Under the pieces are notes generated by a model that was not told the origin of the DNA, did not search any database, and was given only the letters and a program-made list of their open reading frames with translations. From assembly GCA_028710525.1 (NCBI GenBank), contig JAQTTY010000002.1, forward strand, positions 183,959 through 247,958: a DNA stretch of 64,000 nucleotides. The letters run 5' to 3'. Positions 1-64,000 of the stretch are shown one piece after another. Numbering within the stretch: the stretch's first letter is position 1; the number at the start of each line of letters is the position of its first letter. Both the position numbers and the translations under genes were made by a program. Source of the stretch: Gallionella sp. GTDB taxonomy: Bacteria > Pseudomonadota > Gammaproteobacteria > Burkholderiales > Gallionellaceae.

Positions 1-517
1 GCAGCGCTGCTTCCGCCTGTTTGCGCGCGGTGTTGTCGGTGCCGATGAGCAGATAACCGATGATGATGTTCTTCGCATCGCGCAGCGCGGTGACGGATAC
101 CACGGCAGGAAAGCGGCTGCCATCTTTGCGGATATAGGTCAGCTCGTAAATGTCCTCGATGCCGCGCGAGGCCTTGAACACCAAGGCCTCGAAGCCGGGC
201 GTGATGGGCGTACCTAACTCTGCACTCAAGGCCTCGGCTCGCGCGATGACCTCTTGCGGATCGGAGATGTCGGCCGGGGTGATCTTGTTCAGCACATCAG
301 CGGCGGCATAGCCCAGCATGCGTTCCGCGCCGACGTTGAAAATCTGAATCACGCCCTTGGCATCGGTGGCGATGCTGGAAAAGTTCGCGCTGTTGAGTAT
401 TGCATCCTGTAACGCGCCGGTCTTGAGCAGCGCCTCCTGACGGCGTACCTCGCTGATACCTTCGGCCGCACCCGCGTCGTTGCTGGCGTTGCCGGAGTGA
501 TTAATATTTTTGTGCAC
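1..517 (-). CDS. PAS-domain sensor protein, partial (runs off left edge)
   Basis: Only the first 172 codons are visible. I chose a GTG start at 517 because AGGAAAGAGG lies six bases upstream of it. After a short polar N-terminus a PAS/PAC domain begins near residue 40 (motifs FSSIATDAKGVIQIFNVG and RKDGSRFPAVVSVTALRD). It is nearly identical to the third PAS domain of the hybrid kinase at 2550-5711, at both protein and DNA level, so it is a recent duplicate. The output domain lies outside the window; a kinase or GGDEF protein is likely but unseen. A CRP-type site at 703-718 lies 186 bases upstream, which suggests an independent promoter rather than read-through from the REC-PAS genes. Confidence 0.85.
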   Translation of the reverse strand, partial: MHKNINHSGNASNDAGAAEGISEVRRQEALLKTGALQDAILNSANFSSIATDAKGVIQIFNVGAERMLGYAAADVLNKITPADISDPQEVIARAEALSAELGTPITPGFEALVFKASRGIEDIYELTYIRKDGSRFPAVVSVTALRDAKNIIIGYLLIGTDNTARKQAEAAL

Positions 518-702
518 GACAGACCTCTTTCCTGAATACGTGGATGAGTGGGGCAGTGCGGCAGGTCTAAGTCACTAAACGCAGTCCGCTCCTGCGGCAC
601 ATAAAATTTGCATCTGCCCGAGCGGAGACCAGAGGGGTAGTCAGTCCGTGGCGGGGTGTTGGGCAGTCATGGCGGATGATGGCGAGGGAGGCCATTTTCT
701 TC

Positions 703-718
703 CGTGCGCTATCGCACA
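703..718 (-). promoter_or_regulatory. CRP-type operator upstream of the PAS gene
   Basis: Read on the minus strand the site is TGTGCGATAGCGCACG followed by GA, almost identical to the site at 20109-20124. A -10-like CATCAT lies at 676-681, at the same offset as in the other sites of this family. Confidence 0.6.
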
Positions 719-774
719 TAAAGAGCGACGGCAGGGGGTGTTTCAGCTATCAGGGCTGCGGGCAGAGGCTAGTT

Positions 775-1626
775 TCAGGATTGATGCATGCGTTTGGTCA
801 CGTCTTTGCCTATCCCGCTATAGCCGGTAAAGTGTCCGTAACTGTCGAACATGGGGTCGCCGCTGACCATCAGATATTGCTTGCTGCCATCCGCGTGAGT
901 GCGGCTGTAGACCGTATCTAGGAATGAATGTTTGCTTTCCGATTCTTCATTGAGTTTGGCCCGTTCGTTCTCACTCCAATATGCGCCTTGGTCTTCGCGA
1001 ATATTGTCCAGACTATCCATGACCGGCAGGTTGTTCATTTCTTGTGCTGAACCGTAGACCTTGGTGAACTGACCATCCACATCTTGTTCCCAATACCAGT
1101 CGGCGGATAGTTCGGTCAGACGATGGAAGCGCTTCTCGCTCGCTTGTAGCTCGGTCGTCTTGTTCAACACGGTCTCCCCCAGCATCTGGTTGTAGTTCTC
1201 CAGTATGTGATTGAGATTTTCGAGTTGTTTGTGCAGTAATCGAACTTCCAGCAGGTTGCGGATGCGTGTTCTCACTTCGAAGATATCGAATGGTTTGCTG
1301 ACAAAGTCACGTGCGCCAGTGGCCAGTGCGTTCATTTTGTGATCGGGTTGCGCAGTAATCACCAACACGGGTAGGTAATCGTCGTTGCCAATTTCTTTGA
1401 GTGCTTTCATCACCTCAAAGCCATCCATGACCGGCATATGCAGGTCGAGCAAGATCAGGTCGTAACAGTTCTTGCTGTGGAGATCGCAGACCTGGGTCGG
1501 ATCCATCGTGGCAGAAAAATTGGTATAACCCTCATCTTGCAGAATCTGCTCCAGCAGCAGTACGTTGTACTCTTGATCGTCTACGATCAGGATCCGCGCT
1601 TTAAGTATCTCTTGTTGACTAATCAT
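775..1626 (-). CDS. Response regulator with REC and PAS domains, no output domain
   Basis: 283 residues. An N-terminal receiver domain (ILIVDDQ at about 12-18, phospho-acceptor Asp in LILLDLHMPVMDG, conserved Lys in DFVSKPFD) is followed by a short helical linker and a PAS domain (LTELSADWYWEQD to GYSGIGKDVTKR). The protein stops right after the PAS/PAC region, with no HTH, GGDEF, EAL or kinase domain. I chose the ATG at 1626 because MISQQEIL aligns with the start of the neighbouring paralogue (MISKSEIL); an in-frame start at 1659 is possible. It is a tandem paralogue of 1723-2553. It probably relays phosphate from, or binds, the hybrid kinase encoded upstream; that partner is inferred. Confidence 0.85.
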   Translation of the reverse strand: MISQQEILKARILIVDDQEYNVLLLEQILQDEGYTNFSATMDPTQVCDLHSKNCYDLILLDLHMPVMDGFEVMKALKEIGNDDYLPVLVITAQPDHKMNALATGARDFVSKPFDIFEVRTRIRNLLEVRLLHKQLENLNHILENYNQMLGETVLNKTTELQASEKRFHRLTELSADWYWEQDVDGQFTKVYGSAQEMNNLPVMDSLDNIREDQGAYWSENERAKLNEESESKHSFLDTVYSRTHADGSKQYLMVSGDPMFDSYGHFTGYSGIGKDVTKRMHQS

Positions 1627-1705
1627 TTGGCAGGCCCAGTTGGCATAGTGGCGGGTCAATCATGTGACCGACACCGCGATGCTAGCGGTAGTACGTTTGG
1701 TGTTC

Positions 1706-1721
1706 TGTGCGCTGGGACACG
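1706..1721 (-). promoter_or_regulatory. CRP-type operator upstream of the second REC-PAS gene
   Basis: Plus-strand reading is TGTGCGCTGGGACACG. On the minus strand a -10-like TAGCAT (1679-1684) follows at the offset shared by the family. The site overlaps the 3' edge of the upstream REC-PAS gene, so the downstream copy may have its own promoter. Confidence 0.5.
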
Positions 1722-1722
1722 T

Positions 1723-2553
1723 TCACTTGGGTAATATCGTTCCTGTCACGTCTTTGCCTATGCCCCGGTAGCCGATGTAGCGACCTGCGGCATCGAACAC
1801 CGGTTCGCCGCTCACCATCAGATATTGCAGCGTGGCGTTGGCATGGGTGCGGCTATAGACGAAATCTAGGAACGGTTTGCGCGCCGCGATGTTGGCTTCC
1901 AGCAAGTCACGTTCGGCCTCCTGCCAACTTGCGCTGGACTCATCTCGTGTGACACCCATCGCAGCGTCGAATTGCAAGCCCAGCATCTCGAATACCGGAC
2001 CGAATAATTTGGTGAAATGGCCGTTTTCGTCCTGCTCCCAATACCAGTCCGAAGACAATTCGGTGAGGCGGCGGAAGCGCGCTTCGCTGGCGCGCAGCTC
2101 AGCGGTACGTTCCTGCACGGTCTGTTCCAGTAGTTGATTGTGCTGCGCCAGCTTTTTGTATAGCAGGCGCACTTCCAGCATATTGCGGATACGCGTCTGC
2201 ACCTCAATCAGATCGAACGGTTTGCTGACGAAATCTTTTGCGCCTGCGGCCAGTGCTTGCAGCTTGTGCGAGGGTTGCGCGGTGATGACCAATACCGGCA
2301 GATAACCATCCGACTCGATCTGTTTGAGTGCTTCCATAACCTGAAAACCATCCAAGACCGGCATTTGTAGATCCAGTAGGATCAGGTCGTAATGATGTTC
2401 ACGGTGCAGTCCATAAACGGCTACAGGATCAGTGGTGGAAGTGACGGAAAGATAACCCGCATCACGCAGCATCTCGCCCAGCAGCAGCACATTGGAAGGT
2501 TGGTCATCCACAATCAGGATGCTGGCATTTAGAATCTCTGATTTGCTTATCAT
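1723..2553 (-). CDS. Response regulator with REC and PAS domains, no output domain
   Basis: 276 residues with the same architecture as 775-1626: receiver domain (ILIVDDQPSN, LILLDLQMPVLDG, DFVSKPFD), coiled linker, then PAS (LTELSSDWYWEQD, GYRGIGKDVTG). It ends eight residues or so after the PAS domain. Its ATG overlaps the stop of the hybrid kinase gene (ATGA, 2550-2553), so translation is coupled and the kinase is the likely phosphodonor. The lack of any effector domain is unusual. Related REC-PAS proteins often continue into GGDEF, so loss of output or action by protein-protein contact are both possible. Confidence 0.88.
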   Translation of the reverse strand: MISKSEILNASILIVDDQPSNVLLLGEMLRDAGYLSVTSTTDPVAVYGLHREHHYDLILLDLQMPVLDGFQVMEALKQIESDGYLPVLVITAQPSHKLQALAAGAKDFVSKPFDLIEVQTRIRNMLEVRLLYKKLAQHNQLLEQTVQERTAELRASEARFRRLTELSSDWYWEQDENGHFTKLFGPVFEMLGLQFDAAMGVTRDESSASWQEAERDLLEANIAARKPFLDFVYSRTHANATLQYLMVSGEPVFDAAGRYIGYRGIGKDVTGTILPK

Positions 2554-5500
2554 TTTGATGTTCCAGGTGGGTTGTTATCGGGAGTCCTCGCGGCGGACAA
2601 TTGCACCGCCTCTTCCAACGCTAGCAGAAATTCGTCTAGCTTGATCGGCTTGGTGAGATAGCGAAAGAAGCCCGCTTGCAGGCCTTGCTCGATGTCGCGC
2701 GGCATCGCATTCGCGCTGAGTGCCAGCACCGGGATGTGCTGGGTGCGTGGATCTGCCCCTAATAGCTGCATCGCTTGCGTGCCATTGATACCGGGCAGAT
2801 TGATGTCCATCAGGATGATGTCGGGTAGATGTTCAAGTGCCATGGCGATGCCCAACTTGCCATCGCGCGCACTTAACATCTTGAACTGGGCATGGCGGCT
2901 GATGATCTGTTCGACCAGAATCAGATTGGCCGGATTGTCTTCCACATAAAGTAGCGTGCGTAGCGCAGTATCCATGCCCATGTCCATGCCCATGCCCATG
3001 TGCGTGGAGGTTGGCAGTGACACATCGCGTATCAGTTCGAACCAGAATTCGCTGCCCACCCCCGGAGTACTTTCCACTCCTAGCGTGCCGCCCATCAGTT
3101 CGACCAGTTGCTTGGTAACGACCAGTCCTATGCCGGTACCTTCTTCCGTACCACTTTCCTGACCGAGGCGATTGAAGGGTTGGAACAGTTGCTGCAACTG
3201 TTGTGGAGAAAGACCCATGCCGCTGTCTTTGATGGTGACGCGGATGCGTTGCGGTGTACTTAGGCTGCAAGTCACATCCACCGTACCTTGCTCGCGGTTG
3301 TATTTCACGGCGTTGGAGAGCAGGTTGGCCAGCACCTGTTTGACGCGGGTGCGGTCGGCATAGGCGCACCAGCTAGTCTCGAAGGGGTGGAAGTTCACTC
3401 GTATACCGTGTTGCTGCGCTTGTGATTCGATCATCGCTTGGCATTCGTGCATCACTTCCGTTAGCGCGACAGGTTCATGCGACAGCGACAACTTGCCCGA
3501 TTCGATCACCGCCAGATCGAGGATCTCGTTGATCAGTTCGAGGAGATACCAGCCGGCCTTGGTGATGTGATGCAGCCGTTCGGCTTGTGTGCTGGTGGGT
3601 GCGGGCGTACCCGATTCGAGCAATTGTGCGAAGCCCAGGATGGCATTCAGCGGTGTGCGCAGTTCATGGCTCATACGCGACAGGAAAGTCGATTTGGCGT
3701 GGTTCGCGTTCTCCGCCAAAGCGGTGGTTAGCTCCAGTTCGGTGTTCTTTTTTTGCAGCTTGTCATACAGTTGCACACGCTCTGCTTCCACCTGTTTGCG
3801 TGCGGTATTGTCTGTGCCGATCAGCAGATAACCGATGATGTTGCTTTGCGCATCGCGCAACGCGGTGACCGACACTACGGCGGGAAAACGGCTGCCGTCT
3901 TTGCGGATATAGGTCAAATCGTAAATATCCTCTATGCCCCGCGAGGCCTTGAACACCAAGGCTTCAAAGCCCGCCGCGATGGGGGTGTTTAATGCCTCGC
4001 TGAGCTCCGCCGCACGTATGATGACTTCAAGCGGATCGGAGATGTCCGCCGGGGTGATCTTGTTCACCACATCGGCGGCGGCATAGCCCAACATACGCTC
4101 TGCGCCGACGTTGAAGATCTGGATCACGCCCTTGGCATCGGTGGCGATGCTGGAGAAATTCGCGCTGGTGAAGATGGCGTTCTGTAGCGCACTGGCTTCG
4201 AGTAGTGCGGCTTCCACCGCTTTACGGGTGGAGATGTCGCGCAAGATGCCGGTGAAGTAACGTTCTTTGCCCAGCCACATCTCGCTCACCGCGATCTCCA
4301 TCGGGAAGCGGCTGCCGTCTTTGCGTTGCCCCATCACTTCGCGACCCAAGCCGCTGGCACGCGCGCTGTCACTGGCCTGGTAATACTCTAGCGAACCATT
4401 GCGCTGGTCTTGATCCAGTTCGGGGATCAGCAGGCTGAAATTCTGCTCCAGTAGCTCCGTACTCGAATAGCCGAACATGCTCTCGGCGGAGGGGTTGACG
4501 GTGGTGATGATGCCGCCGCGCGCGCGTAGTGTGATGATGCCGTCGACCACGGTGTTGAGTATCGTTTGGATCAGTGCCGTGTTGTCGCGCAAGGCTTGCT
4601 GCACCACATATTCAGCGGTGACATCGCGAAACACCAGCACCGCACCGACCACGTTATTCGAGCTGTCACGTATCGGTGCGCAACTGTCGGCGATGTCGTA
4701 TTCGCTGCCGTCGCGTGAGGTCAGCACGGTATGGTTGGCCAAGCCTTGTATCGTGCCAAACGCCAGACTCGCCACGACCGGGATGGCGACCGGCAGGCGC
4801 GTCTCTTTGTTGATGATAGGAAATATCTCGGCTATCGGTCGACCGGCAGCTTCGGCCTGCGTCCAGCCGGTGAGTTGCTCGGCAATAGGATTCAGCAGGG
4901 TCACGCGCGCCGCGATGTCGGTGGCGATCACCGCATCGCCGATGGAGTTGAGTGTCACTGCGAGTCGTTCTTCGCTGACCTGCAAGGTGAGGTTGGTGTC
5001 CTGTAGTTGCTTGCTGATTTGTTGTTGTGCATCGAGCAGATGACGGGTTTCGAGATGCACCAGATTCTTCAATCGCTGGCGGGATTCGTTATACAGAAAG
5101 TAGGCGAAGGCGAGCGCGGCCACTAGCGTCAGCAGACTCGCGGCGACGATCAGTGCGAACAGCTTACGCATGCTGCTTTGGAATTCTTCCTCGCGTTGCG
5201 CCAGCACAGCTTGTTCGATGTCGATGAAGCTGTGCATCTCCGCGCGTATCGTATCCATCTGATGCTTTCCTGCGCCGTTGCGCACCATCGCTACCGCAGC
5301 CGAATTTCCAAGCGTGCTCTGCAATGCCAAGACGCGCGCCATCTCGGCCATTTTTGCATCAACCAAGGGTGCCACAATTGCCAAGTGCTGTTGTGCCGAA
5401 TCGACCAAGGTGATGGCACGCAACCTTTGCAAGTGCGGCACGATGGTGTCGCGCACTTTCAGATACGGTTGCAGAAAGGCTTCGTCACTGGTCAGCAAAT

Positions 5501-5711
5501 AGCCGCGCTGGCTGGTCTCAGCATCTCTGAGTTCGGACAGTAATTCAGCGGCACCGTCTAGGATGGTGTAGGTATGGGTACGCACGGCTGCCGCTGTCTC
5601 GATCTGGCGAAAAGTCCAGAATGACAAGGCCACGCCCAGCATCACCAGTAGCACCGCGCCGCTGAACCAAGCAATGATTTTGTGCGTCGTATTCATATAT
5701 TGTGCGTTCAT
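2550..5711 (-). CDS. Hybrid sensor histidine kinase (CHASE3, three PAS, HisKA, HATPase, REC)
   Basis: About 1053 residues. Membrane segments lie at about 11-33 and 184-207 and flank a periplasmic CHASE3-type sensor (RDAETSQRGYLLT). Three PAS domains follow (about 245-360, 375-500, 505-640). The phospho-acceptor His is near 682 in MSHELRTPLN. The ATPase domain carries NLLSNAVKYN, DSGMGLS and GTGIGLVV. A C-terminal receiver (LLYVEDNPAN, ILMDINLPG, LTKPI) follows a short Met-Gly-Asp linker encoded by a CATGCC/CATGTC hexamer repeat near 2971-3002. I prefer the ATG at 5711 because it lies just after the upstream Crp/Fnr stop; 5756 and 5696 are alternatives. It is co-transcribed with the Crp/Fnr gene and translationally coupled to the REC-PAS gene. 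The signal sensed is unknown. Confidence 0.93.
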   Translation of the reverse strand: MNAQYMNTTHKIIAWFSGAVLLVMLGVALSFWTFRQIETAAAVRTHTYTILDGAAELLSELRDAETSQRGYLLTSDEAFLQPYLKVRDTIVPHLQRLRAITLVDSAQQHLAIVAPLVDAKMAEMARVLALQSTLGNSAAVAMVRNGAGKHQMDTIRAEMHSFIDIEQAVLAQREEEFQSSMRKLFALIVAASLLTLVAALAFAYFLYNESRQRLKNLVHLETRHLLDAQQQISKQLQDTNLTLQVSEERLAVTLNSIGDAVIATDIAARVTLLNPIAEQLTGWTQAEAAGRPIAEIFPIINKETRLPVAIPVVASLAFGTIQGLANHTVLTSRDGSEYDIADSCAPIRDSSNNVVGAVLVFRDVTAEYVVQQALRDNTALIQTILNTVVDGIITLRARGGIITTVNPSAESMFGYSSTELLEQNFSLLIPELDQDQRNGSLEYYQASDSARASGLGREVMGQRKDGSRFPMEIAVSEMWLGKERYFTGILRDISTRKAVEAALLEASALQNAIFTSANFSSIATDAKGVIQIFNVGAERMLGYAAADVVNKITPADISDPLEVIIRAAELSEALNTPIAAGFEALVFKASRGIEDIYDLTYIRKDGSRFPAVVSVTALRDAQSNIIGYLLIGTDNTARKQVEAERVQLYDKLQKKNTELELTTALAENANHAKSTFLSRMSHELRTPLNAILGFAQLLESGTPAPTSTQAERLHHITKAGWYLLELINEILDLAVIESGKLSLSHEPVALTEVMHECQAMIESQAQQHGIRVNFHPFETSWCAYADRTRVKQVLANLLSNAVKYNREQGTVDVTCSLSTPQRIRVTIKDSGMGLSPQQLQQLFQPFNRLGQESGTEEGTGIGLVVTKQLVELMGGTLGVESTPGVGSEFWFELIRDVSLPTSTHMGMGMDMGMDTALRTLLYVEDNPANLILVEQIISRHAQFKMLSARDGKLGIAMALEHLPDIILMDINLPGINGTQAMQLLGADPRTQHIPVLALSANAMPRDIEQGLQAGFFRYLTKPIKLDEFLLALEEAVQLSAARTPDNNPPGTSK

Positions 5712-5727
5712 CGATCTGTCGGTGGGG

Positions 5728-6471
5728 TTAAGCAAAGCCTTGTGCGGCTTTGGCATCTTTTAGTAAACGATGGAATTCCTTTTTCACCACGTCGTAGCAC
5801 TCGCAGGTGTGCGACTCCAGCCCAGCTCTATCCAGCACCGTGATGTGTCCGCGCCGGTAACTGATCAAGCCCTCGCGTTGTAGATTGCCGGCGATCTCGG
5901 TGATGCCTTCGCGGCGCACCCCTAGCATGCTGGCGATCAATTCTTGGGTCATGGTCAGTTCGTTACTGGGTAAACGATCCAGCGTCAGCAGCAGCCAGCG
6001 GCACAGCTGTTGCTCCACTGAGTGATGACGGTTGCACACGGCGGTCTGCGACATCTGCGTCATCAGGGCTTGGGTGTAGCGCAGCATCAGCCGCATCATC
6101 GGCCCAGCCAGATCGAACTCTTCCATCAATTGTTTGGCTTTGAGGCGGTAACCGTGTCCGCCGGTCTGTACCGTGGCTTGGCTGGGTGTGGTGTTGCCGC
6201 CCATGAACAGTGAGACGCCCAGCACACCTTCATTGCCGATACCTGCAATTTCCGCCGATGCACCGTCTTCCATCACGTAATGCAGCGAAACGATCGCCGT
6301 GGTGGGGAAATACACATGTTGCAACTGGCCGCCCGATTCACACAGGGCCGCGCCTAGCGGCATGGCAATCAGTTCTAGATTTACGGCAAGGCGCGCAAAG
6401 CTATCTGCGGACAGTGCTGCGAGCAGATGATTTTGTCGGGGAGTGTGCGGTACGGACTGCGTAGGGAGCAT
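5728..6471 (-). CDS. Crp/Fnr-family transcriptional regulator
   Basis: 247 residues from the ATG at 6471. An N-terminal cyclic-nucleotide-binding-type beta barrel (LGAALCESGGQLQHVYFPTT, SAEIAGIGNEGVLG) is joined by a long helix to a C-terminal winged helix (LTMTQELIASMLGVRREGIT, EGLISYRRGHITVLD). The four-cysteine FNR iron-sulfur pattern is absent, so it is not a classic oxygen sensor. A longer in-frame reading to 6801 is unlikely because that stretch is promoter-like and holds an operator. It starts an operon with the hybrid kinase. A CRP-type palindrome at 6614-6629, 143 bases upstream, suggests autoregulation, and this protein is the best candidate to bind the related sites across 0.7-20 kb. 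Confidence 0.9.
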   Translation of the reverse strand: MLPTQSVPHTPRQNHLLAALSADSFARLAVNLELIAMPLGAALCESGGQLQHVYFPTTAIVSLHYVMEDGASAEIAGIGNEGVLGVSLFMGGNTTPSQATVQTGGHGYRLKAKQLMEEFDLAGPMMRLMLRYTQALMTQMSQTAVCNRHHSVEQQLCRWLLLTLDRLPSNELTMTQELIASMLGVRREGITEIAGNLQREGLISYRRGHITVLDRAGLESHTCECYDVVKKEFHRLLKDAKAAQGFA

Positions 6472-6585
6472 GTTCTCGTACCGGGTAAGGTGTGACGATG
6501 AAGCAGTGAATTGGAAAGTGAGTCGGCCTGTTCGATAGGCAGAACCGCATAAGCAAAGCTTATAGCACGTTCTCCAGTACAAGTA

Positions 6586-6599
6586 TGTATCGCGATACA
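6586..6599. promoter_or_regulatory. Perfect palindrome TGTATCGCGATACA
   Basis: A 14-base perfect inverted repeat between the CRP-type site and the Crp/Fnr start. It falls where the leftward -10 and transcription start would be, so it could be an operator for a second dimeric regulator. No regulator is assigned. Confidence 0.4.
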
Positions 6600-6613
6600 A
6601 AGTTACTCCGGTA

Positions 6614-6629
6614 TGTGTTGCAGCGCACA
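6614..6629. promoter_or_regulatory. CRP-type operator in the Crp/Fnr-DUF3494 divergent region
   Basis: TGTGTTGCAGCGCACA. On the plus strand a -10-like GATGAT lies at 6651-6656, preceded by GTAGGCA, matching GTAGGCGGATAAG at the same offset in the 18921 site. It may serve the DUF3494 gene to the right, the regulator gene to the left, or both. Confidence 0.6.
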
Positions 6630-6701
6630 GAGTGGAATCCGCTGTAGGCAGATGATGTGCTTGGGTGTGCAGTCCTCCCCTGATTACACCCGTTACTTGA
6701 A

Positions 6702-6738
6702 GGCCCCGATACGGCACTCCCGATTGGGGTCTCTTTTT
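6702..6738 (+). terminator. Terminator-like hairpin in the 5' leader of DUF3494 gene
   Basis: GGCCCCGAT (6702-6710) pairs with ATTGGGGTC (6723-6731) with two wobbles, followed by TCTTTTT. If transcription starts near 6663, as the CRP-type site suggests, this would end a short RNA of about 75 bases or attenuate the downstream gene. Confidence 0.45.
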
Positions 6739-6919
6739 GTCCTCCAACTGCGCCTGTGAAAAATATCGTGTCGCTTTGTGTGATAGCGAACAGAGCTGCA
6801 TTGATTATCAGCAGACACTGAGCTTGCCTTGGTGATAGTCACCGAGATTGGAAGGTCGCAGTAGCTAGCCACTTTCTATCTGGATCTCTCGCGAGATTCA
6901 TCATTTCAGGAGAAACACA

Positions 6920-7753
6920 ATGAATACATCTAATAAATTTGTTAAACCGCTGTTGTGGTCATCGACCGTGCTACTTGCTGCAGTGTTGTCTGCCTGCGGC
7001 GGTAGCAGTAGCGGCGGTGCGGCGGCTGGCCCAGGCTTGGGGGCAGTTGGTGCAGTGTGTAGCGGCGCGAGTTGCGTGAATCTGGGTGCGGCAGGGAAAT
7101 ATGCGATTCTGGCCAAGACTAACGTCTCGACCGTACCCAACTCAGTGGTAACGGGTAATGTGGCGGTCAGTCCCGCTGCCCGAACTTTCTTGACCGGTTG
7201 GTCATTGATTACTGAGCCTACCGATACTTCGTTCGGTTCGGCGCAGGTGTCGGGTCGCTTGTTCGCAGCCGATAATGTGGGTGGCACGACGTCAGTTAAT
7301 TTGACCACTGCTGTCGGGGATATGGGCACGGCTTATACCGCAGCAGTAGGGCTTGCTCCCGCTGGTGGTGGATTGATTACCGCATGTCCTGGCGCAGGTG
7401 CATTTGGTGGGCTGACACTGGCTGCTGGTGTTTATAAATGCACCCCCGCAGTGGGTATCGCTGCTGCGACCAACCTTACTCTTAACGGTACGGCTACTGA
7501 TGTCTGGGTATTCCAGATGGCGGGTGGCTATACCCAAGCTGCTGCGACTCAGGTCATCTTGACCGGCGGTGCGTTGCCGCAGAATGTGTTCTGGGTCTCT
7601 GCCGCAACCGTGACCGTAGGCGCGACTGCGGTGATGCAGGGCGTGGTTCTGTCGCAGACCAATATCGTGATGGGTGCGGGTTCTACGGTAAATGGACGTT
7701 TGCTGGCACAGACTGCTGTGACGCTTAATCAAACTACCGTCACCCAGCCTTAA
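6920..7753 (+). CDS. DUF3494 (ice-binding-like) lipoprotein
   Basis: 277 residues. The signal peptide ends in the lipobox LSAC (Cys near 26), followed by a Gly/Ser/Ala-rich spacer. From about residue 50 the sequence matches the DUF3494 ice-binding fold: YAILAKTNVSTVPNSVVTGN, VAVSPAAR, GGLTLAAGVYKC, DVWVFQMAGGYTQAAATQV, GRLLAQTAVTLN. Proteins of this family form a discontinuous beta-solenoid and include ice-binding proteins and adhesin-like surface proteins. Ice binding is not shown here. The lipid anchor suggests outer-membrane attachment. The start follows AGGAGAAAC and an intrinsic terminator closes the unit. It is closest in the window to the paralogue at 19079-19942. Confidence 0.88.
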   Translation: MNTSNKFVKPLLWSSTVLLAAVLSACGGSSSGGAAAGPGLGAVGAVCSGASCVNLGAAGKYAILAKTNVSTVPNSVVTGNVAVSPAARTFLTGWSLITEPTDTSFGSAQVSGRLFAADNVGGTTSVNLTTAVGDMGTAYTAAVGLAPAGGGLITACPGAGAFGGLTLAAGVYKCTPAVGIAAATNLTLNGTATDVWVFQMAGGYTQAAATQVILTGGALPQNVFWVSAATVTVGATAVMQGVVLSQTNIVMGAGSTVNGRLLAQTAVTLNQTTVTQP

Positions 7754-7782
7754 CTGGAACTGTGATTTGAAGTTGTAAATTG

Positions 7783-7805
7783 GGCCGTCGCGAGACGGCC
7801 TTTTT
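7783..7805 (+). terminator. Intrinsic terminator after DUF3494 gene
   Basis: GGCCGTC-GCGA-GACGGCC followed by TTTTT; a perfect seven-pair stem. Confidence 0.9.
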
Positions 7806-7846
7806 CACGTGTGAATATGGCCACTAAACAGGAGCGGGAGCGAGTG

Positions 7847-8656
7847 ATGAAAAGAATCGTGCATAAAAACAGAGCCAGTGTTGCGCAACGCATGGTGGTG
7901 AAGCAAGTCGCGCCGAATTTTCTCGACCCGGCGCATGAATGGCGGCGCATCTTTGCCGAGACCTGGGGGACGTTCCTGCTGGTGTTGGTCGCTGCCGGAG
8001 GCGGGGTGGTGGCAGCCAGCAGCGGCGGGGCGGTCACCTTAAGCATGCAGGTAGTCGCGCCCGGATTGATGGTGATGGCAATCATCTATTTTATGGGGAC
8101 GGTGAGCGGTGCGCATCTTAATCCCGCCGTGACGTTGGCGTTCGCAGTTCGCGGCAATTTCCCCTGGCGGCGCGTGCCTGGCTATGTGTGCGCGCAGTTT
8201 TTCGGAGCAGTCATGGCGGTGTTGTTTTTGCGTAGCCTGTTTGGCACGGTCGGTGCGTTGGGTGCCACCGTGCCGGCTACCGCCTTCAGTCCAGTGACGG
8301 CACTGGCAATGGAGGTGGTACTGACCGCCGGCTTGGTGAACACCATCTTGGGGACGGCTTCGGGGGCGCGCAATATCGGCAGCAACGGCGCGCTCGCGGT
8401 GGGAGGCTACATCATGCTGGCTGGGCTGTGGGCAGCACCGATCAGCGGTGCATCGATGAATCCGGTGCGCTCTTTCGCACCTGATCTGGTGCGTGGTGAT
8501 TTAAGTACAACTTGGATTTATATACTCGGCCCGGTGCTGGGCGCGCTGCTCGGCGTGGCGTTCGAGTGGCTGCTTAAAGGCCCGCCTACCGATGCCGGAG
8601 CGCTGGCGGCACAAGGCTCTTTGTATAGCGATGAAGAGTCATTGCCTAGGGAGTGA
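7847..8656 (+). CDS. MIP-family channel (aquaporin-like)
   Basis: 269 residues from the ATG at 7847, which has GGAGCGGGAG just upstream; a GTG at 7811 would add twelve residues. Six hydrophobic segments and two half-helix loops are visible. The first loop has the canonical motif SGAHLNPAVT, the second has SGASMNPVRSF, i.e. NPV instead of NPA. The selectivity-filter Arg after the second motif is kept. Family members conduct water, glycerol or small neutral solutes across the inner membrane; the substrate cannot be fixed from sequence. It lies alone, 90 bases after a terminator, and is followed by a repeat-bearing intergenic stretch. Confidence 0.9.
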   Translation: MKRIVHKNRASVAQRMVVKQVAPNFLDPAHEWRRIFAETWGTFLLVLVAAGGGVVAASSGGAVTLSMQVVAPGLMVMAIIYFMGTVSGAHLNPAVTLAFAVRGNFPWRRVPGYVCAQFFGAVMAVLFLRSLFGTVGALGATVPATAFSPVTALAMEVVLTAGLVNTILGTASGARNIGSNGALAVGGYIMLAGLWAAPISGASMNPVRSFAPDLVRGDLSTTWIYILGPVLGALLGVAFEWLLKGPPTDAGALAAQGSLYSDEESLPRE

Positions 8657-8755
8657 ATTGATGAGGAAAGCACTGATTAAGCCCCCCGTTCGTGGTTAAG
8701 TGATGACTTGTCGCAGTTTCATCGCGCTTAGTCAAAACTTAGTTGCTTCATCAGA

Positions 8756-8835
8756 GCTTGTCGAACCATGAGCGAGGGACTTAATCGGCTCAACGAGTTC
8801 TAGGAATCACCCTTCGACAGGCTCAGGGCGAACGG
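8756..8835. repeat. Dispersed intergenic inverted repeat (TTCGACA type)
   Basis: The left arm GAGCTTGTCGAACC (about 8754-8767) and the right arm CCCTTCGACAGGCTCAGGG (8810-8828, continuing to GAACGG) are imperfect inverted copies of a TTCGACARGCTC core. Such elements are common between genes of many environmental proteobacteria. No coding function is seen. Confidence 0.55.
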
Positions 8836-8837
8836 AC

Positions 8838-10124
8838 TTATTCAGACCTACTTGAGATAGCTTTTGGGCTGCGCTGGAGCAGTGAAGTTAGGAACAATGC
8901 CAGCAGCACGTAGCACAGGAACAGGTAATACCCCGGCTGTAAGGACGTGCCATTGGTGGTCAGGAAGACGAGTTTTTGATCGCTGCTATTCAAGTGGCCG
9001 AGCTGGCTGGTGATGATGCCGTTGAAGCCGATATAGGCCATGAAGATGGCGACCACCATGACATCGGCCATCGACCATTTTCCAGCGTGCATGACAAAGA
9101 ATTTGATCACACGGTTGTGCTGCGCGTGACGATAGTCAAAGTAGTACAGCAAGGAAGAGATCAGCTTGGCCACGGGGAAAATTACACTGAAAGTCACTAG
9201 CAAGACCCCGACCATTTTCATCTCAATATCCTGATGCGTGATCATGATCCAGAACACATCCAGTATGCTTTTGCTTTGGAAATACAATACCTGATTCTCA
9301 AATATGACGGGATGACCCAGCAGCATCAGACTCATTTGTGAGAGGGTTGCAACCATATCTATCATGGGCGTGGTCACGCCCGCTATCAGCAGGGTGAGCA
9401 GCGACACAACGAGAAAGCTAGCCTGCGCGGGCAACAGTGCCGTCCTACTTATAGCCGCCGCAGCAAACAGCAATACCGCTAGGCCGATCAGCAGCAGCAC
9501 TTGCTTGACGATCAGCGCGTGTCGGGTTGTAACTTCCGCAGCGAGTTTGATCCGTGCGCTGGCAACATCCTTGCTATCCATCCTGAGCAGGATGCGATTC
9601 AGGATGGGCGTGTCGGGGATGTCGAAGGTCTGTTCGGAATATTGTTCCAGTTGATCTTGCAGCACTGCCTTTATCTGGCGTTTGGTCTTGGCCTTTTTGA
9701 TCTCGTGTATCACCGCATTCGCATAGTCAGGTATGCCTCTTTTGATGTCGTCTAGGTCGATAAAAGTGTTGATAAAGGATTGTGTGACCAGGCCGCCTGC
9801 CGAGGCCGCATTCTTTTTCTTGATCTTTTTGTCGACTTTATCGATGAGGGTGTTTAGCAACACTTCGATATGTGCGCGCAGCACCTGCTCATTCTCTGTG
9901 GAGAGATAGATCTTGTTGATCTCATCCTCAAGAATGACGGTGATCTGGTTCTTCCATTGGTCGATGCTGAGCAGGCCGTATTTGATGTGATTGAGTTCGG
10001 CGAGATCGTTCTTGTCAGCTTGGTTAAGCAGCGAGTTGGCAATGATCTGCTGGCATAACAATGCCGAGAGCACGATGAGAATGGCGGAAATACCGAGCTT
10101 GAAAAGTTTCATAGTAGTGATCAT
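8838..10124 (-). CDS. PqiA-like (paraquat-inducible protein A family) membrane protein
   Basis: 428 residues if started at the ATG at 10124 (10112 is the alternative); the longer reading to 10334 would overlap the ferritin gene. After a signal/anchor segment a hydrophilic, Lys-rich domain of about 200 residues follows, then at least four membrane segments. The C-terminal half carries the PqiA-type signature FPVAKLISSLLYYF and GKWSMADVMVVAIFMAYIGF. PqiA proteins work with MCE-domain partners in lipid transport between membranes, but no pqiB/MCE gene is present here. The large extra N-terminal domain is not typical. It is the last gene of the leftward operon that starts at 13121. Confidence 0.75.
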   Translation of the reverse strand: MITTMKLFKLGISAILIVLSALLCQQIIANSLLNQADKNDLAELNHIKYGLLSIDQWKNQITVILEDEINKIYLSTENEQVLRAHIEVLLNTLIDKVDKKIKKKNAASAGGLVTQSFINTFIDLDDIKRGIPDYANAVIHEIKKAKTKRQIKAVLQDQLEQYSEQTFDIPDTPILNRILLRMDSKDVASARIKLAAEVTTRHALIVKQVLLLIGLAVLLFAAAAISRTALLPAQASFLVVSLLTLLIAGVTTPMIDMVATLSQMSLMLLGHPVIFENQVLYFQSKSILDVFWIMITHQDIEMKMVGVLLVTFSVIFPVAKLISSLLYYFDYRHAQHNRVIKFFVMHAGKWSMADVMVVAIFMAYIGFNGIITSQLGHLNSSDQKLVFLTTNGTSLQPGYYLFLCYVLLALFLTSLLQRSPKAISSRSE

Positions 10125-10168
10125 TACCCAAGGAGGGCGCGGGCTGGGTCGCCCGAGCGTAGCGTCAC

Positions 10169-10456
10169 TTAGTCGCCAGAATTGGCAATGTCTTTCTTGC
10201 TGAACAAGCAGTCCTTGAGTTGCTTGGAAAACTTGGCATCGTTGCGCCGTATCCATTCCAGCAACATCGCCGCGTGTTCCTTTTCCTCGTCGCGGTTGTG
10301 CACTAGGATGGCTTTGAGCTGTTTGTTCTGGCACACATCGGCCCGCTGGTTATAGCTATCGATGGCTTCCAGTTCTTCCATCAGCGATGTTAGGGCTAGG
10401 TGCATATCGCGTGTTGCGTTGGACAATTCTGCTATGGGTTCTTGATAGGGGTTCAT
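10169..10456 (-). CDS. Encapsulated-ferritin-like protein (EncFtn type)
   Basis: 95 residues. The sequence matches the EncFtn family: RDMHLALTSLMEELEAIDSY, then ILVHNRDEEKEHAAMLLEW. The iron-ligand pattern of the family is kept (Glu30, Glu58, His61 here), so ferroxidase activity is likely. EncFtn proteins form annular decamers that are normally packaged in an encapsulin shell through a C-terminal targeting peptide. Here the C-terminus (KKDIANSGD) shows no clear targeting motif and no encapsulin gene lies in the window. The start is set by TTAGGAGC upstream. It sits one base after yqjK and 45 bases before the PqiA-like gene, inside the stress operon. Confidence 0.87.
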   Translation of the reverse strand: MNPYQEPIAELSNATRDMHLALTSLMEELEAIDSYNQRADVCQNKQLKAILVHNRDEEKEHAAMLLEWIRRNDAKFSKQLKDCLFSKKDIANSGD

Positions 10457-10457
10457 T

Positions 10458-10808
10458 TCATGCTCCTAAGTCAGTTTCTGTTTCGCGCTGGGCAACGTCA
10501 CGGTGGAGTAAGGGCGATAAGGTCTGCCATGCGACAGTGAGTATGGAAGGGTAGAGGTACAGAAATCGCCAGCTGGTTTTGGCGAGGCCTAGCAGCCCGC
10601 CACGGCGCAAGGCCATAAACGCCGCCAGTCCACCGGCCAGCACGGCGGGGTGGTCATGCAGGTAACGCGCAGTGCGCAGCCCTTTATCCGCCCAGGCCAA
10701 GGGACGTTCGAAATTCCCGCTGAGTGCCGCCAGCTCGCTCCGTTGCACGGCAATTTTTGCCAATAGCAAGTGACGACGCTGCGCCAGTTTAGTTATGCGT
10801 CGTGTCAT
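10458..10808 (-). CDS. YqjK-like protein
   Basis: 116 residues, basic, with a weakly hydrophobic central part (HPAVLAGGLAAFMALRRGG). Sequence and context match the YqjK-like family, whose gene follows yqjD and yqjE in enterobacteria. Its ATG overlaps the stop of the YqjE-like gene (ATGA), so the two are translationally coupled. The molecular role is unknown. Confidence 0.75.
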   Translation of the reverse strand: MTRRITKLAQRRHLLLAKIAVQRSELAALSGNFERPLAWADKGLRTARYLHDHPAVLAGGLAAFMALRRGGLLGLAKTSWRFLYLYPSILTVAWQTLSPLLHRDVAQRETETDLGA

Positions 10809-11182
10809 GGCCGCGCATCCAGCTGCTCGAGGTCATGCGCCAATTCGGCCAAGCTGCCGGAAAACAGTCCGAGTCGGGCACGCGCCAGCGCGCGCAATTT
10901 ATACACAAGGAAGAGCCCCGTGATAAAGAACAGTAGAGACAGACTCGCCAGCACCAGTTCGCGGTGGCTATCCCAACACAGCACCACGATCAGTACCGTG
11001 CACAACAGGATGCTCAAGCCGAAGCAGAACAGCGCGATGCTGCCGACCAGCAACATCTGCCCGACACGCAGGCGTTCTGCCTCGAACTCAAAGGCCAGCA
11101 GTTCCAAGCGCGTCTGCATGATGTCGAGCAGCGTACTTGTCAGGCGCTTGAGTGAGTCCATCAGTCCGGGCGAGTGCGACAT
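10805..11182 (-). CDS. Phage holin family / YqjE-like membrane protein
   Basis: 125 residues from the ATG at 11182, two bases after the YqjD-like stop. An amphipathic helical N-terminus (LLDIMQTRLELLAFEFEAER) precedes two transmembrane helices (LLVGSIALFCFGLSILLCTV and LVLASLSLLFFITGLFLVY). This is the layout of the Holin_X/YqjE family. There are no phage genes nearby; the gene belongs to the yqjD-yqjE-yqjK stress operon type. Confidence 0.85.
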   Translation of the reverse strand: MSHSPGLMDSLKRLTSTLLDIMQTRLELLAFEFEAERLRVGQMLLVGSIALFCFGLSILLCTVLIVVLCWDSHRELVLASLSLLFFITGLFLVYKLRALARARLGLFSGSLAELAHDLEQLDARP

Positions 11183-11184
11183 GC

Positions 11185-11520
11185 TCAGCGGCGTGCGATC
11201 AGCATGCCGACGATAGCCCCTACGCAAGCCGAGATGCCAATTGCTTTCCAGGGATTGTCATGCACATATTGATCCGTGTCCTTGGCGGCTTGCTGGGCGC
11301 GTTCCACGACAGCAGATTCAGCCTCACCCAAGCGTTCTTTAACAGCTTCCATTCGTTCTTCGATACGCGCACGTGCATTTGCTGCGCTTTCACCAGCTTG
11401 GTCTGCGGTGGCGCGGAGCAGGGCTTCTGCGTCGGCCATCACCAAGTGCAGGTCTTCCATCAGTTTGTCCTTGGGGTCGGCGTGTAGTGCATGTTTCAGA
11501 TTGAGTGTTTTGCTTGTCAT
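11185..11520 (-). CDS. DUF883 (YqjD/ElaB-like) protein
   Basis: 111 residues. A long helical region rich in Ala, Glu and Arg ends in one C-terminal membrane anchor (NPWKAIGISACVGAIVGMLI) followed by ARR. This is the DUF883 layout; E. coli YqjD and ElaB are tail-anchored proteins that bind ribosomes in stationary phase. Ribosome binding is inferred from the family. It leads the yqjD-E-K block. Confidence 0.88.
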   Translation of the reverse strand: MTSKTLNLKHALHADPKDKLMEDLHLVMADAEALLRATADQAGESAANARARIEERMEAVKERLGEAESAVVERAQQAAKDTDQYVHDNPWKAIGISACVGAIVGMLIARR

Positions 11521-11598
11521 GATGTGGCTCCTAGCGTGTTAAGTAAGTTGATGACCAGACTACTTGATGTCGATTTTCGCATCGGCTTGCGTGACGCT

Positions 11599-11757
11599 TT
11601 AGATGCGCCCCAACAGTAAGAGGATGACCAAAATGGTGAGCACCAAGCTCACCCCGCCGGCGGGCCCATACCCCCATGTTCTACTGTGTGGCCAAGTGGG
11701 AATGGCGCCGATCAACATCAAGATGACGATGATTAAGATGAGTGTGCCTAAAGTCAT
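11599..11757 (-). CDS. DUF3309 small membrane protein
   Basis: 52 residues from the ATG at 11757, preceded by GAGGAG; a longer reading to 11820 lacks such support. Two hydrophobic segments flank the family core IPTWPHSRTWGYGPAGG, and it ends LLLLGRI. DUF3309 proteins are common in proteobacterial stress clusters; function unknown. Confidence 0.85.
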   Translation of the reverse strand: MTLGTLILIIVILMLIGAIPTWPHSRTWGYGPAGGVSLVLTILVILLLLGRI

Positions 11758-11822
11758 TTTGCTACTCCTCGTAAGGGCATGAAGTGATCGTCCGGACTGC
11801 CATGCAGTCCAAGACGGCATCT

Positions 11823-12710
11823 TTAGCGTGGTGCGATGTAGCCGTTGCCGTCGGAAAAGATGATTTCCACACGGCGATTCATTTGCCGACTGCTCGCGGT
11901 GTTGTTATCCGCAACTGGAAATTGCGCGCCAAATCCGCGCGTGTTGATGCGCGCGGCGTCGATACCATCGGCGATCAAGGCACTGCGCACCGCATTCGCA
12001 CGATGTTCAGAAAGTAGTTGATTGTGTGCGCTGCTGCCGGTGCTATCGGTATAGCCCTCTATCATCACGATGTGTTGTGGATATTCTTTGAGGAAATCAG
12101 CCAGTTTCTTTACGTTGCGAGAACCGCCCGATTTGAGTTCAGTTTGGTTGCTACCGAACAGCACGTCGCCTAGCGTCACCACCATGCCGCGCTTAGTCTG
12201 CTTGGCATTGAGTAATTCGAGCTGCATCGCTTGTTGATTGATGGTGGCTTGGTCTTCCGCAGCATAGGCATCTGCAGCGTCTAATTCAGCTTCTTGTGAG
12301 TCGGCGGTTTCCTGTAGTGCAGCCACTTTTTTGTTAGCTGCATCAGCTTCAGCAGTGCGTGCTGCAAGCTGCACACGGTCGCGATTGGCGGCGGCGTTGG
12401 CGACGATCAGTTCGGCGGATTTGCGTTTAGTGGTTTCCTGCGCGATGGCTACTTTTTGATACGCCACATAGGACAAGTGATTGACCATGACGACATCCGC
12501 ACCCTTGCTCAAGGCATAGTCAGCTTGGTGCAAGGAATCGGCAGCTTCTTTAAGTTCTAGTGGCGCCAGTTCCACAATGCTTGGGTTGCTGCGTGCGTTG
12601 TCGTAACTGCTATGTGCGGCGGTCAGATTGGGATTGCTGGTGGCAGTCGTGCAGGCGGACAGGATCGCAATGGCGAGCACCGTCAAAGGAAAGGATAGGA
12701 TTTTTTTCAT
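11823..12710 (-). CDS. OmpA-family lipoprotein with DUF4398 region
   Basis: 295 residues. Lipobox LSAC (Cys near 20). Residues 30-115 are a helical DUF4398-type domain, about 115-170 an Ala/Glu/Asp-rich coiled coil, and the last 120 residues an OmpA peptidoglycan-binding domain (GDVLFGSNQTELKSGG, IEGYTDSTGSSAHNQLLSEH, NRRVEIIF). It likely tethers the outer membrane to peptidoglycan. It is 18 bases downstream of the DUF4398 lipoprotein gene. A perfect seven-pair hairpin (GGACTGC-CAT-GCAGTCC) lies just after it without a T-run. Confidence 0.92.
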   Translation of the reverse strand: MKKILSFPLTVLAIAILSACTTATSNPNLTAAHSSYDNARSNPSIVELAPLELKEAADSLHQADYALSKGADVVMVNHLSYVAYQKVAIAQETTKRKSAELIVANAAANRDRVQLAARTAEADAANKKVAALQETADSQEAELDAADAYAAEDQATINQQAMQLELLNAKQTKRGMVVTLGDVLFGSNQTELKSGGSRNVKKLADFLKEYPQHIVMIEGYTDSTGSSAHNQLLSEHRANAVRSALIADGIDAARINTRGFGAQFPVADNNTASSRQMNRRVEIIFSDGNGYIAPR

Positions 12711-12728
12711 GGTGGACTCCAGTGGGGA

Positions 12729-13121
12729 TTATTGTTTTTTTCGATCGATCTCTTTGCGCAACACGCGGCTATCTTCATGAACCGCGTCGGCGGCCTTTTG
12801 TGCCTTGGCAGTTCGTGCCGCCGCCCCCGCCAGTTGCGCATCGACTTGTGCTTCTTCAGCTAATTGGCGCGCCAGCACATAGTTCTTCTCAGTCATGGCG
12901 CGTTCTGCCGCATCCATCTTGGCGATTGCCGCTTTGCTTTGCAGTGGGGCGTATTCATTGCCACCCGCACTGTTTGCGCTGCTGATCGCGGCTCGCGAAA
13001 CTGCCAGTTGTTCGATCGGCGGCGTAGGACTCGCACAGCCCGCCAGTAAAGTTGCCGCAACAGCGAGCATGCCCAATGGGGCTAGTAGCGCTTTCGTGTG
13101 TGTGGGGTGAGCGTTTGTCAT
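12729..13121 (-). CDS. DUF4398 lipoprotein
   Basis: 130 residues from the ATG at 13121. Signal peptide with lipobox LAGC, then a helical DUF4398 domain (PIEQLAVSRAAISSANSAGG, APLQSKAAIAKMDAAERAM). It resembles the N-terminal half of the OmpA-like protein encoded next, so the two may act together in the periplasm. It is the first gene of a leftward operon of eight genes running to 8838, with a CRP-type site about 190 bases upstream. Confidence 0.85.
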   Translation of the reverse strand: MTNAHPTHTKALLAPLGMLAVAATLLAGCASPTPPIEQLAVSRAAISSANSAGGNEYAPLQSKAAIAKMDAAERAMTEKNYVLARQLAEEAQVDAQLAGAAARTAKAQKAADAVHEDSRVLRKEIDRKKQ

Positions 13122-13310
13122 GATGTATTCATCCAAAGTGTGAAGCAGCGAACACAACCGTCGTGACAGGTAATCGTTGCGTGGGTCACGGGTTGCGATT
13201 TTTCGGTAACGACTAGTGCAACGTGCAATTAGAGCGTGTTGGTCGCCCAGTTAGCTGAGTAATGCCGTTGAACTAAGCATTGAGGATAAGGTGTGCAACA
13301 CAGCGCGTTC

Positions 13311-13326
13311 TGTGCGCCAGACCACA
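13311..13326 (-). promoter_or_regulatory. CRP-type operator of the DUF4398/OmpA/Yqj/EncFtn operon
   Basis: Minus-strand reading TGTGGTCTGGCGCACA followed by GA. A -10-like TTATCC lies at 13284-13289 at the family offset, predicting a leader of about 150 bases. Confidence 0.55.
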
Positions 13327-13623
13327 TACATCCGCGTTTTTTCATGGATTCGCGTCGCATTTCACGGTGCAGATGAACCAAGAGCTATGTTTTGGTATCC
13401 GAAGGCTACGATTGGAATGAACTGTTGTCGGGCGTGTGCTTCAATTTTTGCAAAATGAAACAGACTATGAGTGGCTGCTTTGCGGCGATGAGAAATGATG
13501 GGTAAACTTCTGCAATCGGCCAGCAAGCGACAGTCAGAGTTGAAAATTCAAAGCCAGATAGCTGACGTTCGTCATGGGCGGGCTGAGTACAAACCTGTCA
13601 TTGCAATCCGCTAGAAAATTTAG

Positions 13624-13636
13624 ATTGCAATGCAAT
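13624..13636. promoter_or_regulatory. Candidate autoregulatory operator of the FitAB/VapBC pair
   Basis: ATTGCAATGCAAT is a perfect odd palindrome. A further ATTGCAAT occurs at about 13601. AT-rich -10-like TATATTGCTAT follows. RHH antitoxins usually repress their own promoters at such repeats. Confidence 0.5.
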
Positions 13637-13684
13637 CACTCTTTAAGTATATTGCTATCAATGATTACAAAAGGAGTCCCCGTC

Positions 13685-13897
13685 ATGGCTACCAATCTTG
13701 TTGTTCGCAATGTGGAAGAGGATGTCGCCTTGGCTTTAAAACAGCTGGCTGCATCTCATGGAAGAAGTGCTGAAGCTGAACATCGTGAGATTCTAAAATC
13801 AGTTCTCCAGCGCCCGAGGCGTCGATCAGTTGCAGAAGTTTTGTTGTCCATGCCAAATGTTGGTGAAGATGCCGACTTCAATTTTCGTAATATATAG
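13685..13897 (+). CDS. FitA-like ribbon-helix-helix antitoxin
   Basis: 70 residues. I chose the ATG at 13685, with AAGGAG eight to thirteen bases upstream, over a longer reading from 13574. The N-terminus NLVVRNVEEDVALALKQLAA and GRSAEAEHREIL is the FitA/VapB-type RHH DNA-binding fold; the C-terminal tail (VLLSMPNVGEDADF) would wrap the toxin. It ends eight bases before the PIN-domain toxin gene. Confidence 0.88.
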   Translation: MATNLVVRNVEEDVALALKQLAASHGRSAEAEHREILKSVLQRPRRRSVAEVLLSMPNVGEDADFNFRNI

Positions 13898-13905
13898 AAT
13901 TCTGT

Positions 13906-14319
13906 ATGTACTTGGTCGACACCAACGTCATCAGTGAGGCGCGCAAGGGGACGAAAGCTAATCCCGGCGTGAGAAGGTTCTTCAAGGAAACGGATGCTGC
14001 TGACATTTATGTGTCCGCTCAAACAATCGGAGAAATTCGGCGCGGCTTAGAAAACATCCGCCATCGCGGAGATATCCCGCAAACTAAAAAGCTTGAGAAA
14101 TGGCTTGAAGTGATCGTTGGTGATTACGCGGATAAAATTTTATCTTTTGATGAAGAGTGCGCACAAGTGTGGGGACGGTTAATGTCGCCTCATCCTCAGC
14201 ATCCCATTGATAAACAGATAGCAGCAATTGCATTGATTCACGATTTAACCGTCATCACACGCAACGTGGATGATTTTCGCGGAACTGGAGTGGAAATAGT
14301 AAATCCATTTGACGAGTAA
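13906..14319 (+). CDS. FitB/VapC-type PIN-domain toxin
   Basis: 137 residues, PIN-domain ribonuclease. Acidic active-site residues are visible: Asp5 in YLVDTNVISE, Glu near 43 in TIGEIRRG, Asp near 104 in PIDKQIAAIA, and Asp near 122 in TRNVDDFRGTG. All four are kept, so the toxin should be active unless bound by the antitoxin. Family toxins cut tRNA or rRNA; the target is not predictable. It lies between the two stress operons and may be a horizontally acquired module. Confidence 0.92.
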   Translation: MYLVDTNVISEARKGTKANPGVRRFFKETDAADIYVSAQTIGEIRRGLENIRHRGDIPQTKKLEKWLEVIVGDYADKILSFDEECAQVWGRLMSPHPQHPIDKQIAAIALIHDLTVITRNVDDFRGTGVEIVNPFDE

Positions 14320-14515
14320 CCGTTGAAGCAAAATACACAGCCACATAGCGGTCAATCACCACAGACGGCAATGGGTTAGCTACTGTCAGTCGCCACTGAC
14401 TGCTCTAGGTCACTTCAATACTCAGTACGGCATCTCGCAAAATCTATCCAGCAGGTTTTTTAACTGACAATTCCAGATACTGATTTGGGGGCGATGTGGG
14501 TCTGTGCCTTATGTT

Positions 14516-14941
14516 CTAGCGTTCGCGCCCATGACTATTGTCGCGGCGATCTTGTTTCTGTCTGTCATGCCTTTTATCTCTATGCTCATCTTGGCGATCA
14601 CGATGTTGCTTTTGGTAACGCGGTACATATTCACGGTCATACCAACTATCTTGCACAAAGTAGACCTGTTCACCGCAGGCGTTGTATTCGCGGCAATGTC
14701 TACGCCAGTTTCGCGCATGACTGGATGGTACGCGCAGATAGATAGGCGGGCGGCCCATCGCGCTTCGATACATCACTCTTGGGTGGGGATAAATCAATGC
14801 TGGTTGAGGGTAATCACCGATATCGAGTTGGCCGTAGAAGCCAGGCTGCCCGACACTGAGTGAGATGCCCACGTCGGCAGCCCAAGCGGTATGAATGACA
14901 AAGGTGGCAGCGAGTGCTGCTGAGATAAGTAAAAGTTTCAT
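14516..14941 (-). CDS. Secreted basic protein of unknown function
   Basis: 141 residues. Signal peptide with likely cleavage after HTAWA. The mature part has an aromatic/Pro-rich segment (VGQPGFYGQLDIGDYPQP, RPPIYLRVP), two Cys, and a C-terminal tail dominated by Arg, Asp, His and Gln (HRDRQDEHRDKRHDRQKQD). The start follows AGGAGACAAT. I do not recognise a named domain. The low-complexity charged tail could bind nucleic acid, metal or polymer in the periplasm, but this is speculation. Confidence 0.7.
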   Translation of the reverse strand: MKLLLISAALAATFVIHTAWAADVGISLSVGQPGFYGQLDIGDYPQPALIYPHPRVMYRSAMGRPPIYLRVPSSHARNWRRHCREYNACGEQVYFVQDSWYDREYVPRYQKQHRDRQDEHRDKRHDRQKQDRRDNSHGRER

Positions 14942-14972
14942 ATTGTCTCCTTGAATATATGTAACGGACGGC

Positions 14973-15110
14973 CTATCCGCGAATCACTCTAAGCAGCACT
15001 ACTACGATAGCGATTACCAGCAGGATATGAATGAACCCGCCCATGGTGTAGGCGGTGACTAGCCCGAGCAGCCACAGGATGATCATGACGACAGCGATGG
15101 TATAGAGCAT
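14973..15110 (-). CDS. Lmo0937-family small membrane protein
   Basis: 45 residues, too short for ordinary gene filters: MLYTIAVVMIILWLLGLVTA, then YTMGGFIHILLVIAIVVVLL, ending RVIRG. It has two membrane segments and a GGFIH turn, typical of the Lmo0937 family found in stress clusters of many bacteria. AAAGG lies eight bases before the ATG at 15110. It lies 31 bases upstream of the basic secreted protein gene. Function unknown. Confidence 0.85.
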   Translation of the reverse strand: MLYTIAVVMIILWLLGLVTAYTMGGFIHILLVIAIVVVLLRVIRG

Positions 15111-15203
15111 GATTTTTACCTTTCAGATTTTGTGGGGTGCATAACGTTGCGCCGTAAATATCGGCATCGCGCAACATGCTGTGCGTGTTGGGCTAAGCCG
15201 GAT

Positions 15204-15598
15204 TTAGAGATAGCCATGTAGTGGCGCCGGAATAGATTGCTCATAGACGGGAGTACGTACCAAGTCGGTTTCGTCTTGAGAATTCCCGTTCGTGTCGGGT
15301 GCCATGCCGCGTCTTTGTGCCAAAGACCCGTCATCGTCTAAGGGAGTTGTGATCAAGTAGACGTAGCTTGCATCCAGCGCCGCCAAGGCGAGTTTGGCTT
15401 TACTGGTTGCAATACGTTCGCAATGCTTTTTTCTTTGCCGACGTATGAGGTGCAATACGCTAAATCTGCTTGAAAATCGCTTGCTATGTCTTTTTTGAGC
15501 GAGCGGTATTCGTCTTCCGACAAGCTTTGCGACATCGCAGCGGCACTGAAGCTTAGGCTGGTCACTGCCAAGATCACCTTGATGAAGTTGTTGATCAT
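15204..15598 (-). pseudogene. Small periplasmic protein gene split by a -1 frameshift
   Basis: From the ATG at 15598 (preceded by AGGAGACGAT) a signal peptide and helical region are read (LSEDEYRSLKKDIASDFQAD, then CTSYVGKEK). At an A6 tract (T6 at 15427-15432) the frame turns into a non-matching tail that stops at 15353. One extra A would continue into the other frame (KHCERIATSKAKLALAALDA) to 15204, giving about 131 residues. The restored join resembles small stress-cluster proteins with Cys-bearing Lys/Ala helices. Mutation, phase variation at the homopolymer and sequencing error are all possible. A CRP-type site lies 85 bases upstream. Confidence 0.6.
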
Positions 15599-15682
15599 AT
15601 CGTCTCCTTTATGCTGTATAGGTTTATCGGCACATAGGGCGCCGCCTTTGCAACTATCTTCAGCCTTGCGTGTACTTTGTTC

Positions 15683-15698
15683 TGTACGTTGGTGCACA
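15683..15698 (-). promoter_or_regulatory. CRP-type operator upstream of the frameshifted small gene
   Basis: Minus-strand reading TGTGCACCAACGTACA followed by GA. A -10-like GAAGAT (15656-15661) sits at the family offset, about 58 bases before the start codon. Confidence 0.5.
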
Positions 15699-15730
15699 CA
15701 AGCTCAGGATTATTTTTGCCAACGTAAGTC

Positions 15731-16801
15731 TCAAGCTGCATCTTTGATCAGCGCGTTGTGCCTATGCCAAATTTGCAGCAGGTTCCGCGTGACTGCGAAT
15801 ATTAATGGTCCCAACACCAAGCCCGATGTGCCAAACAGCATCACTCCGCCGACCAGTGAGATAAACGCTAAGACGGTATGTATCTTCAGACGATTACCGA
15901 CCAAGATCGGATACAACAGGTTGTCTATCCCGCCGACCACGATGCCCCCCCATAAGATGAGCACCAACGCCTGCAGCTCATTGCCAGTCAACAGCAAGAA
16001 TAGTGCGGCGGGAATCCAGATGATGAACGCGCCCAGTACTGGAATCACGGCAAGCAAGGCCATGACTAAACCCCATAGCAGCGGGGCGGGTAGATCCAAC
16101 CACCAGAACATCAACCCACCCAACGTGCCCTGCACGATGGCAACTGCAAGCGTGCCATATAGGGTGGCGTTCACCGTGTCTGCGACATCACCATACATGC
16201 GAGCCATGTCGGCACTTGTCAGTGGCGACAGCGTGCGCAGCCAAACGAGCGCCTTGATACGGTCACGCAGAAAATAGAACAGCAGATAGAAGGTCAATAC
16301 CAGCATCACTAACTCATGCAAAGAAACCTGCAGCAGGGTCGCCGCCGTGCTAGTCAGCCAGGCACTGGCAGAGTCCACTAGACCTGGCACATTGAATTGG
16401 CGTTCTATCCAATGCAGGACGGGTGCTACCAGTGGGTGGGCGTCCACACTGTCGCGCCATTGACCAGAAACAAACAGGTCATGGATGGATTTCGCACTGT
16501 TCGAGGCCTCGCTAATCAACTGTTGGGCGACGAAGCTGGCCGGTATCACTACGATCAGCGCGGCGAGTAATACGCAGAGTGCAGCTGCGATGTTAGGTTT
16601 TCCTAATTTCTTTTCTAGTCGCTGCTGCAAGGGGCTGAACATGATAGCCAGTGCTGTCGCCCAAGTGAGTGCGGGCAGGAAGGGCGCGCTCATAAATACA
16701 CAACCCAGTGTCGCAACCACGGACATGGTAATCAGCAACAGTAGTTGGATGGTGGTATGCACTGCGTATTCCGGCGCGGATTTCTCATCGCTTTTATTCA
16801 T
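15731..16801 (-). CDS. AI-2E family transporter (PerM-type permease)
   Basis: 356 residues with about eight membrane segments in the family pattern: an N-terminal pair, a hydrophilic region (about 85-150), then ELVMLVLTFYLLFYFLRDR and the C-terminal LWGGIVVGGIDNLLYPILVG with GGVMLFGTSGLVLGPLI. The family includes TqsA and PerM and is linked to export of small molecules or ion transport; substrate unknown. The divergent region to 17106 carries a CRP-type site 120 bases from its start, so co-regulation is possible. Confidence 0.9.
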   Translation of the reverse strand: MNKSDEKSAPEYAVHTTIQLLLLITMSVVATLGCVFMSAPFLPALTWATALAIMFSPLQQRLEKKLGKPNIAAALCVLLAALIVVIPASFVAQQLISEASNSAKSIHDLFVSGQWRDSVDAHPLVAPVLHWIERQFNVPGLVDSASAWLTSTAATLLQVSLHELVMLVLTFYLLFYFLRDRIKALVWLRTLSPLTSADMARMYGDVADTVNATLYGTLAVAIVQGTLGGLMFWWLDLPAPLLWGLVMALLAVIPVLGAFIIWIPAALFLLLTGNELQALVLILWGGIVVGGIDNLLYPILVGNRLKIHTVLAFISLVGGVMLFGTSGLVLGPLIFAVTRNLLQIWHRHNALIKDAA

Positions 16802-17106
16802 GGTTACTCGATTTTGTTTGCTTAGCTCTTCCTTCGTCTCTAACTATCCCGACTTGCGGTATGAGACGGCCCTGTTGAATTCAACATGAGGTTATTTTGT
16901 GACGCAGTCCTTGGAGAGCTCTGTGCGTTGCCGCACGGAAGGTGCAGTGTGATGCGGTGAAGAATGCGATACGCGTGAAGGATTTCTATGTGCGGCATGT
17001 TCGGGTCTAGTAGCCGAACACGGTGCGCAGAAATTTATCAGGCCCCACTTTAGTAAAACGTTGGGCAATCACTGCGATATCGAGTCACAGATAAAAGGAG
17101 AATCAA
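16802..17106. other. Divergent regulatory region
   Basis: These 305 bases contain no gene. They hold a CRP-type operator (16922-16937) and the ribosome-binding site AAAAGGAG before 17107. Confidence 0.65.
16922..16937. promoter_or_regulatory. CRP-type operator upstream of the 568-residue DUF3494 lipoprotein
   Basis: TGTGCGTTGCCGCACG followed by GA. A -10-like AAGAAT at 16960-16965 and the block ATACGCGTGA further on are shared with the 20109 site region. Confidence 0.6.
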
Positions 17107-18813
17107 ATGAACATTTTTAACCGTATTTGCAAGCCGCTAACTTGGTTCACGGCTTTACTTATGATCGCGGCGCTGGCGGGTTGTGGTGGCACTGATACTG
17201 TTCTACCCGCAAGCTCTGGCAATGCCATTACCAATTATTCATTTGTGGCTTATCCCGGTGCTCCCGTTACCATAACTCAGGCTGGAGTCGTCAAATCTAT
17301 CGACTTGACTTTACCCTTTGGTACAAATTTGACAGCACTGGTCGCAACTTTTAAGACCACGGGTGCAAACGTGACAGTAGCCACAGTAGTGCAAACCAGC
17401 GGCGTAACGCCAAATAATTTTGGGAGTCCGGTGACTTATTCCGTAACCGCAGCTAATGGCATTAAGACGACCTATGTTGTTACCGTCACGGTGGCACCCA
17501 ATACCGCCAAAGCGTTGAGTAGATTCTCGTTCGTCGGCTTTCCCGGTGCTCCCGGTGTCATCTCTGAACCAGCACACACGATTGCGGTGACTTTGCCGTT
17601 TGGTACACCCGTGACTGCACTCACTGCCAGTTTTGCGACGACAGGCGCTTCTGTAACGGTAGGCGGTGTGACTCAGGTCACAGATAGCGCGCCGACCAAT
17701 GATTTCACCTTGCCGGTGCAATATACAGTTCATGCGGCAGACACGAGCACCGCGATCTATACCGTGACAGTTAGCTTGGCAGCCAATCCGGCCAAAGCAA
17801 TCACGACATTCTCCATCGTTGGTTACCCAGGTTCTACAGGTTTCATCACAGAGCCTGCGCATAGTATTGCGGTCACTTTGCCAGTAGGCACACCCGTAAT
17901 GGCTCTCGTCGCATCTTATTCAACAACAGGTTCTGTCGTGACGGTTGCAGGTTTAGCTCAGACCAGCGGTACAACGCCGAATAGTTTTGCCAATCCGGTT
18001 TTGTATACGGTATTTGCGGCAGATACGAGCACGGCAATTTATACCGTTACAGTTAGCTTTGCCGCCGCCAATCCTACCCCTCCGGTTTTAGGTGAGGCGG
18101 GACGTTTTGTGATCTTGGCACCCGCAGCAATCACCACAACTGGGATTACCGCGATCAGTAACGCTGACATCGGTATCTCGCCCGCAGCGCGTTCGCTGAT
18201 GACGGGATTCACCCCAGTAGGCGCAGCAGGTGGTGTGGCCGAGTTGGTAAATGGCACGACTTACGCAGCAAATGATGCCAATCCCGCTCCCTTCCCTCTG
18301 CCCCTGCATTTCTCTACTCCTGTAGTCGGTGCACCTTGGACTAGCACAGCAGCGATGCTTACTCAGGCAAACACGGATTTGGGTATTGCTGACACCTTCC
18401 TCGGTTTCGATCCCAATCCGTCCGCTGTGACGCAAGTGTGTCCTACCGAGTTGGGTGGATTGACCCTCACTCCGGGCGTATACAAGACTGCAGCTAATGT
18501 TTTGGTCAGCACTGGTGCATTGACCTTGGATGGTCAGGGTAATCCGAATGCGGTATTCATCTTCTCCATCGGTGGCACGCTAGGGACGGGTGCTCCCGGC
18601 GGCAACATTGTGTTGGTGAATGGCGCGTTGGCGAAGAACGTGTATTGGCGCACTGCCGGTATCACTACCATTGGTGCAGCCACTATCTTCAAGGGACAAG
18701 TGTTCGCAGCGACTCAAGTGAACGTGAACTCCGGAGCGAACATCACCGGCAGTCTGTATGCCATCACGGATCGCGTGACGCTGATTGCCACCACGCTTAC
18801 CAAAGCTCCGTAA
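17107..18813 (+). CDS. Large DUF3494 lipoprotein with three Ig-like repeats
   Basis: 568 residues. Lipobox LAGC (Cys near 26). Residues about 38-320 hold three tandem repeats of roughly 95 residues (each with a [IF]x[FI]VGYPG-like start, AVTLPFGTPV and IYTVTVS at the end) resembling DUF5018/cadherin-like bacterial surface repeats. Repeats two and three share nearly identical segments, a sign of recent duplication. The C-terminal 230 residues are a DUF3494 ice-binding-like domain (GRFVILAPAAITTTGITAIS, GGLTLTPGVYKT, LTLDGQGNPNAVFIFSIGG). The layout suggests a lipid-anchored stalk presenting a solenoid head, i.e. adhesin-like. The start follows AAAAGGAG; an intrinsic terminator follows. Confidence 0.88.
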   Translation: MNIFNRICKPLTWFTALLMIAALAGCGGTDTVLPASSGNAITNYSFVAYPGAPVTITQAGVVKSIDLTLPFGTNLTALVATFKTTGANVTVATVVQTSGVTPNNFGSPVTYSVTAANGIKTTYVVTVTVAPNTAKALSRFSFVGFPGAPGVISEPAHTIAVTLPFGTPVTALTASFATTGASVTVGGVTQVTDSAPTNDFTLPVQYTVHAADTSTAIYTVTVSLAANPAKAITTFSIVGYPGSTGFITEPAHSIAVTLPVGTPVMALVASYSTTGSVVTVAGLAQTSGTTPNSFANPVLYTVFAADTSTAIYTVTVSFAAANPTPPVLGEAGRFVILAPAAITTTGITAISNADIGISPAARSLMTGFTPVGAAGGVAELVNGTTYAANDANPAPFPLPLHFSTPVVGAPWTSTAAMLTQANTDLGIADTFLGFDPNPSAVTQVCPTELGGLTLTPGVYKTAANVLVSTGALTLDGQGNPNAVFIFSIGGTLGTGAPGGNIVLVNGALAKNVYWRTAGITTIGAATIFKGQVFAATQVNVNSGANITGSLYAITDRVTLIATTLTKAP

Positions 18814-18843
18814 GTATTAAGTCTCACTAGCAAGCAGTACCTA

Positions 18844-18870
18844 GAGGCCGTCGCAAGACGGCCTCTTTTT
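18844..18870 (+). terminator. Intrinsic terminator after large DUF3494 gene
   Basis: GAGGCCGTC-GCAA-GACGGCCTC followed by TTTTT, a nine-pair stem. The core is the same as in the terminator at 7783. Confidence 0.92.
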
Positions 18871-18920
18871 GCATGGTGTACGCAGTGCTGCTGATCGCGA
18901 TGAAAAATTAATCGCTGCAC

Positions 18921-18936
18921 TGTGCGCTGGCGCACG
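18921..18936 (+). promoter_or_regulatory. CRP-type operator upstream of DUF3494 gene at 19079
   Basis: TGTGCGCTGGCGCACG followed by GA, then GCGGATAAGGA at +34; the -10-like GATAAG is at 18958-18963. The site at 20109 has the same two blocks with identical spacing. Confidence 0.65.
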
Positions 18937-19078
18937 GAGCAGAGAGCGTAGTAGGCGGATAAGGAAGCTGAGTATGACTGATGAGGCGGGTAGCATGCCC
19001 AGCCTGAAGTCAAAGCAGATGCGCTAACAAGACATCAAAGCACGGATGTTTTCAGCATCCACTATCAAGGAGACAAAA

Positions 19079-19942
19079 ATGAAACGCACAAATTCTAGTA
19101 TCAAATCCCTTAGTTGGCCTGTTGCTGTACTGCTAGCTGTTTTTGTCACGGCTTGTGGTGGTGGCGGTAACGCTAGCCCACCTAAACCTGCACCCACCTT
19201 ACCTGGAGCAGGTACCGGTCTGGGGGGCGCTGGGCAAGGTCCGTCACCAGTTGGACTTGCATCTATCATCGGGGCAGGGACAGTAGTCAGTCCGACCTAT
19301 GCAGTTTTGGCGAAGACTGCAATCTCGACCACCGGACCGACTGCTGTGACGGGTGATCTAGGTTTGAGTCCAGCTGCGGCAAGTTTTTTCACAGGCTTCG
19401 CTCTAAGTGCCGACCCGAGCGGTTGCTTCTCCAAGTCCATCTACGTGACGGGCAATCTTTATGCTGCGAACTACAACACACTAGGTTGCACCACACCTAG
19501 TTTGCTGACCACGGCGATAGGGGATATGCAAACCGCTTACACCGATGCCGCCGGACGCCCGGCCGATTTTACTGAGATAGGGGCGGGCAACATCGGTGGT
19601 ATGACGCTTCCTCCTGGAACTTACAAATGGGGTTCTGGCGTGCTGATTCCTAGTAATGTCACGCTCAACGGTGGAGCAAATGATGTGTGGATCTTCCAGA
19701 TTGCAGGCGGCATCACACAAGCTTCCGCGACACAGGTTATTTTGACTGGCGGGGCGCTACCGAAGAACATTTTTTGGCAGGCTGCAGATGTGGTGTCGAT
19801 AGGAACGACGGCCCATATGGAAGGCGTGATATTGGCGCAAACGCAGATCACGTTGAAGACCGGTGCGACAGCCAACAGTCGCTTGTTGGCACAGACCGCG
19901 GTCAATCTTGATGCCAATGCGGTGACACAGCCTGCGCCCTAA
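19079..19942 (+). CDS. DUF3494 (ice-binding-like) lipoprotein
   Basis: 287 residues from the ATG at 19079 (CAAGGAGAC upstream). Lipobox VTAC, Gly/Pro-rich spacer, then the DUF3494 domain: YAVLAKTAISTTGPTAVTGD, LGLSPAAASFFTGFAL, GGMTLPPGTYKW, DVWIFQIAGGITQASATQVI, ending SRLLAQTAVNLDANAVTQP. It is the closest paralogue of 6920-7753. It differs by two extra Cys around GCFSKS and LGCTTP, which may form a disulfide. It has its own operator and terminator, so it is a monocistronic unit. Confidence 0.88.
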   Translation: MKRTNSSIKSLSWPVAVLLAVFVTACGGGGNASPPKPAPTLPGAGTGLGGAGQGPSPVGLASIIGAGTVVSPTYAVLAKTAISTTGPTAVTGDLGLSPAAASFFTGFALSADPSGCFSKSIYVTGNLYAANYNTLGCTTPSLLTTAIGDMQTAYTDAAGRPADFTEIGAGNIGGMTLPPGTYKWGSGVLIPSNVTLNGGANDVWIFQIAGGITQASATQVILTGGALPKNIFWQAADVVSIGTTAHMEGVILAQTQITLKTGATANSRLLAQTAVNLDANAVTQPAP

Positions 19943-19967
19943 ACCAGACGCAAAGTGAGAAAGAAAG

Positions 19968-19993
19968 TGGCCGCAGCGATGCGGCCATTTTTT
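19968..19993 (+). terminator. Intrinsic terminator after DUF3494 gene
   Basis: TGGCCGC-AGCGAT-GCGGCCA followed by TTTTTT. Confidence 0.9.
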
Positions 19994-20108
19994 GCGGGCT
20001 AGTAGTGAATATTTAGAGAAGTTTTAGTGTGCTAAGTGCCGCAAGTAATGCCCCTTAAGCCATACGGAATATGGTTTTCCTGCGGTACTAAAAAATACTT
20101 TTACTGAA

Positions 20109-20124
20109 TGTGCGTTAGCGCACG
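20109..20124 (+). promoter_or_regulatory. CRP-type operator upstream of DUF3494 gene at 20333
   Basis: TGTGCGTTAGCGCACG followed by GA, with GCGGATAAGGA at +34 (-10-like GATAAG at 20146-20151). Nearly the same as the 18921 site. Confidence 0.65.
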
Positions 20125-20332
20125 GAGCATAAAGGCTGTAGAGCGGATAAGGACTATACGCGTGACAAAGAGTTACAGCGCCGTTACTTGAGTAGTTGTG
20201 ATGGTTAAGTTGAAGCTCGAAAGTTTGCCAAACGTACTCGCAGTAACGATAGCCGTAGCAAGCCAATAGCAGTGCCCGCAACAGTTTGATGCATGGCATC
20301 GATGCGGTTCGGGATCATATGAGGAGAAGCAA

Positions 20333-21274
20333 ATGAACAGAATTAATAGCGTTATGACACCGACGGCAGCCAGCCCTATGCGTCAACTAACTTGGATTAC
20401 AGCTTTGCTGTTTGCGGCAATTGCGACTGGGTGTGGCGGCAATGACCCAATCTTGGGTGGCGGCGGTGGCGGGGCTAAACCCGGTGCCGCTGGTCCTGCG
20501 GCGGGCGCGGTGAGTATGTTGGGCTTGGCTGCGCCTATGGGTATCGCGGCGACCGCTGGGGTGACTAACACCGGTACGGTGCCTATTTCACATATCAACG
20601 GTGATGTAGTGCTAGAGCCGCTCGCGCAATGCAACACCGTGAATGTAGATGCCATCGGTGGCTTCGGTCTGTGTGGTGGATTTGCTCCCACCATCACCGG
20701 AAAAGTCATCAGTCCGTTGTATCCCGACGGTGGTATGACGGCCCGCGCGATTAAGGCTGATCTTAAAGCAGCCTTTCTCAGCATAACGCCTCCGGCGGGT
20801 CCTCCTGCGGCAGGTTCCTTAGGTGGAGCGATCAATATTCCCGCTGGTACGACTTTGGGTGGTCTGGTTGGTAGTCCTTATGTGCCTGGAACCAATCTGT
20901 TTACGCCGGGTGTCTATCAATCCCTGACATCGATCATGATCACCGGCGATCTTACGCTGGATGGTCAGGGTAATCCGAATGCCACCTTCGTCTTTCAATC
21001 TTCAAGCAGCACGGGCACGGCAACCTCTGCTCGCATCTTGCTGATCAACGGGGCCAAGGCTTCCAACGTGTGGTGGCAGGCTGCTAGTTCGGCAACGTTG
21101 GGGACGAACTCAGTGTTCCAAGGAAATATCTTGGCAGGTGCCAGCATCACGATGAATACCGGTGCGACCTCTTGCGGCAGATTGTTGGCCGGAGCGTTTA
21201 CGGCAGGTGCGTTCGTGTTGGACTCGAACGTGATCTCCGTACCTGGCAATGTCAATGCCCCGCTCTGCATCTGA
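20333..21274 (+). CDS. DUF3494 (ice-binding-like) lipoprotein
   Basis: 313 residues. Lipobox ATGC (Cys near 34), a Gly/Ala/Pro-rich spacer, then a DUF3494 domain with GTVPISHINGDVVLEP, TLGGLVGSPYVPGTN, LFTPGVYQS, LTLDGQGNPNATFVFQSSS and GRLLAGAFT. It is closest to the C-terminal domain of the 568-residue protein, sharing an almost identical DNA block encoding LDGQGNPNA. Unlike the other three copies it has no intrinsic terminator; a hairpin at 21304-21329 without a T-run leads into ompA, so the two genes may be co-transcribed. Confidence 0.87.
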   Translation: MNRINSVMTPTAASPMRQLTWITALLFAAIATGCGGNDPILGGGGGGAKPGAAGPAAGAVSMLGLAAPMGIAATAGVTNTGTVPISHINGDVVLEPLAQCNTVNVDAIGGFGLCGGFAPTITGKVISPLYPDGGMTARAIKADLKAAFLSITPPAGPPAAGSLGGAINIPAGTTLGGLVGSPYVPGTNLFTPGVYQSLTSIMITGDLTLDGQGNPNATFVFQSSSSTGTATSARILLINGAKASNVWWQAASSATLGTNSVFQGNILAGASITMNTGATSCGRLLAGAFTAGAFVLDSNVISVPGNVNAPLCI

Positions 21275-21303
21275 TTCCACCAGTGGCGATCGGGTGATAC
21301 AGG

Positions 21304-21329
21304 AGGCTCTTGTTGTTACAACAGAGCCT
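21304..21329 (+). other. Intercistronic hairpin between DUF3494 gene and ompA
   Basis: AGGCTCTTGTTGT pairs with ACAACAGAGCCT with one bulged T. No T-run follows, so RNA processing or stability control is more likely than termination. Confidence 0.5.
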
Positions 21330-21392
21330 AGCGCAATACAGCAGCAAGATGGGCGGCACGCTAACAGTGCTCCCTACAATTTGGAGAACAAC

Positions 21393-22550
21393 ATGAAACG
21401 AATTTCTAAAACTGCAGGGCTGATGGGTTTGGTAGGTATCGCGGTGCTGAGCAGTGCATCTGCTGCGAGCCAAGATGGGTTCTGGTATATCGGCGGCAAC
21501 GTCGGTCAATCGCGCGCCAAGATAGACGATGCTCGCATCACAGCTCAACTTTTGGCAGCGGGTCGCACACCCATCTCTATCGTCAATGATGAACGCAATA
21601 CTGCCTTCAAACTTTTGGGTGGTTACCAATTCAACAAGAACTTCGCCGTTGAGGGGGGATATTTCAACCTAGGCCAATTTGGTTATGCAGCAACGACTGC
21701 ACCAGCGGGCACATTGAACGGTACGATCAAGTTACAAGGTCTAAATCTTGATCTGGTTGGTTTGTGGCCGATGACCGAAAAGTTTTCTGCACTGGGCCGA
21801 GTAGGGATGAACTACGCGCAAGCTAAGGATACTTTCACCAGCACTGGCGCGGTAGCCACACCGACGACCCCGAATCCTAGTAAAAATGCATTGAACTATA
21901 AGGCCGGCTTGGGCCTGCAATATGACTTCAGCCATGCACTCGGCATGCGTGTCGAGGCGGAGCGCTACCGTATCGATGATGCAGTTGGCCGCAAGGGTGA
22001 CATCGATATGTATAGCGTTGGTCTGGTCTATCGCTTCGATGCACGCAAGCCCGCACCGGTGGAAAAAGTCGTCAGGTCTGAACCTGTCGTAGTCGTCGTT
22101 ACTACACCCGCTCCTCCGCCCGAAAAAATCTACGTGATGGTTCCTCCCAAGAAGGTGGTGTTCTCGGCAGATGCAGGAACGGACGCTTTGTTCGGCTTTG
22201 GTAAATCTGAGGTGCAACCTACTGGAAAACGCGCGCTCGACAAGTTTGTGGATGAGTTGAAAGGTGCAAAGTATGAGGTCATCACGATCACCGGTCATAC
22301 CGACCGTATCGGGTCGAGTGCAGCCAATATGAAGTTGTCGACGCGTCGTGCAGAAGCAGTCCGAAACTATCTGGTCACTTCGGCTGGGGTACCGGCTGAC
22401 AAGGTCGTGGCGAAAGGCATGGGAGAGACACAGCCTATGACTAAGCCCAGCGAATGTATAGGCAACAAAGCCACTAACAAGTTAGTCACTTGTCTCGCGC
22501 CAGATCGACGTGTAGAGGTCGAAGTGGATGCGACTCGCTCTACAAAATGA
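21393..22550 (+). CDS. OmpA-family outer-membrane protein
   Basis: 385 residues from the ATG at 21393 (TTGGAGAAC upstream). Cleavable signal peptide (SSASAASQ), an N-terminal eight-strand beta-barrel domain (GFWYIGGNVGQSRAKIDD through VGLVYRFDA), a Pro/Val-rich hinge, and a C-terminal OmpA domain (DALFGFGKSEVQPTGKRALD, ITGHTDRIGS, ADKVVAKGMGETQP, DRRVEVEV). Two Cys near the end (ECIGN, TCLAPD) match the disulfide of OmpA C-domains. It likely links outer membrane and peptidoglycan. Confidence 0.92.
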   Translation: MKRISKTAGLMGLVGIAVLSSASAASQDGFWYIGGNVGQSRAKIDDARITAQLLAAGRTPISIVNDERNTAFKLLGGYQFNKNFAVEGGYFNLGQFGYAATTAPAGTLNGTIKLQGLNLDLVGLWPMTEKFSALGRVGMNYAQAKDTFTSTGAVATPTTPNPSKNALNYKAGLGLQYDFSHALGMRVEAERYRIDDAVGRKGDIDMYSVGLVYRFDARKPAPVEKVVRSEPVVVVVTTPAPPPEKIYVMVPPKKVVFSADAGTDALFGFGKSEVQPTGKRALDKFVDELKGAKYEVITITGHTDRIGSSAANMKLSTRRAEAVRNYLVTSAGVPADKVVAKGMGETQPMTKPSECIGNKATNKLVTCLAPDRRVEVEVDATRSTK

Positions 22551-22583
22551 CCCGTACCTGAAGCAACCCTGAAGACTAGCTCA

Positions 22584-22613
22584 GCACGATTCGAACTGTT
22601 ACTTGAATCGTGC
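22584..22613 (+). other. Intercistronic hairpin between ompA and BON gene
   Basis: GCACGATTC pairs with GAATCGTGC around a 12-base loop. No T-run follows. Confidence 0.5.
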
Positions 22614-22649
22614 AAAGGCTAATGACGTACTTACACAAGGAGTATCAAT

Positions 22650-22967
22650 ATGAGATTCAATCTTAAACAATGGGGCACTGTGGGCATGGTATTGGCAATG
22701 ACCACACTATTTGGTTGCGCCTCGTCTGCGGCCAAAGTGGGAGATCATCAAGCGGCAAGCGATACGGTTATTACCGGAAAAGTGATTAATGCACTCACTG
22801 GAGAAGCAACATTGAAATCGGCCCATATCTTTGTTGATACATCTAAAGGCGTGGTGCTGTTGAGCGGCACAGTCGATTCTGTTGCGGCTGAGAACACTGC
22901 GACTGAGTTGGCACGCTATGTCGACGGTGTGACCTTGGTCAGAGATGCGATACAGATTAAGCAATAA
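22650..22967 (+). CDS. BON-domain lipoprotein
   Basis: 105 residues. Lipobox FGC (Cys near 23), then one BON domain: DTVITGKVINALTGEATLKS, GVVLLSGTVDS, and VRDAIQIK. BON proteins such as OsmY and DolP bind phospholipid surfaces and protect the envelope under osmotic stress. CAAGGAG sets the start. Six to twenty bases separate it from the next BON gene, so the pair is an operon. Confidence 0.9.
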   Translation: MRFNLKQWGTVGMVLAMTTLFGCASSAAKVGDHQAASDTVITGKVINALTGEATLKSAHIFVDTSKGVVLLSGTVDSVAAENTATELARYVDGVTLVRDAIQIKQ

Positions 22968-22987
22968 ATTTCTTGGAAGGAATGAAA

Positions 22988-23410
22988 GTGAACACTGCAA
23001 CAAGTATGAAGGTGGTAGGTATCGCGCTATTACTGTCGCTTAGTTTAAGTGCGTGTGAAAAGCCGGGACCGGCAGAGACTGCGGGTAAAAAAATAGACGA
23101 TGCCGCACATGATGTAGGTAAGAGCTTGGGCGCTGCGACTGAAAAAGTCGAGATCAGTTTGGCCGAGCACAGCAACAATGCAGGTGTGGTAATCGATGAT
23201 GCGCAAATCACTAGCAAGATCAAAGCGGCGATCTTTGCTGAGCCTGGGCTGAAGTCTCTGCAGATCGGAGTTGATACCGTAAACGGCATCGTGACCTTGA
23301 GCGGTTCCGCCGATGAGCAAGCGAATAGCGATAGAGCGCAAGCACTGGCTGGGGCAGTATCGGGCGTCAATAAGGTTATCAATCATCTGGTGATCAAAGC
23401 GCCCAAATGA
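22988..23410 (+). CDS. BON-domain lipoprotein
   Basis: About 140 residues. I prefer the GTG at 22988 because GGAAGG is seven bases upstream; ATG at 22982 is the alternative. Lipobox LSAC, a helical linker (KKIDDAAHDVGKSLGAATEK), then a BON domain (DDAQITSKIKAAIFAEPGLK, GIVTLSGSAD). It is longer than the preceding paralogue by the linker. Likely an envelope-stress protein in the periplasm. Confidence 0.88.
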   Translation: MNTATSMKVVGIALLLSLSLSACEKPGPAETAGKKIDDAAHDVGKSLGAATEKVEISLAEHSNNAGVVIDDAQITSKIKAAIFAEPGLKSLQIGVDTVNGIVTLSGSADEQANSDRAQALAGAVSGVNKVINHLVIKAPK

Positions 23411-23444
23411 GCTTGTAATTCCATAACCACTTTAGGAGTAGACC

Positions 23445-23732
23445 ATGAATATCCAAACTGCATATAAAGAAAAGAAAGCCGCTCAACTTAAAGAATGGAG
23501 CGCACAAATCAACCTCTTGGAGGCCAAGATCGACAATATGGGCGCGAGCTTGAAGGTCGAAAGTGCCAAGCAAATGAAATCATTACGCGCCACCGAGCAT
23601 GCTGCGTCCGAAAAGATGAAGGAGTTGGGCAAGGCCAGCGGAGAAGCATGGGATCAGGTCAAGGTGACGGCTGATAAAGTCTGGGATGAGCTGAAAGCCG
23701 GTGTGGCAGATGCGCATTCAAAATTCAAGTAG
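23445..23732 (+). CDS. Small coiled-coil stress-type protein
   Basis: 95 residues, soluble, almost wholly helical and charged (AYKEKKAAQLKEWSAQINLL, KVTADKVWDELKAGVADAHS). It resembles short coiled-coil proteins of the Sll1863-like stress type found beside BON and CsbD genes. TTTAGGAGTAG precedes the ATG. Function unknown. Confidence 0.75.
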   Translation: MNIQTAYKEKKAAQLKEWSAQINLLEAKIDNMGASLKVESAKQMKSLRATEHAASEKMKELGKASGEAWDQVKVTADKVWDELKAGVADAHSKFK

Positions 23733-23802
23733 ATCGTGACAGGTGCGACTCCTGACTAATGTGGCTGGAGTCGTGCTGTAAAGAATTTCGAGGTAATGAG
23801 AG

Positions 23803-24027
23803 ATGAATCTAAAACTGATATTGGTATTGCTACTTTCGGCTATGGCGGTATTGTTCATCGCGCAAAACGTCGCTGTCGTTGAGATCGGTTTCTTGTATTG
23901 GCGCTGGACTATGTCCAGTTCAGTGTTGATATTCTCTAATCTGATGATCGGATTTGTACTGGGTTGGTTCACCCACAGTTTCCTTTCGGCGCGGCAGACT
24001 AAACGTATACTCAATTCTGCTGACTGA
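23803..24027 (+). CDS. LapA-domain (DUF1049) membrane protein
   Basis: 74 residues with two membrane segments (LILVLLLSAMAVLFIAQNVA and VLIFSNLMIGFVLGWFTH) and a basic tail. The FIAQN-V-x-VEIGFLYW pattern matches the LapA/YciS family, whose E. coli members act in lipopolysaccharide assembly control. That role is inferred. It closes the rightward stress block. Confidence 0.85.
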   Translation: MNLKLILVLLLSAMAVLFIAQNVAVVEIGFLYWRWTMSSSVLIFSNLMIGFVLGWFTHSFLSARQTKRILNSAD

Positions 24028-24058
24028 GTTCATTGCATAGGAGATGTGCAGGTTGAAC

Positions 24059-24409
24059 TTAAAGCAAATCAATTCCAAAGCGCTTCACCACAAGTGCAAA
24101 TATCCCAAAGCAAACTAATGTGATCGCTACACTCATCAGCATGGTCGGCCAAAATCCTAGCTTGGGTAGCAGTAGTGGGAAGGCTAAGAACATCGGCAGT
24201 GTCGGTACGACATACCAGAAGGTATACCACGCATGGTTAGCGATTTTTTCCTGGGTTTGATTTTCAAGATAGAGCCAGATGAGGGTCAGCAAGGTAATTA
24301 GCGGTAGGGCGGCGATAAAGCCACCTAGTCGGTCGCTACGTTTTGCGATTTCAGAAACCAGCACGACCACAGCGGCTGTCAGTAAATACTTGGTTAGCAC
24401 CCACCACAC
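24059..24409 (-). CDS. DUF3147 membrane protein
   Basis: 116 residues with four predicted membrane segments (LLTAAVVVLVSEIAKR, FIAALPLITLLTLIWLYLEN, HAWYTFWYVVPTLPMFLAFP, LMSVAITLVCFGIFALVV). The pattern SEIAKRSDRLGGFIAALP is typical of DUF3147. Function unknown. It faces the LapA-domain gene tail to tail. Confidence 0.85.
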   Translation of the reverse strand: MWWVLTKYLLTAAVVVLVSEIAKRSDRLGGFIAALPLITLLTLIWLYLENQTQEKIANHAWYTFWYVVPTLPMFLAFPLLLPKLGFWPTMLMSVAITLVCFGIFALVVKRFGIDLL

Positions 24410-24487
24410 TTTAGTTTCTCCTTAACTTGATGCGACGTTGAGTTGAGTGTTGATATGCGTTTGGCTGGTCATGCTAGTTTGTTGCGC

Positions 24488-25021
24488 TTAGGCAAAGAGC
24501 ATCTTGAGGCCTATCAAAATCAGGACTGTGCCACCAAACAACTCAGCTTTGCCTTCCAACCATGTACCGCTCCTTCTACCGACCAACACGCCGCATAAAC
24601 TAAAACCGAATGTCACGAGTCCGATGGTCAGGCAAGCGAGATAGGGATTGCTATCCATCAATGTAAGACTGAAGCCTGCAGCCATCGCATCTATGCTGGT
24701 GGCGATGGCAAGCAGCAGCATCATTTTATGCGTCAACACCGCGATATCTTCTTCTATCCCTTCGTGCATCCCTTCGTAGATCATCTTTGCACCTATTACA
24801 GCCAATAAGCCAAATGCTACCCAGTGCGCATAGGACGCAATCCAAGCTATCAATCCCTTGCCTGCCAGATAGCCAAACATCGGCATCAGGGCTTGGAATG
24901 TGCCGAAATAAAGCCCTGCTCTGAGCGCTAGGCCAGGCGAGTTCTTTTTGGCACCTAGGCCAATCGCGACCGCGAACGCGTCCATGCTTAGTGCGACCGC
25001 GAGTATGAAGACTTCCATCAT
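24488..25021 (-). CDS. mntP: Manganese efflux pump MntP
   Basis: 177 residues, six membrane segments in two similar halves. The conserved acidic motifs are present: [14 protein letters not shown] in helix 1 and [13 protein letters not shown] in helix 4, where the Asp residues bind Mn2+. It exports Mn(II) across the inner membrane. It starts 41 bases after the nitroreductase stop, leaving no room for the yybP-ykoY riboswitch often found before mntP, so control is probably from the upstream promoter. Confidence 0.93.
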
Positions 25022-25062
25022 GTGATTTATTCCTTAGTGTGACTTACGAAGCGGACTGCCCA

Positions 25063-25803
25063 TCATTTGTCGTTGAGTAAACCTTGCATCGCGGCAATAG
25101 GTTTGACTTGTGGAAAATACACTTGCTTAAGGTTGTTGCCCAGATTCTGCGACCAAGTCATTCCGTCGTTGCGCCCCAACTGTTGCCAATAGTTCATGAT
25201 GGTTTGGTCGTAGGTGTTGATGGCGGCTTGATAGGCGCTGTCATCGTAGCGTTCGTCATGGCGGAAAGTGGCGATGTCCATACGTGGTTTTAGGGGGGCG
25301 TCTTTATCGATATGGCCTATGCACAAACCCACCTGAGGGAAAGTGAGTAAGGGTAGTTGCAGCAGGTCTATCATGGCTTGCGGGTTGCGCCGTATGCCGC
25401 CTATGGGCACTACGCCCAAGCCCAAGGAGCGTGCGGCCGTCATTAGGTTGGCGAGGGTGATGCCGACATCGACTGCCGCCACGCCATAGCCTTCCATGCT
25501 CTCGTGTATCACCTGTGTCTGTCCTGCGTTGCGCACACCTTGTTCGGTCTTGTTGAAGTCTATGATCAAGGTGATGAACACCGGCGCTTGTGCGATCCAG
25601 ATTTGTCCTCCGGCCAGTTCGGCGATGCGTGCACGCGTTGCGGCATCGCGCGTCACCACCAACGAAATCTCTTGCGCGTTCATCGAGGTCGGCCCATGCC
25701 AAGCGGCACGCACGATCTGGTCCAACATCTCGTCGCTGACGGGTACGTCGGTGTAGCTACGGGTGCTGTGGTGGGTATGTAGTAGTTTGAGGGTGTCGTT
25801 CAT
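25063..25803 (-). CDS. NfsA-like nitroreductase / NADPH-FMN oxidoreductase
   Basis: 246 residues. The nitroreductase fold is shown by HHSTRSYTDVPVSDEMLDQI, GPTSMNAQEISLVV, GVAAVDVGITLANLMTAARS and LGLGVVPIGGIRRNP. The C-terminal extension (RHDERYDDSAYQAAINTYDQ) matches the NfsA/FRP branch, which uses NADPH and bound FMN. The physiological substrate may be a flavin or quinone. It starts five bases after the cysB stop, so it is in the CysB transcript; supply of reduced flavin to sulfur metabolism is conceivable. Confidence 0.88.
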   Translation of the reverse strand: MNDTLKLLHTHHSTRSYTDVPVSDEMLDQIVRAAWHGPTSMNAQEISLVVTRDAATRARIAELAGGQIWIAQAPVFITLIIDFNKTEQGVRNAGQTQVIHESMEGYGVAAVDVGITLANLMTAARSLGLGVVPIGGIRRNPQAMIDLLQLPLLTFPQVGLCIGHIDKDAPLKPRMDIATFRHDERYDDSAYQAAINTYDQTIMNYWQQLGRNDGMTWSQNLGNNLKQVYFPQVKPIAAMQGLLNDK

Positions 25804-25808
25804 GGTGC

Positions 25809-26744
25809 TTACTCTACGGTAGGTGAAAGATGCATCGCGCTGGTGACGGTATCGCGGTTCAGATGCGGGGCGAATAGTTCGATGAAGTCGTAAGTGTAGC
25901 CGCGCAGATATTCATTCTTGCGCACAGCGATGCGCGTGGTGTTGGCTTTGAAAAGATGCTTGGCTTCTATCATGCGCAAATGGCGATCTCGGTCAGGAAT
26001 AAAAGCCAGTTCAGCCAGTATGCCTATGCCTAGACCTAGCTCCACATAGGTCTTGATGACATCTGCGTCTATGGCGGTGAGCGCGATATTGGGTTCGATC
26101 TGAGCGGCGGCAAAGGCATCATCAATCTTGCTGCGTCCGCTGAAGGCGTAGTCATAGGTGATGATGGGATATTCGGCGAGTTTGGCTAGCGTCAGTCTTT
26201 TCACCTCTAGCAGCGGGTGATGGGGCGGCACCACCACGCAGTGATGCCAGTCGAAGCAGGGCAGGGTTACCAGTCCTTCATATAGGGACAGACTTTCGGT
26301 GGCGATGGCGATATCTGCCTCGCGGTTCAGCACCTGTTCGGCGATCTGGGTAGGGTTGCCCTGATGCAAGCCCAACTTTACCTTGGGATAGCGTTTCATG
26401 AATTGCTTCACCACCGGTGGCAATACATAGCGCGCTTGGGTGTGAGTGGTAGCCAGTATTAGCACACCACTGTCCTGCTCCTGGAATTCCTGCCCTACCT
26501 GTTTGAGGTTGTCCGATTCATGCAGGATGCGCTGCGCGATCTCCAGCACGGTCTTGCCCGCATCGGTGAGCGCCACGATGCGCTTGCCGTTGCGCACGAA
26601 GATCTCTATGCCTAGCTCGAGCTCTAGCAATTTGATCTGCTTGCTGATGCCGGGTTGCGAGGTGTACAGCGCTGCCGCAGCCTCGGATATATTCAGTCCG
26701 CGACGCACGATCTCATTGAGGTAACGCAGCTGTTGGAGGTTCAT
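25809..26744 (-). CDS. cysB: CysB-type LysR regulator of sulfur assimilation
   Basis: 311 residues. N-terminal winged HTH (LQQLRYLNEIVRRGLNISEA, TSQPGISKQIKLLELELG), linker helix, and a C-terminal effector domain with the CysB features TTHTQARYVLPPVVKQF, GNPTQIAEQVLNREADIAIA and YELGLGIGIL-type text (YVELGLGIGILAELAF). CysB proteins activate sulfate-assimilation genes in response to O-acetylserine. Its position divergent from the TauE-type permease and cys genes supports this. AT-rich DNA at 26760-26820 is the likely binding region. Confidence 0.92.
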   Translation of the reverse strand: MNLQQLRYLNEIVRRGLNISEAAAALYTSQPGISKQIKLLELELGIEIFVRNGKRIVALTDAGKTVLEIAQRILHESDNLKQVGQEFQEQDSGVLILATTHTQARYVLPPVVKQFMKRYPKVKLGLHQGNPTQIAEQVLNREADIAIATESLSLYEGLVTLPCFDWHHCVVVPPHHPLLEVKRLTLAKLAEYPIITYDYAFSGRSKIDDAFAAAQIEPNIALTAIDADVIKTYVELGLGIGILAELAFIPDRDRHLRMIEAKHLFKANTTRIAVRKNEYLRGYTYDFIELFAPHLNRDTVTSAMHLSPTVE

Positions 26745-26851
26745 GGTGATCCTCTATATTCCAAATGGTTATAGAATGTTAACAAAAAAGTATTTAAGAG
26801 TATATCTGCGTTCGACTAGAATGCGCGCCTAGATTTTTAAGGGTAGTTCGC

Positions 26852-27637
26852 ATGGATTGGATGTATACGCTGTCTGGCTTTGCGGTCGGATTGATTGTGG
26901 GGCTGACAGGAGTGGGTGGCGGCTCCTTGATGACGCCTTTGCTGGTCATGTTTTTCGGGGTTTCGCCGGCGACGGCGGTCGGAACCGATCTGTTGTATGC
27001 GGCATTGACCAAGACCGTGGGTGGCTGGGTGCATAGCAAGCGTGGCACGGTGGATTGGAAGGTGTTCGGTCTGTTGGCGATGGGCAGTTTGCCTGCAGCT
27101 GCGGTGACTATCATCCTGCTCAAGGTCTTGGCGTTGGACGAGAAGACCCTGCGCAGTCTGGTGACTAGTGTGTTGAGCGTTGCGCTGCTGGCGACTGCTT
27201 GTGCTTTGCTATTCAAAGAACAGATCAAGAAGTTAGCGCGCCGCAAAGACGGCACGGTGTATGAGTTACATCATCGTTATCTGCCCGCCGCGACCATCGC
27301 AACAGGCGTGGTGGTTGGGTCGCTGGTGACAATCTCTTCCATTGGTGCTGGTGTCTTGGGTACGGTGGCGTTGTTGTTCCTTTACCCGCGCATGTCCTCG
27401 GTAAAGATCGTAGGCACGGATATCGTGCATGCTGTGCCGCTGACTGCACTAGCCGGTATGGGACATATGGCCTTAGGCACCGTAGATTTGGTATTGCTGG
27501 GTAGTCTGCTACTGGGTTCTTTGCCGGGCATATATATAGGTAGCCATTTGAGCTCCAAAGTGCCGGAGAAAGTATTGCGCCCAGTGTTGGCGGTGATGTT
27601 GCTGATCATCGGTTTGAAGATGGTGTTTTACAAATAA
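26852..27637 (+). CDS. TauE/SafE-family (TSUP) permease
   Basis: 261 residues, about eight membrane segments. The family start GLIVGLTGVGGGSLMTPLLV and the second-half repeat GVVVGSLVTISSIGAGVLG are clear. TSUP proteins move sulfite, sulfate, sulfoacetate or related anions. Its place between cysB and the cysI cluster suggests sulfate or sulfite movement linked to assimilation; direction unknown. It is separated from the next gene by an inverted repeat. Confidence 0.9.
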   Translation: MDWMYTLSGFAVGLIVGLTGVGGGSLMTPLLVMFFGVSPATAVGTDLLYAALTKTVGGWVHSKRGTVDWKVFGLLAMGSLPAAAVTIILLKVLALDEKTLRSLVTSVLSVALLATACALLFKEQIKKLARRKDGTVYELHHRYLPAATIATGVVVGSLVTISSIGAGVLGTVALLFLYPRMSSVKIVGTDIVHAVPLTALAGMGHMALGTVDLVLLGSLLLGSLPGIYIGSHLSSKVPEKVLRPVLAVMLLIIGLKMVFYK

Positions 27638-27646
27638 ACACATTTC

Positions 27647-27804
27647 TCCACGAAAAACACGAAAGGCACGAACTCGGTTACGCGAGGTTTGCGCTGTTAG
27701 GAAAGAGCTCCAAAGGTGCGAAGAGGCCTGATAACAAAAATGCAGATTTAATGACGTGCTTTGAGTTCTTGAACTTTTCGTATTTTTCGTGTTTTTCGTG
27801 GACA
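27647..27804. repeat. Dispersed long inverted repeat, copy 1
   Basis: Left arm TCCACGAAAAACACGAAAGG then CACGAA (27647-27672); right arm TTTTCGTATTTTTCGTGTTT then TTCGTGGACA (27775-27804). The arms are inverted copies around about 100 bases of unrelated sequence. Two further copies lie at about 46094-46196 and 53815-53920. Confidence 0.8.
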
Positions 27805-27832
27805 ATATTTTTGGTTTTTTGAAGGAAAATTT

Positions 27833-28060
27833 ATGAGTACCAATAAACCTAATAAACCCAAATCCGTCAGCTGGTTCAATGGCTGTGGTGGACGTATCGG
27901 TGTGGTGATCGGTCAGAGCGGCGAATACGCTTATATAGGCGCTGCGCTGCGCCATGACGAAGATTCAGATGTGGAATATATCTTGGCCTACGGTGCTAAG
28001 TTCCCTTTGGCTGCGGCGCAATTGTTGCCGGTCTCCAAGCAGTATCCGAGCGAGGCTTAA
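27833..28060 (+). CDS. Small protein of unknown function preceding cysI
   Basis: 75 residues, soluble. I do not recognise a family. The sequence KSVSWFNGCGGRIGVVIGQS and EYILAYGAKFPLAAAQLLPV suggests a compact beta-rich fold with one Cys. GAAGGAAAAT sets the ATG. It lies three bases before cysI, so it is in the sulfite-reductase operon. An accessory role in siroheme protein maturation or electron delivery is possible but unproven. Confidence 0.7.
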   Translation: MSTNKPNKPKSVSWFNGCGGRIGVVIGQSGEYAYIGAALRHDEDSDVEYILAYGAKFPLAAAQLLPVSKQYPSEA

Positions 28061-28063
28061 GCC

Positions 28064-29809
28064 ATGTACCGCTACGATAATTTCGATCACCAGATCACCG
28101 CCGAGCGCGTCGCACAGTTTCGCGATCAAGTAGCGCGTCGTTTGACTGGCGAGTTGAGCGAGGACGAGTTCCGCATCCTGCGTTTGCAAAACGGTCTGTA
28201 TATGCAGATCCACGCTTACATGATGCGTATCGCCGTACCTTATGGTCTGGTGAGCGCGGCGCAGATGCGTATGTTCGCGCACATCGCGCGCAAGTATGAC
28301 CGTGGCTATGGACATTTCACCACGCGCCAAAACATCCAGTTCAATTGGCTGAAGTTGCAGGAATCACCAGATATCCTCGCCGACTTGGCGACGGTGGAGA
28401 TGCATGCCAACCAGACATCGGGTAACTGCATACGCAACATCACCAGCGACGAGTTCGCTGGCGTGGCACAGGACGAGATCGTCGACCCACGTCCCTATGC
28501 GGAGATACTGCGTCAATGGAGTACTTTCCATCCTGAGTTCGGTTATCTGCCGCGCAAGTTCAAGTTCGCCATCACCGGCGCGGTAAATGACAGAGCCGCG
28601 ATCGCAGTGCACGACATAGGTTTGCAGGCCGTGCGCAACGTGCAAGGTGAGGTTGGTTTCCGTGTGCTGGTGGGAGGCGGTTTGGGACGTACGCCAGTGA
28701 TCGGTGTCGAGATCAACGCCTTCGTACCTTGGCAACACATCATCACGTATGCTGAATCCATTGTGCGTGTGTACAACGAGTATGGTCGCCGCGACAACAT
28801 CTATAAAGCGCGCATCAAGATCTTGGTGAAGGCGCTGGGGATAGAAGAATTCAAGCGTCAGGTTGAAGTGGATTGGCAGTTCACCAAGGACGGCCCATGC
28901 ACTATCACGCAGGCCGAATTGGATCGCGTATCGGCCTATTTCACTGCACCTGCTTACCAGAAGTTGCACGATGTCGATGTTGCCAAGGCAGCCTTGCAAC
29001 GCGACAACAAGGGCTACGATAGTTGGTATAAACGCAGCGTCAAGCCGCACAAGGTTCCGGGCTATGTGTCCGTGGTGCTGTCGTTGAAAAAGACCGGTAT
29101 CGCGCCCGGCGATGCGACTGCCGATCAGATGGATGCGGCGGCGGAACTGGCCGAACGATACAGTTTTGGTGAGTTGCGCATCACCCATATGCAGAATTTA
29201 GTGCTGGCCGACGTCAAACAATCCGACCTGATCGCTTTATGGGAAGCGGCGAAAAAGCTGGGTATGGCGACGCCTAACATCGGCCTATTGACAGACATGA
29301 TCTGCTGTCCTGGTGGCGACTTCTGTACCCTAGCGAATGCACGCTCCATCCCGTTAGCCAAGGCCATCGCGGAATGCTTCGAAGATATGGATTTTCAGCA
29401 CGATATCGGCGAGATCGAGATCAATATCTCGGGTTGCATCAATGCCTGCGGTCATCATCATGTCGGTCATATAGGCATCCTCGGCGTTGATAAGGATGGC
29501 GAGGAGTGGTATCAGGTGCAAATCGGTGGTGCTCAAGGAAATGAGGCGGCACTCGGTAAAGTGATTGGACGTTCGTTCAGTTTCGAGCAGATGCCTGAAG
29601 TACTCGCGCGTCTGTTGCAAGTATATGTGCGCGAGCGTTATGACGACGAACGCTTCATCGACACCTTCCGCCGTTTAGGGATTGAGCCGTACAAGACTGA
29701 GGTCTATGGCACACCGGTGGAAGCGGATGAAGAACTCAAAGCTCCCGATTATGAATTGTTGCAAGTCGGCATGCCCTACGACATGCCTTATTACTCGCCG
29801 AGGTTCTAA
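28064..29809 (+). CDS. cysI: Nitrite/sulfite reductase, hemoprotein (CysI-type)
   Basis: 581 residues with the two ferredoxin-like half-domains and two siroheme/4Fe-4S domains of the family. GHFTTRQNIQFNW and TSGNCIRNITSDEFAG are siroheme-contact motifs; the cluster cysteines are Cys415-x5-Cys421 and Cys458-x3-Cys462 (CCPGGDFC, SGCINACGHHH). It reduces sulfite to sulfide. No cysJ flavoprotein is present, so electrons probably come from ferredoxin or another donor. It overlaps the DUF934 gene by one base (TAATG). Confidence 0.94.
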   Translation: MYRYDNFDHQITAERVAQFRDQVARRLTGELSEDEFRILRLQNGLYMQIHAYMMRIAVPYGLVSAAQMRMFAHIARKYDRGYGHFTTRQNIQFNWLKLQESPDILADLATVEMHANQTSGNCIRNITSDEFAGVAQDEIVDPRPYAEILRQWSTFHPEFGYLPRKFKFAITGAVNDRAAIAVHDIGLQAVRNVQGEVGFRVLVGGGLGRTPVIGVEINAFVPWQHIITYAESIVRVYNEYGRRDNIYKARIKILVKALGIEEFKRQVEVDWQFTKDGPCTITQAELDRVSAYFTAPAYQKLHDVDVAKAALQRDNKGYDSWYKRSVKPHKVPGYVSVVLSLKKTGIAPGDATADQMDAAAELAERYSFGELRITHMQNLVLADVKQSDLIALWEAAKKLGMATPNIGLLTDMICCPGGDFCTLANARSIPLAKAIAECFEDMDFQHDIGEIEINISGCINACGHHHVGHIGILGVDKDGEEWYQVQIGGAQGNEAALGKVIGRSFSFEQMPEVLARLLQVYVRERYDDERFIDTFRRLGIEPYKTEVYGTPVEADEELKAPDYELLQVGMPYDMPYYSPRF

Positions 29810-30315
29810 TGATCATCAAAGACAAGACCGTGATGGAAGACGACTGGCAGGTATTGCGCTTAGCCGAAGGTGAGACTGCCGAGAGTGTGGCTGTGCCTGT
29901 AGGCAAAGTCATCGTGCCACTTAAAGTCTGGCAAGCGCAGCGCGCTACACTGCAGGCTCGTACCGAGTTGGGCGTGTGGTTAGCGAGTGACGAACGTGCC
30001 GAGGAACTGCAAACCGAGTTGGATAAGTTTGCTTTGATCGCGGTGGATTTCCCTAAGTTCGCAGATGGACGTGGCTACTCCATTGCTTACCATCTGCGTG
30101 CGCGCTTCGCTTATCAGGGCGAATTGCGTGCCATAGGCGATGTCCTGCGTGACCAGATGTTCTATATGCAGCGCGTTGGCTTCAATAGTTATGCACCCCG
30201 CGCTGATAAAGATATTCAGGCTGCATTGAAAGGATTGAGCGATTTCTCGCTGACCTATCAGGCTTCAGCAGACGAGGCGCAACCCTTGTTCCGTCGAGTC
30301 GCTAGAGGAGCATAA
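29809..30315 (+). CDS. DUF934 protein of the sulfate-assimilation operon
   Basis: 168 residues. The C-terminal half carries DUF934 features (VDFPKFADGRGYSIAYHLRA, YQGELRAIGDVLRDQMFYMQ, GFNSYAP). It is coupled to cysI by the overlap TAATG and one base from cysH. This cysI-DUF934-cysH order is common in betaproteobacteria. It may deliver electrons to, or assemble, sulfite reductase; this is inferred from context. Confidence 0.9.
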   Translation: MIIKDKTVMEDDWQVLRLAEGETAESVAVPVGKVIVPLKVWQAQRATLQARTELGVWLASDERAEELQTELDKFALIAVDFPKFADGRGYSIAYHLRARFAYQGELRAIGDVLRDQMFYMQRVGFNSYAPRADKDIQAALKGLSDFSLTYQASADEAQPLFRRVARGA

Positions 30316-30316
30316 G

Positions 30317-31021
30317 ATGAGTGGATTGCACAAAAAAATAGAGCAGGTCAAAGAAGTGTTGGCCACGGCCGCGCGCGAATTCGCACCGGCGACTTTCGCC
30401 AACAGTCTGGGGGCGGAAGATATGGTGTTGACCGATCTGATTGCCAAGTTTCAACCCGACATCGTCATGTTCAGTCTGGATACCGGCCGCTTGCCGCAAG
30501 AGACCTATGACTTGATGCAGGCTGTGCGCGAAAGCTACAGCGTACCCTTGCATATTTATTTCCCCGAGAGTGAGCAGGTGGAACGCTATGTCGCACAGAA
30601 CGGCGTGAATGGCTTCTACGATAGTGTGGAGAATCGCAAAGCTTGCTGCCATATCCGCAAAGTGGCACCCTTGAAACGCGCTCTGCAAGGTAAGAAGGCT
30701 TGGTTAACAGGGATGCGCCGCGATCAGGCTGTGACCCGCGGTGGTCTCGCGGTATCAGCCTTCGATGCTGATCATGGTTTGCAAAAGTTCAATCCCCTCT
30801 TGGACTGGAGCAATGCCGAGGTGTGGCAATATCTCAAGCAAAATGACGTGCCTTACAATAAACTGCACGACCGTTTTTATCCCAGCATAGGCTGCGCCCC
30901 CTGTACCCGTTCCGTGACACCGGGTGAAGATATACGCTCCGGCCGCTGGTGGTGGGAAAACCCCGAAAACAAGGAGTGTGGATTGCACGTAGGCAAGATC
31001 ACTCCGATAAAGCGAGCTTAG
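30317..31021 (+). CDS. cysH: Adenylyl-sulfate (APS) reductase CysH
   Basis: 234 residues. It reduces APS (or PAPS) to sulfite with thioredoxin. The PP-loop region reads FANSLGAEDMVLTDLI. The 4Fe-4S cysteines of APS-type enzymes are all present: Cys110-Cys111 (KACCHIRK) and Cys193-x2-Cys196 (GCAPCTR). The catalytic Cys221 lies in the C-terminal ECGLH. Iron-sulfur ligands and the absence of cysC (APS kinase) point to the APS-using form. Its last 54 bases are repeated just downstream at 31090-31143. Confidence 0.94.
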   Translation: MSGLHKKIEQVKEVLATAAREFAPATFANSLGAEDMVLTDLIAKFQPDIVMFSLDTGRLPQETYDLMQAVRESYSVPLHIYFPESEQVERYVAQNGVNGFYDSVENRKACCHIRKVAPLKRALQGKKAWLTGMRRDQAVTRGGLAVSAFDADHGLQKFNPLLDWSNAEVWQYLKQNDVPYNKLHDRFYPSIGCAPCTRSVTPGEDIRSGRWWWENPENKECGLHVGKITPIKRA

Positions 31022-31143
31022 CTCGCGGTTGTAAGGGGTTTCGGTGCAGACTTATGCCGCATGCGGCGTTAGTCGTAACCAAAACAACTGACAAGGAGTG
31101 TGGTCTGCACGTAGGCAAGATCACTCCGATAAAACGAGCTTAA
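30968..31143 (+). repeat. Tandem duplication of the cysH 3' end
   Basis: The block at 30968-31021, encoding NKECGLHVGKITPIKRA and stop, recurs at 31090-31143 (DKECGLHVGKITPIKRA and stop) with about four base changes. The copies are 122 bases apart, so the second is in another frame relative to cysH. The spacer (31022-31089) has no gene. Confidence 0.9.
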
Positions 31144-31190
31144 GTAGGCTTACAGATTTTGAGTTTTGATTTGATAGAAGGTAAGTAAAT

Positions 31191-32096
31191 ATGAGCAATC
31201 ACACTTTGTCCCACTTGGATGTACTAGAGTCCGAATCCATCCACATCATGCGCGAAGTTGCAGCTGAATGTAAGAATCCTGCCCTGCTGTTTTCGGGTGG
31301 TAAGGATTCCATCGTTATGCTGCGTATCGCCGAAAAGGCCTTCCGTCCCGCGAAATTTCCTTTTCCACTGGTGCACGTTGATACCGAGCACAACTTCCCG
31401 GAAGTAATTGCGACTCGCGACAAACTTGCTAAAGACTTAGGTGAGCGTTTGATCGTGCGCTCTCTGGAAGACTCCATCAAACGCGGTACCATCGTCATCA
31501 AGAATCCTGATCTGCCACGCAACCCTTTCCAGTCTGTGACCTTGCTGGAGACCATCGCCGAGTTCGGTTTCGATGCTTGTATGGGTGGCGCACGCCGGGA
31601 TGAAGAAAAAGCCCGCGCCAAGGAGCGCATCTTCTCCTTCCGTGATGAGTTCGGTCAGTGGGACCCTAAGAATCAGCGCCCTGAATTGTGGGATACCTAT
31701 AACACTCGCGTACATAGCGGCGAGAATATTCGCGTGTTCCCGATCAGCAACTGGACTGAGATGGACATCTGGCAGTACATAGGCCGCGAGAAGCTGCATA
31801 TCCCTAGTATCTATTACGCTCATGAGCGCGAGATCATCCGCCGCAACGGCATGTTGGTACCTATCTCTGATCTGGTTCAACCCAAACCGGGTGAAAAGGT
31901 GGAAGTGGCGACCGTACGCTTCCGTACCGTGGGAGACGTGACTTGTACTGCGCCGGTGGAATCCAACGCGCGCACTGTCGACGAGATCATCGAAGAGACA
32001 GCCACCACCCGCATCACCGAACGTGGCGCCACCCGCATGGACGACCAGACTTCGGATGCCTCCATGGAATTGCGCAAAAAAGAAGGTTACTTCTAA
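31191..32096 (+). CDS. cysD: Sulfate adenylyltransferase subunit 2 (CysD)
   Basis: 301 residues, full length. The ATP-binding PP-loop is LLFSGGKDSIVMLRIAEKAF near residues 28-47; GGARRDEEKARAKERIFSF and VRFRTVGDVTCT are further family signatures. With CysN it makes APS from sulfate and ATP. GAAGGTAAG precedes the ATG. It is 47 bases after the duplicated cysH tail and 62 bases before cysN. Confidence 0.95.
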   Translation: MSNHTLSHLDVLESESIHIMREVAAECKNPALLFSGGKDSIVMLRIAEKAFRPAKFPFPLVHVDTEHNFPEVIATRDKLAKDLGERLIVRSLEDSIKRGTIVIKNPDLPRNPFQSVTLLETIAEFGFDACMGGARRDEEKARAKERIFSFRDEFGQWDPKNQRPELWDTYNTRVHSGENIRVFPISNWTEMDIWQYIGREKLHIPSIYYAHEREIIRRNGMLVPISDLVQPKPGEKVEVATVRFRTVGDVTCTAPVESNARTVDEIIEETATTRITERGATRMDDQTSDASMELRKKEGYF

Positions 32097-32158
32097 GTCG
32101 CCAAACTGAGAGTGATACGCGCTTTGCGCAGATAAAAAACAATTACGAGGTTCATAGC

Positions 32159-33409
32159 ATGAGTAAGACCACACAACTACTACGTTTCATTACCGCAGGT
32201 TCTGTCGATGACGGCAAGAGCACCTTGATAGGTCGCTTGTTACATGACTCCAAGTCTATCTTCGAGGATCAATTCTCTGCCATCTCTAAAACCAGCGAAA
32301 AGCGCGGCATGCAGGCGGTCGATCTGTCCTTGCTGACCGACGGTCTGCAAGCTGAGCGCGAGCAGGGCATCACCATCGACGTAGCCTATCGCTATTTCGC
32401 TACGCCTAAACGCAAGTTCATCATCGGTGATACGCCAGGGCACGAGCAGTACACACGTAATATGGTCACTGCGGCTTCGACTGCGAATTTGGTGGTCATC
32501 CTGATCGACGCACGTCGCGGTGTATTGGTGCAGACTCGTCGCCATACCTACCTCGCGAGCTTGGTCGGTGTGCCGCACATCGTGCTGGCGGTGAATAAGA
32601 TGGACATGGTCGATTACTCGCAAGCGCGTTTCGACGAGATCGTCGCCGAATACAAGGCCTTCGCCGCGCAGCTGAATCTGCATGACGTGACCTGCATTCC
32701 TTTGTCGGCTTTGGTCGGCGATATGGTGGTGGATAGAGGCGACAGTCTGAACTGGTATCAAGGCCCGACGCTGATGGAAAAACTGGAAAGCGTGGAGATC
32801 GATCATGATGTGAATACCACTGACTTCCGCTTCCCTGTGCAATGGGTATGCCGTCCGCAGACCGACGAGCACCACGATTTCCGTGGTTTTATGGGGCGTA
32901 TCGAGGCGGGCGAGGTATCGGTTGGAGATGAGGTGACCGTGCTGCCTTCTGGTCGTACCAGCACTGTCAAAGAGATCGTCACATACGATGGCAATCTGCA
33001 GACCGCATTTGCGCCGCAGTCCATTACCCTAACGCTGAATGATGAGATCGACATCTCGCGCGGTGACATGTTCGTCAAGGCTGAACACATGCCTACCGTG
33101 GCCAAGGAGTTCGAGGCGATGTTGTGCTGGTTGTCCGAAGCGCCGCTCGATAAGAATCGTAAATATCTGGTTAAGCACACCACCCGTACTGCAAAGTGTT
33201 TGTTCTCCAAGATCGATTACCGTGTCGATGTGAATACGCTGGAGCATCTTGCAGAACCTGTGGTCAATATGAACGATATCGTGCGTGTGGGCATCAAGGT
33301 GCAACAGCCGCTGGCTTTCGATCATTACACCCGTAACCGCGCAAGTGGCAGTTTCATCGTCATCGACGAGGCGAACAACAACACCGTTGCGGCAGGGATG
33401 ATCGTTTAA
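32159..33409 (+). CDS. cysN: Sulfate adenylyltransferase subunit 1 (CysN GTPase)
   Basis: 416 residues from the ATG at 32159 (ACGAGGTTC upstream); a longer in-frame reading into cysD is rejected. GTPase motifs are intact: GSVDDGKSTLIGRLL, DTPGHEQYTRN and NKMDMVD, followed by EF-Tu-like domains 2 and 3. GTP hydrolysis drives APS formation by CysD. There is no fused APS kinase (CysC) domain, in line with an APS-reductase route. Confidence 0.95.
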   Translation: MSKTTQLLRFITAGSVDDGKSTLIGRLLHDSKSIFEDQFSAISKTSEKRGMQAVDLSLLTDGLQAEREQGITIDVAYRYFATPKRKFIIGDTPGHEQYTRNMVTAASTANLVVILIDARRGVLVQTRRHTYLASLVGVPHIVLAVNKMDMVDYSQARFDEIVAEYKAFAAQLNLHDVTCIPLSALVGDMVVDRGDSLNWYQGPTLMEKLESVEIDHDVNTTDFRFPVQWVCRPQTDEHHDFRGFMGRIEAGEVSVGDEVTVLPSGRTSTVKEIVTYDGNLQTAFAPQSITLTLNDEIDISRGDMFVKAEHMPTVAKEFEAMLCWLSEAPLDKNRKYLVKHTTRTAKCLFSKIDYRVDVNTLEHLAEPVVNMNDIVRVGIKVQQPLAFDHYTRNRASGSFIVIDEANNNTVAAGMIV

Positions 33410-33480
33410 GCCTTTTGATGTGCTCCGGTCGCCAAATTTAGGCGACATTTTGGTGCATTTTTTGAAGGTTGCTACATAGG

Positions 33481-36060
<2,580 letters not shown>

Positions 36061-36081
36061 GAACTTAGTGAAAGTAGATAG

Positions 36082-37377
<1,296 letters not shown>

Positions 37378-37394
37378 GCAGTAGGATTTGAATC

Positions 37395-37425
37395 TCGCCC
37401 CGTTAATCGGGGCGATGTTTTTTTT
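37395..37425 (+). terminator. Intrinsic terminator between eno and ftsB
   Basis: TCGCCCC-GTTAATC-GGGGCGA followed by TG and T8. The T-run ends ten bases before the ftsB start codon. Confidence 0.92.
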
Positions 37426-37435
37426 ACAGGCTGAT

Positions 37436-37744
37436 ATGCGCGCCATCACCATAACATTACTGGTCATCTTGCTGCTGCTGCAGTACCCGCTATGGTTGGG
37501 TAAGGGCGGCTGGTTGAAGGTATGGGATCTGCACCGGCAGGTGGAGGCGCAACAGCAAGTCAATCAGCAGACCCAGACACGTAATGCGGTGTTGGATGCC
37601 GAGGTGCGCGATCTTAAGCAAGGTACTGAAGCGATAGAGGAGCGCGCACGCACCGATCTGGGTATGGTCAAACGCGATGAGGTGTTCTATCAGATACTGG
37701 ATGGTGCCAGTGTTCCCCAGTCAGCACCGTCTGCGGTGAAGTGA
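37436..37744 (+). CDS. ftsB: Cell division protein FtsB
   Basis: 102 residues from the ATG at 37436. A short cytoplasmic start, one membrane helix (AITITLLVILLLLQYPLWL), GKGGW, then a periplasmic coiled coil (DLHRQVEAQQQVNQQTQTRN) and ARTDLGMVKRDEVFYQ near the end. FtsB joins FtsL and FtsQ in the divisome. The eno-ftsB order is conserved in many proteobacteria. Here a strong terminator sits in between, so ftsB expression must rely on read-through or a promoter within that 60-base gap. Confidence 0.93.
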   Translation: MRAITITLLVILLLLQYPLWLGKGGWLKVWDLHRQVEAQQQVNQQTQTRNAVLDAEVRDLKQGTEAIEERARTDLGMVKRDEVFYQILDGASVPQSAPSAVK

Positions 37745-37808
37745 TAGTTCTACCCGCTCAGAAGATTAGGACTATGCTGTGCCATCTTGGTCACTTTAAG
37801 GAATAGAT

Positions 37809-37982
37809 ATGAAAAAGATATTTGCTTTGCTGGCGGTCGTCTCTATGTTGTCGGGCTGCCTGTACGGGCCTTACGATGCTCGTTACCCCAATGCAGGTCA
37901 TGATCGTGATAGAGGTAATAGCGGTCATGGTGATCGAGGTGATCGAGGTGATCGTGGTGAGCATCGCGGGCACGGAGATTGA
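37809..37982 (+). CDS. Small lipoprotein with Gly-Asp-Arg repeats
   Basis: 57 residues. Signal peptide MKKIFALLAVVSMLSGC with lipobox LSGC, then YGPYDARYPNAGHDRDRG and a GDRGDRGDRG repeat ending HRGHGD. AAGGAATAG precedes the ATG at 37809. The mature part is very polar, His/Arg/Asp-rich and probably disordered. I do not recognise a family; metal or polyanion binding is only a guess. It is followed by a bidirectional terminator. Confidence 0.75.
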   Translation: MKKIFALLAVVSMLSGCLYGPYDARYPNAGHDRDRGNSGHGDRGDRGDRGEHRGHGD

Positions 37983-38002
37983 GCTAGTTGCCGCTCTGAA
38001 AT

Positions 38003-38036
38003 AAAAAAGGCTCTTGCGCAAGCAAGAGCCTTTTTC
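38003..38036. terminator. Bidirectional intrinsic terminator
   Basis: AAAAAAGGCTCTTGC-GCAA-GCAAGAGCCTTTTTCTTT between the small lipoprotein (plus) and folD (minus); nine GC-rich pairs flanked by A and T runs serve both strands. Confidence 0.93.
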
Positions 38037-38058
38037 TTTAGTACCTAACTAGCTAGTT

Positions 38059-38910
38059 TCAGCTGCTCAATCGTTCAGCGGCACGCACTGTATTCGCTAC
38101 CAGCATGGTGATGGTCATAGGGCCAACACCGCCAGGTACTGGGGTGATATAGCCAGCCACTTCCTTGACGCTATTGAAGTCCACATCGCCGACCAACTTG
38201 CCTTCGGCATTGCGATTGATGCCCACGTCTATTACTACCGCGCCGGGTTTGACCATATCGCCAGTGATGAAGTTGGCACGTCCCACTGCCGCGACCAAGA
38301 TGTCTGCATCGCGTGTGTGCTTGGCCAGATCCACAGTCTTGGAAGTACAGATAGTGACCGTAGCATTCTTATGCAACAGCAATAGCGCCATAGGTTTTCC
38401 GACGATGTTGCTGCGGCCCACGATGACCGCGTGCTTGCCTTCGATATTGATGCCAGTCTTCTCCAGTAACACCATCACGCCATAGGGCGTGCAGGAGGGG
38501 AAGGGCGTCTCGCCAGTAACCAGTGCACCCACGTTCTTCTGATGGAAACCGTCTACATCCTTGTCGGGGTTGATGGCTTCAATCACGGTGTGTGAGTCCA
38601 GATGCTTGGGCAGCGGTAGTTGCACCAAGATGCCGTGTATAGCTGGGTCATTGTTGAGAGCCTGCACCTCAGCTAATAATTGCGCTTCACTGACATCCGC
38701 CGGTAGTTCGCGATGTATGGAGTACAGACCCAGTTCAGCGCAGGCTTTGACCTTGTTGGCTACGTAGACCTTGGAGGCGGGATCGTTACCCACAATGATC
38801 ACCGCCATGCCGGGTGTTACGCCACGTGCCTTCAGTGCATCTGCACGCACTTTCCATTCGGCGCGCACCTGCTGGGCGATGGTCTTGCCGTCTATGATCT
38901 GCGCTGTCAT
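38059..38910 (-). CDS. folD: Methylenetetrahydrofolate dehydrogenase/cyclohydrolase
   Basis: 283 residues. It is a bifunctional NADP-dependent enzyme of one-carbon metabolism. Motifs: [18 protein letters not shown] with the catalytic Lys of the family, [25 protein letters not shown]-like [29 protein letters not shown], and [16 protein letters not shown]. It lies 17 bases downstream of ppa. Confidence 0.97.
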
Positions 38911-38927
38911 TAGGATTCCTTCCTCAA

Positions 38928-39476
38928 TCAGAACTCTGGTTTATCTACAGCATTTGCGTAGTTTTCCACGCCAGCCATGATTTCTTTGCGCGCTTCTTCT
39001 ATGCCTTCCCAGCCGCCGATCTTGACCCATTTGTTGGGTTCCAGATCTTTGTAGTGAGCAAAGAAGTGTTCGATCTGTTGCAGGATGATAGGGGGCAATT
39101 CAGTGTGGCTCTTCAAGCCGCGATAAAGTGTAGACAATTTATCTACGGGAACGGCCAAGACCTTGGCATCGAAACCGGATTCATCTTCCATCTTCAATAC
39201 GCACAAGGGGCGGCAACGCACCACCACGCCACTGTTCAACGGCACAGGCGTGATAACCAAAACGTCTACTGGATCACCATCATCAGACAAGGTGTGCGGG
39301 ATGTAACCGTAGTTACAAGGATAGTGCATCGCGGTGTTCATGAAACGATCCACGAAGATCGCGCCTGACTCTTTGTCCACCTCATACTTCACGGGTTCGC
39401 CGTGTTGCGGGATCTCGATGATGACGTTGAAATCGTCGGGAAGTTTATTGCCGGAGGGGACTTTGTTCAGGCTCAT
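38928..39476 (-). CDS. ppa: Inorganic pyrophosphatase, class I
   Basis: 182 residues. It hydrolyses PPi to phosphate in the cytoplasm. Metal and substrate motifs: [26 protein letters not shown], and [10 protein letters not shown] with the three metal-binding Asp residues. The C-terminal [14 protein letters not shown] is also typical. It is transcribed away from pfp, which uses PPi as a phosphate donor, from a shared gap of 112 bases. Confidence 0.97.
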
Positions 39477-39588
39477 GTCGGTGTCCTTGGAATTTAGGGT
39501 TAAAAAGAGCCGTGATTATAAGCGATACGCCGTGAACTACCAGAGAGTTCGGTTAGAATGTCGCGACTTTTACAAGGAGATAGACGAG

Positions 39589-40782
39589 ATGGCAACGCAA
39601 GGCAAATTAATCGGCAAGATGGTAATCGGTCAATCTGGTGGTCCTACCGCGGTCATCAATCAATCTCTGGTCGGCGCGGTACTCGCGGCGCGTAAACAGG
39701 CCAATATCACCGGTATCCTAGGTGCACATCACGGTATTGCCGGCATCATGAAGGAAGACTTCATCGATTTGACCACACAAAGTTTGGAACAACTGGAGCT
39801 GGTTGCGACTACACCTGCCGCAGCTTTGGGTTCGGTGCGTCTCAAGCCCGGCAAGGCTGAGTGTGAGAAGGTATTCGAAGTGTTCAAGAAGAACGATGTA
39901 CGTTATTTCTTCTACATCGGTGGTAACGACTCTGCGGAAACTGCACACATCATCGCCGAGATGGCTAAGGAAGCAAACTACGACTTCTGCACCGTGCATA
40001 TCCCCAAGACTATTGATAACGATCTGAAGGTCACCGACCATTGCCCAGGTTTCGCCTCCGCCGCGCGTTTCGTCGCGCTGGCATTTATGGGTGATGACCG
40101 CGACAACCGCGCGTTAGCCGGCATCAAGGTGAACGTGGTGATGGGCCGCAGTGCCGGCTTCCTGACCGCGGCTTCCGCCTTGGCCCGTCAAGGCGAGGGC
40201 GATGGCCCACATCTGATCTATCTGCCTGAGCGCGTATTCAACGTAGAACAATTCAAACAAGATGTGCGCGATGCGATGGCCAAATACGGTCGTTGCGTGA
40301 TCGCTGCTTCCGAAGGTATCACTGATAAGGATGGCAACCCTATCTCCACCAGCGGTGAAAAAGATTCGCACGGCAACATCCAGTTGTCAGGCAGCGGTGC
40401 CTTGGGTGATACCTTGGCCGCATTGGTCAAAGATGCATTCGTAGGCCAAAAGGTACGCGTGCGTGCTGACACCTTCGGTTATCTGCAACGTTCTTTCCCT
40501 ACTATCATCTCGCCTATCGATGCCAAGGAAGCACGTGCGGTAGGTGATTACGCAGTCAACCATGCTGCCACTAAAGGTGAGCCTGGTTCAGTGTCCATCC
40601 GTCGTCTGAGCAGTAAGCCTTACGCTAGCGAATGTTTCATCACGCCACTGGCCTCTGTGGCGCGGGAAGCGACTCACATGAAGGACGAGTACATCAATGC
40701 GGCAGGTAACGATGTGACCCAAGCTTGGCTAGATTACGTCGCACCGCTGGTTGGTGATTTGCCCAAGATGGGTAGTCTGTAA
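39589..40782 (+). CDS. pfp: Pyrophosphate-dependent 6-phosphofructokinase
   Basis: 397 residues from the ATG at 39589 (CAAGGAGATAGACGAG upstream); a longer in-frame reading from 39334 crosses into ppa and is rejected. Motifs: GQSGGPTAVINQSL in the donor site, YIGGNDSAETAHI (GGDD in ATP enzymes; GND here is in line with PPi use), PKTIDNDL, and MGRSAGFLTAASAL. It makes glycolytic phosphorylation of fructose-6-phosphate reversible at the expense of PPi. Confidence 0.94.
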   Translation: MATQGKLIGKMVIGQSGGPTAVINQSLVGAVLAARKQANITGILGAHHGIAGIMKEDFIDLTTQSLEQLELVATTPAAALGSVRLKPGKAECEKVFEVFKKNDVRYFFYIGGNDSAETAHIIAEMAKEANYDFCTVHIPKTIDNDLKVTDHCPGFASAARFVALAFMGDDRDNRALAGIKVNVVMGRSAGFLTAASALARQGEGDGPHLIYLPERVFNVEQFKQDVRDAMAKYGRCVIAASEGITDKDGNPISTSGEKDSHGNIQLSGSGALGDTLAALVKDAFVGQKVRVRADTFGYLQRSFPTIISPIDAKEARAVGDYAVNHAATKGEPGSVSIRRLSSKPYASECFITPLASVAREATHMKDEYINAAGNDVTQAWLDYVAPLVGDLPKMGSL

Positions 40783-40802
40783 GCATCATCGCTTCTGTAC
40801 TT

Positions 40803-41756
40803 ATGAGTGATCTTGTCGAGAAGGACAATCTACATCCGCGCAGTTTGCATCGCGGTCGCTATGACTTTCCCAAGCTCATTGCGGCCAGTCCCGAGTTGGG
40901 GCGGTTCGTCGCTGTGAATCCCTACGGCGATGAGTCGGTGGACTTCGCCGATCCGGCTGCGGTCAAAGCACTTAATCGCGCCTTACTCATCCAGATGTAT
41001 GGCATCAAAGATTGGGATATCCCAGATCAATATCTGTGTCCGCCCATTCCTGGCCGTGCTGACCATCTGCACTATTTGGCTGACTTGTTGGCCGAGAGTA
41101 ACGACGGCGTGGTGCCACGGGGCGATGCGGTTCGTGTGATGGATATCGGGGTGGGCGCTAACGCGATCTATCCGCTCATCGGTCGCAGTGTGTATGGCTG
41201 GCAGTTTGTAGGCACAGACATCGACGCATCTGCTTTGGATAATGCGCAAGTAGTTTTACAGGCTAATGGTATGGGTAAGGCGGTGGAGTTGCGACTGCAG
41301 CACTCGCGCACTGCCATCTTTGCCGGTGTGACCGATGCGCACGAGTACTTTGATCTCAGTATGTGCAATCCGCCCTTCCATGCATCACTGGGCGAGGCCA
41401 AAGCAGGCTCACAGCGCAAATGGCAGAACCTAGGCAAGGCCGGCGAGGCTGATCCGGTATTGAATTTTGGTGGGCATGGCAGGGAGTTGTGGTGCAAGGG
41501 GGGCGAAGTCGCCTTCGTGCGCCGCATGATACAAGAGAGTGTGTCGGGTCACGGCAATGTGCTGTGGTTCACCACCCTAGTTTCCAAGTCCGAGAATATG
41601 CCCATACTGCAAGCCTTGCTGCTTGAGGCAGGTGTGCGTGACTCACGCATCATCGAGATGTCGCAAGGACAAAAGAAGAGCCGCATGCTCGCTTGGAGTT
41701 ATATGGATGCGCAGCAACGCCGTGACTGGGGCAAGCGCCGCTGGCAAGTTAAATAG
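40803..41756 (+). CDS. rlmF: 23S rRNA (adenine-1618-N6)-methyltransferase
   Basis: 317 residues. It methylates A1618 of 23S rRNA with SAM. Signatures: LHPRSLHRGRYDF, MDIGVGANAIYPLIG (SAM site), GTDIDASALDNAQ, and the catalytic MCNPPFHASLGEA. Starts 20 bases after pfp. Confidence 0.92.
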   Translation: MSDLVEKDNLHPRSLHRGRYDFPKLIAASPELGRFVAVNPYGDESVDFADPAAVKALNRALLIQMYGIKDWDIPDQYLCPPIPGRADHLHYLADLLAESNDGVVPRGDAVRVMDIGVGANAIYPLIGRSVYGWQFVGTDIDASALDNAQVVLQANGMGKAVELRLQHSRTAIFAGVTDAHEYFDLSMCNPPFHASLGEAKAGSQRKWQNLGKAGEADPVLNFGGHGRELWCKGGEVAFVRRMIQESVSGHGNVLWFTTLVSKSENMPILQALLLEAGVRDSRIIEMSQGQKKSRMLAWSYMDAQQRRDWGKRRWQVK

Positions 41757-41834
41757 ATAGGCTTTGCAATAGCGTAGCGCGATACCCGTAGCAGTCTCAA
41801 TCTTAGTAATCCCACCAACTCGGAATCCCACCCC

Positions 41835-42959
41835 ATGAATGACTACCCACTGATGACTTGGAACGAGGCCGGCAGACCCTGCTCGGCACGCTGGCGTTCT
41901 GAGCAGGGCGTAGTCCCGCCTAAGAAAGTCGAAGTCGCGGATGACACGCTCAAGGCCGATGAGGCTTATCGCCTAGCATGTGAAGGCACTTACTTCCTGT
42001 GGCGTGGTGATTTTCAAAATGCCCGCCAGTTGTTGGTGGCGATGTCGCGACGGGCAGATCGCAAACCGCGCAAGACTTCTACTGTACCCAGCGAGGCTTT
42101 CAATCTGCATCGTCAGGCACAGTCCTTACGCGCCCGTGTGTTGGGCACTATCCTTATTCCGCTGGCGGCCGACTACAGCATCCCTTTGCGTCGCGCACCA
42201 GAAGTGGCACAGGCGTGCAACGAGGTCTACGGTAAAGGCGGGATGGCGTCCGTGGTGTCGTTGCGTGAACTCTCTGGACTGATAGGCGCGCACGAATGGC
42301 GTAAGAAGGGTGTGCAGATCGCCACCTTGGACGACGAGATCATCTACCCGCATTACGGTGTGTATTCACCGGTGCGCGGCGAGTATCTGGAGTTGGTCGC
42401 CAATGCACCGTTGCCCTCTACCGAACTTGCTTTCGATATCGGTACGGGCACCGGCGTGCTGGCAGCATTGTTGGCCAAGCGCGGCGTGCAACGTGTCATC
42501 GCCACCGATCAAGATACGCGCGCACTGTTTTGTGCCAAGCAGAATCTGCAACGCTTGGGATATGCCGCTCAAGTAGAGGTGTTACAAGCCGATCTGTTTC
42601 CTGAAGGACGTGCGCCGCTTATCGTCTGTAATCCGCCCTGGATACCGGCTCGACCCAGCTCTCCCATCGAGTATGCGATATACGATCCGAGCAGCCGTAT
42701 GTTGCGTGGTTTTCTGCAGGGCTTGAACGAGCATCTCGCACCGGGTGGAGAGGGTTGGCTAATCCTGTCAGATATCGCCGAGCATCTCGGCCTGCGTACG
42801 CGAGAAGAGTTGCTGGGCTGGATAAACGATGCGGGTCTGCGCGTCGCCGACAAGACGGATATCAAACCACATCACCCTAAGGTGTCTGATTGCACCGACC
42901 CTTTGCATGCTGCGCGTGCAGCCGAGACCACATCCTTGTGGCGCTTGGTGCCACTCTAA
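41835..42959 (+). CDS. Class I SAM-dependent methyltransferase (PrmC/HemK-like)
   Basis: 374 residues. The C-terminal 220 residues hold a Rossmann methyltransferase: HYGVYSPVRGEYLEL, FDIGTGTGVLAALLAKRG, ATDQDTRALFCAKQNLQRLG and the N6-type motif IVCNPPWIPARPSS. The N-terminal part (ACEGTYFLWRGDFQNARQLL) is all-helical and may bind the substrate. NPPW motifs act on Gln or Asn side chains or on base amino groups; the substrate is unknown. Not prmC itself as judged by length and N-terminus. Confidence 0.82.
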   Translation: MNDYPLMTWNEAGRPCSARWRSEQGVVPPKKVEVADDTLKADEAYRLACEGTYFLWRGDFQNARQLLVAMSRRADRKPRKTSTVPSEAFNLHRQAQSLRARVLGTILIPLAADYSIPLRRAPEVAQACNEVYGKGGMASVVSLRELSGLIGAHEWRKKGVQIATLDDEIIYPHYGVYSPVRGEYLELVANAPLPSTELAFDIGTGTGVLAALLAKRGVQRVIATDQDTRALFCAKQNLQRLGYAAQVEVLQADLFPEGRAPLIVCNPPWIPARPSSPIEYAIYDPSSRMLRGFLQGLNEHLAPGGEGWLILSDIAEHLGLRTREELLGWINDAGLRVADKTDIKPHHPKVSDCTDPLHAARAAETTSLWRLVPL

Positions 42960-43026
42960 GCTGCTGAGTCGGGTACATAGATATGCTATGTTGCGCGACG
43001 TCATCTTTCATCGTTAGCGCATAGTC

Positions 43027-43953
43027 ATGAGTTTATTTGCACTCATCGCAGCCTTGTCACTGGAGCAGTTCTTTCCGCTTGCGACGCGGGCCAGACTGTC
43101 GGCGTGGCTGCAAAGTTATCTGCACTTCTTTCACAGCCATTTCAATGCGGGTGAACATGTGCATGGCAAGATTGCATGGTTCCTTGCTGTGTTACCTTTG
43201 CTGGTCATCGTGTCGTTGGCACATTGGTTGTTATCGGAAATCCTGCCTTTTCTGGCTTGGGCCTTCGATGTGGCAATCTTGTATCTCATCATTGGTTTTC
43301 ACCAGTTCAGCGACCATTACCTAGCTATACAACGCGCTTTGCGTGAGGAGAAACTGGATGAGGCGGAACGCTTACTTTCGGTTTGGCGCGGTGTGCATAC
43401 TCGAGGAATAAATGCCGAAGAGATAGCACGCTTGTCCATAGAGCAGGCCTTATTGGTTTCGCAACATCGCGTGTTTGGTGTTGTCGTTTGGTTCGTGCTT
43501 TTCAGCGCACTGGGGCTAGCGGGATCGGCGGGCGCGCTACTATATCGTTTGGCGCTACATCTGCGAGCTGGCTGGCGTGAGCAAGACGATCCGTTCAGCG
43601 ATTTCTCACAGCAAGCATGCGCAGTGCTGGAGTGGCTGCCCACCCGTATGTCAGCGATCACCTTCGCCATCGTTGGCAACTTCGAGGACACGCTGTATTG
43701 CTGGCGCAGTCAGGCACACAACTGGCCGGATGCAGAAGAGGGCGTATTGCTCTCGAGTGCGGCAGGCTCATTGGGCGTGCGTCTGGGCATGGACATCACT
43801 CAAGGTAAGCAACGGGTGCAGCGACCCGAACTGGGCTTGGGAGATGATGCTGACCCCGAAGCTATGCAAAGCGCGACCGGTCTAGTGTGGCGCTCGGTAG
43901 TGGTGTGGCTAATCGCGTTGCTGATGTTGAGTCTGGCCAATCTGTTGGGTTAA
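43027..43953 (+). CDS. CobD/CbiB-family membrane protein
   Basis: 308 residues, with about five membrane segments (for example LAVLPLLVIVSLAHWLLSEI, FGVVVWFVLFSALGLAGSAG and VVWLIALLMLSLANLLG at the end). It matches the betaproteobacterial branch of the CobD/CbiB family (FHQFSDHYLAIQRALREEKL, DPFSDFSQQACAVLEWLPTR). No other cobalamin genes are near, so a role in B12 side-chain addition is doubtful; the AmpE-like signalling branch is another reading. Confidence 0.75.
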   Translation: MSLFALIAALSLEQFFPLATRARLSAWLQSYLHFFHSHFNAGEHVHGKIAWFLAVLPLLVIVSLAHWLLSEILPFLAWAFDVAILYLIIGFHQFSDHYLAIQRALREEKLDEAERLLSVWRGVHTRGINAEEIARLSIEQALLVSQHRVFGVVVWFVLFSALGLAGSAGALLYRLALHLRAGWREQDDPFSDFSQQACAVLEWLPTRMSAITFAIVGNFEDTLYCWRSQAHNWPDAEEGVLLSSAAGSLGVRLGMDITQGKQRVQRPELGLGDDADPEAMQSATGLVWRSVVVWLIALLMLSLANLLG

Positions 43954-43982
43954 AGCACGCGGCACTGCGTACAATGCCGCCC

Positions 43983-44960
43983 ATGCAAAACTCCCCTTAC
44001 TCTGAACTGGATCCTGACGCGGTACTTGATGCGCTTGAGCACATCGGTATGCGTTGCGATGGTCGTTTGCTTACGCTCAATAGTTATGAGAATCGTGTCT
44101 TCCAAGTTGGCATGGAAGACGGTCCGCCCTTGGTGGCTAAATTCTATAGAGCAGCACGCTGGTCTGATGAAGCGATACTGGAGGAGCATCGATATAGCGC
44201 CTTGTTGGCGGAGCGCGAGATACCAGTGGTGTCGCCATTAAATATCGCCGGTAGCACGCTGCATAATCATCAGGGTTATCGTTATGCCCTGTTCAACAAA
44301 CAGGGCGGCCGTGCACCAGAGTTGGACAGGCCAGAGACCTTGCAATGGATGGGGCGCTTCATCGCACGCATCCATGCAGTCGGCGCACTCGATACTTACC
44401 AGCACAGACCCACACTAGATATAAACAGCTTCGGCATAGAGCCCTGCGAATTTTTGCTGGCACATAATTTCATCTCTAGCGAATTGCGCGAAGTCTACAA
44501 GGGGGTAGTCGCTCATGCGTTGGACGGTGTGCGGCGCTGCTTTGATCGAGCCGGTGCGGTGCGTACCTTGCGACTACATGGCGACTGTCACGTGGGCAAC
44601 GTGCTTTGGACAGAGCAGGGGCCACACTTTGTCGACTTCGACGACAGCCGTATGGGCCCCGCCATACAAGACTTGTGGATGTTGCTTTCCGGTGACCGCG
44701 CCGAACAGACACGTCAGTTCGCCGACCTGTTGATAGGCTACGAAGATTTCTATGACTTCGATACGCGCGAGATGCATCTGCTGGAAGCCCTGCGCACGCT
44801 GCGGCTGATTCACTACTCTGCTTGGATCGCACGCCGCTGGGATGATGCCGCCTTCAAGGTCGCATTTCCTTGGTTCGACTCGCAACGTTATTGGCAAGAT
44901 CGCATTCTGGAATTGCGCGAACAGATCGCCTTGATGGACGAGCCGCCTTTGCCTTGCTGA
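43983..44960 (+). CDS. srkA: Stress response kinase A (SrkA/YihE-type)
   Basis: 325 residues from MQNSPYSELDPD (43974 gives three more). Aminoglycoside-phosphotransferase-like kinase: LLTLNSYENRVFQVG, PLVAKFYRAARWSD with the ATP-binding Lys, catalytic loop LRLHGDCHVGNVLW and VDFDDSRMGPAIQDLWMLL with the metal-binding Asp. E. coli SrkA is a Ser/Thr kinase that protects against stress-induced death. A bidirectional terminator follows. Confidence 0.9.
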   Translation: MQNSPYSELDPDAVLDALEHIGMRCDGRLLTLNSYENRVFQVGMEDGPPLVAKFYRAARWSDEAILEEHRYSALLAEREIPVVSPLNIAGSTLHNHQGYRYALFNKQGGRAPELDRPETLQWMGRFIARIHAVGALDTYQHRPTLDINSFGIEPCEFLLAHNFISSELREVYKGVVAHALDGVRRCFDRAGAVRTLRLHGDCHVGNVLWTEQGPHFVDFDDSRMGPAIQDLWMLLSGDRAEQTRQFADLLIGYEDFYDFDTREMHLLEALRTLRLIHYSAWIARRWDDAAFKVAFPWFDSQRYWQDRILELREQIALMDEPPLPC

Positions 44961-44962
44961 CC

Positions 44963-44997
44963 AAAAAAAATCGCCGGACAAGTCCGGCGATTTTTTT
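44963..44997. terminator. Bidirectional intrinsic terminator
   Basis: A8-TCGCCGGA-CAAG-TCCGGCGA-T7 between srkA (plus) and the DUF2934 gene (minus). Confidence 0.95.
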
Positions 44998-45008
44998 GTG
45001 ATGTACGC

Positions 45009-45389
45009 TTACGCGTTGAGCTTGGCGTCGATCTCGTACTCGGCTGAGATCCAGTCTTGCATCTCATAACCACCAGAGAAACCGCGGCGTTCAGCGAGGT
45101 AGTAAGCTGCGTCAGCAATCATGTTGTAACGCTGTTCAGGGCTTACATGGCTAGCTTTGGCTTTAGCAGCGGGCTTCTTAGCGGCAGCTTTAGGTGCAGC
45201 CTTAGGCGCTGCTTTTTCAGCAGCAGGAGCAGCAGCTTTGGCCGTAGTCTTTGTGGCCACTTTTTTGACGGTGGCTTTTTCTGCAGGAGCAGCAGCTACG
45301 GTCTTTTTAGCGGGAGTAGCAGCGACTTTTTTGACAGCAGGTTTTTTTTCAGCAGTTGCAGTGGTAGATTTTTTAGTCGTGGTAGCCAT
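45009..45389 (-). CDS. DUF2934 protein with histone H1-like Ala/Lys N-terminus
   Basis: 126 residues. The first 80 are Lys/Ala/Thr/Pro repeats (KKVAATPAKKTVAAAPAEKA, PKAAPKAAAKKPAAKAKA) like those of bacterial H1-type proteins and should be disordered and DNA-binding. The last 45 form a DUF2934 domain (SPEQRYNMIADAAYYLAERR, GYEMQDWISAEYEID). The combination suggests a nucleoid-associated or stress protein; function unproven. The repetitive coding DNA could be variable in length. Confidence 0.85.
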   Translation of the reverse strand: MATTTKKSTTATAEKKPAVKKVAATPAKKTVAAAPAEKATVKKVATKTTAKAAAPAAEKAAPKAAPKAAAKKPAAKAKASHVSPEQRYNMIADAAYYLAERRGFSGGYEMQDWISAEYEIDAKLNA

Positions 45390-45529
45390 GATGTTTCCTA
45401 AAGATATAAAGTAATGTCGTTGATAAGGTTGATATTATCACGGACTCGCTGTTTTTTGATAGTAAACCAGCAGTGTTACCATTTTGATACAGTGCCGTAG
45501 CACAAAAATCCACACTAAGGACACTCCCC

Positions 45530-46087
45530 ATGCAAGCTCAGAATCACGAAACGATCATCGCTCAAACTCAAGATTGGCTAGAAAAGGCCGTGATCGGTTT
45601 GAACCTGTGTCCCTTTGCCAAAGCGGTGCATGTGAAGAAGCAGATACGCTATGTGGTGAGCATGTCCACCACTCCGGAAGCCTTGTTGGAAGAGCTATTA
45701 GCGGAGCTGCGCTTGTTGCAAGATACAGATGCGGAAAAAATCGACACCACCTTGCTCATACACCCCTATGTGTTCAATGACTTCTTGGACTTCAATGACT
45801 TCTTCGACACAGTAGACATGGCTGTAGCCGAGCCCGAGTTCGATGATGCATTTCAAGTTGCCACGCTGCATCCACATTACCAATTCGCTGGCACGCGTGT
45901 AGATGATATTGAGAACTACACCAACCGCTCGCCCTATCCGACATTACATCTGTTGCGCGAAGACAGTGTGGACAAAGCCGTTGATGCCTTCCCTGACGCA
46001 GATCTTATTCCAGCGCGCAATATCGAGACGATGGAAAAATTGGGGCATGAGGGCTGGGTGAAGTTAGGACTGAAAATAAAAAGCTAA
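45530..46087 (+). CDS. DUF1415 protein
   Basis: 185 residues, soluble. Family signatures: TQDWLEKAVIGLNLCPFAK, TTLLIHPYVFNDFLDFNDF, FQVATLHPHYQFAGT, NRSPYPTLHLLRE and RNIETMEKLG. The CPFA motif with an invariant Cys suggests a redox or metal site. Function unknown. GTG/ATG choices upstream are weaker; ATG at 45530 gives the full domain. Confidence 0.88.
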   Translation: MQAQNHETIIAQTQDWLEKAVIGLNLCPFAKAVHVKKQIRYVVSMSTTPEALLEELLAELRLLQDTDAEKIDTTLLIHPYVFNDFLDFNDFFDTVDMAVAEPEFDDAFQVATLHPHYQFAGTRVDDIENYTNRSPYPTLHLLREDSVDKAVDAFPDADLIPARNIETMEKLGHEGWVKLGLKIKS

Positions 46088-46093
46088 ATTTTC

Positions 46094-46196
46094 GTCCACG
46101 AAAAACACAAAAGGCACGAAAGTAAACCGTAAAACGTTTGTGTTAGTCGTTACTTTTGTTCGTGTGATTTAGTGATTTTCGTGGACAATTTTTTTT
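46094..46196. repeat. Dispersed long inverted repeat, copy 2
   Basis: Left arm GTCCACGAAAAACACAAAAG then GCACGAAA (46094-46121); right arm TTTTGTTCGTGTGATTTAGT then GATTTTCGTGGAC (46154-46186), followed by a T-run. It lies between the convergent DUF1415 and rsgA genes and could also act as a terminator. Confidence 0.8.
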
Positions 46197-46201
46197 GATT
46201 G

Positions 46202-47104
46202 TTAAGCCTTGTTCGCGGCGATCTGTAAGAACAACTCCAAGCGTCGCGCAGTGATCTCGCCTTTGCTTACCGCAATCCGTAACGCGCAATCGGGTTCTTT
46301 CAAGTGACGACAATCTCTGAAGCGGCACTTACCTAGATAGGGCGAGAACTCTGTAAAGCCTTGTTCGATCGCGCCGAAGGTCAGGTGATGCAGGCCGAAG
46401 GCTTGCACGCCTGGGCAATCGATGACGCTGCTGCGTTCGTTCAAGCGGTACAGCTTGGCATGCGTGGTGGTGTGCTTGCCCGAATCGAGCACGGTGGAGA
46501 TCTCGCGCGTGGCAGCTTGTGCGTCCGGCAGCAGGCCGTTGATGAGGGTAGATTTCCCCATGCCGGATTGACCTACCAGCACGCTGACATGGCCGTCCAA
46601 TAATGCGCGCAAGGCCGACACATCCTCCAATGCAGACAACTCCAATACTCGATAGCCGATAGCGCGATAGTTGGCCAGTTGTGCGCGTGCAGCGTCAGCA
46701 CCGAGGTCGCACTTGTTCAACACGATGAGCACTTCCAGATTCTGGTCGTAAGCGGCCACCAGACAACGTGCCAATAACTCATCGCTGAAGCTGGGTTCCG
46801 TTGCCACGACGATGACGATCTGTGTGACGTTGGCGGCGATCAGTTTTTGTTTGAAGGCATCGCTGCGGAACAGCAAAGACGTGCGCGGCGAGACTTTGTC
46901 TATGACCGCTTGGCCGATGTTCAAGGCACCTAAGCTCAAGCCACTCGAAGCATCGCCGGTGCGTTGCACTTCAACATGGTCGCCACACACTACATCGCTC
47001 CGCTTGCCGCGTGTTAAACAGGTGAGCATCTCACCATCGGGGAGTTTGGCCAGATATTGACGGCCGAATGCGGCGACGATCTGCGCGTGTAATGTGGCCA
47101 TCAA
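46202..47104 (-). CDS. rsgA: Ribosome small-subunit GTPase RsgA
   Basis: 300 residues. An OB-fold N-terminus, a circularly permuted GTPase domain (NKCDLG near 136 before the P-loop GQSGMGKSTLINGLL, then DCPGVQAFG) and a zinc finger (CRFRDCRHLKEPDCAL). It helps 30S maturation. The ATG overlaps the stop of the pterin dehydratase gene by four bases. Confidence 0.96.
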   Translation of the reverse strand: MMATLHAQIVAAFGRQYLAKLPDGEMLTCLTRGKRSDVVCGDHVEVQRTGDASSGLSLGALNIGQAVIDKVSPRTSLLFRSDAFKQKLIAANVTQIVIVVATEPSFSDELLARCLVAAYDQNLEVLIVLNKCDLGADAARAQLANYRAIGYRVLELSALEDVSALRALLDGHVSVLVGQSGMGKSTLINGLLPDAQAATREISTVLDSGKHTTTHAKLYRLNERSSVIDCPGVQAFGLHHLTFGAIEQGFTEFSPYLGKCRFRDCRHLKEPDCALRIAVSKGEITARRLELFLQIAANKA

Positions 47105-47436
47105 GATTTGAACAGCGCTTCGACCTTAGCCGCGCAAATAAAGTCGTTCTCGGACAAGCCGTGGATGATGTGGGTGGTGTATTCCACCTGGCACTCTTTG
47201 TAGCTCACGGACAGTTCTGGATGATGGTCCTCGCGGTGCGAGAGCCATGCCACCGCGTTGACGAAGGCCATGGTCTGGTAATAGTCCTTGAAGCGGTAGG
47301 TCTTGCGTATGAGTCTGTCGTATTGCTGCCAGTCGTCTAGCTGTTGCAACAGGCTGTCTATCTCTGGCTGCTTAAGAGCTGGCATGTCACCGGTACATCC
47401 TTTGCAGCTCATTTGTGTCAGGTCGCTGGTTTTCAT
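47101..47436 (-). CDS. phhB: Pterin-4a-carbinolamine dehydratase
   Basis: 111 residues from the ATG at 47436 (GAGGTTCT upstream). Motifs RKTYRFKDYYQTMAFVNAVA, HREDHHPELSVSYKECQVEY and TTHIIHGLSENDFICA include the catalytic His residues of the PhhB/DCoH family. It recycles tetrahydrobiopterin or acts in molybdopterin-related chemistry. No phenylalanine hydroxylase is in the window. Coupled to rsgA by overlap. Confidence 0.92.
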   Translation of the reverse strand: MKTSDLTQMSCKGCTGDMPALKQPEIDSLLQQLDDWQQYDRLIRKTYRFKDYYQTMAFVNAVAWLSHREDHHPELSVSYKECQVEYTTHIIHGLSENDFICAAKVEALFKS

Positions 47437-47444
47437 GGAGAACC

Positions 47445-47750
47445 TCACTTGAGGTGGTAGTAGCGGTTGAGATAAGCCGCGATATCTTGTTCATCCTTGG
47501 CGGAGAATTCTTTGTCGACGTTGCCGCCGCATCGGCCGATCTGTGCGATCAACTCACTAGCATTATGCACCTTGCTGTTGGGGCGCGTGAATATTGCGCT
47601 ACCGTCGCCACCATACATATTGATGTGGCAACTGTTGCATTTGAATTGCTCGAACAAACGTTGTCCCGCTTTGGCATCGCCACCCGGGAAAGCATTGGCG
47701 GACACGGTCTCGGTCAGCGTGAGGGATAACAACAAGGCGATCATTCTCAT
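47445..47750 (-). CDS. Class I c-type cytochrome
   Basis: 101 residues. Signal peptide (cleavage likely after VSANA), a single haem site CNSCH near 38-42, and a distal Met in HINMYGGDG or further on. The C-terminal DEQDIAAYLNRYYH is typical of small soluble cytochromes c. It is a periplasmic electron carrier; partners unknown. It is nine bases upstream of the pterin dehydratase gene. Confidence 0.9.
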   Translation of the reverse strand: MRMIALLLSLTLTETVSANAFPGGDAKAGQRLFEQFKCNSCHINMYGGDGSAIFTRPNSKVHNASELIAQIGRCGGNVDKEFSAKDEQDIAAYLNRYYHLK

Positions 47751-47759
47751 GGCTTACTC

Positions 47760-49004
47760 CTAGTGTGATTGCAGCTGCGCGATGCGCACGGCAGCGGGGG
47801 GATGGGAATCGTAGAAGCGCGAATATAGCGGGTCGGGTGTCAGTGTCGAGGCATTGTCCTGATACAGCTTGACCAGCGCGTTCACCAAGTCTTGCGCATC
47901 GGTTTGCTGCGAGGCATAGGCATCCGCTTCGAACTCATGCTTGCGCGAATAAGCCGACATCACGGGGCTGAGCAAGAAACTGAACACCGGTAGCACCATG
48001 AAGAACAACAGCAATGCCACCGCAGTGGATTGTGAGCTGACGCCCAAGCCTTGATAGAACCAGTCGTTCTGCATCAACACCGCCAGCAGCCACAAGAAAC
48101 CTAGGCTCATGGCGAAGGTGGTGACGATACGTTTGAGCACATGGCGATTTTTGAAGTGACCTAGCTCATGCGCTAGCACCGCTTCGATCTCGCTGATGTT
48201 CAGACGTTCCAGCAGGGTGTCGAAGAACACGATGCGCTTGCTCTTGCCGAAGCCGGTGAAGTAGGCGTTGCCGTGCGCGCTGCGTTTGCTGCCATCCATC
48301 ACGAACAAGCCGCTGCTGGTGAAGCCGCAACGTTGCAACAGCGCGTTGATGCGCGCTTGCATGGCCTCGTCTTGCAGGGGCGAGAACTTATTGAACATCG
48401 GTGCGATAAAGGTCGGGTAGATGAATAAGATGAGTAGGTTGAAGCCTACCCACACCGCCCATACATACAGCCACCAATACTCGCCCATACGTCCCATCAG
48501 CCACAGTACGCCTGCTAGCAGCGGCAGTCCTAGGATGGCGCCGACCAGCATGCCTTTAAGCGCGTCTAGTACATACAACTTGAGGGTCATCTTGTTGAAG
48601 CCGTAACGCGCTTCTATGACGAAGGTGCGATACCAGTTGAACGGCGCTTCTAGCAGCGAGTTCAGCAGCAATACGCCGACTAGGACAGCCATGCCTTGTG
48701 CCAGCGGGCTGACGAACCAACCATCGCAGAGGGTGGCGACGGCCTGTATCCCGCCGCCTAGCGTGAAGGCCAGCAATATCACTGCATCGAACAGCAGACC
48801 CCACATCGAGAAGCGCGTCTTGGCACTGGTGTAGTCGGCGGCTTTTTGATGGTCGTCCAGCGTGATCTTGGCGCTGAAGGCATCGGGTACGGCATCGCGA
48901 TGGGCGGCGATATGTGTCAGATGGCGGCGCGCCAGCCACAGCTTGGTGAGTGTGGATAGAATAAGTGCTGCGATGAAGATGAGTGTGAATTGCGTGGCGG
49001 TCAT
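47760..49004 (-). CDS. M48 metallopeptidase (Ste24/CAAX-type)
   Basis: 414 residues with several membrane helices (e.g. [20 protein letters not shown] at the start). The zinc site HELGH is near residue 277 in [16 protein letters not shown], and the third ligand Glu is in [15 protein letters not shown]. Bacterial Ste24-like proteases act in inner-membrane protein quality control. Ten bases separate it from the cytochrome gene. Confidence 0.93.
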
Positions 49005-49097
49005 AGTGTGATAGCTAGCGGTGTTTACGGTAAGGCGCGTTACAATGCGCGCCGAAAAAGCATGAATGACTTGTTAACATCAAAAGGCGCGCGAATT

Positions 49098-49643
49098 ATG
49101 GCACAAAATCAAAACTACCTTATCTGGATAGACCTAGAGATGACGGGCCTGAATCCTGATACCGATCGCATCATCGAAGCGGCTATAGTTATCACCGACG
49201 GTGACTTGAATACGATCGCCGAAGCGCCCGTACTGGTGGTGCATCAGCCTGACAGCGTGCTGGATGCGATGGACAACTGGAATAAATCTACGCACGGCAA
49301 GTCTGGTCTGATCGACAAGGTCAAGGCTTCGACACTGACCGAAGCGGATGTTGAAGCGCAGATGGTCGAATTCATGATGCAACATGTGCCGATCCGCACC
49401 TCGCCGATGTGCGGCAACTCTATCTGTCAGGACCGCCGTTTCCTAGCGCGCTCTATGCCTAAGTTCGAGGACTACTTCCATTACCGCAATCTGGATGTCA
49501 GCACCATCAAGGAACTGGCTAAGCGCTGGAAGCCGGATATGGCCAAGGGTGTGAAGAAGCATGGCAAGCATGAGGCACTGGCCGACATCTATGAATCCAT
49601 AGAAGAGTTGAAACATTACCGCGAGCATTTCTTCAAGTTGTAA
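49098..49643 (+). CDS. orn: Oligoribonuclease
   Basis: 181 residues from [20 protein letters not shown], the usual length; in-frame starts at 48990 or 49062 only add non-conserved residues. DEDDh residues are visible: Asp and Glu in DLEMTG, Asp in CQDRRFL, His and Asp in KHEALADI. It degrades 2-5-base RNAs and pGpG from c-di-GMP breakdown, which is relevant to the GGDEF-EAL gene at 60768. Confidence 0.96.
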
Positions 49644-49685
49644 GATGTCAGGCGTGACAGCCTGATATACAACGAGGAGTGAGTC

Positions 49686-50129
49686 ATGTATCAACGTATC
49701 CTGATTCCTGTCGACACCGGCAAGACCTCTGCTCGAGCACTGGCAGAAGCGCTCAAACTGGTATCGCGCGACACACAAGTGCGGCTGGTGTATGTGGTGG
49801 AAGATATCTATCCACTGGATGCCGAAGCTTTTGCATATATCGATTACACGGCGCTGCAGACTGCGGCGCGACACACCGGAGATCGTGCCTTGGAGCAGGC
49901 GGCCAAGCAGTTCAGCGAGGCGGGAGCCCAAGTGGATACTGTTGTGCTGGAAGGCAAGGGCGAACGTGTCGCAAACGTCATCGACGAGGATGCAGAACGC
50001 TGGGGTGCCGACCTCATCGTAATCGGTACCCACGGACGTACCGGCTTGAGTCGATTCTTGCTGGGGAGTATCGCGGAAGGTGTGGTGCGTGGCTCTACCG
50101 TCCCAGTGTTACTGGTGCGCACAGTCTGA
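49686..50129 (+). CDS. Universal stress protein (UspA family)
   Basis: 147 residues, one Usp domain: YQRILIPVDTGKTSARALAE at the start and the nucleotide-binding IGTHGRTGLSRFLLGSIAEG with GSTVPVLLVR near the end. The intact G-x2-G-x9-G(S/T) motif suggests ATP binding. ACGAGGAGTGAG sets the start. Confidence 0.94.
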   Translation: MYQRILIPVDTGKTSARALAEALKLVSRDTQVRLVYVVEDIYPLDAEAFAYIDYTALQTAARHTGDRALEQAAKQFSEAGAQVDTVVLEGKGERVANVIDEDAERWGADLIVIGTHGRTGLSRFLLGSIAEGVVRGSTVPVLLVRTV

Positions 50130-50159
50130 TGGTGTGATGTAGCCAACCGTCGCTTTTGC

Positions 50160-52583
50160 TTATCCGCGCGTATGTTTACGTTCCGTCTTAGGATGCTGAG
50201 CATCCTGAAAAGCGCGGCGGTAAGCGCGTAACGTCAGCTGCGCCTGACCCAAAACGGTCTGTGCCGCATAGTCACCGGTTTGTTCTGTCATGCCTGAAGC
50301 TGCACCAGTAAGCAGTTCAATGCCGCTACTGATATGACTGGCGGTATAGATATGAAACTCACCTTGTTCCACCGCTCGTATGACTTCATGGTTCAGCATC
50401 AGATGACGGCTGTTGCGCTGAGGTATCAGCACACCTTGTTTGCCATTCAGACCTGCAGCGGCGCACACACGGAAGTAGCCCTCGATCTTCTCGTTGATCC
50501 CACCCACCGGCAATATCTCACCGTGCTGATTGACTGCGCCGGTCACGGCGATACCTTGCTTCAACGGCATGCCAGACAGGGCTGAGAGCAGCACATACAG
50601 CTCCGCACAGGAGGCCGAGTCGCCTTCCACGCCGTTATATTCCTGCTCAAACACGATGGAGGCATTGAGTGCGAGCGGGGCCAGGTGGGCGAACAATGCG
50701 GACAGGTAGTGCTGCAGGATGAGCACGCCCTTGTCATGTATCGGTCCTGACATCTCGACCTCTCGCTCGATATTGACCAAGCCCTCTTCTCCTGCAAAGG
50801 TGCGCGCCGTGAGGCGCACCGGCATGCCGAAACGATAGTCGCCAAGATCGATCTGGCTTAAGCCGTTCAGTTGGCCGACCTTCTCACCTTGCACGCTGAT
50901 GAGCAATTCGCCACGTATGATGGCTTCTTGCATGCGTTGTTCTGGGTAATCGTGACGCAGCGTGTGTGCCGCGTGTGCCGCGACGATATCAGTCGTCTCG
51001 ACCAGAGTACCGCCTCGTGCGCGGCAGAAGGCGGCGCTCTCAGTCAGTAGCGCCTCGGTACGGGCAAAGATCGCGCTCTGGTGCGACTGGTCGTCCACTT
51101 CGCGGTGTCCATCCTCCAGCAATCGAGCCACGGCTGCTGCCGAGAAATGCGGTAGTCCGAGTTCGCGGCATTTGTGCGCAACGAATATCGCTGATGCGCG
51201 ACGGGTCTCCGTATTGGCAGAAAAGCTCTCAGCGAAATCCACCTTGACGCGAAAACGGCGTGCGAACTCGGGGTCGGCTTCCTGCAGTTGGTAATATTGT
51301 TCGCGTGACCCTATCAACACGATCTTGACGTCTACATCCACCGCCTCAGGTTCTAGCGAGACCGTGGCGATAGGCGTGAACGCTTTGCCAGGTTCCTCGA
51401 TCTGCAAGCGGCCACTGCGCAGCAAACGGCGCAGCTTCTCCCACAACAGTTCGTCGGACAATAGGTCGCGTAGATGTAGTAAGAGGAATCCACCATGTGC
51501 CTGATGCAGGCTACCTGCGCGTATGCGTGAGAAATCAGTCAGTAGCACCTCGTTCTCGGTCTGATACTCGACGCTGCCGAACATCGATCTGAACTGAGGG
51601 TTGTCCTCGATGATCACAGGCGCTCCGTGCAAGCCACTGTTGTCCACCACCAGATTGACCCGGTAGCGCGAAAGTACCTTGCCCAATGCCTCCTGACGGA
51701 TGTCGTCATCGATGTCCATCGGCTTAAATAGTTCTAGGTTCTCCAGCACATCGTGTTCGACCTGCTCCAGATAAGCACCCAGTTTGACGGAGTCCTTGAT
51801 CTGCTTCTTCAGGCTCACACGGATATCCTGCAACTCGTGTTCCAGCAAAGGTTTGACCACTTGACGACGCAAGGCTGCGAGCGCCTCGTTCATCACCCGC
51901 TCCATAGGCCGGGTCTTGTCCAGAAAACGGGTGATCTCGACGCGCAAATCCTGTTCGTCGCGTTCGATCTGGGCACGTTTTTCTTTGGGCAATGCCAGGA
52001 CTTCAATCTCGGTCAGTGCGTGGCCTTTCTTGCCGCGCAGGGTGAACACCAGATGTCCTGACTCGCGATGCAGGGTGAAATTGCGTGCTTCCGCGTAGAT
52101 ATCGAGTTCGCCGTAGGCCTTAGCTTCCTCGTCCTTGTAGGTTTTGGTGATGCGTGCGCACTCGGCCTTGAAATCCTCGCTGTCGAGTTGCTGGGGAATC
52201 GTGGTCTGCAATGATTTCATCATCTGCAACATGTGCTGCCGCAGCAAGCGGCCTTCTCCCGCGGGTAGGCGTAAGGCGCGTGGACGTTCTGGCACATCGA
52301 AGTTGTGCAGATAACACAGGTCGGGTGGTACGGCACGACTTGCAGCTGCGTCCAGCATCGCCTGTCTGATCAGCGAGGAGCGACCGCTGCCGACCTCGCC
52401 CAATACGAATAAGTTGTAATCGGCCTGCTCCATGCCGAGACCAAAGCGGGCAGCCTGTTCGGCACGTTCCTGACCTATCCAAGGCAGGACATCTCCGACC
52501 AGTTCAGATGTGTCGGTGAAGCCCAGCGTGTCGGCTGGGATGGTGATTCTAAGTTCGGCGGGTGTCAGATGGTTGATGGACAT
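50160..52583 (-). CDS. Lon-like ATP-dependent protease (LonB/AAA_32 type)
   Basis: 807 residues. The N-terminal AAA part has an unusual P-loop GEVGSGRSSLI and a long coiled insert (about 150-300). The central region includes VVDNSGLHGAPVIIEDNPQF and HGGFLLLHLRDLLSDE. The C-terminal Lon protease domain has the catalytic Ser in EGDSASCAELY and Lys in GGINEKIEGYF. It probably degrades damaged proteins. Convergent with usp, with only 30 bases between. Confidence 0.92.
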   Translation of the reverse strand: MSINHLTPAELRITIPADTLGFTDTSELVGDVLPWIGQERAEQAARFGLGMEQADYNLFVLGEVGSGRSSLIRQAMLDAAASRAVPPDLCYLHNFDVPERPRALRLPAGEGRLLRQHMLQMMKSLQTTIPQQLDSEDFKAECARITKTYKDEEAKAYGELDIYAEARNFTLHRESGHLVFTLRGKKGHALTEIEVLALPKEKRAQIERDEQDLRVEITRFLDKTRPMERVMNEALAALRRQVVKPLLEHELQDIRVSLKKQIKDSVKLGAYLEQVEHDVLENLELFKPMDIDDDIRQEALGKVLSRYRVNLVVDNSGLHGAPVIIEDNPQFRSMFGSVEYQTENEVLLTDFSRIRAGSLHQAHGGFLLLHLRDLLSDELLWEKLRRLLRSGRLQIEEPGKAFTPIATVSLEPEAVDVDVKIVLIGSREQYYQLQEADPEFARRFRVKVDFAESFSANTETRRASAIFVAHKCRELGLPHFSAAAVARLLEDGHREVDDQSHQSAIFARTEALLTESAAFCRARGGTLVETTDIVAAHAAHTLRHDYPEQRMQEAIIRGELLISVQGEKVGQLNGLSQIDLGDYRFGMPVRLTARTFAGEEGLVNIEREVEMSGPIHDKGVLILQHYLSALFAHLAPLALNASIVFEQEYNGVEGDSASCAELYVLLSALSGMPLKQGIAVTGAVNQHGEILPVGGINEKIEGYFRVCAAAGLNGKQGVLIPQRNSRHLMLNHEVIRAVEQGEFHIYTASHISSGIELLTGAASGMTEQTGDYAAQTVLGQAQLTLRAYRRAFQDAQHPKTERKHTRG

Positions 52584-52689
52584 TTCCCCTCTTCCTCACT
52601 TTGGATAGACTAAGCGTCCCCCTGATGTTAGACCCACTCGTATCTACTAGGGAAGACAAGTTGGTATTGTTGCACGCCTTATCGTAGTG

Positions 52690-53778
52690 TCATTGCTTCG
52701 CGCCCATCGCCAGTGCACGCAAACGGCTCTGTTCCAATTCGGCGGCATCGGCAGGCTTCAGCCAACCTTGCAAGTTGTCCATCACTAGATCGGTCAGCGC
52801 CACTATCCAATCGTTGCGCTCGTTGAGACAAGGGATGTAGTGATACTCGCCACCGCCAGCATGTTGAAAATCTTCTTTACCTTCCTGTGCGATCTCTTCC
52901 AGCGTCTCCAGACAATCTGAAGTAAAACCGGGGCAGACCACGTCCACGCGTTTGGTCTTCTGCTTGCCCAGTTCCAGCAGGGTAGCGGTGGTGTAAGGCT
53001 TGATCCATTCAGCCTTACCGAAGCGTGACTGGAAGCTCACCACATATTGTTCTTTGCTCAAACCCAGTTCTTGCGCGAGCAAACGGCCAGTCTTGTGGCA
53101 TTCGCAATGGTAGGGATCGCCTTTTTCCAGCGTGTACTTGGGCACACCGTGGAAGCTCATCACCAGCTTTTCGGGGCGGCCATGCTTCATCCAATACTCG
53201 TTCACGTTCGCTGCCAACGCCTTGATGTAACCGGCATCGTCATGGAAATGTTTGATGGTGCGGATGGCTGGGGTGTTGCGCATGGTCTGCACGGCGGCGA
53301 ACACGCGGTCGAACACAGTGGCTGTCGAGCTGGCCGCATATTGCGGATACATAGGCACGACCAAGATGCGCGTGCAGTTCTGCGCTTTGAGCTTTTGCAT
53401 CACGCTGGCGATGGATGGATTGCCGTAACTCATGGCGTACTCGACCACGAACGGCGCCTGGGTACGCTGGCTCAGATGGCCTTCGACCAATCGTGCTTGA
53501 CGCTCGGTATAGACACGCAACGGCGAGCCTTCCGGCATCCAAACGGTTGCATATTTGGCTGCAGACTTCTTAGGGCGCACATTGAGAATGATGCCGTTGA
53601 GAATGAACCACCAAACTGCTTTGGGGATCTCCACCACGCGCGGATCGCTCAAGAATTCTTTTAGATAAGGACGTACCGCTTGTGCAGTCGGGGCATCGGG
53701 TGTGCCCAAGTTGACTAGCAGGATGCCGGTTTTTTCAGGTGTGCCGTGGGCGTAGGAAGGTTCGATCTGGTAGGCCAT
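52690..53778 (-). CDS. hemH: Ferrochelatase
   Basis: 362 residues. It inserts Fe2+ into protoporphyrin IX. Motifs: [65 protein letters not shown] with the active-site His, and [15 protein letters not shown] with the catalytic Glu. Full length. No iron-sulfur ligands are evident at the C-terminus. Confidence 0.96.
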
Positions 53779-53814
53779 ATTGATAGTGAGTGAAGATTAA
53801 AAGATTAAAAGAAT

Positions 53815-53920
53815 GTCCACGAAAGACACGAAAAACACGAAAAGAAGAACGCAACATGTTCAATGACTATCTCGGTTATAGCTTTTGATTTTTTCGTGCC
53901 TTTCGTGTTTTTGGTGGATA
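53815..53920. repeat. Dispersed long inverted repeat, copy 3
   Basis: Left arm TGTCCACGAAAGACACGAAA then AACACGAAA (53815-53843); right arm TTTTTTCGTGCCTTTCGTGT then TTTTGGTGGATA (53889-53920). It fills the gap between hemH and hrcA. Confidence 0.8.
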
Positions 53921-53950
53921 AAGGTTTTGTTCTAAGCAATAGACTGCGGT

Positions 53951-54988
53951 TTAGTTCTGTGAAAGGGCATTGCCCAACAGTCTAGCGGTGATATCGACTA
54001 TCGGTACGATGCGTTCGTAATTCATGCGTTTAGGGCCGATCACCGCCAGCGTGCCCACTACCTGTCCATCGGCGGAATAGGGCGCTGTGATGACGCTACA
54101 TGCTTCCAGAGAGGCCAAGCCGGATTCGCTGCCGACGAAGATATGGATGCCTTGTCCGTGTCGCCCCGCTTCGAGCAGATGCAATAGTTCAGTCTTCTTC
54201 TCGAACAGTGAGAACAAACCGCGCAACTGATTCATATCGGAAGAGAAGTCGGCCACATGTAGCAGATTGTGTTCGCCGCTAATGACGTAATCATCGGCCT
54301 GTTTGGCTTCCGCCGCATCTCCGGCCGCCAGCGCAGCCGTCATCAGCGCGTTCATATCGCGGTGCAGTTGTTGTAACTCGCCCTGTAGTTTTTCGCGTAT
54401 CTGCGAGAAGCTGCAACCTATGTAATGCTGGTTGAGAAAGTTGCCCGCCTCAGTGAGTTGCGACTGACTGTAGTCACGTTCCATCAATAGCACGCGGTTC
54501 TCCACCTCGCCGTTAGGCATCACGATGATGAGCAGCACGCGCTTGTCGCCCAAACGCAAGAACTCGATCTGGCGCACCGTGATGGCGCTGCGTTTGGCAG
54601 TCGCCACTACGCCGGTGAAGCTAGTTAATTCGGACAAGAGGTTGGAGGCTTGCGTGATCAGACGCGAGGGATTGTCCGGCTGCAACTGGTGTTCCATATG
54701 TTGTAGGCGAGAGCGCTCTAGTGGCTGAGTGACCAACATGGTGTCTATGAACATGCGGTAAGCCAGTGCCGTCGGTACCCGTCCCGCTGAGGTGTGTGGA
54801 CTGCGTATCAGCCCCAGTTCTTCCAGATCGGACATCACATTGCGTATCGTCGCGGGGCTTACATCCAATCCTGAGTATTGCAATAGCGCGCGCGAACCCA
54901 AGGGCTGGCCGTCGCTGATATAGCGTTCCACCAAGGTCTTAAGCAGGAGTTGTGCGCGGTCATTGAGCATGGCCACCGATTCTATCAT
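53951..54988 (-). CDS. hrcA: Heat-inducible transcription repressor HrcA
   Basis: 345 residues (or 339 from the ATG at 54970). N-terminal winged HTH with RAQLLLKTLVERYISDGQPL and VSPATIRNVMSDLEELGLI, then SPHTSAGRVPTALAYRMF, followed by the GAF-like and inserted domains. HrcA represses groESL and dnaK at CIRCE elements. I see no CIRCE in the 140 bases upstream, so its own control is not evident here. Confidence 0.96.
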   Translation of the reverse strand: MIESVAMLNDRAQLLLKTLVERYISDGQPLGSRALLQYSGLDVSPATIRNVMSDLEELGLIRSPHTSAGRVPTALAYRMFIDTMLVTQPLERSRLQHMEHQLQPDNPSRLITQASNLLSELTSFTGVVATAKRSAITVRQIEFLRLGDKRVLLIIVMPNGEVENRVLLMERDYSQSQLTEAGNFLNQHYIGCSFSQIREKLQGELQQLHRDMNALMTAALAAGDAAEAKQADDYVISGEHNLLHVADFSSDMNQLRGLFSLFEKKTELLHLLEAGRHGQGIHIFVGSESGLASLEACSVITAPYSADGQVVGTLAVIGPKRMNYERIVPIVDITARLLGNALSQN

Positions 54989-55128
54989 CGCTGGGCGTGA
55001 TGCTCAGCAAACTGCTAATGATGTTCGATCAAGTCCTTGATGTGGCACGTAGGATTTAAGCTGGGTTTAGCATAGTGCCTACGTAAAAGGAAAGGTGCTG
55101 CGCAGTCTTGGCAGATTGCTAGGTATAG

Positions 55129-55740
55129 CTATTTGACTACCCAAGAGCCTTCGACGATAGACCGTTCACCTGCAAAGATCTTGCCGTGAAAACGATCACC
55201 GACCCTAAGTGGACCAACCCCCTTGGGGGTACCCGTCATGATGAGATCGCCATCTTCTAGCGTCAGGAAGGTGGAGATTTCGCTCAAGATGGCGTCGGGC
55301 TTATGCAACATCAATCCAGGGTTGGCCTGTTGAATCAGAACGTCATTGATATAAAGCTCCATCCTGAGTTCGCTGATATTTCCGTCGAAGGTTACGAATT
55401 CGCTGAATACGGCAGCGTGATCAAAAGACTTGACCCGCTCCCACGGCAATCCCTTGGCTTTCAACTCGGATTGCATGGCTCTTTTGGTCAGGTCCAAACC
55501 AAATCCCACCGCAGCCAGTTTTCCCGCTAGGACTAAGAATGAGATCTCCCCTTCGAAATGAATGACATCGATCGCATGGGAAAATATCTCATTGGAAATG
55601 GCAGAGTTGGGTTTGATGAATATGACGGGTTCAGTCGGAACTTCGTTATTGAGCTCAGTGATATGAGCGACGTAGTTTCTGCCCACGCAGACGATCTTTG
55701 TAGGGCATATATCTTTTCCATCTAGACTAATGAATTTCAT
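55129..55740 (-). CDS. Fumarylacetoacetate hydrolase (FAH) family protein
   Basis: 203 residues, a single FAH domain: KIVCVGRNYVAHITELNNEV, PVIFIKPNSAI, HFEGEISFLVLAG with the metal-binding Glu residues, and GDLIMTGTPKGVGPL. These enzymes act as acylpyruvases or oxaloacetate decarboxylases; the substrate is not clear. It stands alone between hrcA and an unknown membrane protein. Confidence 0.9.
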   Translation of the reverse strand: MKFISLDGKDICPTKIVCVGRNYVAHITELNNEVPTEPVIFIKPNSAISNEIFSHAIDVIHFEGEISFLVLAGKLAAVGFGLDLTKRAMQSELKAKGLPWERVKSFDHAAVFSEFVTFDGNISELRMELYINDVLIQQANPGLMLHKPDAILSEISTFLTLEDGDLIMTGTPKGVGPLRVGDRFHGKIFAGERSIVEGSWVVK

Positions 55741-55839
55741 CCCGATACGACTCCGTGTAAGGGTAGTACTAATTGCGTATCAAGGTAAGGAATAGTGCCT
55801 ATACTGTGGTTATTGCACAGAAACGCAAAGGTGGTTTTT

Positions 55840-56445
55840 ATGAGCAACAAGATAAAGCTTATCCTCGATCAAATATCAGCGCTCGAAGATGAATTAAAAA
55901 TCGCCGTCGAAGAACACCAAGAAAGCTTACGTTATCAGATAGAAGGCAAACGTATCACATTCGAGCGTGCTGTCCGTGAAGTTCACCTTAAGGTCAGGCA
56001 GGGCGTCTTCAATTGGTTTTTGACCGTCAGACCACAAAACTACCTGACCGCCCCTGTCATATACGGCATGATCGTACCGATGGTCATATTCGATCTATCT
56101 ATCAGCATTTATCAGATACTTTGCTTTCCCATCTATGGGATTGCCAGAGTGCGGCGTACAAGTTATATCTTGTTCGACCATCAACATCTGGCTTACCTGA
56201 ACATCATTGAGAAATTTGATTGTATGTATTGCTCATATGCGGTCGGATTGCTGGCTTATGCTCAAGAGATCACAGCACGTACCGAACAATATTTTTGCCC
56301 AATCAAACATGCCCGCAAAATATTAAGTGCTCATGCGCGTTATGCCAACTTTTTGAACTATGGCGAAGCTGATGATTTTCATATCAAGCTCGAGGAATAT
56401 CGAACTGCACTGGCAAAAGAGGCCTTGCAAGCAAAAGAGTCATGA
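55840..56445 (+). CDS. Conserved membrane protein of unknown function
   Basis: 201 residues from the ATG at 55840. The N-terminus is a charged coiled coil (DQISALEDELKIAVEEHQES). One or two membrane segments follow (TAPVIYGMIVPMVIFDLSIS, IYQILCFPIYGIARV), then YILFDHQHLAYLNIIEKFDC and a Cys-rich block (CMYCSYAVGLLAYAQEITAR, EQYFCPIKHAR). I recall similar unnamed proteins in other beta- and gammaproteobacteria but cannot name a family. The CxxC and later Cys may bind a metal or form disulfides. Confidence 0.75.
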   Translation: MSNKIKLILDQISALEDELKIAVEEHQESLRYQIEGKRITFERAVREVHLKVRQGVFNWFLTVRPQNYLTAPVIYGMIVPMVIFDLSISIYQILCFPIYGIARVRRTSYILFDHQHLAYLNIIEKFDCMYCSYAVGLLAYAQEITARTEQYFCPIKHARKILSAHARYANFLNYGEADDFHIKLEEYRTALAKEALQAKES

Positions 56446-56644
56446 GGCGGACTTGCAGGAGGTGAGTGCGATCCATTAGTAGTTGAGTCCTGCAGATTAG
56501 GGATTTTATTATCATCTGCTTGTCCGCAGCCATTCACTGCCGCTAACGTGCTTAGTGTTAACCGAGATAAGTCATCGCTTACGTTTGACAAACACCTGTT
56601 TGAAAACTACATTGCACCTCCCCCCAAGCTTAGTCATCACTGCC

Positions 56645-57697
56645 ATGCGATCAGTCTTTCCTCTAGCTTTCCTCGCCCTCGTACTTTCTGCGTGTAGCAA
56701 AGAGGCTCCCCCACCGCAGGTGGGCGAACGTCCGGCCTTGACCCAAGTGGTTGGTGCACAAGCAGGTACAGGGCCTTATAGCTATAGCGGCGAGATACGC
56801 GCGCGACATGAAGTGGCGATGGGCTTCCGTATCGGCGGCAAGGTCACGCAGCGTCTGGTGGATGCCGGGGCGCGCGTCAAAGCGGGGCAGGTGTTGGCGC
56901 GCTTGGATGGTGCGGATGCAGGGCTGCAAGTCGGGGCGGCGGATGCGCAATACCAGTTGGCTCTGGCCGAGGTGAAGCGCTATCGCTTGTTGGTCAGCAA
57001 GAACTTCGTCAGTCAGTCCGCATTGGATACCAAAGAAGCGGCGCTCAAGGCTTTGAGCGCGCAAGCCGGCCTAGCTGGAAATCTATCTTCTTATACGAGC
57101 TTGGTCGCCGATAAGGCCGGCATCGTCACGGCCACGTTGGCCGAAGCAGGGCAAGTGGTTGCCGCAGGGCAATCGGTGCTGCGGGTGGCGCAGGACGGTG
57201 AGCGTGAAGTCGCTATCGCGATTCCCGAGAGCCAATATGTAGGCATCAAGGTCGGCATGAAAGCGGAGGTGGTGCTGTGGTCTGAGCTGGGTGAGGACAA
57301 GGTGCGCAGCGGTCAGGTGCGCGAACTCTCGCCTGCCGCTGATACGGTGAGCCGCACCTATGCGGCACGAATCGCGCTGGATGATGACAACGCGCCCTTG
57401 GGCATGACCGCGCAAGTGCGCTTGGCAACAGCCTCACACGCCCAGTCCAGCGCCGAACTGGTGGTACCACTTTCAGCATTGTTCCAGCAAGGCGAACAGA
57501 TCGCACTCTGGATAGTCGCACCCGATCACAGCGTCAGTCTGCGTCCAGTGCAGATTGCCTCCTACCGCGACGATGGTGCGGTGATACGCAGTGGGATAGT
57601 GGCCGGCGAACGTATCGTCAGCGCTGGCGTACACAAGCTCTACGCGGGTGAGAAGATTAAAGCGATAGAAGCACGTGCGGCGGAAGCTTCGCGATGA
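56645..57697 (+). CDS. RND efflux periplasmic adaptor (membrane fusion lipoprotein)
   Basis: 350 residues from the ATG at 56645. Lipobox LSAC (Cys near 16), then the adaptor pattern: SGEIRARHEVAMGFRIGGKV, VKAGQVLARLDGAD, an alpha-hairpin (about 100-150), ADKAGIVTATLAEAGQVVAA and a beta-barrel domain. It bridges an inner-membrane RND pump to an outer-membrane channel; no TolC-like gene is in the window. The stop overlaps the pump gene start (ATGA). Confidence 0.92.
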   Translation: MRSVFPLAFLALVLSACSKEAPPPQVGERPALTQVVGAQAGTGPYSYSGEIRARHEVAMGFRIGGKVTQRLVDAGARVKAGQVLARLDGADAGLQVGAADAQYQLALAEVKRYRLLVSKNFVSQSALDTKEAALKALSAQAGLAGNLSSYTSLVADKAGIVTATLAEAGQVVAAGQSVLRVAQDGEREVAIAIPESQYVGIKVGMKAEVVLWSELGEDKVRSGQVRELSPAADTVSRTYAARIALDDDNAPLGMTAQVRLATASHAQSSAELVVPLSALFQQGEQIALWIVAPDHSVSLRPVQIASYRDDGAVIRSGIVAGERIVSAGVHKLYAGEKIKAIEARAAEASR

Positions 57698-60600
57698 AGG
57701 GCCCCAATCTATCCGCTTGGGCGCTCAAGCACCAGCAGATGGTGGTCTATCTGATTGTGGTACTGACCTTCGCAGGAATCATCTCCTATCTCAATCTGGG
57801 CCGTGCCGAAGATCCTGATTTCACCTTCAAGGTGATGGTGGTGCGTACGCTGTGGCCGGGCGCGACTGCCCAGCAAGTGGAGCGCGAACTCACCGAGCGT
57901 ATCGAAAAGAAAGTGCAGGAAACCCCTTGGGTGGACGTGGTGCGTTCTGCTTCCAAGCCCGGCGAGTCCCTGGTGTTCATTATCCTCAAGGACTACACGC
58001 CCAAGAAAGATGTGCCCGAAGCTTGGTATCAGGTGCGCAAGAAGCTCAACGATATCCAACTTACTTTACCCGCTGGGGTGATCGGCCCTTTCCCGAATGA
58101 CGAGTTCGGCGATATCGACATCAATATCTTCGCCCTGACCGGCGACGGTTTCGATTTGCCCGCCTTGCGCCGTTACGCCGACCGTATCGCGTTGGACTTG
58201 AAACAGGTGCCGGATGTGAAGCGTGTCGAGCTGATAGGCGTGCAGGATGAGAAGGTCTATATCGATATTGCGCCGCAACGCTTGGCCAGTCTGGGCGTGA
58301 CACCGACACAGATAGCCGAGGCCCTGCAGAAGCAGAACAGCGTGCATCCTTCAGGACAGATAGAGACGGATAGTGATCGCATCCGCATGCGCGTCAGCGG
58401 TGAGTTCGATAGCGTGGCGCAGATACGTAATGCCGACCTGCTGGTAAACGGCCAGCATCTGCGTCTGGGCGATATCGCCAAAGTGACACGCGGTCTAGCT
58501 GATCCACCCAGCCCGCGTATGCGTGTGGAAGGTCAACCTGCGATAGGATTGGGCGTGGTGATGGAGAAGGGCGGCAACGTCATCGATCTAGGAGAGCATC
58601 TCAAGATCGCGATGCAACAGGAACAGGCGCTATTGCCGGTGGGTGTGGATGTGCATGTTGTAGCCAACCAACCTGAGGTTGTGCATGGCTCTATCCATCT
58701 GTTCGAGAGTTCTCTGACCGAGGCTATCCTCATCGTTTTGGCGGTGTCCTTCCTCAGTCTAGGCTGGCGTACTGGCACGGTGGTGGCGCTGTCGATCCCA
58801 CTGGTGCTGATGATCACCTTCTTTATGATGAAGATCTTCGGCATCGATCTACAGCGCATCTCTTTGGGCGCACTGGTTATTGCGTTGGGCTTGCTGGTGG
58901 ATGATGCCATCATCGCGGTGGAGATGATGGTGGTGAAAATGGAGCAGGGCTGGGACCGCTTCAAGGCTGCCACCTACGCCTATACTTCGACGGCTTTCCC
59001 TATGCTGACCGGCACGCTTATCACCGCAGCCGCGTTCACCCCGGTGGGTTTCTCCAAATCGGCCGCCAGCGAATACACCTTCTCTATCTTCGCAGTGGTC
59101 ACCATCGCCTTGCTCACTTCATGGGTAGTGGCTGTGGTGTTCACGCCCTATCTAGGCTACAAGCTGCTAGACCCAAAGAAGCTTATCGCGCAGGCGCAGA
59201 AACATGGGGCGGACATCTATGACACACCTTTTTATCGCCGCTTCCGGCGTTTACTGGAAGGCTGTCTGCGCCATCGCTGGAAGGTCATCATCGCCACGGT
59301 GTTGATCTTCGTCGTGTCCATGGTGCTGTTTGGTAAGTTCGTGCAGAAGCAGTTCTTCCCCAGTGCCAGTCGCTTGGAGTTAATGGTGGATGTATGGTTG
59401 CCACAAGGTGCGGCGCTCAAAGCTACTGAAGCGGAAGTGAAGCGCATCGAGCAGTTGGTGGCCAAAGACGACGGTATCGCGTCTTACTCTTCCTATATAG
59501 GCAACGGCGCACCGCGCTATTTCTTGTCGCTGGATCAGCAGTTGTTCGCGGATAATTTCGGTCAGTTCGTGCTCATCACCAAGGGACTGAAAGAGCGCGA
59601 AGAGGTCAAGAAGCGTTTAGAAGCGCAGTTCGCCGACAGCGAATTCGCACCTATACGTGTGCGTGTGGTGCGACTGGAGAACGGCCCTCCCACGGGCTAT
59701 CCCGTGCAGTTCCGCGTGATGGGTGAAGACCTCGCGGTGATACGTTCGGTATCCGAACAGGTCGCTGCTTTGATGCGTGCCGATACGCATCTGCAGAACG
59801 TGAACTTCGATTGGAACGAGCGTATCAAGAGTGTGCGCGTGGTGGTGGATCAGGCCCGCGCCCGTGAGCTGGGCACCTCTAGCCAGGAAATTTCACAAGC
59901 GCTTCAAGCTTGGATGGGTGGCGTGGCGCTGACGCAGTATCGCGAGGGTGATCAACTCATCGATGTGGTGTGGCGCGGTGGTGCGGCCGATGTGCAGTCG
60001 CTCAACCGCTTGCCGGAATTGGACATCCCTTTGCCCGGCGGTCGTCATGTGCCTTTGGCGCAGCTCGCCAAACTGCAACCCATACAAGAAGAGGGCATCG
60101 TGTGGCGGCGCAATCGACTACCAACGCTGACGGTGCGGGCTGACATGGCGGATAGCACCCAGCCTGCTACGGCCTCCGCCTCTATGAATGTGAAGCTCGC
60201 CGATATCCGCGCCCAACTGCCAGCTGGTTACCGCATCGAGACTGGCGGCAGCGTAGAGGAATCAGCCAAGGGTGAGACCGCAATCGCGGCAGTGATGCCG
60301 TTGATGTTGGTTGGTGTCATCACCTTGTTGATGATCCAGTTGCAGAGCATACGGCGTACGGTGATGGTGCTGCTCACCGCGCCGCTGGGTTTGATCGGTG
60401 TGGCGCTGGCGCTGCTGATCTTCCAAGTCCCGTTTGGCTTCGTCGCTAATCTAGGCTTCATCGCGCTGGCGGGGATGATCATGCGTAACTCGGTGATCTT
60501 GGTGGACCAGATTCGGCAAGACGAAGAGGAGGGCAAGTCACAGTGGGAAGCCATCATCGGCTCCACGGTGCGCCGCTTCCGGCCTATCGTGTTGACCGCA

Positions 60601-60765
60601 TCCGCCGCGATACTGGCGATGATCCCACTCACCCGTCAGGTGTTCTGGGGGCCGATGGCAGTGACCATCATGGGTGGATTGGTCGTAGCGACATTGCTGA
60701 CTTGTCTGTTCTTGCCAGCGTTGTATGCTGCTTGGTACAAAGTTAGAGAACATCAAGGGAGATAG
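57694..60765 (+). CDS. RND efflux permease (AcrB/HAE-type)
   Basis: 1023 residues, full length. Twelve membrane helices in two halves, each with a large periplasmic loop. Markers: LNLGRAEDPDFTFKVMVVRT near the start, the proton-relay GLLVDDAIIAVEMMVVKMEQ, and in the second half GLIGVALALLIFQVPFGFVA and GMIMRNSVILVDQI. It is a proton-driven exporter of hydrophobic compounds; specificity unknown. Cotranscribed with the adaptor and the c-di-GMP gene. Confidence 0.94.
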   Translation: MKGPNLSAWALKHQQMVVYLIVVLTFAGIISYLNLGRAEDPDFTFKVMVVRTLWPGATAQQVERELTERIEKKVQETPWVDVVRSASKPGESLVFIILKDYTPKKDVPEAWYQVRKKLNDIQLTLPAGVIGPFPNDEFGDIDINIFALTGDGFDLPALRRYADRIALDLKQVPDVKRVELIGVQDEKVYIDIAPQRLASLGVTPTQIAEALQKQNSVHPSGQIETDSDRIRMRVSGEFDSVAQIRNADLLVNGQHLRLGDIAKVTRGLADPPSPRMRVEGQPAIGLGVVMEKGGNVIDLGEHLKIAMQQEQALLPVGVDVHVVANQPEVVHGSIHLFESSLTEAILIVLAVSFLSLGWRTGTVVALSIPLVLMITFFMMKIFGIDLQRISLGALVIALGLLVDDAIIAVEMMVVKMEQGWDRFKAATYAYTSTAFPMLTGTLITAAAFTPVGFSKSAASEYTFSIFAVVTIALLTSWVVAVVFTPYLGYKLLDPKKLIAQAQKHGADIYDTPFYRRFRRLLEGCLRHRWKVIIATVLIFVVSMVLFGKFVQKQFFPSASRLELMVDVWLPQGAALKATEAEVKRIEQLVAKDDGIASYSSYIGNGAPRYFLSLDQQLFADNFGQFVLITKGLKEREEVKKRLEAQFADSEFAPIRVRVVRLENGPPTGYPVQFRVMGEDLAVIRSVSEQVAALMRADTHLQNVNFDWNERIKSVRVVVDQARARELGTSSQEISQALQAWMGGVALTQYREGDQLIDVVWRGGAADVQSLNRLPELDIPLPGGRHVPLAQLAKLQPIQEEGIVWRRNRLPTLTVRADMADSTQPATASASMNVKLADIRAQLPAGYRIETGGSVEESAKGETAIAAVMPLMLVGVITLLMIQLQSIRRTVMVLLTAPLGLIGVALALLIFQVPFGFVANLGFIALAGMIMRNSVILVDQIRQDEEEGKSQWEAIIGSTVRRFRPIVLTASAAILAMIPLTRQVFWGPMAVTIMGGLVVATLLTCLFLPALYAAWYKVREHQGR

Positions 60766-60767
60766 TC

Positions 60768-63700
60768 TTGTCCGGTTTTAGGCAGTCTACGTTCTCGCGC
60801 CATCTGCTCTGGCTGATCCTCACGTTCGGCGTGTCGGTCACGGTGTTCGTGCTGTATGCCACTTCCGAGAAGCGCATAGACCGAGCCCATGAGCAGCGCC
60901 AACTGTCTTTCCGATTGTGCGAAGAGTTGCATGACTCGTCTGATGACCTGACACGTATGGTGCGCACCTACGTGGTGACCGGCAATCCACTGTTCAAGAA
61001 GCACTATCAAGAGATACTGGATATCCGGAATGGTTTCGCCGCTAGGCCTAAGGAGTATGAGGCCCTCTATTGGGAACTAGTGCTGGAAGACGATGTGCGT
61101 CCGCGACCTGCTGATGGTGAGCGAGTGGCGATACTAGAACGGATGCGCCGTGCTGGTTTTACCGCCCAGGAGTTCGCGCGTCTCGAAACAGCCAAAGCCA
61201 ATTCCGATGCGCTCAGCAAGATAGAGGTCGAGGCGATGCGCTTGAGTGAGCGTGGCGGCTTGGATGCCGAAGCGCAACGTAGGCGTGCAACGCTGATGTT
61301 ATATAGCCCTGAATATCATCATGCCAAAGCCGAGATTATGCGGCCGATACAGGAAGTCTATGACAGCGTTGAGAGCCGTACTCTAGCTGCAGTCCATGAG
61401 GCCGAGCAACGTGCCTTGCAGATGCTGATATTGATGTTCGCCTTGATCTTGATACTGATGTTCGTCATGTGGCGTACCTATCGCGCCCTGCGCGACACAT
61501 TAGGGGGCAGCGTGGAGGAAGTGCGCTATCGCATCGAACGTATCGCTGCCGGCGACCTTGCTCGCGATACGGCGAGTGCCACGCCTAAGCAGAACACTGT
61601 GGCAGCTTGGTTGTTAGAGATGCAGAACAAGTTGTACGACGGGCAGCACGAGCAACGCCAATTGACCAAACGCTTAGCAGCTGAGAAAGAGCGCGCTCAA
61701 GTCACCTTGTCCTGCATAGGTGACGCAGTCATCACCACCGATGCGCAAGGAAATGTTGCTTTCATGAATCTGGTCGCGATCCGATTGACCGGCCACACTC
61801 TAGCAGAAGCCATGGGGCAACCTTTGACCGCCGTGTTCAAGATCATCCATGAGGCGACACGCCAGACGTTGGAGAACCCAGTAGAGAAGGCGATTCGGCT
61901 GGGCAAGACCATGGTGATGGGCAGCCATACCGTGTTGATCTCGCGCGACAGAACCGAATACAACATCGAAGATTCGGCCGCGCCTATCTTCCTTGAGAGT
62001 GGCGAGTTGATCGGTTGCGTGCTGGTGTTCCATGACGTCACCGAAAAGCATAGATTGTTAAGTGATGTACGTTGGCAGGCCGGGCACGACGTGCTGACCG
62101 GTCTACCCAACCGAGCCTTACTAGCAGACCGTTTCGATCGGGCACTGCTACATGCGCAGCGTCAAGAAGAGCGCTTAGTGGTGTGCCTGCTGGACTTAGA
62201 TGACTTTAAACCAGTCAATGATTTGCACGGCCATGTGGTCGGTGATCAATTGCTGGTCGAGGCAGCAGAAAGACTCACCGCACTGTTGCGTGCCGAGGAT
62301 ACAGTGGCACGTATGGGCGGGGATGAATTCGCACTGCTGTTGGGCGGAGTGCATACACTGGAAGAGGCACGCCTGACTTTGCAGCGTTTGATTGCGGCCA
62401 TGGTTGAACCCTATTTCATCGACGGCAACACCATCATGGTCTCGGCCAGCATAGGAGCAGTGGTTTATCCCGATGACGATGCGGATTCAGACACACTGTT
62501 GCGCCACGCCGATCAGGCGATGTATGCGGCCAAACAATCCGGTCGCAATCGTTTCCATTTCTTCGATGTGCTTCAAGACAAAGAGATACAAGACACCCAT
62601 CAGCAGATTGAGGAATTGAGCACCTCGCTAGCTAATCACCAGTTACGTCTGCTTTACCAACCCAAGGTGGATATGCGCAGTGGAGCGATTGCCGGTATAG
62701 AGGCTTTGCTACGTTGGCAGCATCCGAAGCGTGGCTTATTGCTGCCTAGCGACTTCTTGCGCGTGGCGGAGGATACCGATCTAATCGTGGCGATAGGGGA
62801 GTGGGTGATCGAGCAAGCGCTGCATCAGATCGCAGCCTGGCGTGAGCAAGGTAAAGACTGGCTGGTGAGCGTGAACATCTCGGCGCGTCACTTCCGCAAT
62901 CCAGACTTCGCAGAACAACTCAAAGTCATCCTCAAACGTCATCGCGAAGTTCCGCCGCAATACCTGCGCATCGAGATATTGGAATCAGTCGCGGTGAAGA
63001 ACCTCGAGCAGATCAGGCAGACCATACTGCAATGCCAAGACTTGGGCGTGAGTTTTGCGTTGGATGATTTTGGTACCGGCTACTCCTCGCTCAGTTATCT
63101 TAAGCATCTGCCGGTCGAGGTGCTCAAGATAGACCAATCCTTTGTGCGCGACATGCTGGAGGACAGAGAAGATCTGGCGCTGGTAGAAGCCATTATCAGT
63201 CTGGCAAAAGTGTTCAAGTGTCAGGTGATTGCGGAAGGGGTGGAGACCGTGGAGCAGGGCACATTGCTGATGCGACTGGGTTGCGATGTGGTGCAGGGCT
63301 ATGCCATCGCACATCCCATGCCCGCTGCAGATGTGCCGGCATGGAGCGAACGTTATGTGCCGGAAGCCGAGTGGCTTATGTGGACAGATTTGCAATGGCC
63401 TTTACAGGACATCCCCTTGATGGTGGCTGCGCATGAACATATCAAATGGGTAGAGAGCATCGCCGCCGCACTTGATAATGCCGAAACACGTATCAATACG
63501 GATAAGTTGTTGGATCATCACGGTTGCCGCTTTGGCGAGTGGTATGACGGCGAGGGAGGTACGCGTTATGCACATCTGCCTGAATTCGCCCAAGTACAGG
63601 CTGTGCACATGCAAGTGCACAGGCTAGGAGTGGAAGTCATCTTGATGCGCGACGCGGGGGATATGGTCGCCGCACGTGGTCTGCTATCGGAACTACATGC

Positions 63701-63803
63701 CTGCAAAGACAGCATCCTGTCTGAACTGAGCCTGCTGCAAGTAGCCCTGAGCAAGGCCCAGCGCGGCGCATTGCCTCAAGATAAAAGGTTACCCAAGAGC
63801 TGA
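60768..63803 (+). CDS. GGDEF-EAL protein with PAS and C-terminal CZB domain
   Basis: 1011 residues from a TTG start with AAGGGAG upstream, two bases after the pump gene. Membrane helices at about 12-29 and 220-237 flank a helical periplasmic sensor. A PAS domain follows (about 300-430: CIGDAVITTDAQGNVAFMN). The GGDEF motif is intact (near 517-521, RMGGDEFALLL), as is EAL (645-647, GIEALLRW, with DDFGTGYSSLSYL). The last 110 residues form a CZB zinc-binding domain (HIKW, CRFGEW, HMQVH). It likely makes and breaks c-di-GMP, with zinc control inferred. Confidence 0.92.
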   Translation: MSGFRQSTFSRHLLWLILTFGVSVTVFVLYATSEKRIDRAHEQRQLSFRLCEELHDSSDDLTRMVRTYVVTGNPLFKKHYQEILDIRNGFAARPKEYEALYWELVLEDDVRPRPADGERVAILERMRRAGFTAQEFARLETAKANSDALSKIEVEAMRLSERGGLDAEAQRRRATLMLYSPEYHHAKAEIMRPIQEVYDSVESRTLAAVHEAEQRALQMLILMFALILILMFVMWRTYRALRDTLGGSVEEVRYRIERIAAGDLARDTASATPKQNTVAAWLLEMQNKLYDGQHEQRQLTKRLAAEKERAQVTLSCIGDAVITTDAQGNVAFMNLVAIRLTGHTLAEAMGQPLTAVFKIIHEATRQTLENPVEKAIRLGKTMVMGSHTVLISRDRTEYNIEDSAAPIFLESGELIGCVLVFHDVTEKHRLLSDVRWQAGHDVLTGLPNRALLADRFDRALLHAQRQEERLVVCLLDLDDFKPVNDLHGHVVGDQLLVEAAERLTALLRAEDTVARMGGDEFALLLGGVHTLEEARLTLQRLIAAMVEPYFIDGNTIMVSASIGAVVYPDDDADSDTLLRHADQAMYAAKQSGRNRFHFFDVLQDKEIQDTHQQIEELSTSLANHQLRLLYQPKVDMRSGAIAGIEALLRWQHPKRGLLLPSDFLRVAEDTDLIVAIGEWVIEQALHQIAAWREQGKDWLVSVNISARHFRNPDFAEQLKVILKRHREVPPQYLRIEILESVAVKNLEQIRQTILQCQDLGVSFALDDFGTGYSSLSYLKHLPVEVLKIDQSFVRDMLEDREDLALVEAIISLAKVFKCQVIAEGVETVEQGTLLMRLGCDVVQGYAIAHPMPAADVPAWSERYVPEAEWLMWTDLQWPLQDIPLMVAAHEHIKWVESIAAALDNAETRINTDKLLDHHGCRFGEWYDGEGGTRYAHLPEFAQVQAVHMQVHRLGVEVILMRDAGDMVAARGLLSELHACKDSILSELSLLQVALSKAQRGALPQDKRLPKS

Positions 63804-63824
63804 TCGTTTCCTCAAGTGAGGTGG

Positions 63825-64000
63825 TTACCGAAGAAGTTTGAAGATAGCTCTCAGCTTACGCTGAATCTGCCTGTGGACCAGGAAGGGATTGAGCGATTTG
63901 ATTTGTGCCGATAGCTTTTCTTTGGTGTCTTGCGGTACATCGGGATGGTCGAGTACACGTTGGGCGGGCGTGATTGGCTGACTGTGATTCCTAACCCATT
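63825..64000 (-). CDS. C-terminal tail of a transposase/integrase-like protein, partial
   Basis: The minus strand is open from the right edge to a TAA at 63825-63827, giving about 58 residues: NHSQPITPAQRVLDHPDVPQ, DTKEKLSAQIKSLNPFLVHR and QIQRKLRAIFKLLR. The pattern TPAQRVL, KLSAQIKSLNPF and the basic helical end resembles the C-terminus of integrase-core (DDE) transposases. The body lies outside the window, so it could be a complete IS or a remnant. Confidence 0.5.
   Translation of the reverse strand, partial: WVRNHSQPITPAQRVLDHPDVPQDTKEKLSAQIKSLNPFLVHRQIQRKLRAIFKLLR

Follow-up and report, generated by a model that had tools for sequence, protein, structure and literature searches.

Candidate operators of a Crp/Fnr-type regulator upstream of ice-binding, envelope and signalling genes in Gallionella sp.

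A palindrome of one type occurs at nine places, ahead of genes and within about 20 kb, in a 64-kb stretch of Gallionella sp. DNA (hereafter the window; Table 1). These nine palindromes are likely bound as operators by the Crp/Fnr-type protein of the gene at 5728–6471, a predicted class II activator that would bind TNTGTGCGNTANCGCACANA centred 41.5 bp before the transcription start. The motif, its clustering, a -10-like hexamer at offset 38–39 and the tracking of the regulator by the motif across genomes are all seen in the sequences. TNTGTGCGNTANCGCACANA is best explained as the recognition site of a Crp/Fnr subfamily that is so far uncharacterised, and the regulator likely activates ice-binding, envelope and PAS-signalling genes in class II fashion.

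Palindromic sites and their promoter geometry

A sequence-only reading had listed eight sites of the form TGTG-N8-CACA/G. A palindrome of one type was confirmed at all eight places. Seven of the eight fit TGTG-N8-CACR in one or both orientations, but the site at 15683 (TGTACGTTGGTGCACA / TGTGCACCAACGTACA) falls outside this pattern and a ninth site, at 6777–6792, had been overlooked. When the window was scanned with a matrix trained on the eight sites, these scored 20.7–29.3 bits and the ninth, which is independent of the training, scored 18.0, while the next best place reached 9.9, leaving the nine sites about 8 bits above every other place in the 64 kb. The loose pattern TGTG-N8-CACR had 14 matches in the window versus 7.0 (sd 3.0) in shuffled sequence, with 14 reached by 2 of 100 shuffles, and was rejected as evidence in its own right because it is weak against the shuffles. 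Two further palindromes that fit it, at 17667 and 17370, lie inside the gene at 17107–18813 and outside the 45 best matrix places, and were not counted. The distances from site to gene start are about 47–291 bp (50–310 bases in the sequence-only reading).

Table 1. Candidate operators, associated -10-like hexamers and neighbouring genes in the window
Feature	Coordinates	Strand	Sequence	Matrix score (bits)	R1 E-value	-10-like hexamer	Remarks
Putative operator 1	703–718	-	TGTGCGATAGCGCACG	27.9	7.9e-5	CATCAT 676–681 (-)	Top R1 match in own genome; toward PAS-protein gene starting at 517 (-)
Putative operator 2	1706–1721	-	CGTGTCCCAGCGCACA	21.3	0.16	TAGCAT 1679–1684 (-)	Toward receiver gene 775–1659
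Putative operator 3	6614–6629	+		22.3	0.041	GATGAT 6651–6656 (+)	Amid divergent regulator and ice-binding genes; toward ice-binding gene 6920
Putative operator 4	6777–6792	+	TGTGTGATAGCGAACA	18.0	0.028	GACACT 6814–6819 (+)	Absent from earlier list; toward ice-binding gene 6920
Putative operator 5	13311–13326	-	TGTGGTCTGGCGCACA	24.5	0.19	TATCCT 13283–13288 (-), offset 39	Toward lipoprotein/OmpA/DUF883/YqjK row
Putative operator 6	15683–15698	-	TGTGCACCAACGTACA	20.7	0.11	GAAGAT 15656–15661 (-)	Toward small-protein gene (likely ATG 15598)
Putative operator 7	16922–16937	+	TGTGCGTTGCCGCACG	25.5		AAGAAT 16960–16965 (+), offset 39; CAAAAT 16894–16899 (-), offset 39	Right, toward 17107 (+); left, toward AI-2E gene (-)
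Putative operator 8	18921–18936	+	TGTGCGCTGGCGCACG	29.3		GATAAG 18958–18963 (+)	Toward ice-binding gene 19046
Putative operator 9	20109–20124	+	TGTGCGTTAGCGCACG	26.8		GATAAG 20146–20151 (+)	Toward ice-binding gene 20333
Perfect 14-bp palindrome	6586–6599	-	TGTATCGCGATACA				Centred 40.5 bp before predicted regulator-gene start
Crp/Fnr-type regulator	5728–6471	-					247 aa; recognition helix GVRREGITE; conserved C146, C157, C223, C225
Hybrid histidine kinase	2550–5756	-					CHASE3 and PAS domains; just 3' of regulator gene
Two receiver proteins	775–1659, 1723–2553	-					Pfam: receiver domain only; C-terminal part PAS-like by eye
Envelope gene row	10458–13157	-					Lipoprotein-like frame (likely ATG 13121), OmpA-DUF4398, DUF883/ElaB-like, YqjK-like
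AI-2E family transporter gene, predicted target	15731–16801	-					PF01594 1.2e-48; divergent from 17107
Ice-binding protein gene, predicted target	6920–7753	+					PF11999 8.8e-52
Ice-binding protein gene, predicted target	17107–18813	+					PF11999 4.2e-55
Ice-binding protein gene, predicted target	19046–19942	+					PF11999 7.8e-68
Ice-binding protein gene, predicted target	20333–21274	+					PF11999 4.2e-38
OmpA-type gene	21249–22550						After 20333–21274; OmpA domains

The refined operator consensus is TNTGTGCGNTANCGCACANA. Among 219 sites, the fifth base of the half-site is C in 85% and the sixth is G in 95%, and the fourth is relaxed (G 0.64). The exact pattern TGTGCGNNNNCGCACRGA was found in 4 copies in the 2.83 Mb genome, all in the window, with none for the reversed control; at up to 2 mismatches there were 61 matches versus 57 in the control, and the relaxed pattern is therefore uninformative. 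A profile, R1, was built from 59 sites from other genomes, picked from the 99 sites, out of 174, whose -10 was good; the Gallionella genome itself was excluded. The genome-wide scan proposed in the sequence-only reading, run with R1, gave 14 rows corresponding to 10 places in 2.83 Mb, nine of which are the window sites (676–20135) and one of which lies elsewhere. As Infernal scored only part of the first-look candidates in the scans of this genome, the genus and the order, further weak sites are possible in this genome. In two other stretches taken from it, the less strict matrix gave scores of 16.1 (L125:19054) and 13.0 (L124:12235). A search of viral contigs with a long pattern that included the -10 gave no match.

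The earlier claim of a -10 box at fixed spacing was borne out, and, to the extent that sequence can show, neither of the two refuting conditions named in the sequence-only reading held. For the nine window sites, oriented toward genes (6614 and 16922, flanked by genes on either side, were taken in the + direction), the summed -10 score was +22.6 at offset 38/39; the remaining offsets between 17 and 99 averaged -35.1 (sd 11.9). Outside the window, where 175 sites gave 350 oriented sites, a -10 score of at least 4 was found at offset 38 in 61 of 350 and at offset 39 in 19 of 350, and in only 0–9 at every other offset between 18 and 74. This pile-up places the palindrome centre at -41.5 from the predicted start. 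In class II promoters the activator site lies near -41.5 with a fixed -10, and the -10-like hexamer at offset 38–39 gives the sites here the same arrangement. Several of the window hexamers are poor (GATAAG, GACACT, GAAGAT), and the promoters at 16922, 18921 and 20109 are alike downstream of the site and so may not be independent. The -10 columns of the logo were built on sites oriented by their -10 score and were excluded from the evidence.

The regulator and its relationship to known Crp/Fnr proteins

The C-terminal winged helix of the regulator matched PF13545 (HTH_Crp_2) at 58.0 bits (cut-off 27), and the protein also has an N-terminal cNMP-type beta barrel and a long dimer helix, all features of the Crp/Fnr superfamily. 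At least 7999 related proteins were found at E <= 1e-10. R186, R187 and E188 are invariant in 81 of 81 proteins (80 relatives and that of the window), and also in the 120 closest database relatives listed; the source names among these 120 are generic. In the fold search, an extra C-terminal helix (from residue 226) was hardly covered by the matches listed. Two other proteins in this genome scored above the HTH_Crp_2 cut-off in a search with PF13545 alone, and their helices read LKLETVSR and SAREIVSR. A protein encoded on contig 18 looks FNR-like by eye.

The system resembles E. coli CRP at class II promoters in the fold, the 16-bp TGTG...CACA palindrome, the -41.5 centre and the -10 at a fixed distance. 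It differs in that the half-site is TGTGCG with a relaxed fourth base rather than TGTGA, such that the sites do not conform to the cAMP-dependent CRP operator TGTGA-N6-TCACA, and in that the regulator carries four conserved cysteines. In an alignment of the helix residues, E192 falls opposite Arg185 of CRP. Among solved Crp/Fnr structures, GlxR and mycobacterial CRP were compared. The GELSIF...PR cassette of cAMP-bound GlxR, the phosphate-binding cassette with Glu and Arg of cAMP-dependent CRP, may not be kept: the alignment showed a gap at the Glu and no Arg at the PR position; most relatives have an Arg a few residues further on (Q98 column, R in 59 of 81).

FNR and ANR share the superfamily and fold, and class II activation is common to them. 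The FNR half-site is TTGAT and its operator TTGAT-N4-ATCAA, whereas the sites here are TGTGCG-N4-CGCACA. Of the cysteine columns, only 146, 157, 223 and 225 are conserved in half or more of the 81 proteins, none of them N-terminal, and an FNR-type N-terminal cysteine cluster for [4Fe-4S] was not found among the conserved columns. Sinorhizobium Clr (7pza) and Bradyrhizobium FixK2 (4i2o) have the same fold but only 16–17% identity to the regulator, hence no close sequence relation. The operators of Clr and FixK2 differ from the operator here.

A dimer of the regulator would recognise both half-sites via the RRE recognition helix and, once bound, would substitute for a -35 box by contacting RNA polymerase, activating rather than repressing transcription. 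Some signal presumably controls the regulator, possibly via the four conserved cysteines; alternatively, its control may run parallel with that of the adjacent kinase and receiver proteins. The regulator may also regulate its own gene. The site at 6614, previously assigned to that gene, does lie 143 bp upstream of its ATG, but offset 38 on that side reads CGATAC, and the GATGAT cited in the sequence-only reading faces the ice-binding gene. The regulator-gene start is predicted from TATAAG at 6559–6564 (-), and the palindrome TGTATCGCGATACA before it, the sole exact copy in the genome (13 matches at up to 2 mismatches versus 6 in the control per strand, about twofold), is possibly a site of another factor.

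Distribution of the motif and alternative explanations

The 5728–6471 protein, named earlier as the candidate regulator, is the best candidate, as the motif tracks it across genomes. In the order-wide scan (E <= 0.1), 44 of the 52 genomes carrying the regulator had the motif, versus 16 of the 108 lacking it (Fisher p 6.5e-18). When this genome and six with regulator loci already fetched were left out, the counts were 37 of 45 versus 16 of 108, though the order set may include, under different handles, genomes that supplied some of the training loci. Where the best regulator match had at least 60% identity, 33 of 35 genomes had the motif, compared with 11 of 17 below 60%. No motif match was found in eight of the 52 genomes of the order with the regulator, nor, within the genus, in G027. 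The only regulator-negative genome with many matches in the order set (G046; 13 matches) carries a fragment of the regulator, truncated where a contig ends. Presence or absence of an exact 18-base pattern in 37 genus genomes (10 of 16 with the regulator versus 5 of 21 without) was set aside as a poorer test than the profile.

On the loci of 80 named regulator relatives, the eight-site matrix gave 152 matches scoring at least 16, versus 0–26 (median 2.5) for 20 column-permuted matrices, with 42 matches in the 500 bp preceding the regulator match and none in its first 500 bp. The comparison of orthologous upstream regions that had been suggested found a site no more than 450 bp from the regulator in 35 of the 77 loci with enough upstream DNA; the remaining 42 had no site scoring 16 within that distance. 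The description of the sites as a local regulon fits this genome, in which nine of ten places are in the window, but the matches in relatives are spread over several contigs, so "local" applies to this genome only.

As the sign of regulation cannot be read in sequence, the same regulator could bind these sites and repress, or activate some genes and repress others, and in several relatives two sites precede the regulator gene. This is nevertheless unlikely, because class II activators have this very geometry, with the site at -41.5 and the -10 at a fixed place, and a repressor has no need of fixed spacing. It is very unlikely that some other Crp/Fnr paralogue, or a factor of another kind, uses the sites and that the gene neighbourhood is incidental. 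A second Crp paralogue (~43% identical) adjoins the regulator in some relatives, and G007 has 10 motif matches and no regulator relative at E <= 1e-12; against this, the two other HTH_Crp_2 proteins of the Gallionella genome have different helices, and the motif follows this regulator over 160 genomes.

The sites are near-perfect inverted repeats, and might for that reason be taken for hairpins, terminators or a dispersed repeat element. The chance of this is very slight, since base identity, beyond pairing alone, is kept across genera, the -10 stands at one spacing, and only 40 of 174 sites lie wholly within open frames, though the (rough) frames make up 77% of the DNA.

Predicted regulon and significance

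The predicted regulon includes four ice-binding proteins, the AI-2E transporter and the lipoprotein/OmpA/DUF883/YqjK envelope row, which would form an operon, as well as small proteins, one receiver protein and a PAS protein. All 4 ice-binding genes (PF11999) of the Gallionella genome have a site, and so do 12 of 15 evaluable ice-binding genes in seven genomes (the survey covered 21 genes in nine genomes, 6 of them not evaluable). Most of the 80 named loci lack counterparts of the window's kinase and target genes: the CHASE3 part was found in 5, ice-binding genes in 6, AI-2E in 1 and DUF883 in 9, with receiver-PAS in 38. The response regulators were rejected as binders of the sites, being made up of a receiver and a part PAS-like by eye, with no DNA-binding Pfam family; their ncbifam matches cover mainly the receiver part. 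A target census of 147 oriented sites (-10 score at least 1.5, frame at least 50 aa) comprised 37 regulator-like and 109 distinct other proteins, 107 of which were scanned (two very long frames were omitted); it is biased toward genes near the regulator and has no matched control.

A broader and more tentative possibility is that the regulator represents an uncharacterised Crp/Fnr subfamily, very widespread among beta- and gammaproteobacteria, in which C146/H149-H150/C157/C223-x-C225 might form a redox or metal sensor. Through class II promoters with TGTGCG-N4-CGCACA, this sensor would switch on a regulon dedicated to survival at the surface and envelope. The members of this regulon would be ice-binding, BON, CsbD, AsmA, DUF4398 and DUF883 proteins, PAS kinases and diguanylate cyclases, together a stress programme without a sigma factor of its own.

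No description of the operator TGTGCG-N4-CGCACA was found in the literature searched; a superfamily motif survey outside that search (PMC3590769) could contain it. The string TGTGC was not found in the main text of PMC12531629, which deals with the CRP/FNR DNA-binding domain, and TGTGC-N6-GCACA appears in PMC5431877, which, by its abstract, concerns a 3-hydroxypropionate-inducible system.

With the operator and its spacing known, the regulon would be readable from sequence in many environmental bacteria, and orphan envelope and ice-binding genes would be linked to one regulator. The regulator may also offer, for the study of DNA recognition, a natural case of altered Crp specificity in which TGTGCG replaces TGTGA and a Glu occupies the Arg185 position.

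Palindromes of the window and the spacing of the -10 element

All eight CRP-type palindromes proposed in the sequence-only reading were present in the window, and seven of them fit TGTG-N8-CACR on a strand, the exception being that at 15683. A palindromic matrix of 26 positions was trained on these eight sites, which score 20.7-29.3 bits, and a scan of the 64 kb recovered a ninth site at 18.0 bits; beyond the nine sites no score exceeded 9.9.

The fixed -10 spacing also held. Summed over the nine gene-facing window sites, the -10 score was 22.6 at offset 38/39 from the first base, with a mean of -35.1 (sd 11.9) over the remaining offsets from 17 to 99. Outside the window, 175 sites from 120 loci (two being other stretches of the same genome) were scored in 350 orientations, and hexamer scores of at least 4 occurred 61 times at offset 38, 19 times at offset 39 and 0-9 times at each other offset from 18 to 74. 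With a -10 element at 38-43, transcription would start near base 50 and the palindrome would be centred at -41.5, which is the class II geometry, as for E. coli CRP.

Features in the window and in other stretches of the genome (L124, L125)
Feature	Coordinates	Strand	Remark
Regulator gene	5728-6471	-	Crp/Fnr-type
Sites of the matrix	start at 703, 1706, 6614, 13311, 15683, 16922, 18921, 20109		training sites
Ninth site	6777-6792		recovered by the matrix
TATAAG	6559-6564	-	
Perfect palindrome TGTATCGCGATACA	6586-6599		centre 40.5 bp upstream of the TATAAG-predicted start
FitA-like antitoxin and PIN-domain gene pair	13574-14319	+	between two operator-bearing regions
R1 match on contig C11	C11:31653 (L125:9655-10185)		sole R1 match beyond the window region, with a weaker second site
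Less strict matrix match	L125:19054		16.1
Less strict matrix match	L124:12235		13.0

Occurrence in the genome and predicted targets

The genome comprises 2.83 Mb in 33 contigs, with the window at C1:183959-247958. Exact TGTGCGNNNNCGCACRGA has four matches in it, all within the window. With up to two mismatches the pattern had 61 matches and its reversed control 57; relaxed in this way it is uninformative, and only a profile is informative. The profile R1 was derived from 59 oriented sites, all taken from other genomes. In the own genome, scoring 150 of the 554 first-look candidates gave 14 rows representing 10 places; nine of these places are the window sites, in keeping with the local grouping proposed earlier, and the tenth is on C11. 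The C11 match is flanked by a small gene and a frame reading as an ABC-transporter ATPase, and a second, weaker site lies 530 bp away.

Predicted targets in the window are four ice-binding genes (the complete PF11999 set of the genome), an AI-2E transporter, a lipoprotein/OmpA/DUF883/YqjK row, small proteins, one receiver protein and one PAS protein. Ice-binding genes numbered 21, in nine of 12 genomes searched; six were not evaluable, and of the 15 (seven genomes) starting inside a fetched locus, 12 have a site within 400 bp and three do not. Among 107 non-regulator genes lying downstream of sites that have a -10, a census that had no matched control, the frequent Pfam families were PAS (18), receivers (10), Ice_binding (8), HisKA (8), BON (6), AsmA (5), DUF4398 (5), GGDEF (4) and CsbD (3).

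The regulator and its own promoter

Relatives with a site upstream of the regulator carry it 53-326 bp before the match start, and at offset 38 or 39 several have a -10 resembling TATAAG. The earlier claim of a site ahead of the regulator's own gene stood as to position, the 6614 site being 143 bp away and within this range, but offset 38 reads CGATAC in the direction of the gene. TGCTATAAG lies 28 bases beyond the CGATAC position, towards the regulator gene, and 40.5 bp upstream of the start predicted by this -10 is the centre of the perfect palindrome TGTATCGCGATACA. That palindrome has a single exact copy in the genome. In the window the regulator gene would be either driven by another factor or autoregulated from a more distant site.

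Four Cys and two His at regulator residues 146, 149, 150, 157, 223 and 225 (CNRHH, C157, CECY) are near-invariant in sets of 81 and 120 proteins. Together they may make up a site (metal, Fe-S or redox) different from that of FNR.

Co-occurrence of motif and regulator

A Gallionella MAG supplies the closest named relative, which shares 84% identity with the regulator. Eighty loci around relatives in named genomes (1.30 Mb; Gallionella, Sideroxydans, Nitrosospira, Undibacterium, Massilia, Accumulibacter, Crenothrix and others) gave 152 matches of at least 16 to the window-site matrix vs 0-26 (median 2.5) for 20 permuted matrices. The 500 bp upstream of the regulator match hold 42 of these; the first 500 bp of the match itself hold none. 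Three loci had too little upstream DNA; a site within 450 bp upstream was present in 35 of the other 77 and absent from 42. A second Crp/Fnr paralogue, ~43% identical, adjoins the regulator in four loci (L088, L090, L095 and L103), and in L088 and L090 has its own predicted operator upstream.

Among 160 genomes of the order, with regulator presence set at E <= 1e-45, R1 matches were found in 44 of 52 regulator-positive vs 16 of 108 regulator-negative genomes (Fisher 6.5e-18; Mann-Whitney for the match counts 1.6e-20), and in 37 of 45 vs 16 of 108 after removal of the own genome and six with fetched regulator loci. In 37 genomes of the genus (E <= 1e-20), some of which also supplied R1 training sites, the median motif count was 16 with the regulator and 0 without (p 9e-6). 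Eight regulator-positive genomes of the order and one of the genus (G027) had zero R1 matches. In one genome (G046), which has 13 matches, a fragment of the regulator lies at the end of a contig. The complete genus relative G007 has 10 matches (G007:C4), and a regulator relative was searched for and not found; there either the regulator was lost or the motif is read by another factor. Overall, the original observation is confirmed, and its interpretation as a Crp-type regulon with this regulator is supported. No description of the operator was found in the literature searched, most subscription papers and motif databases being outside reach. The motif is likely to be the operator of an uncharacterised subfamily in a known superfamily.
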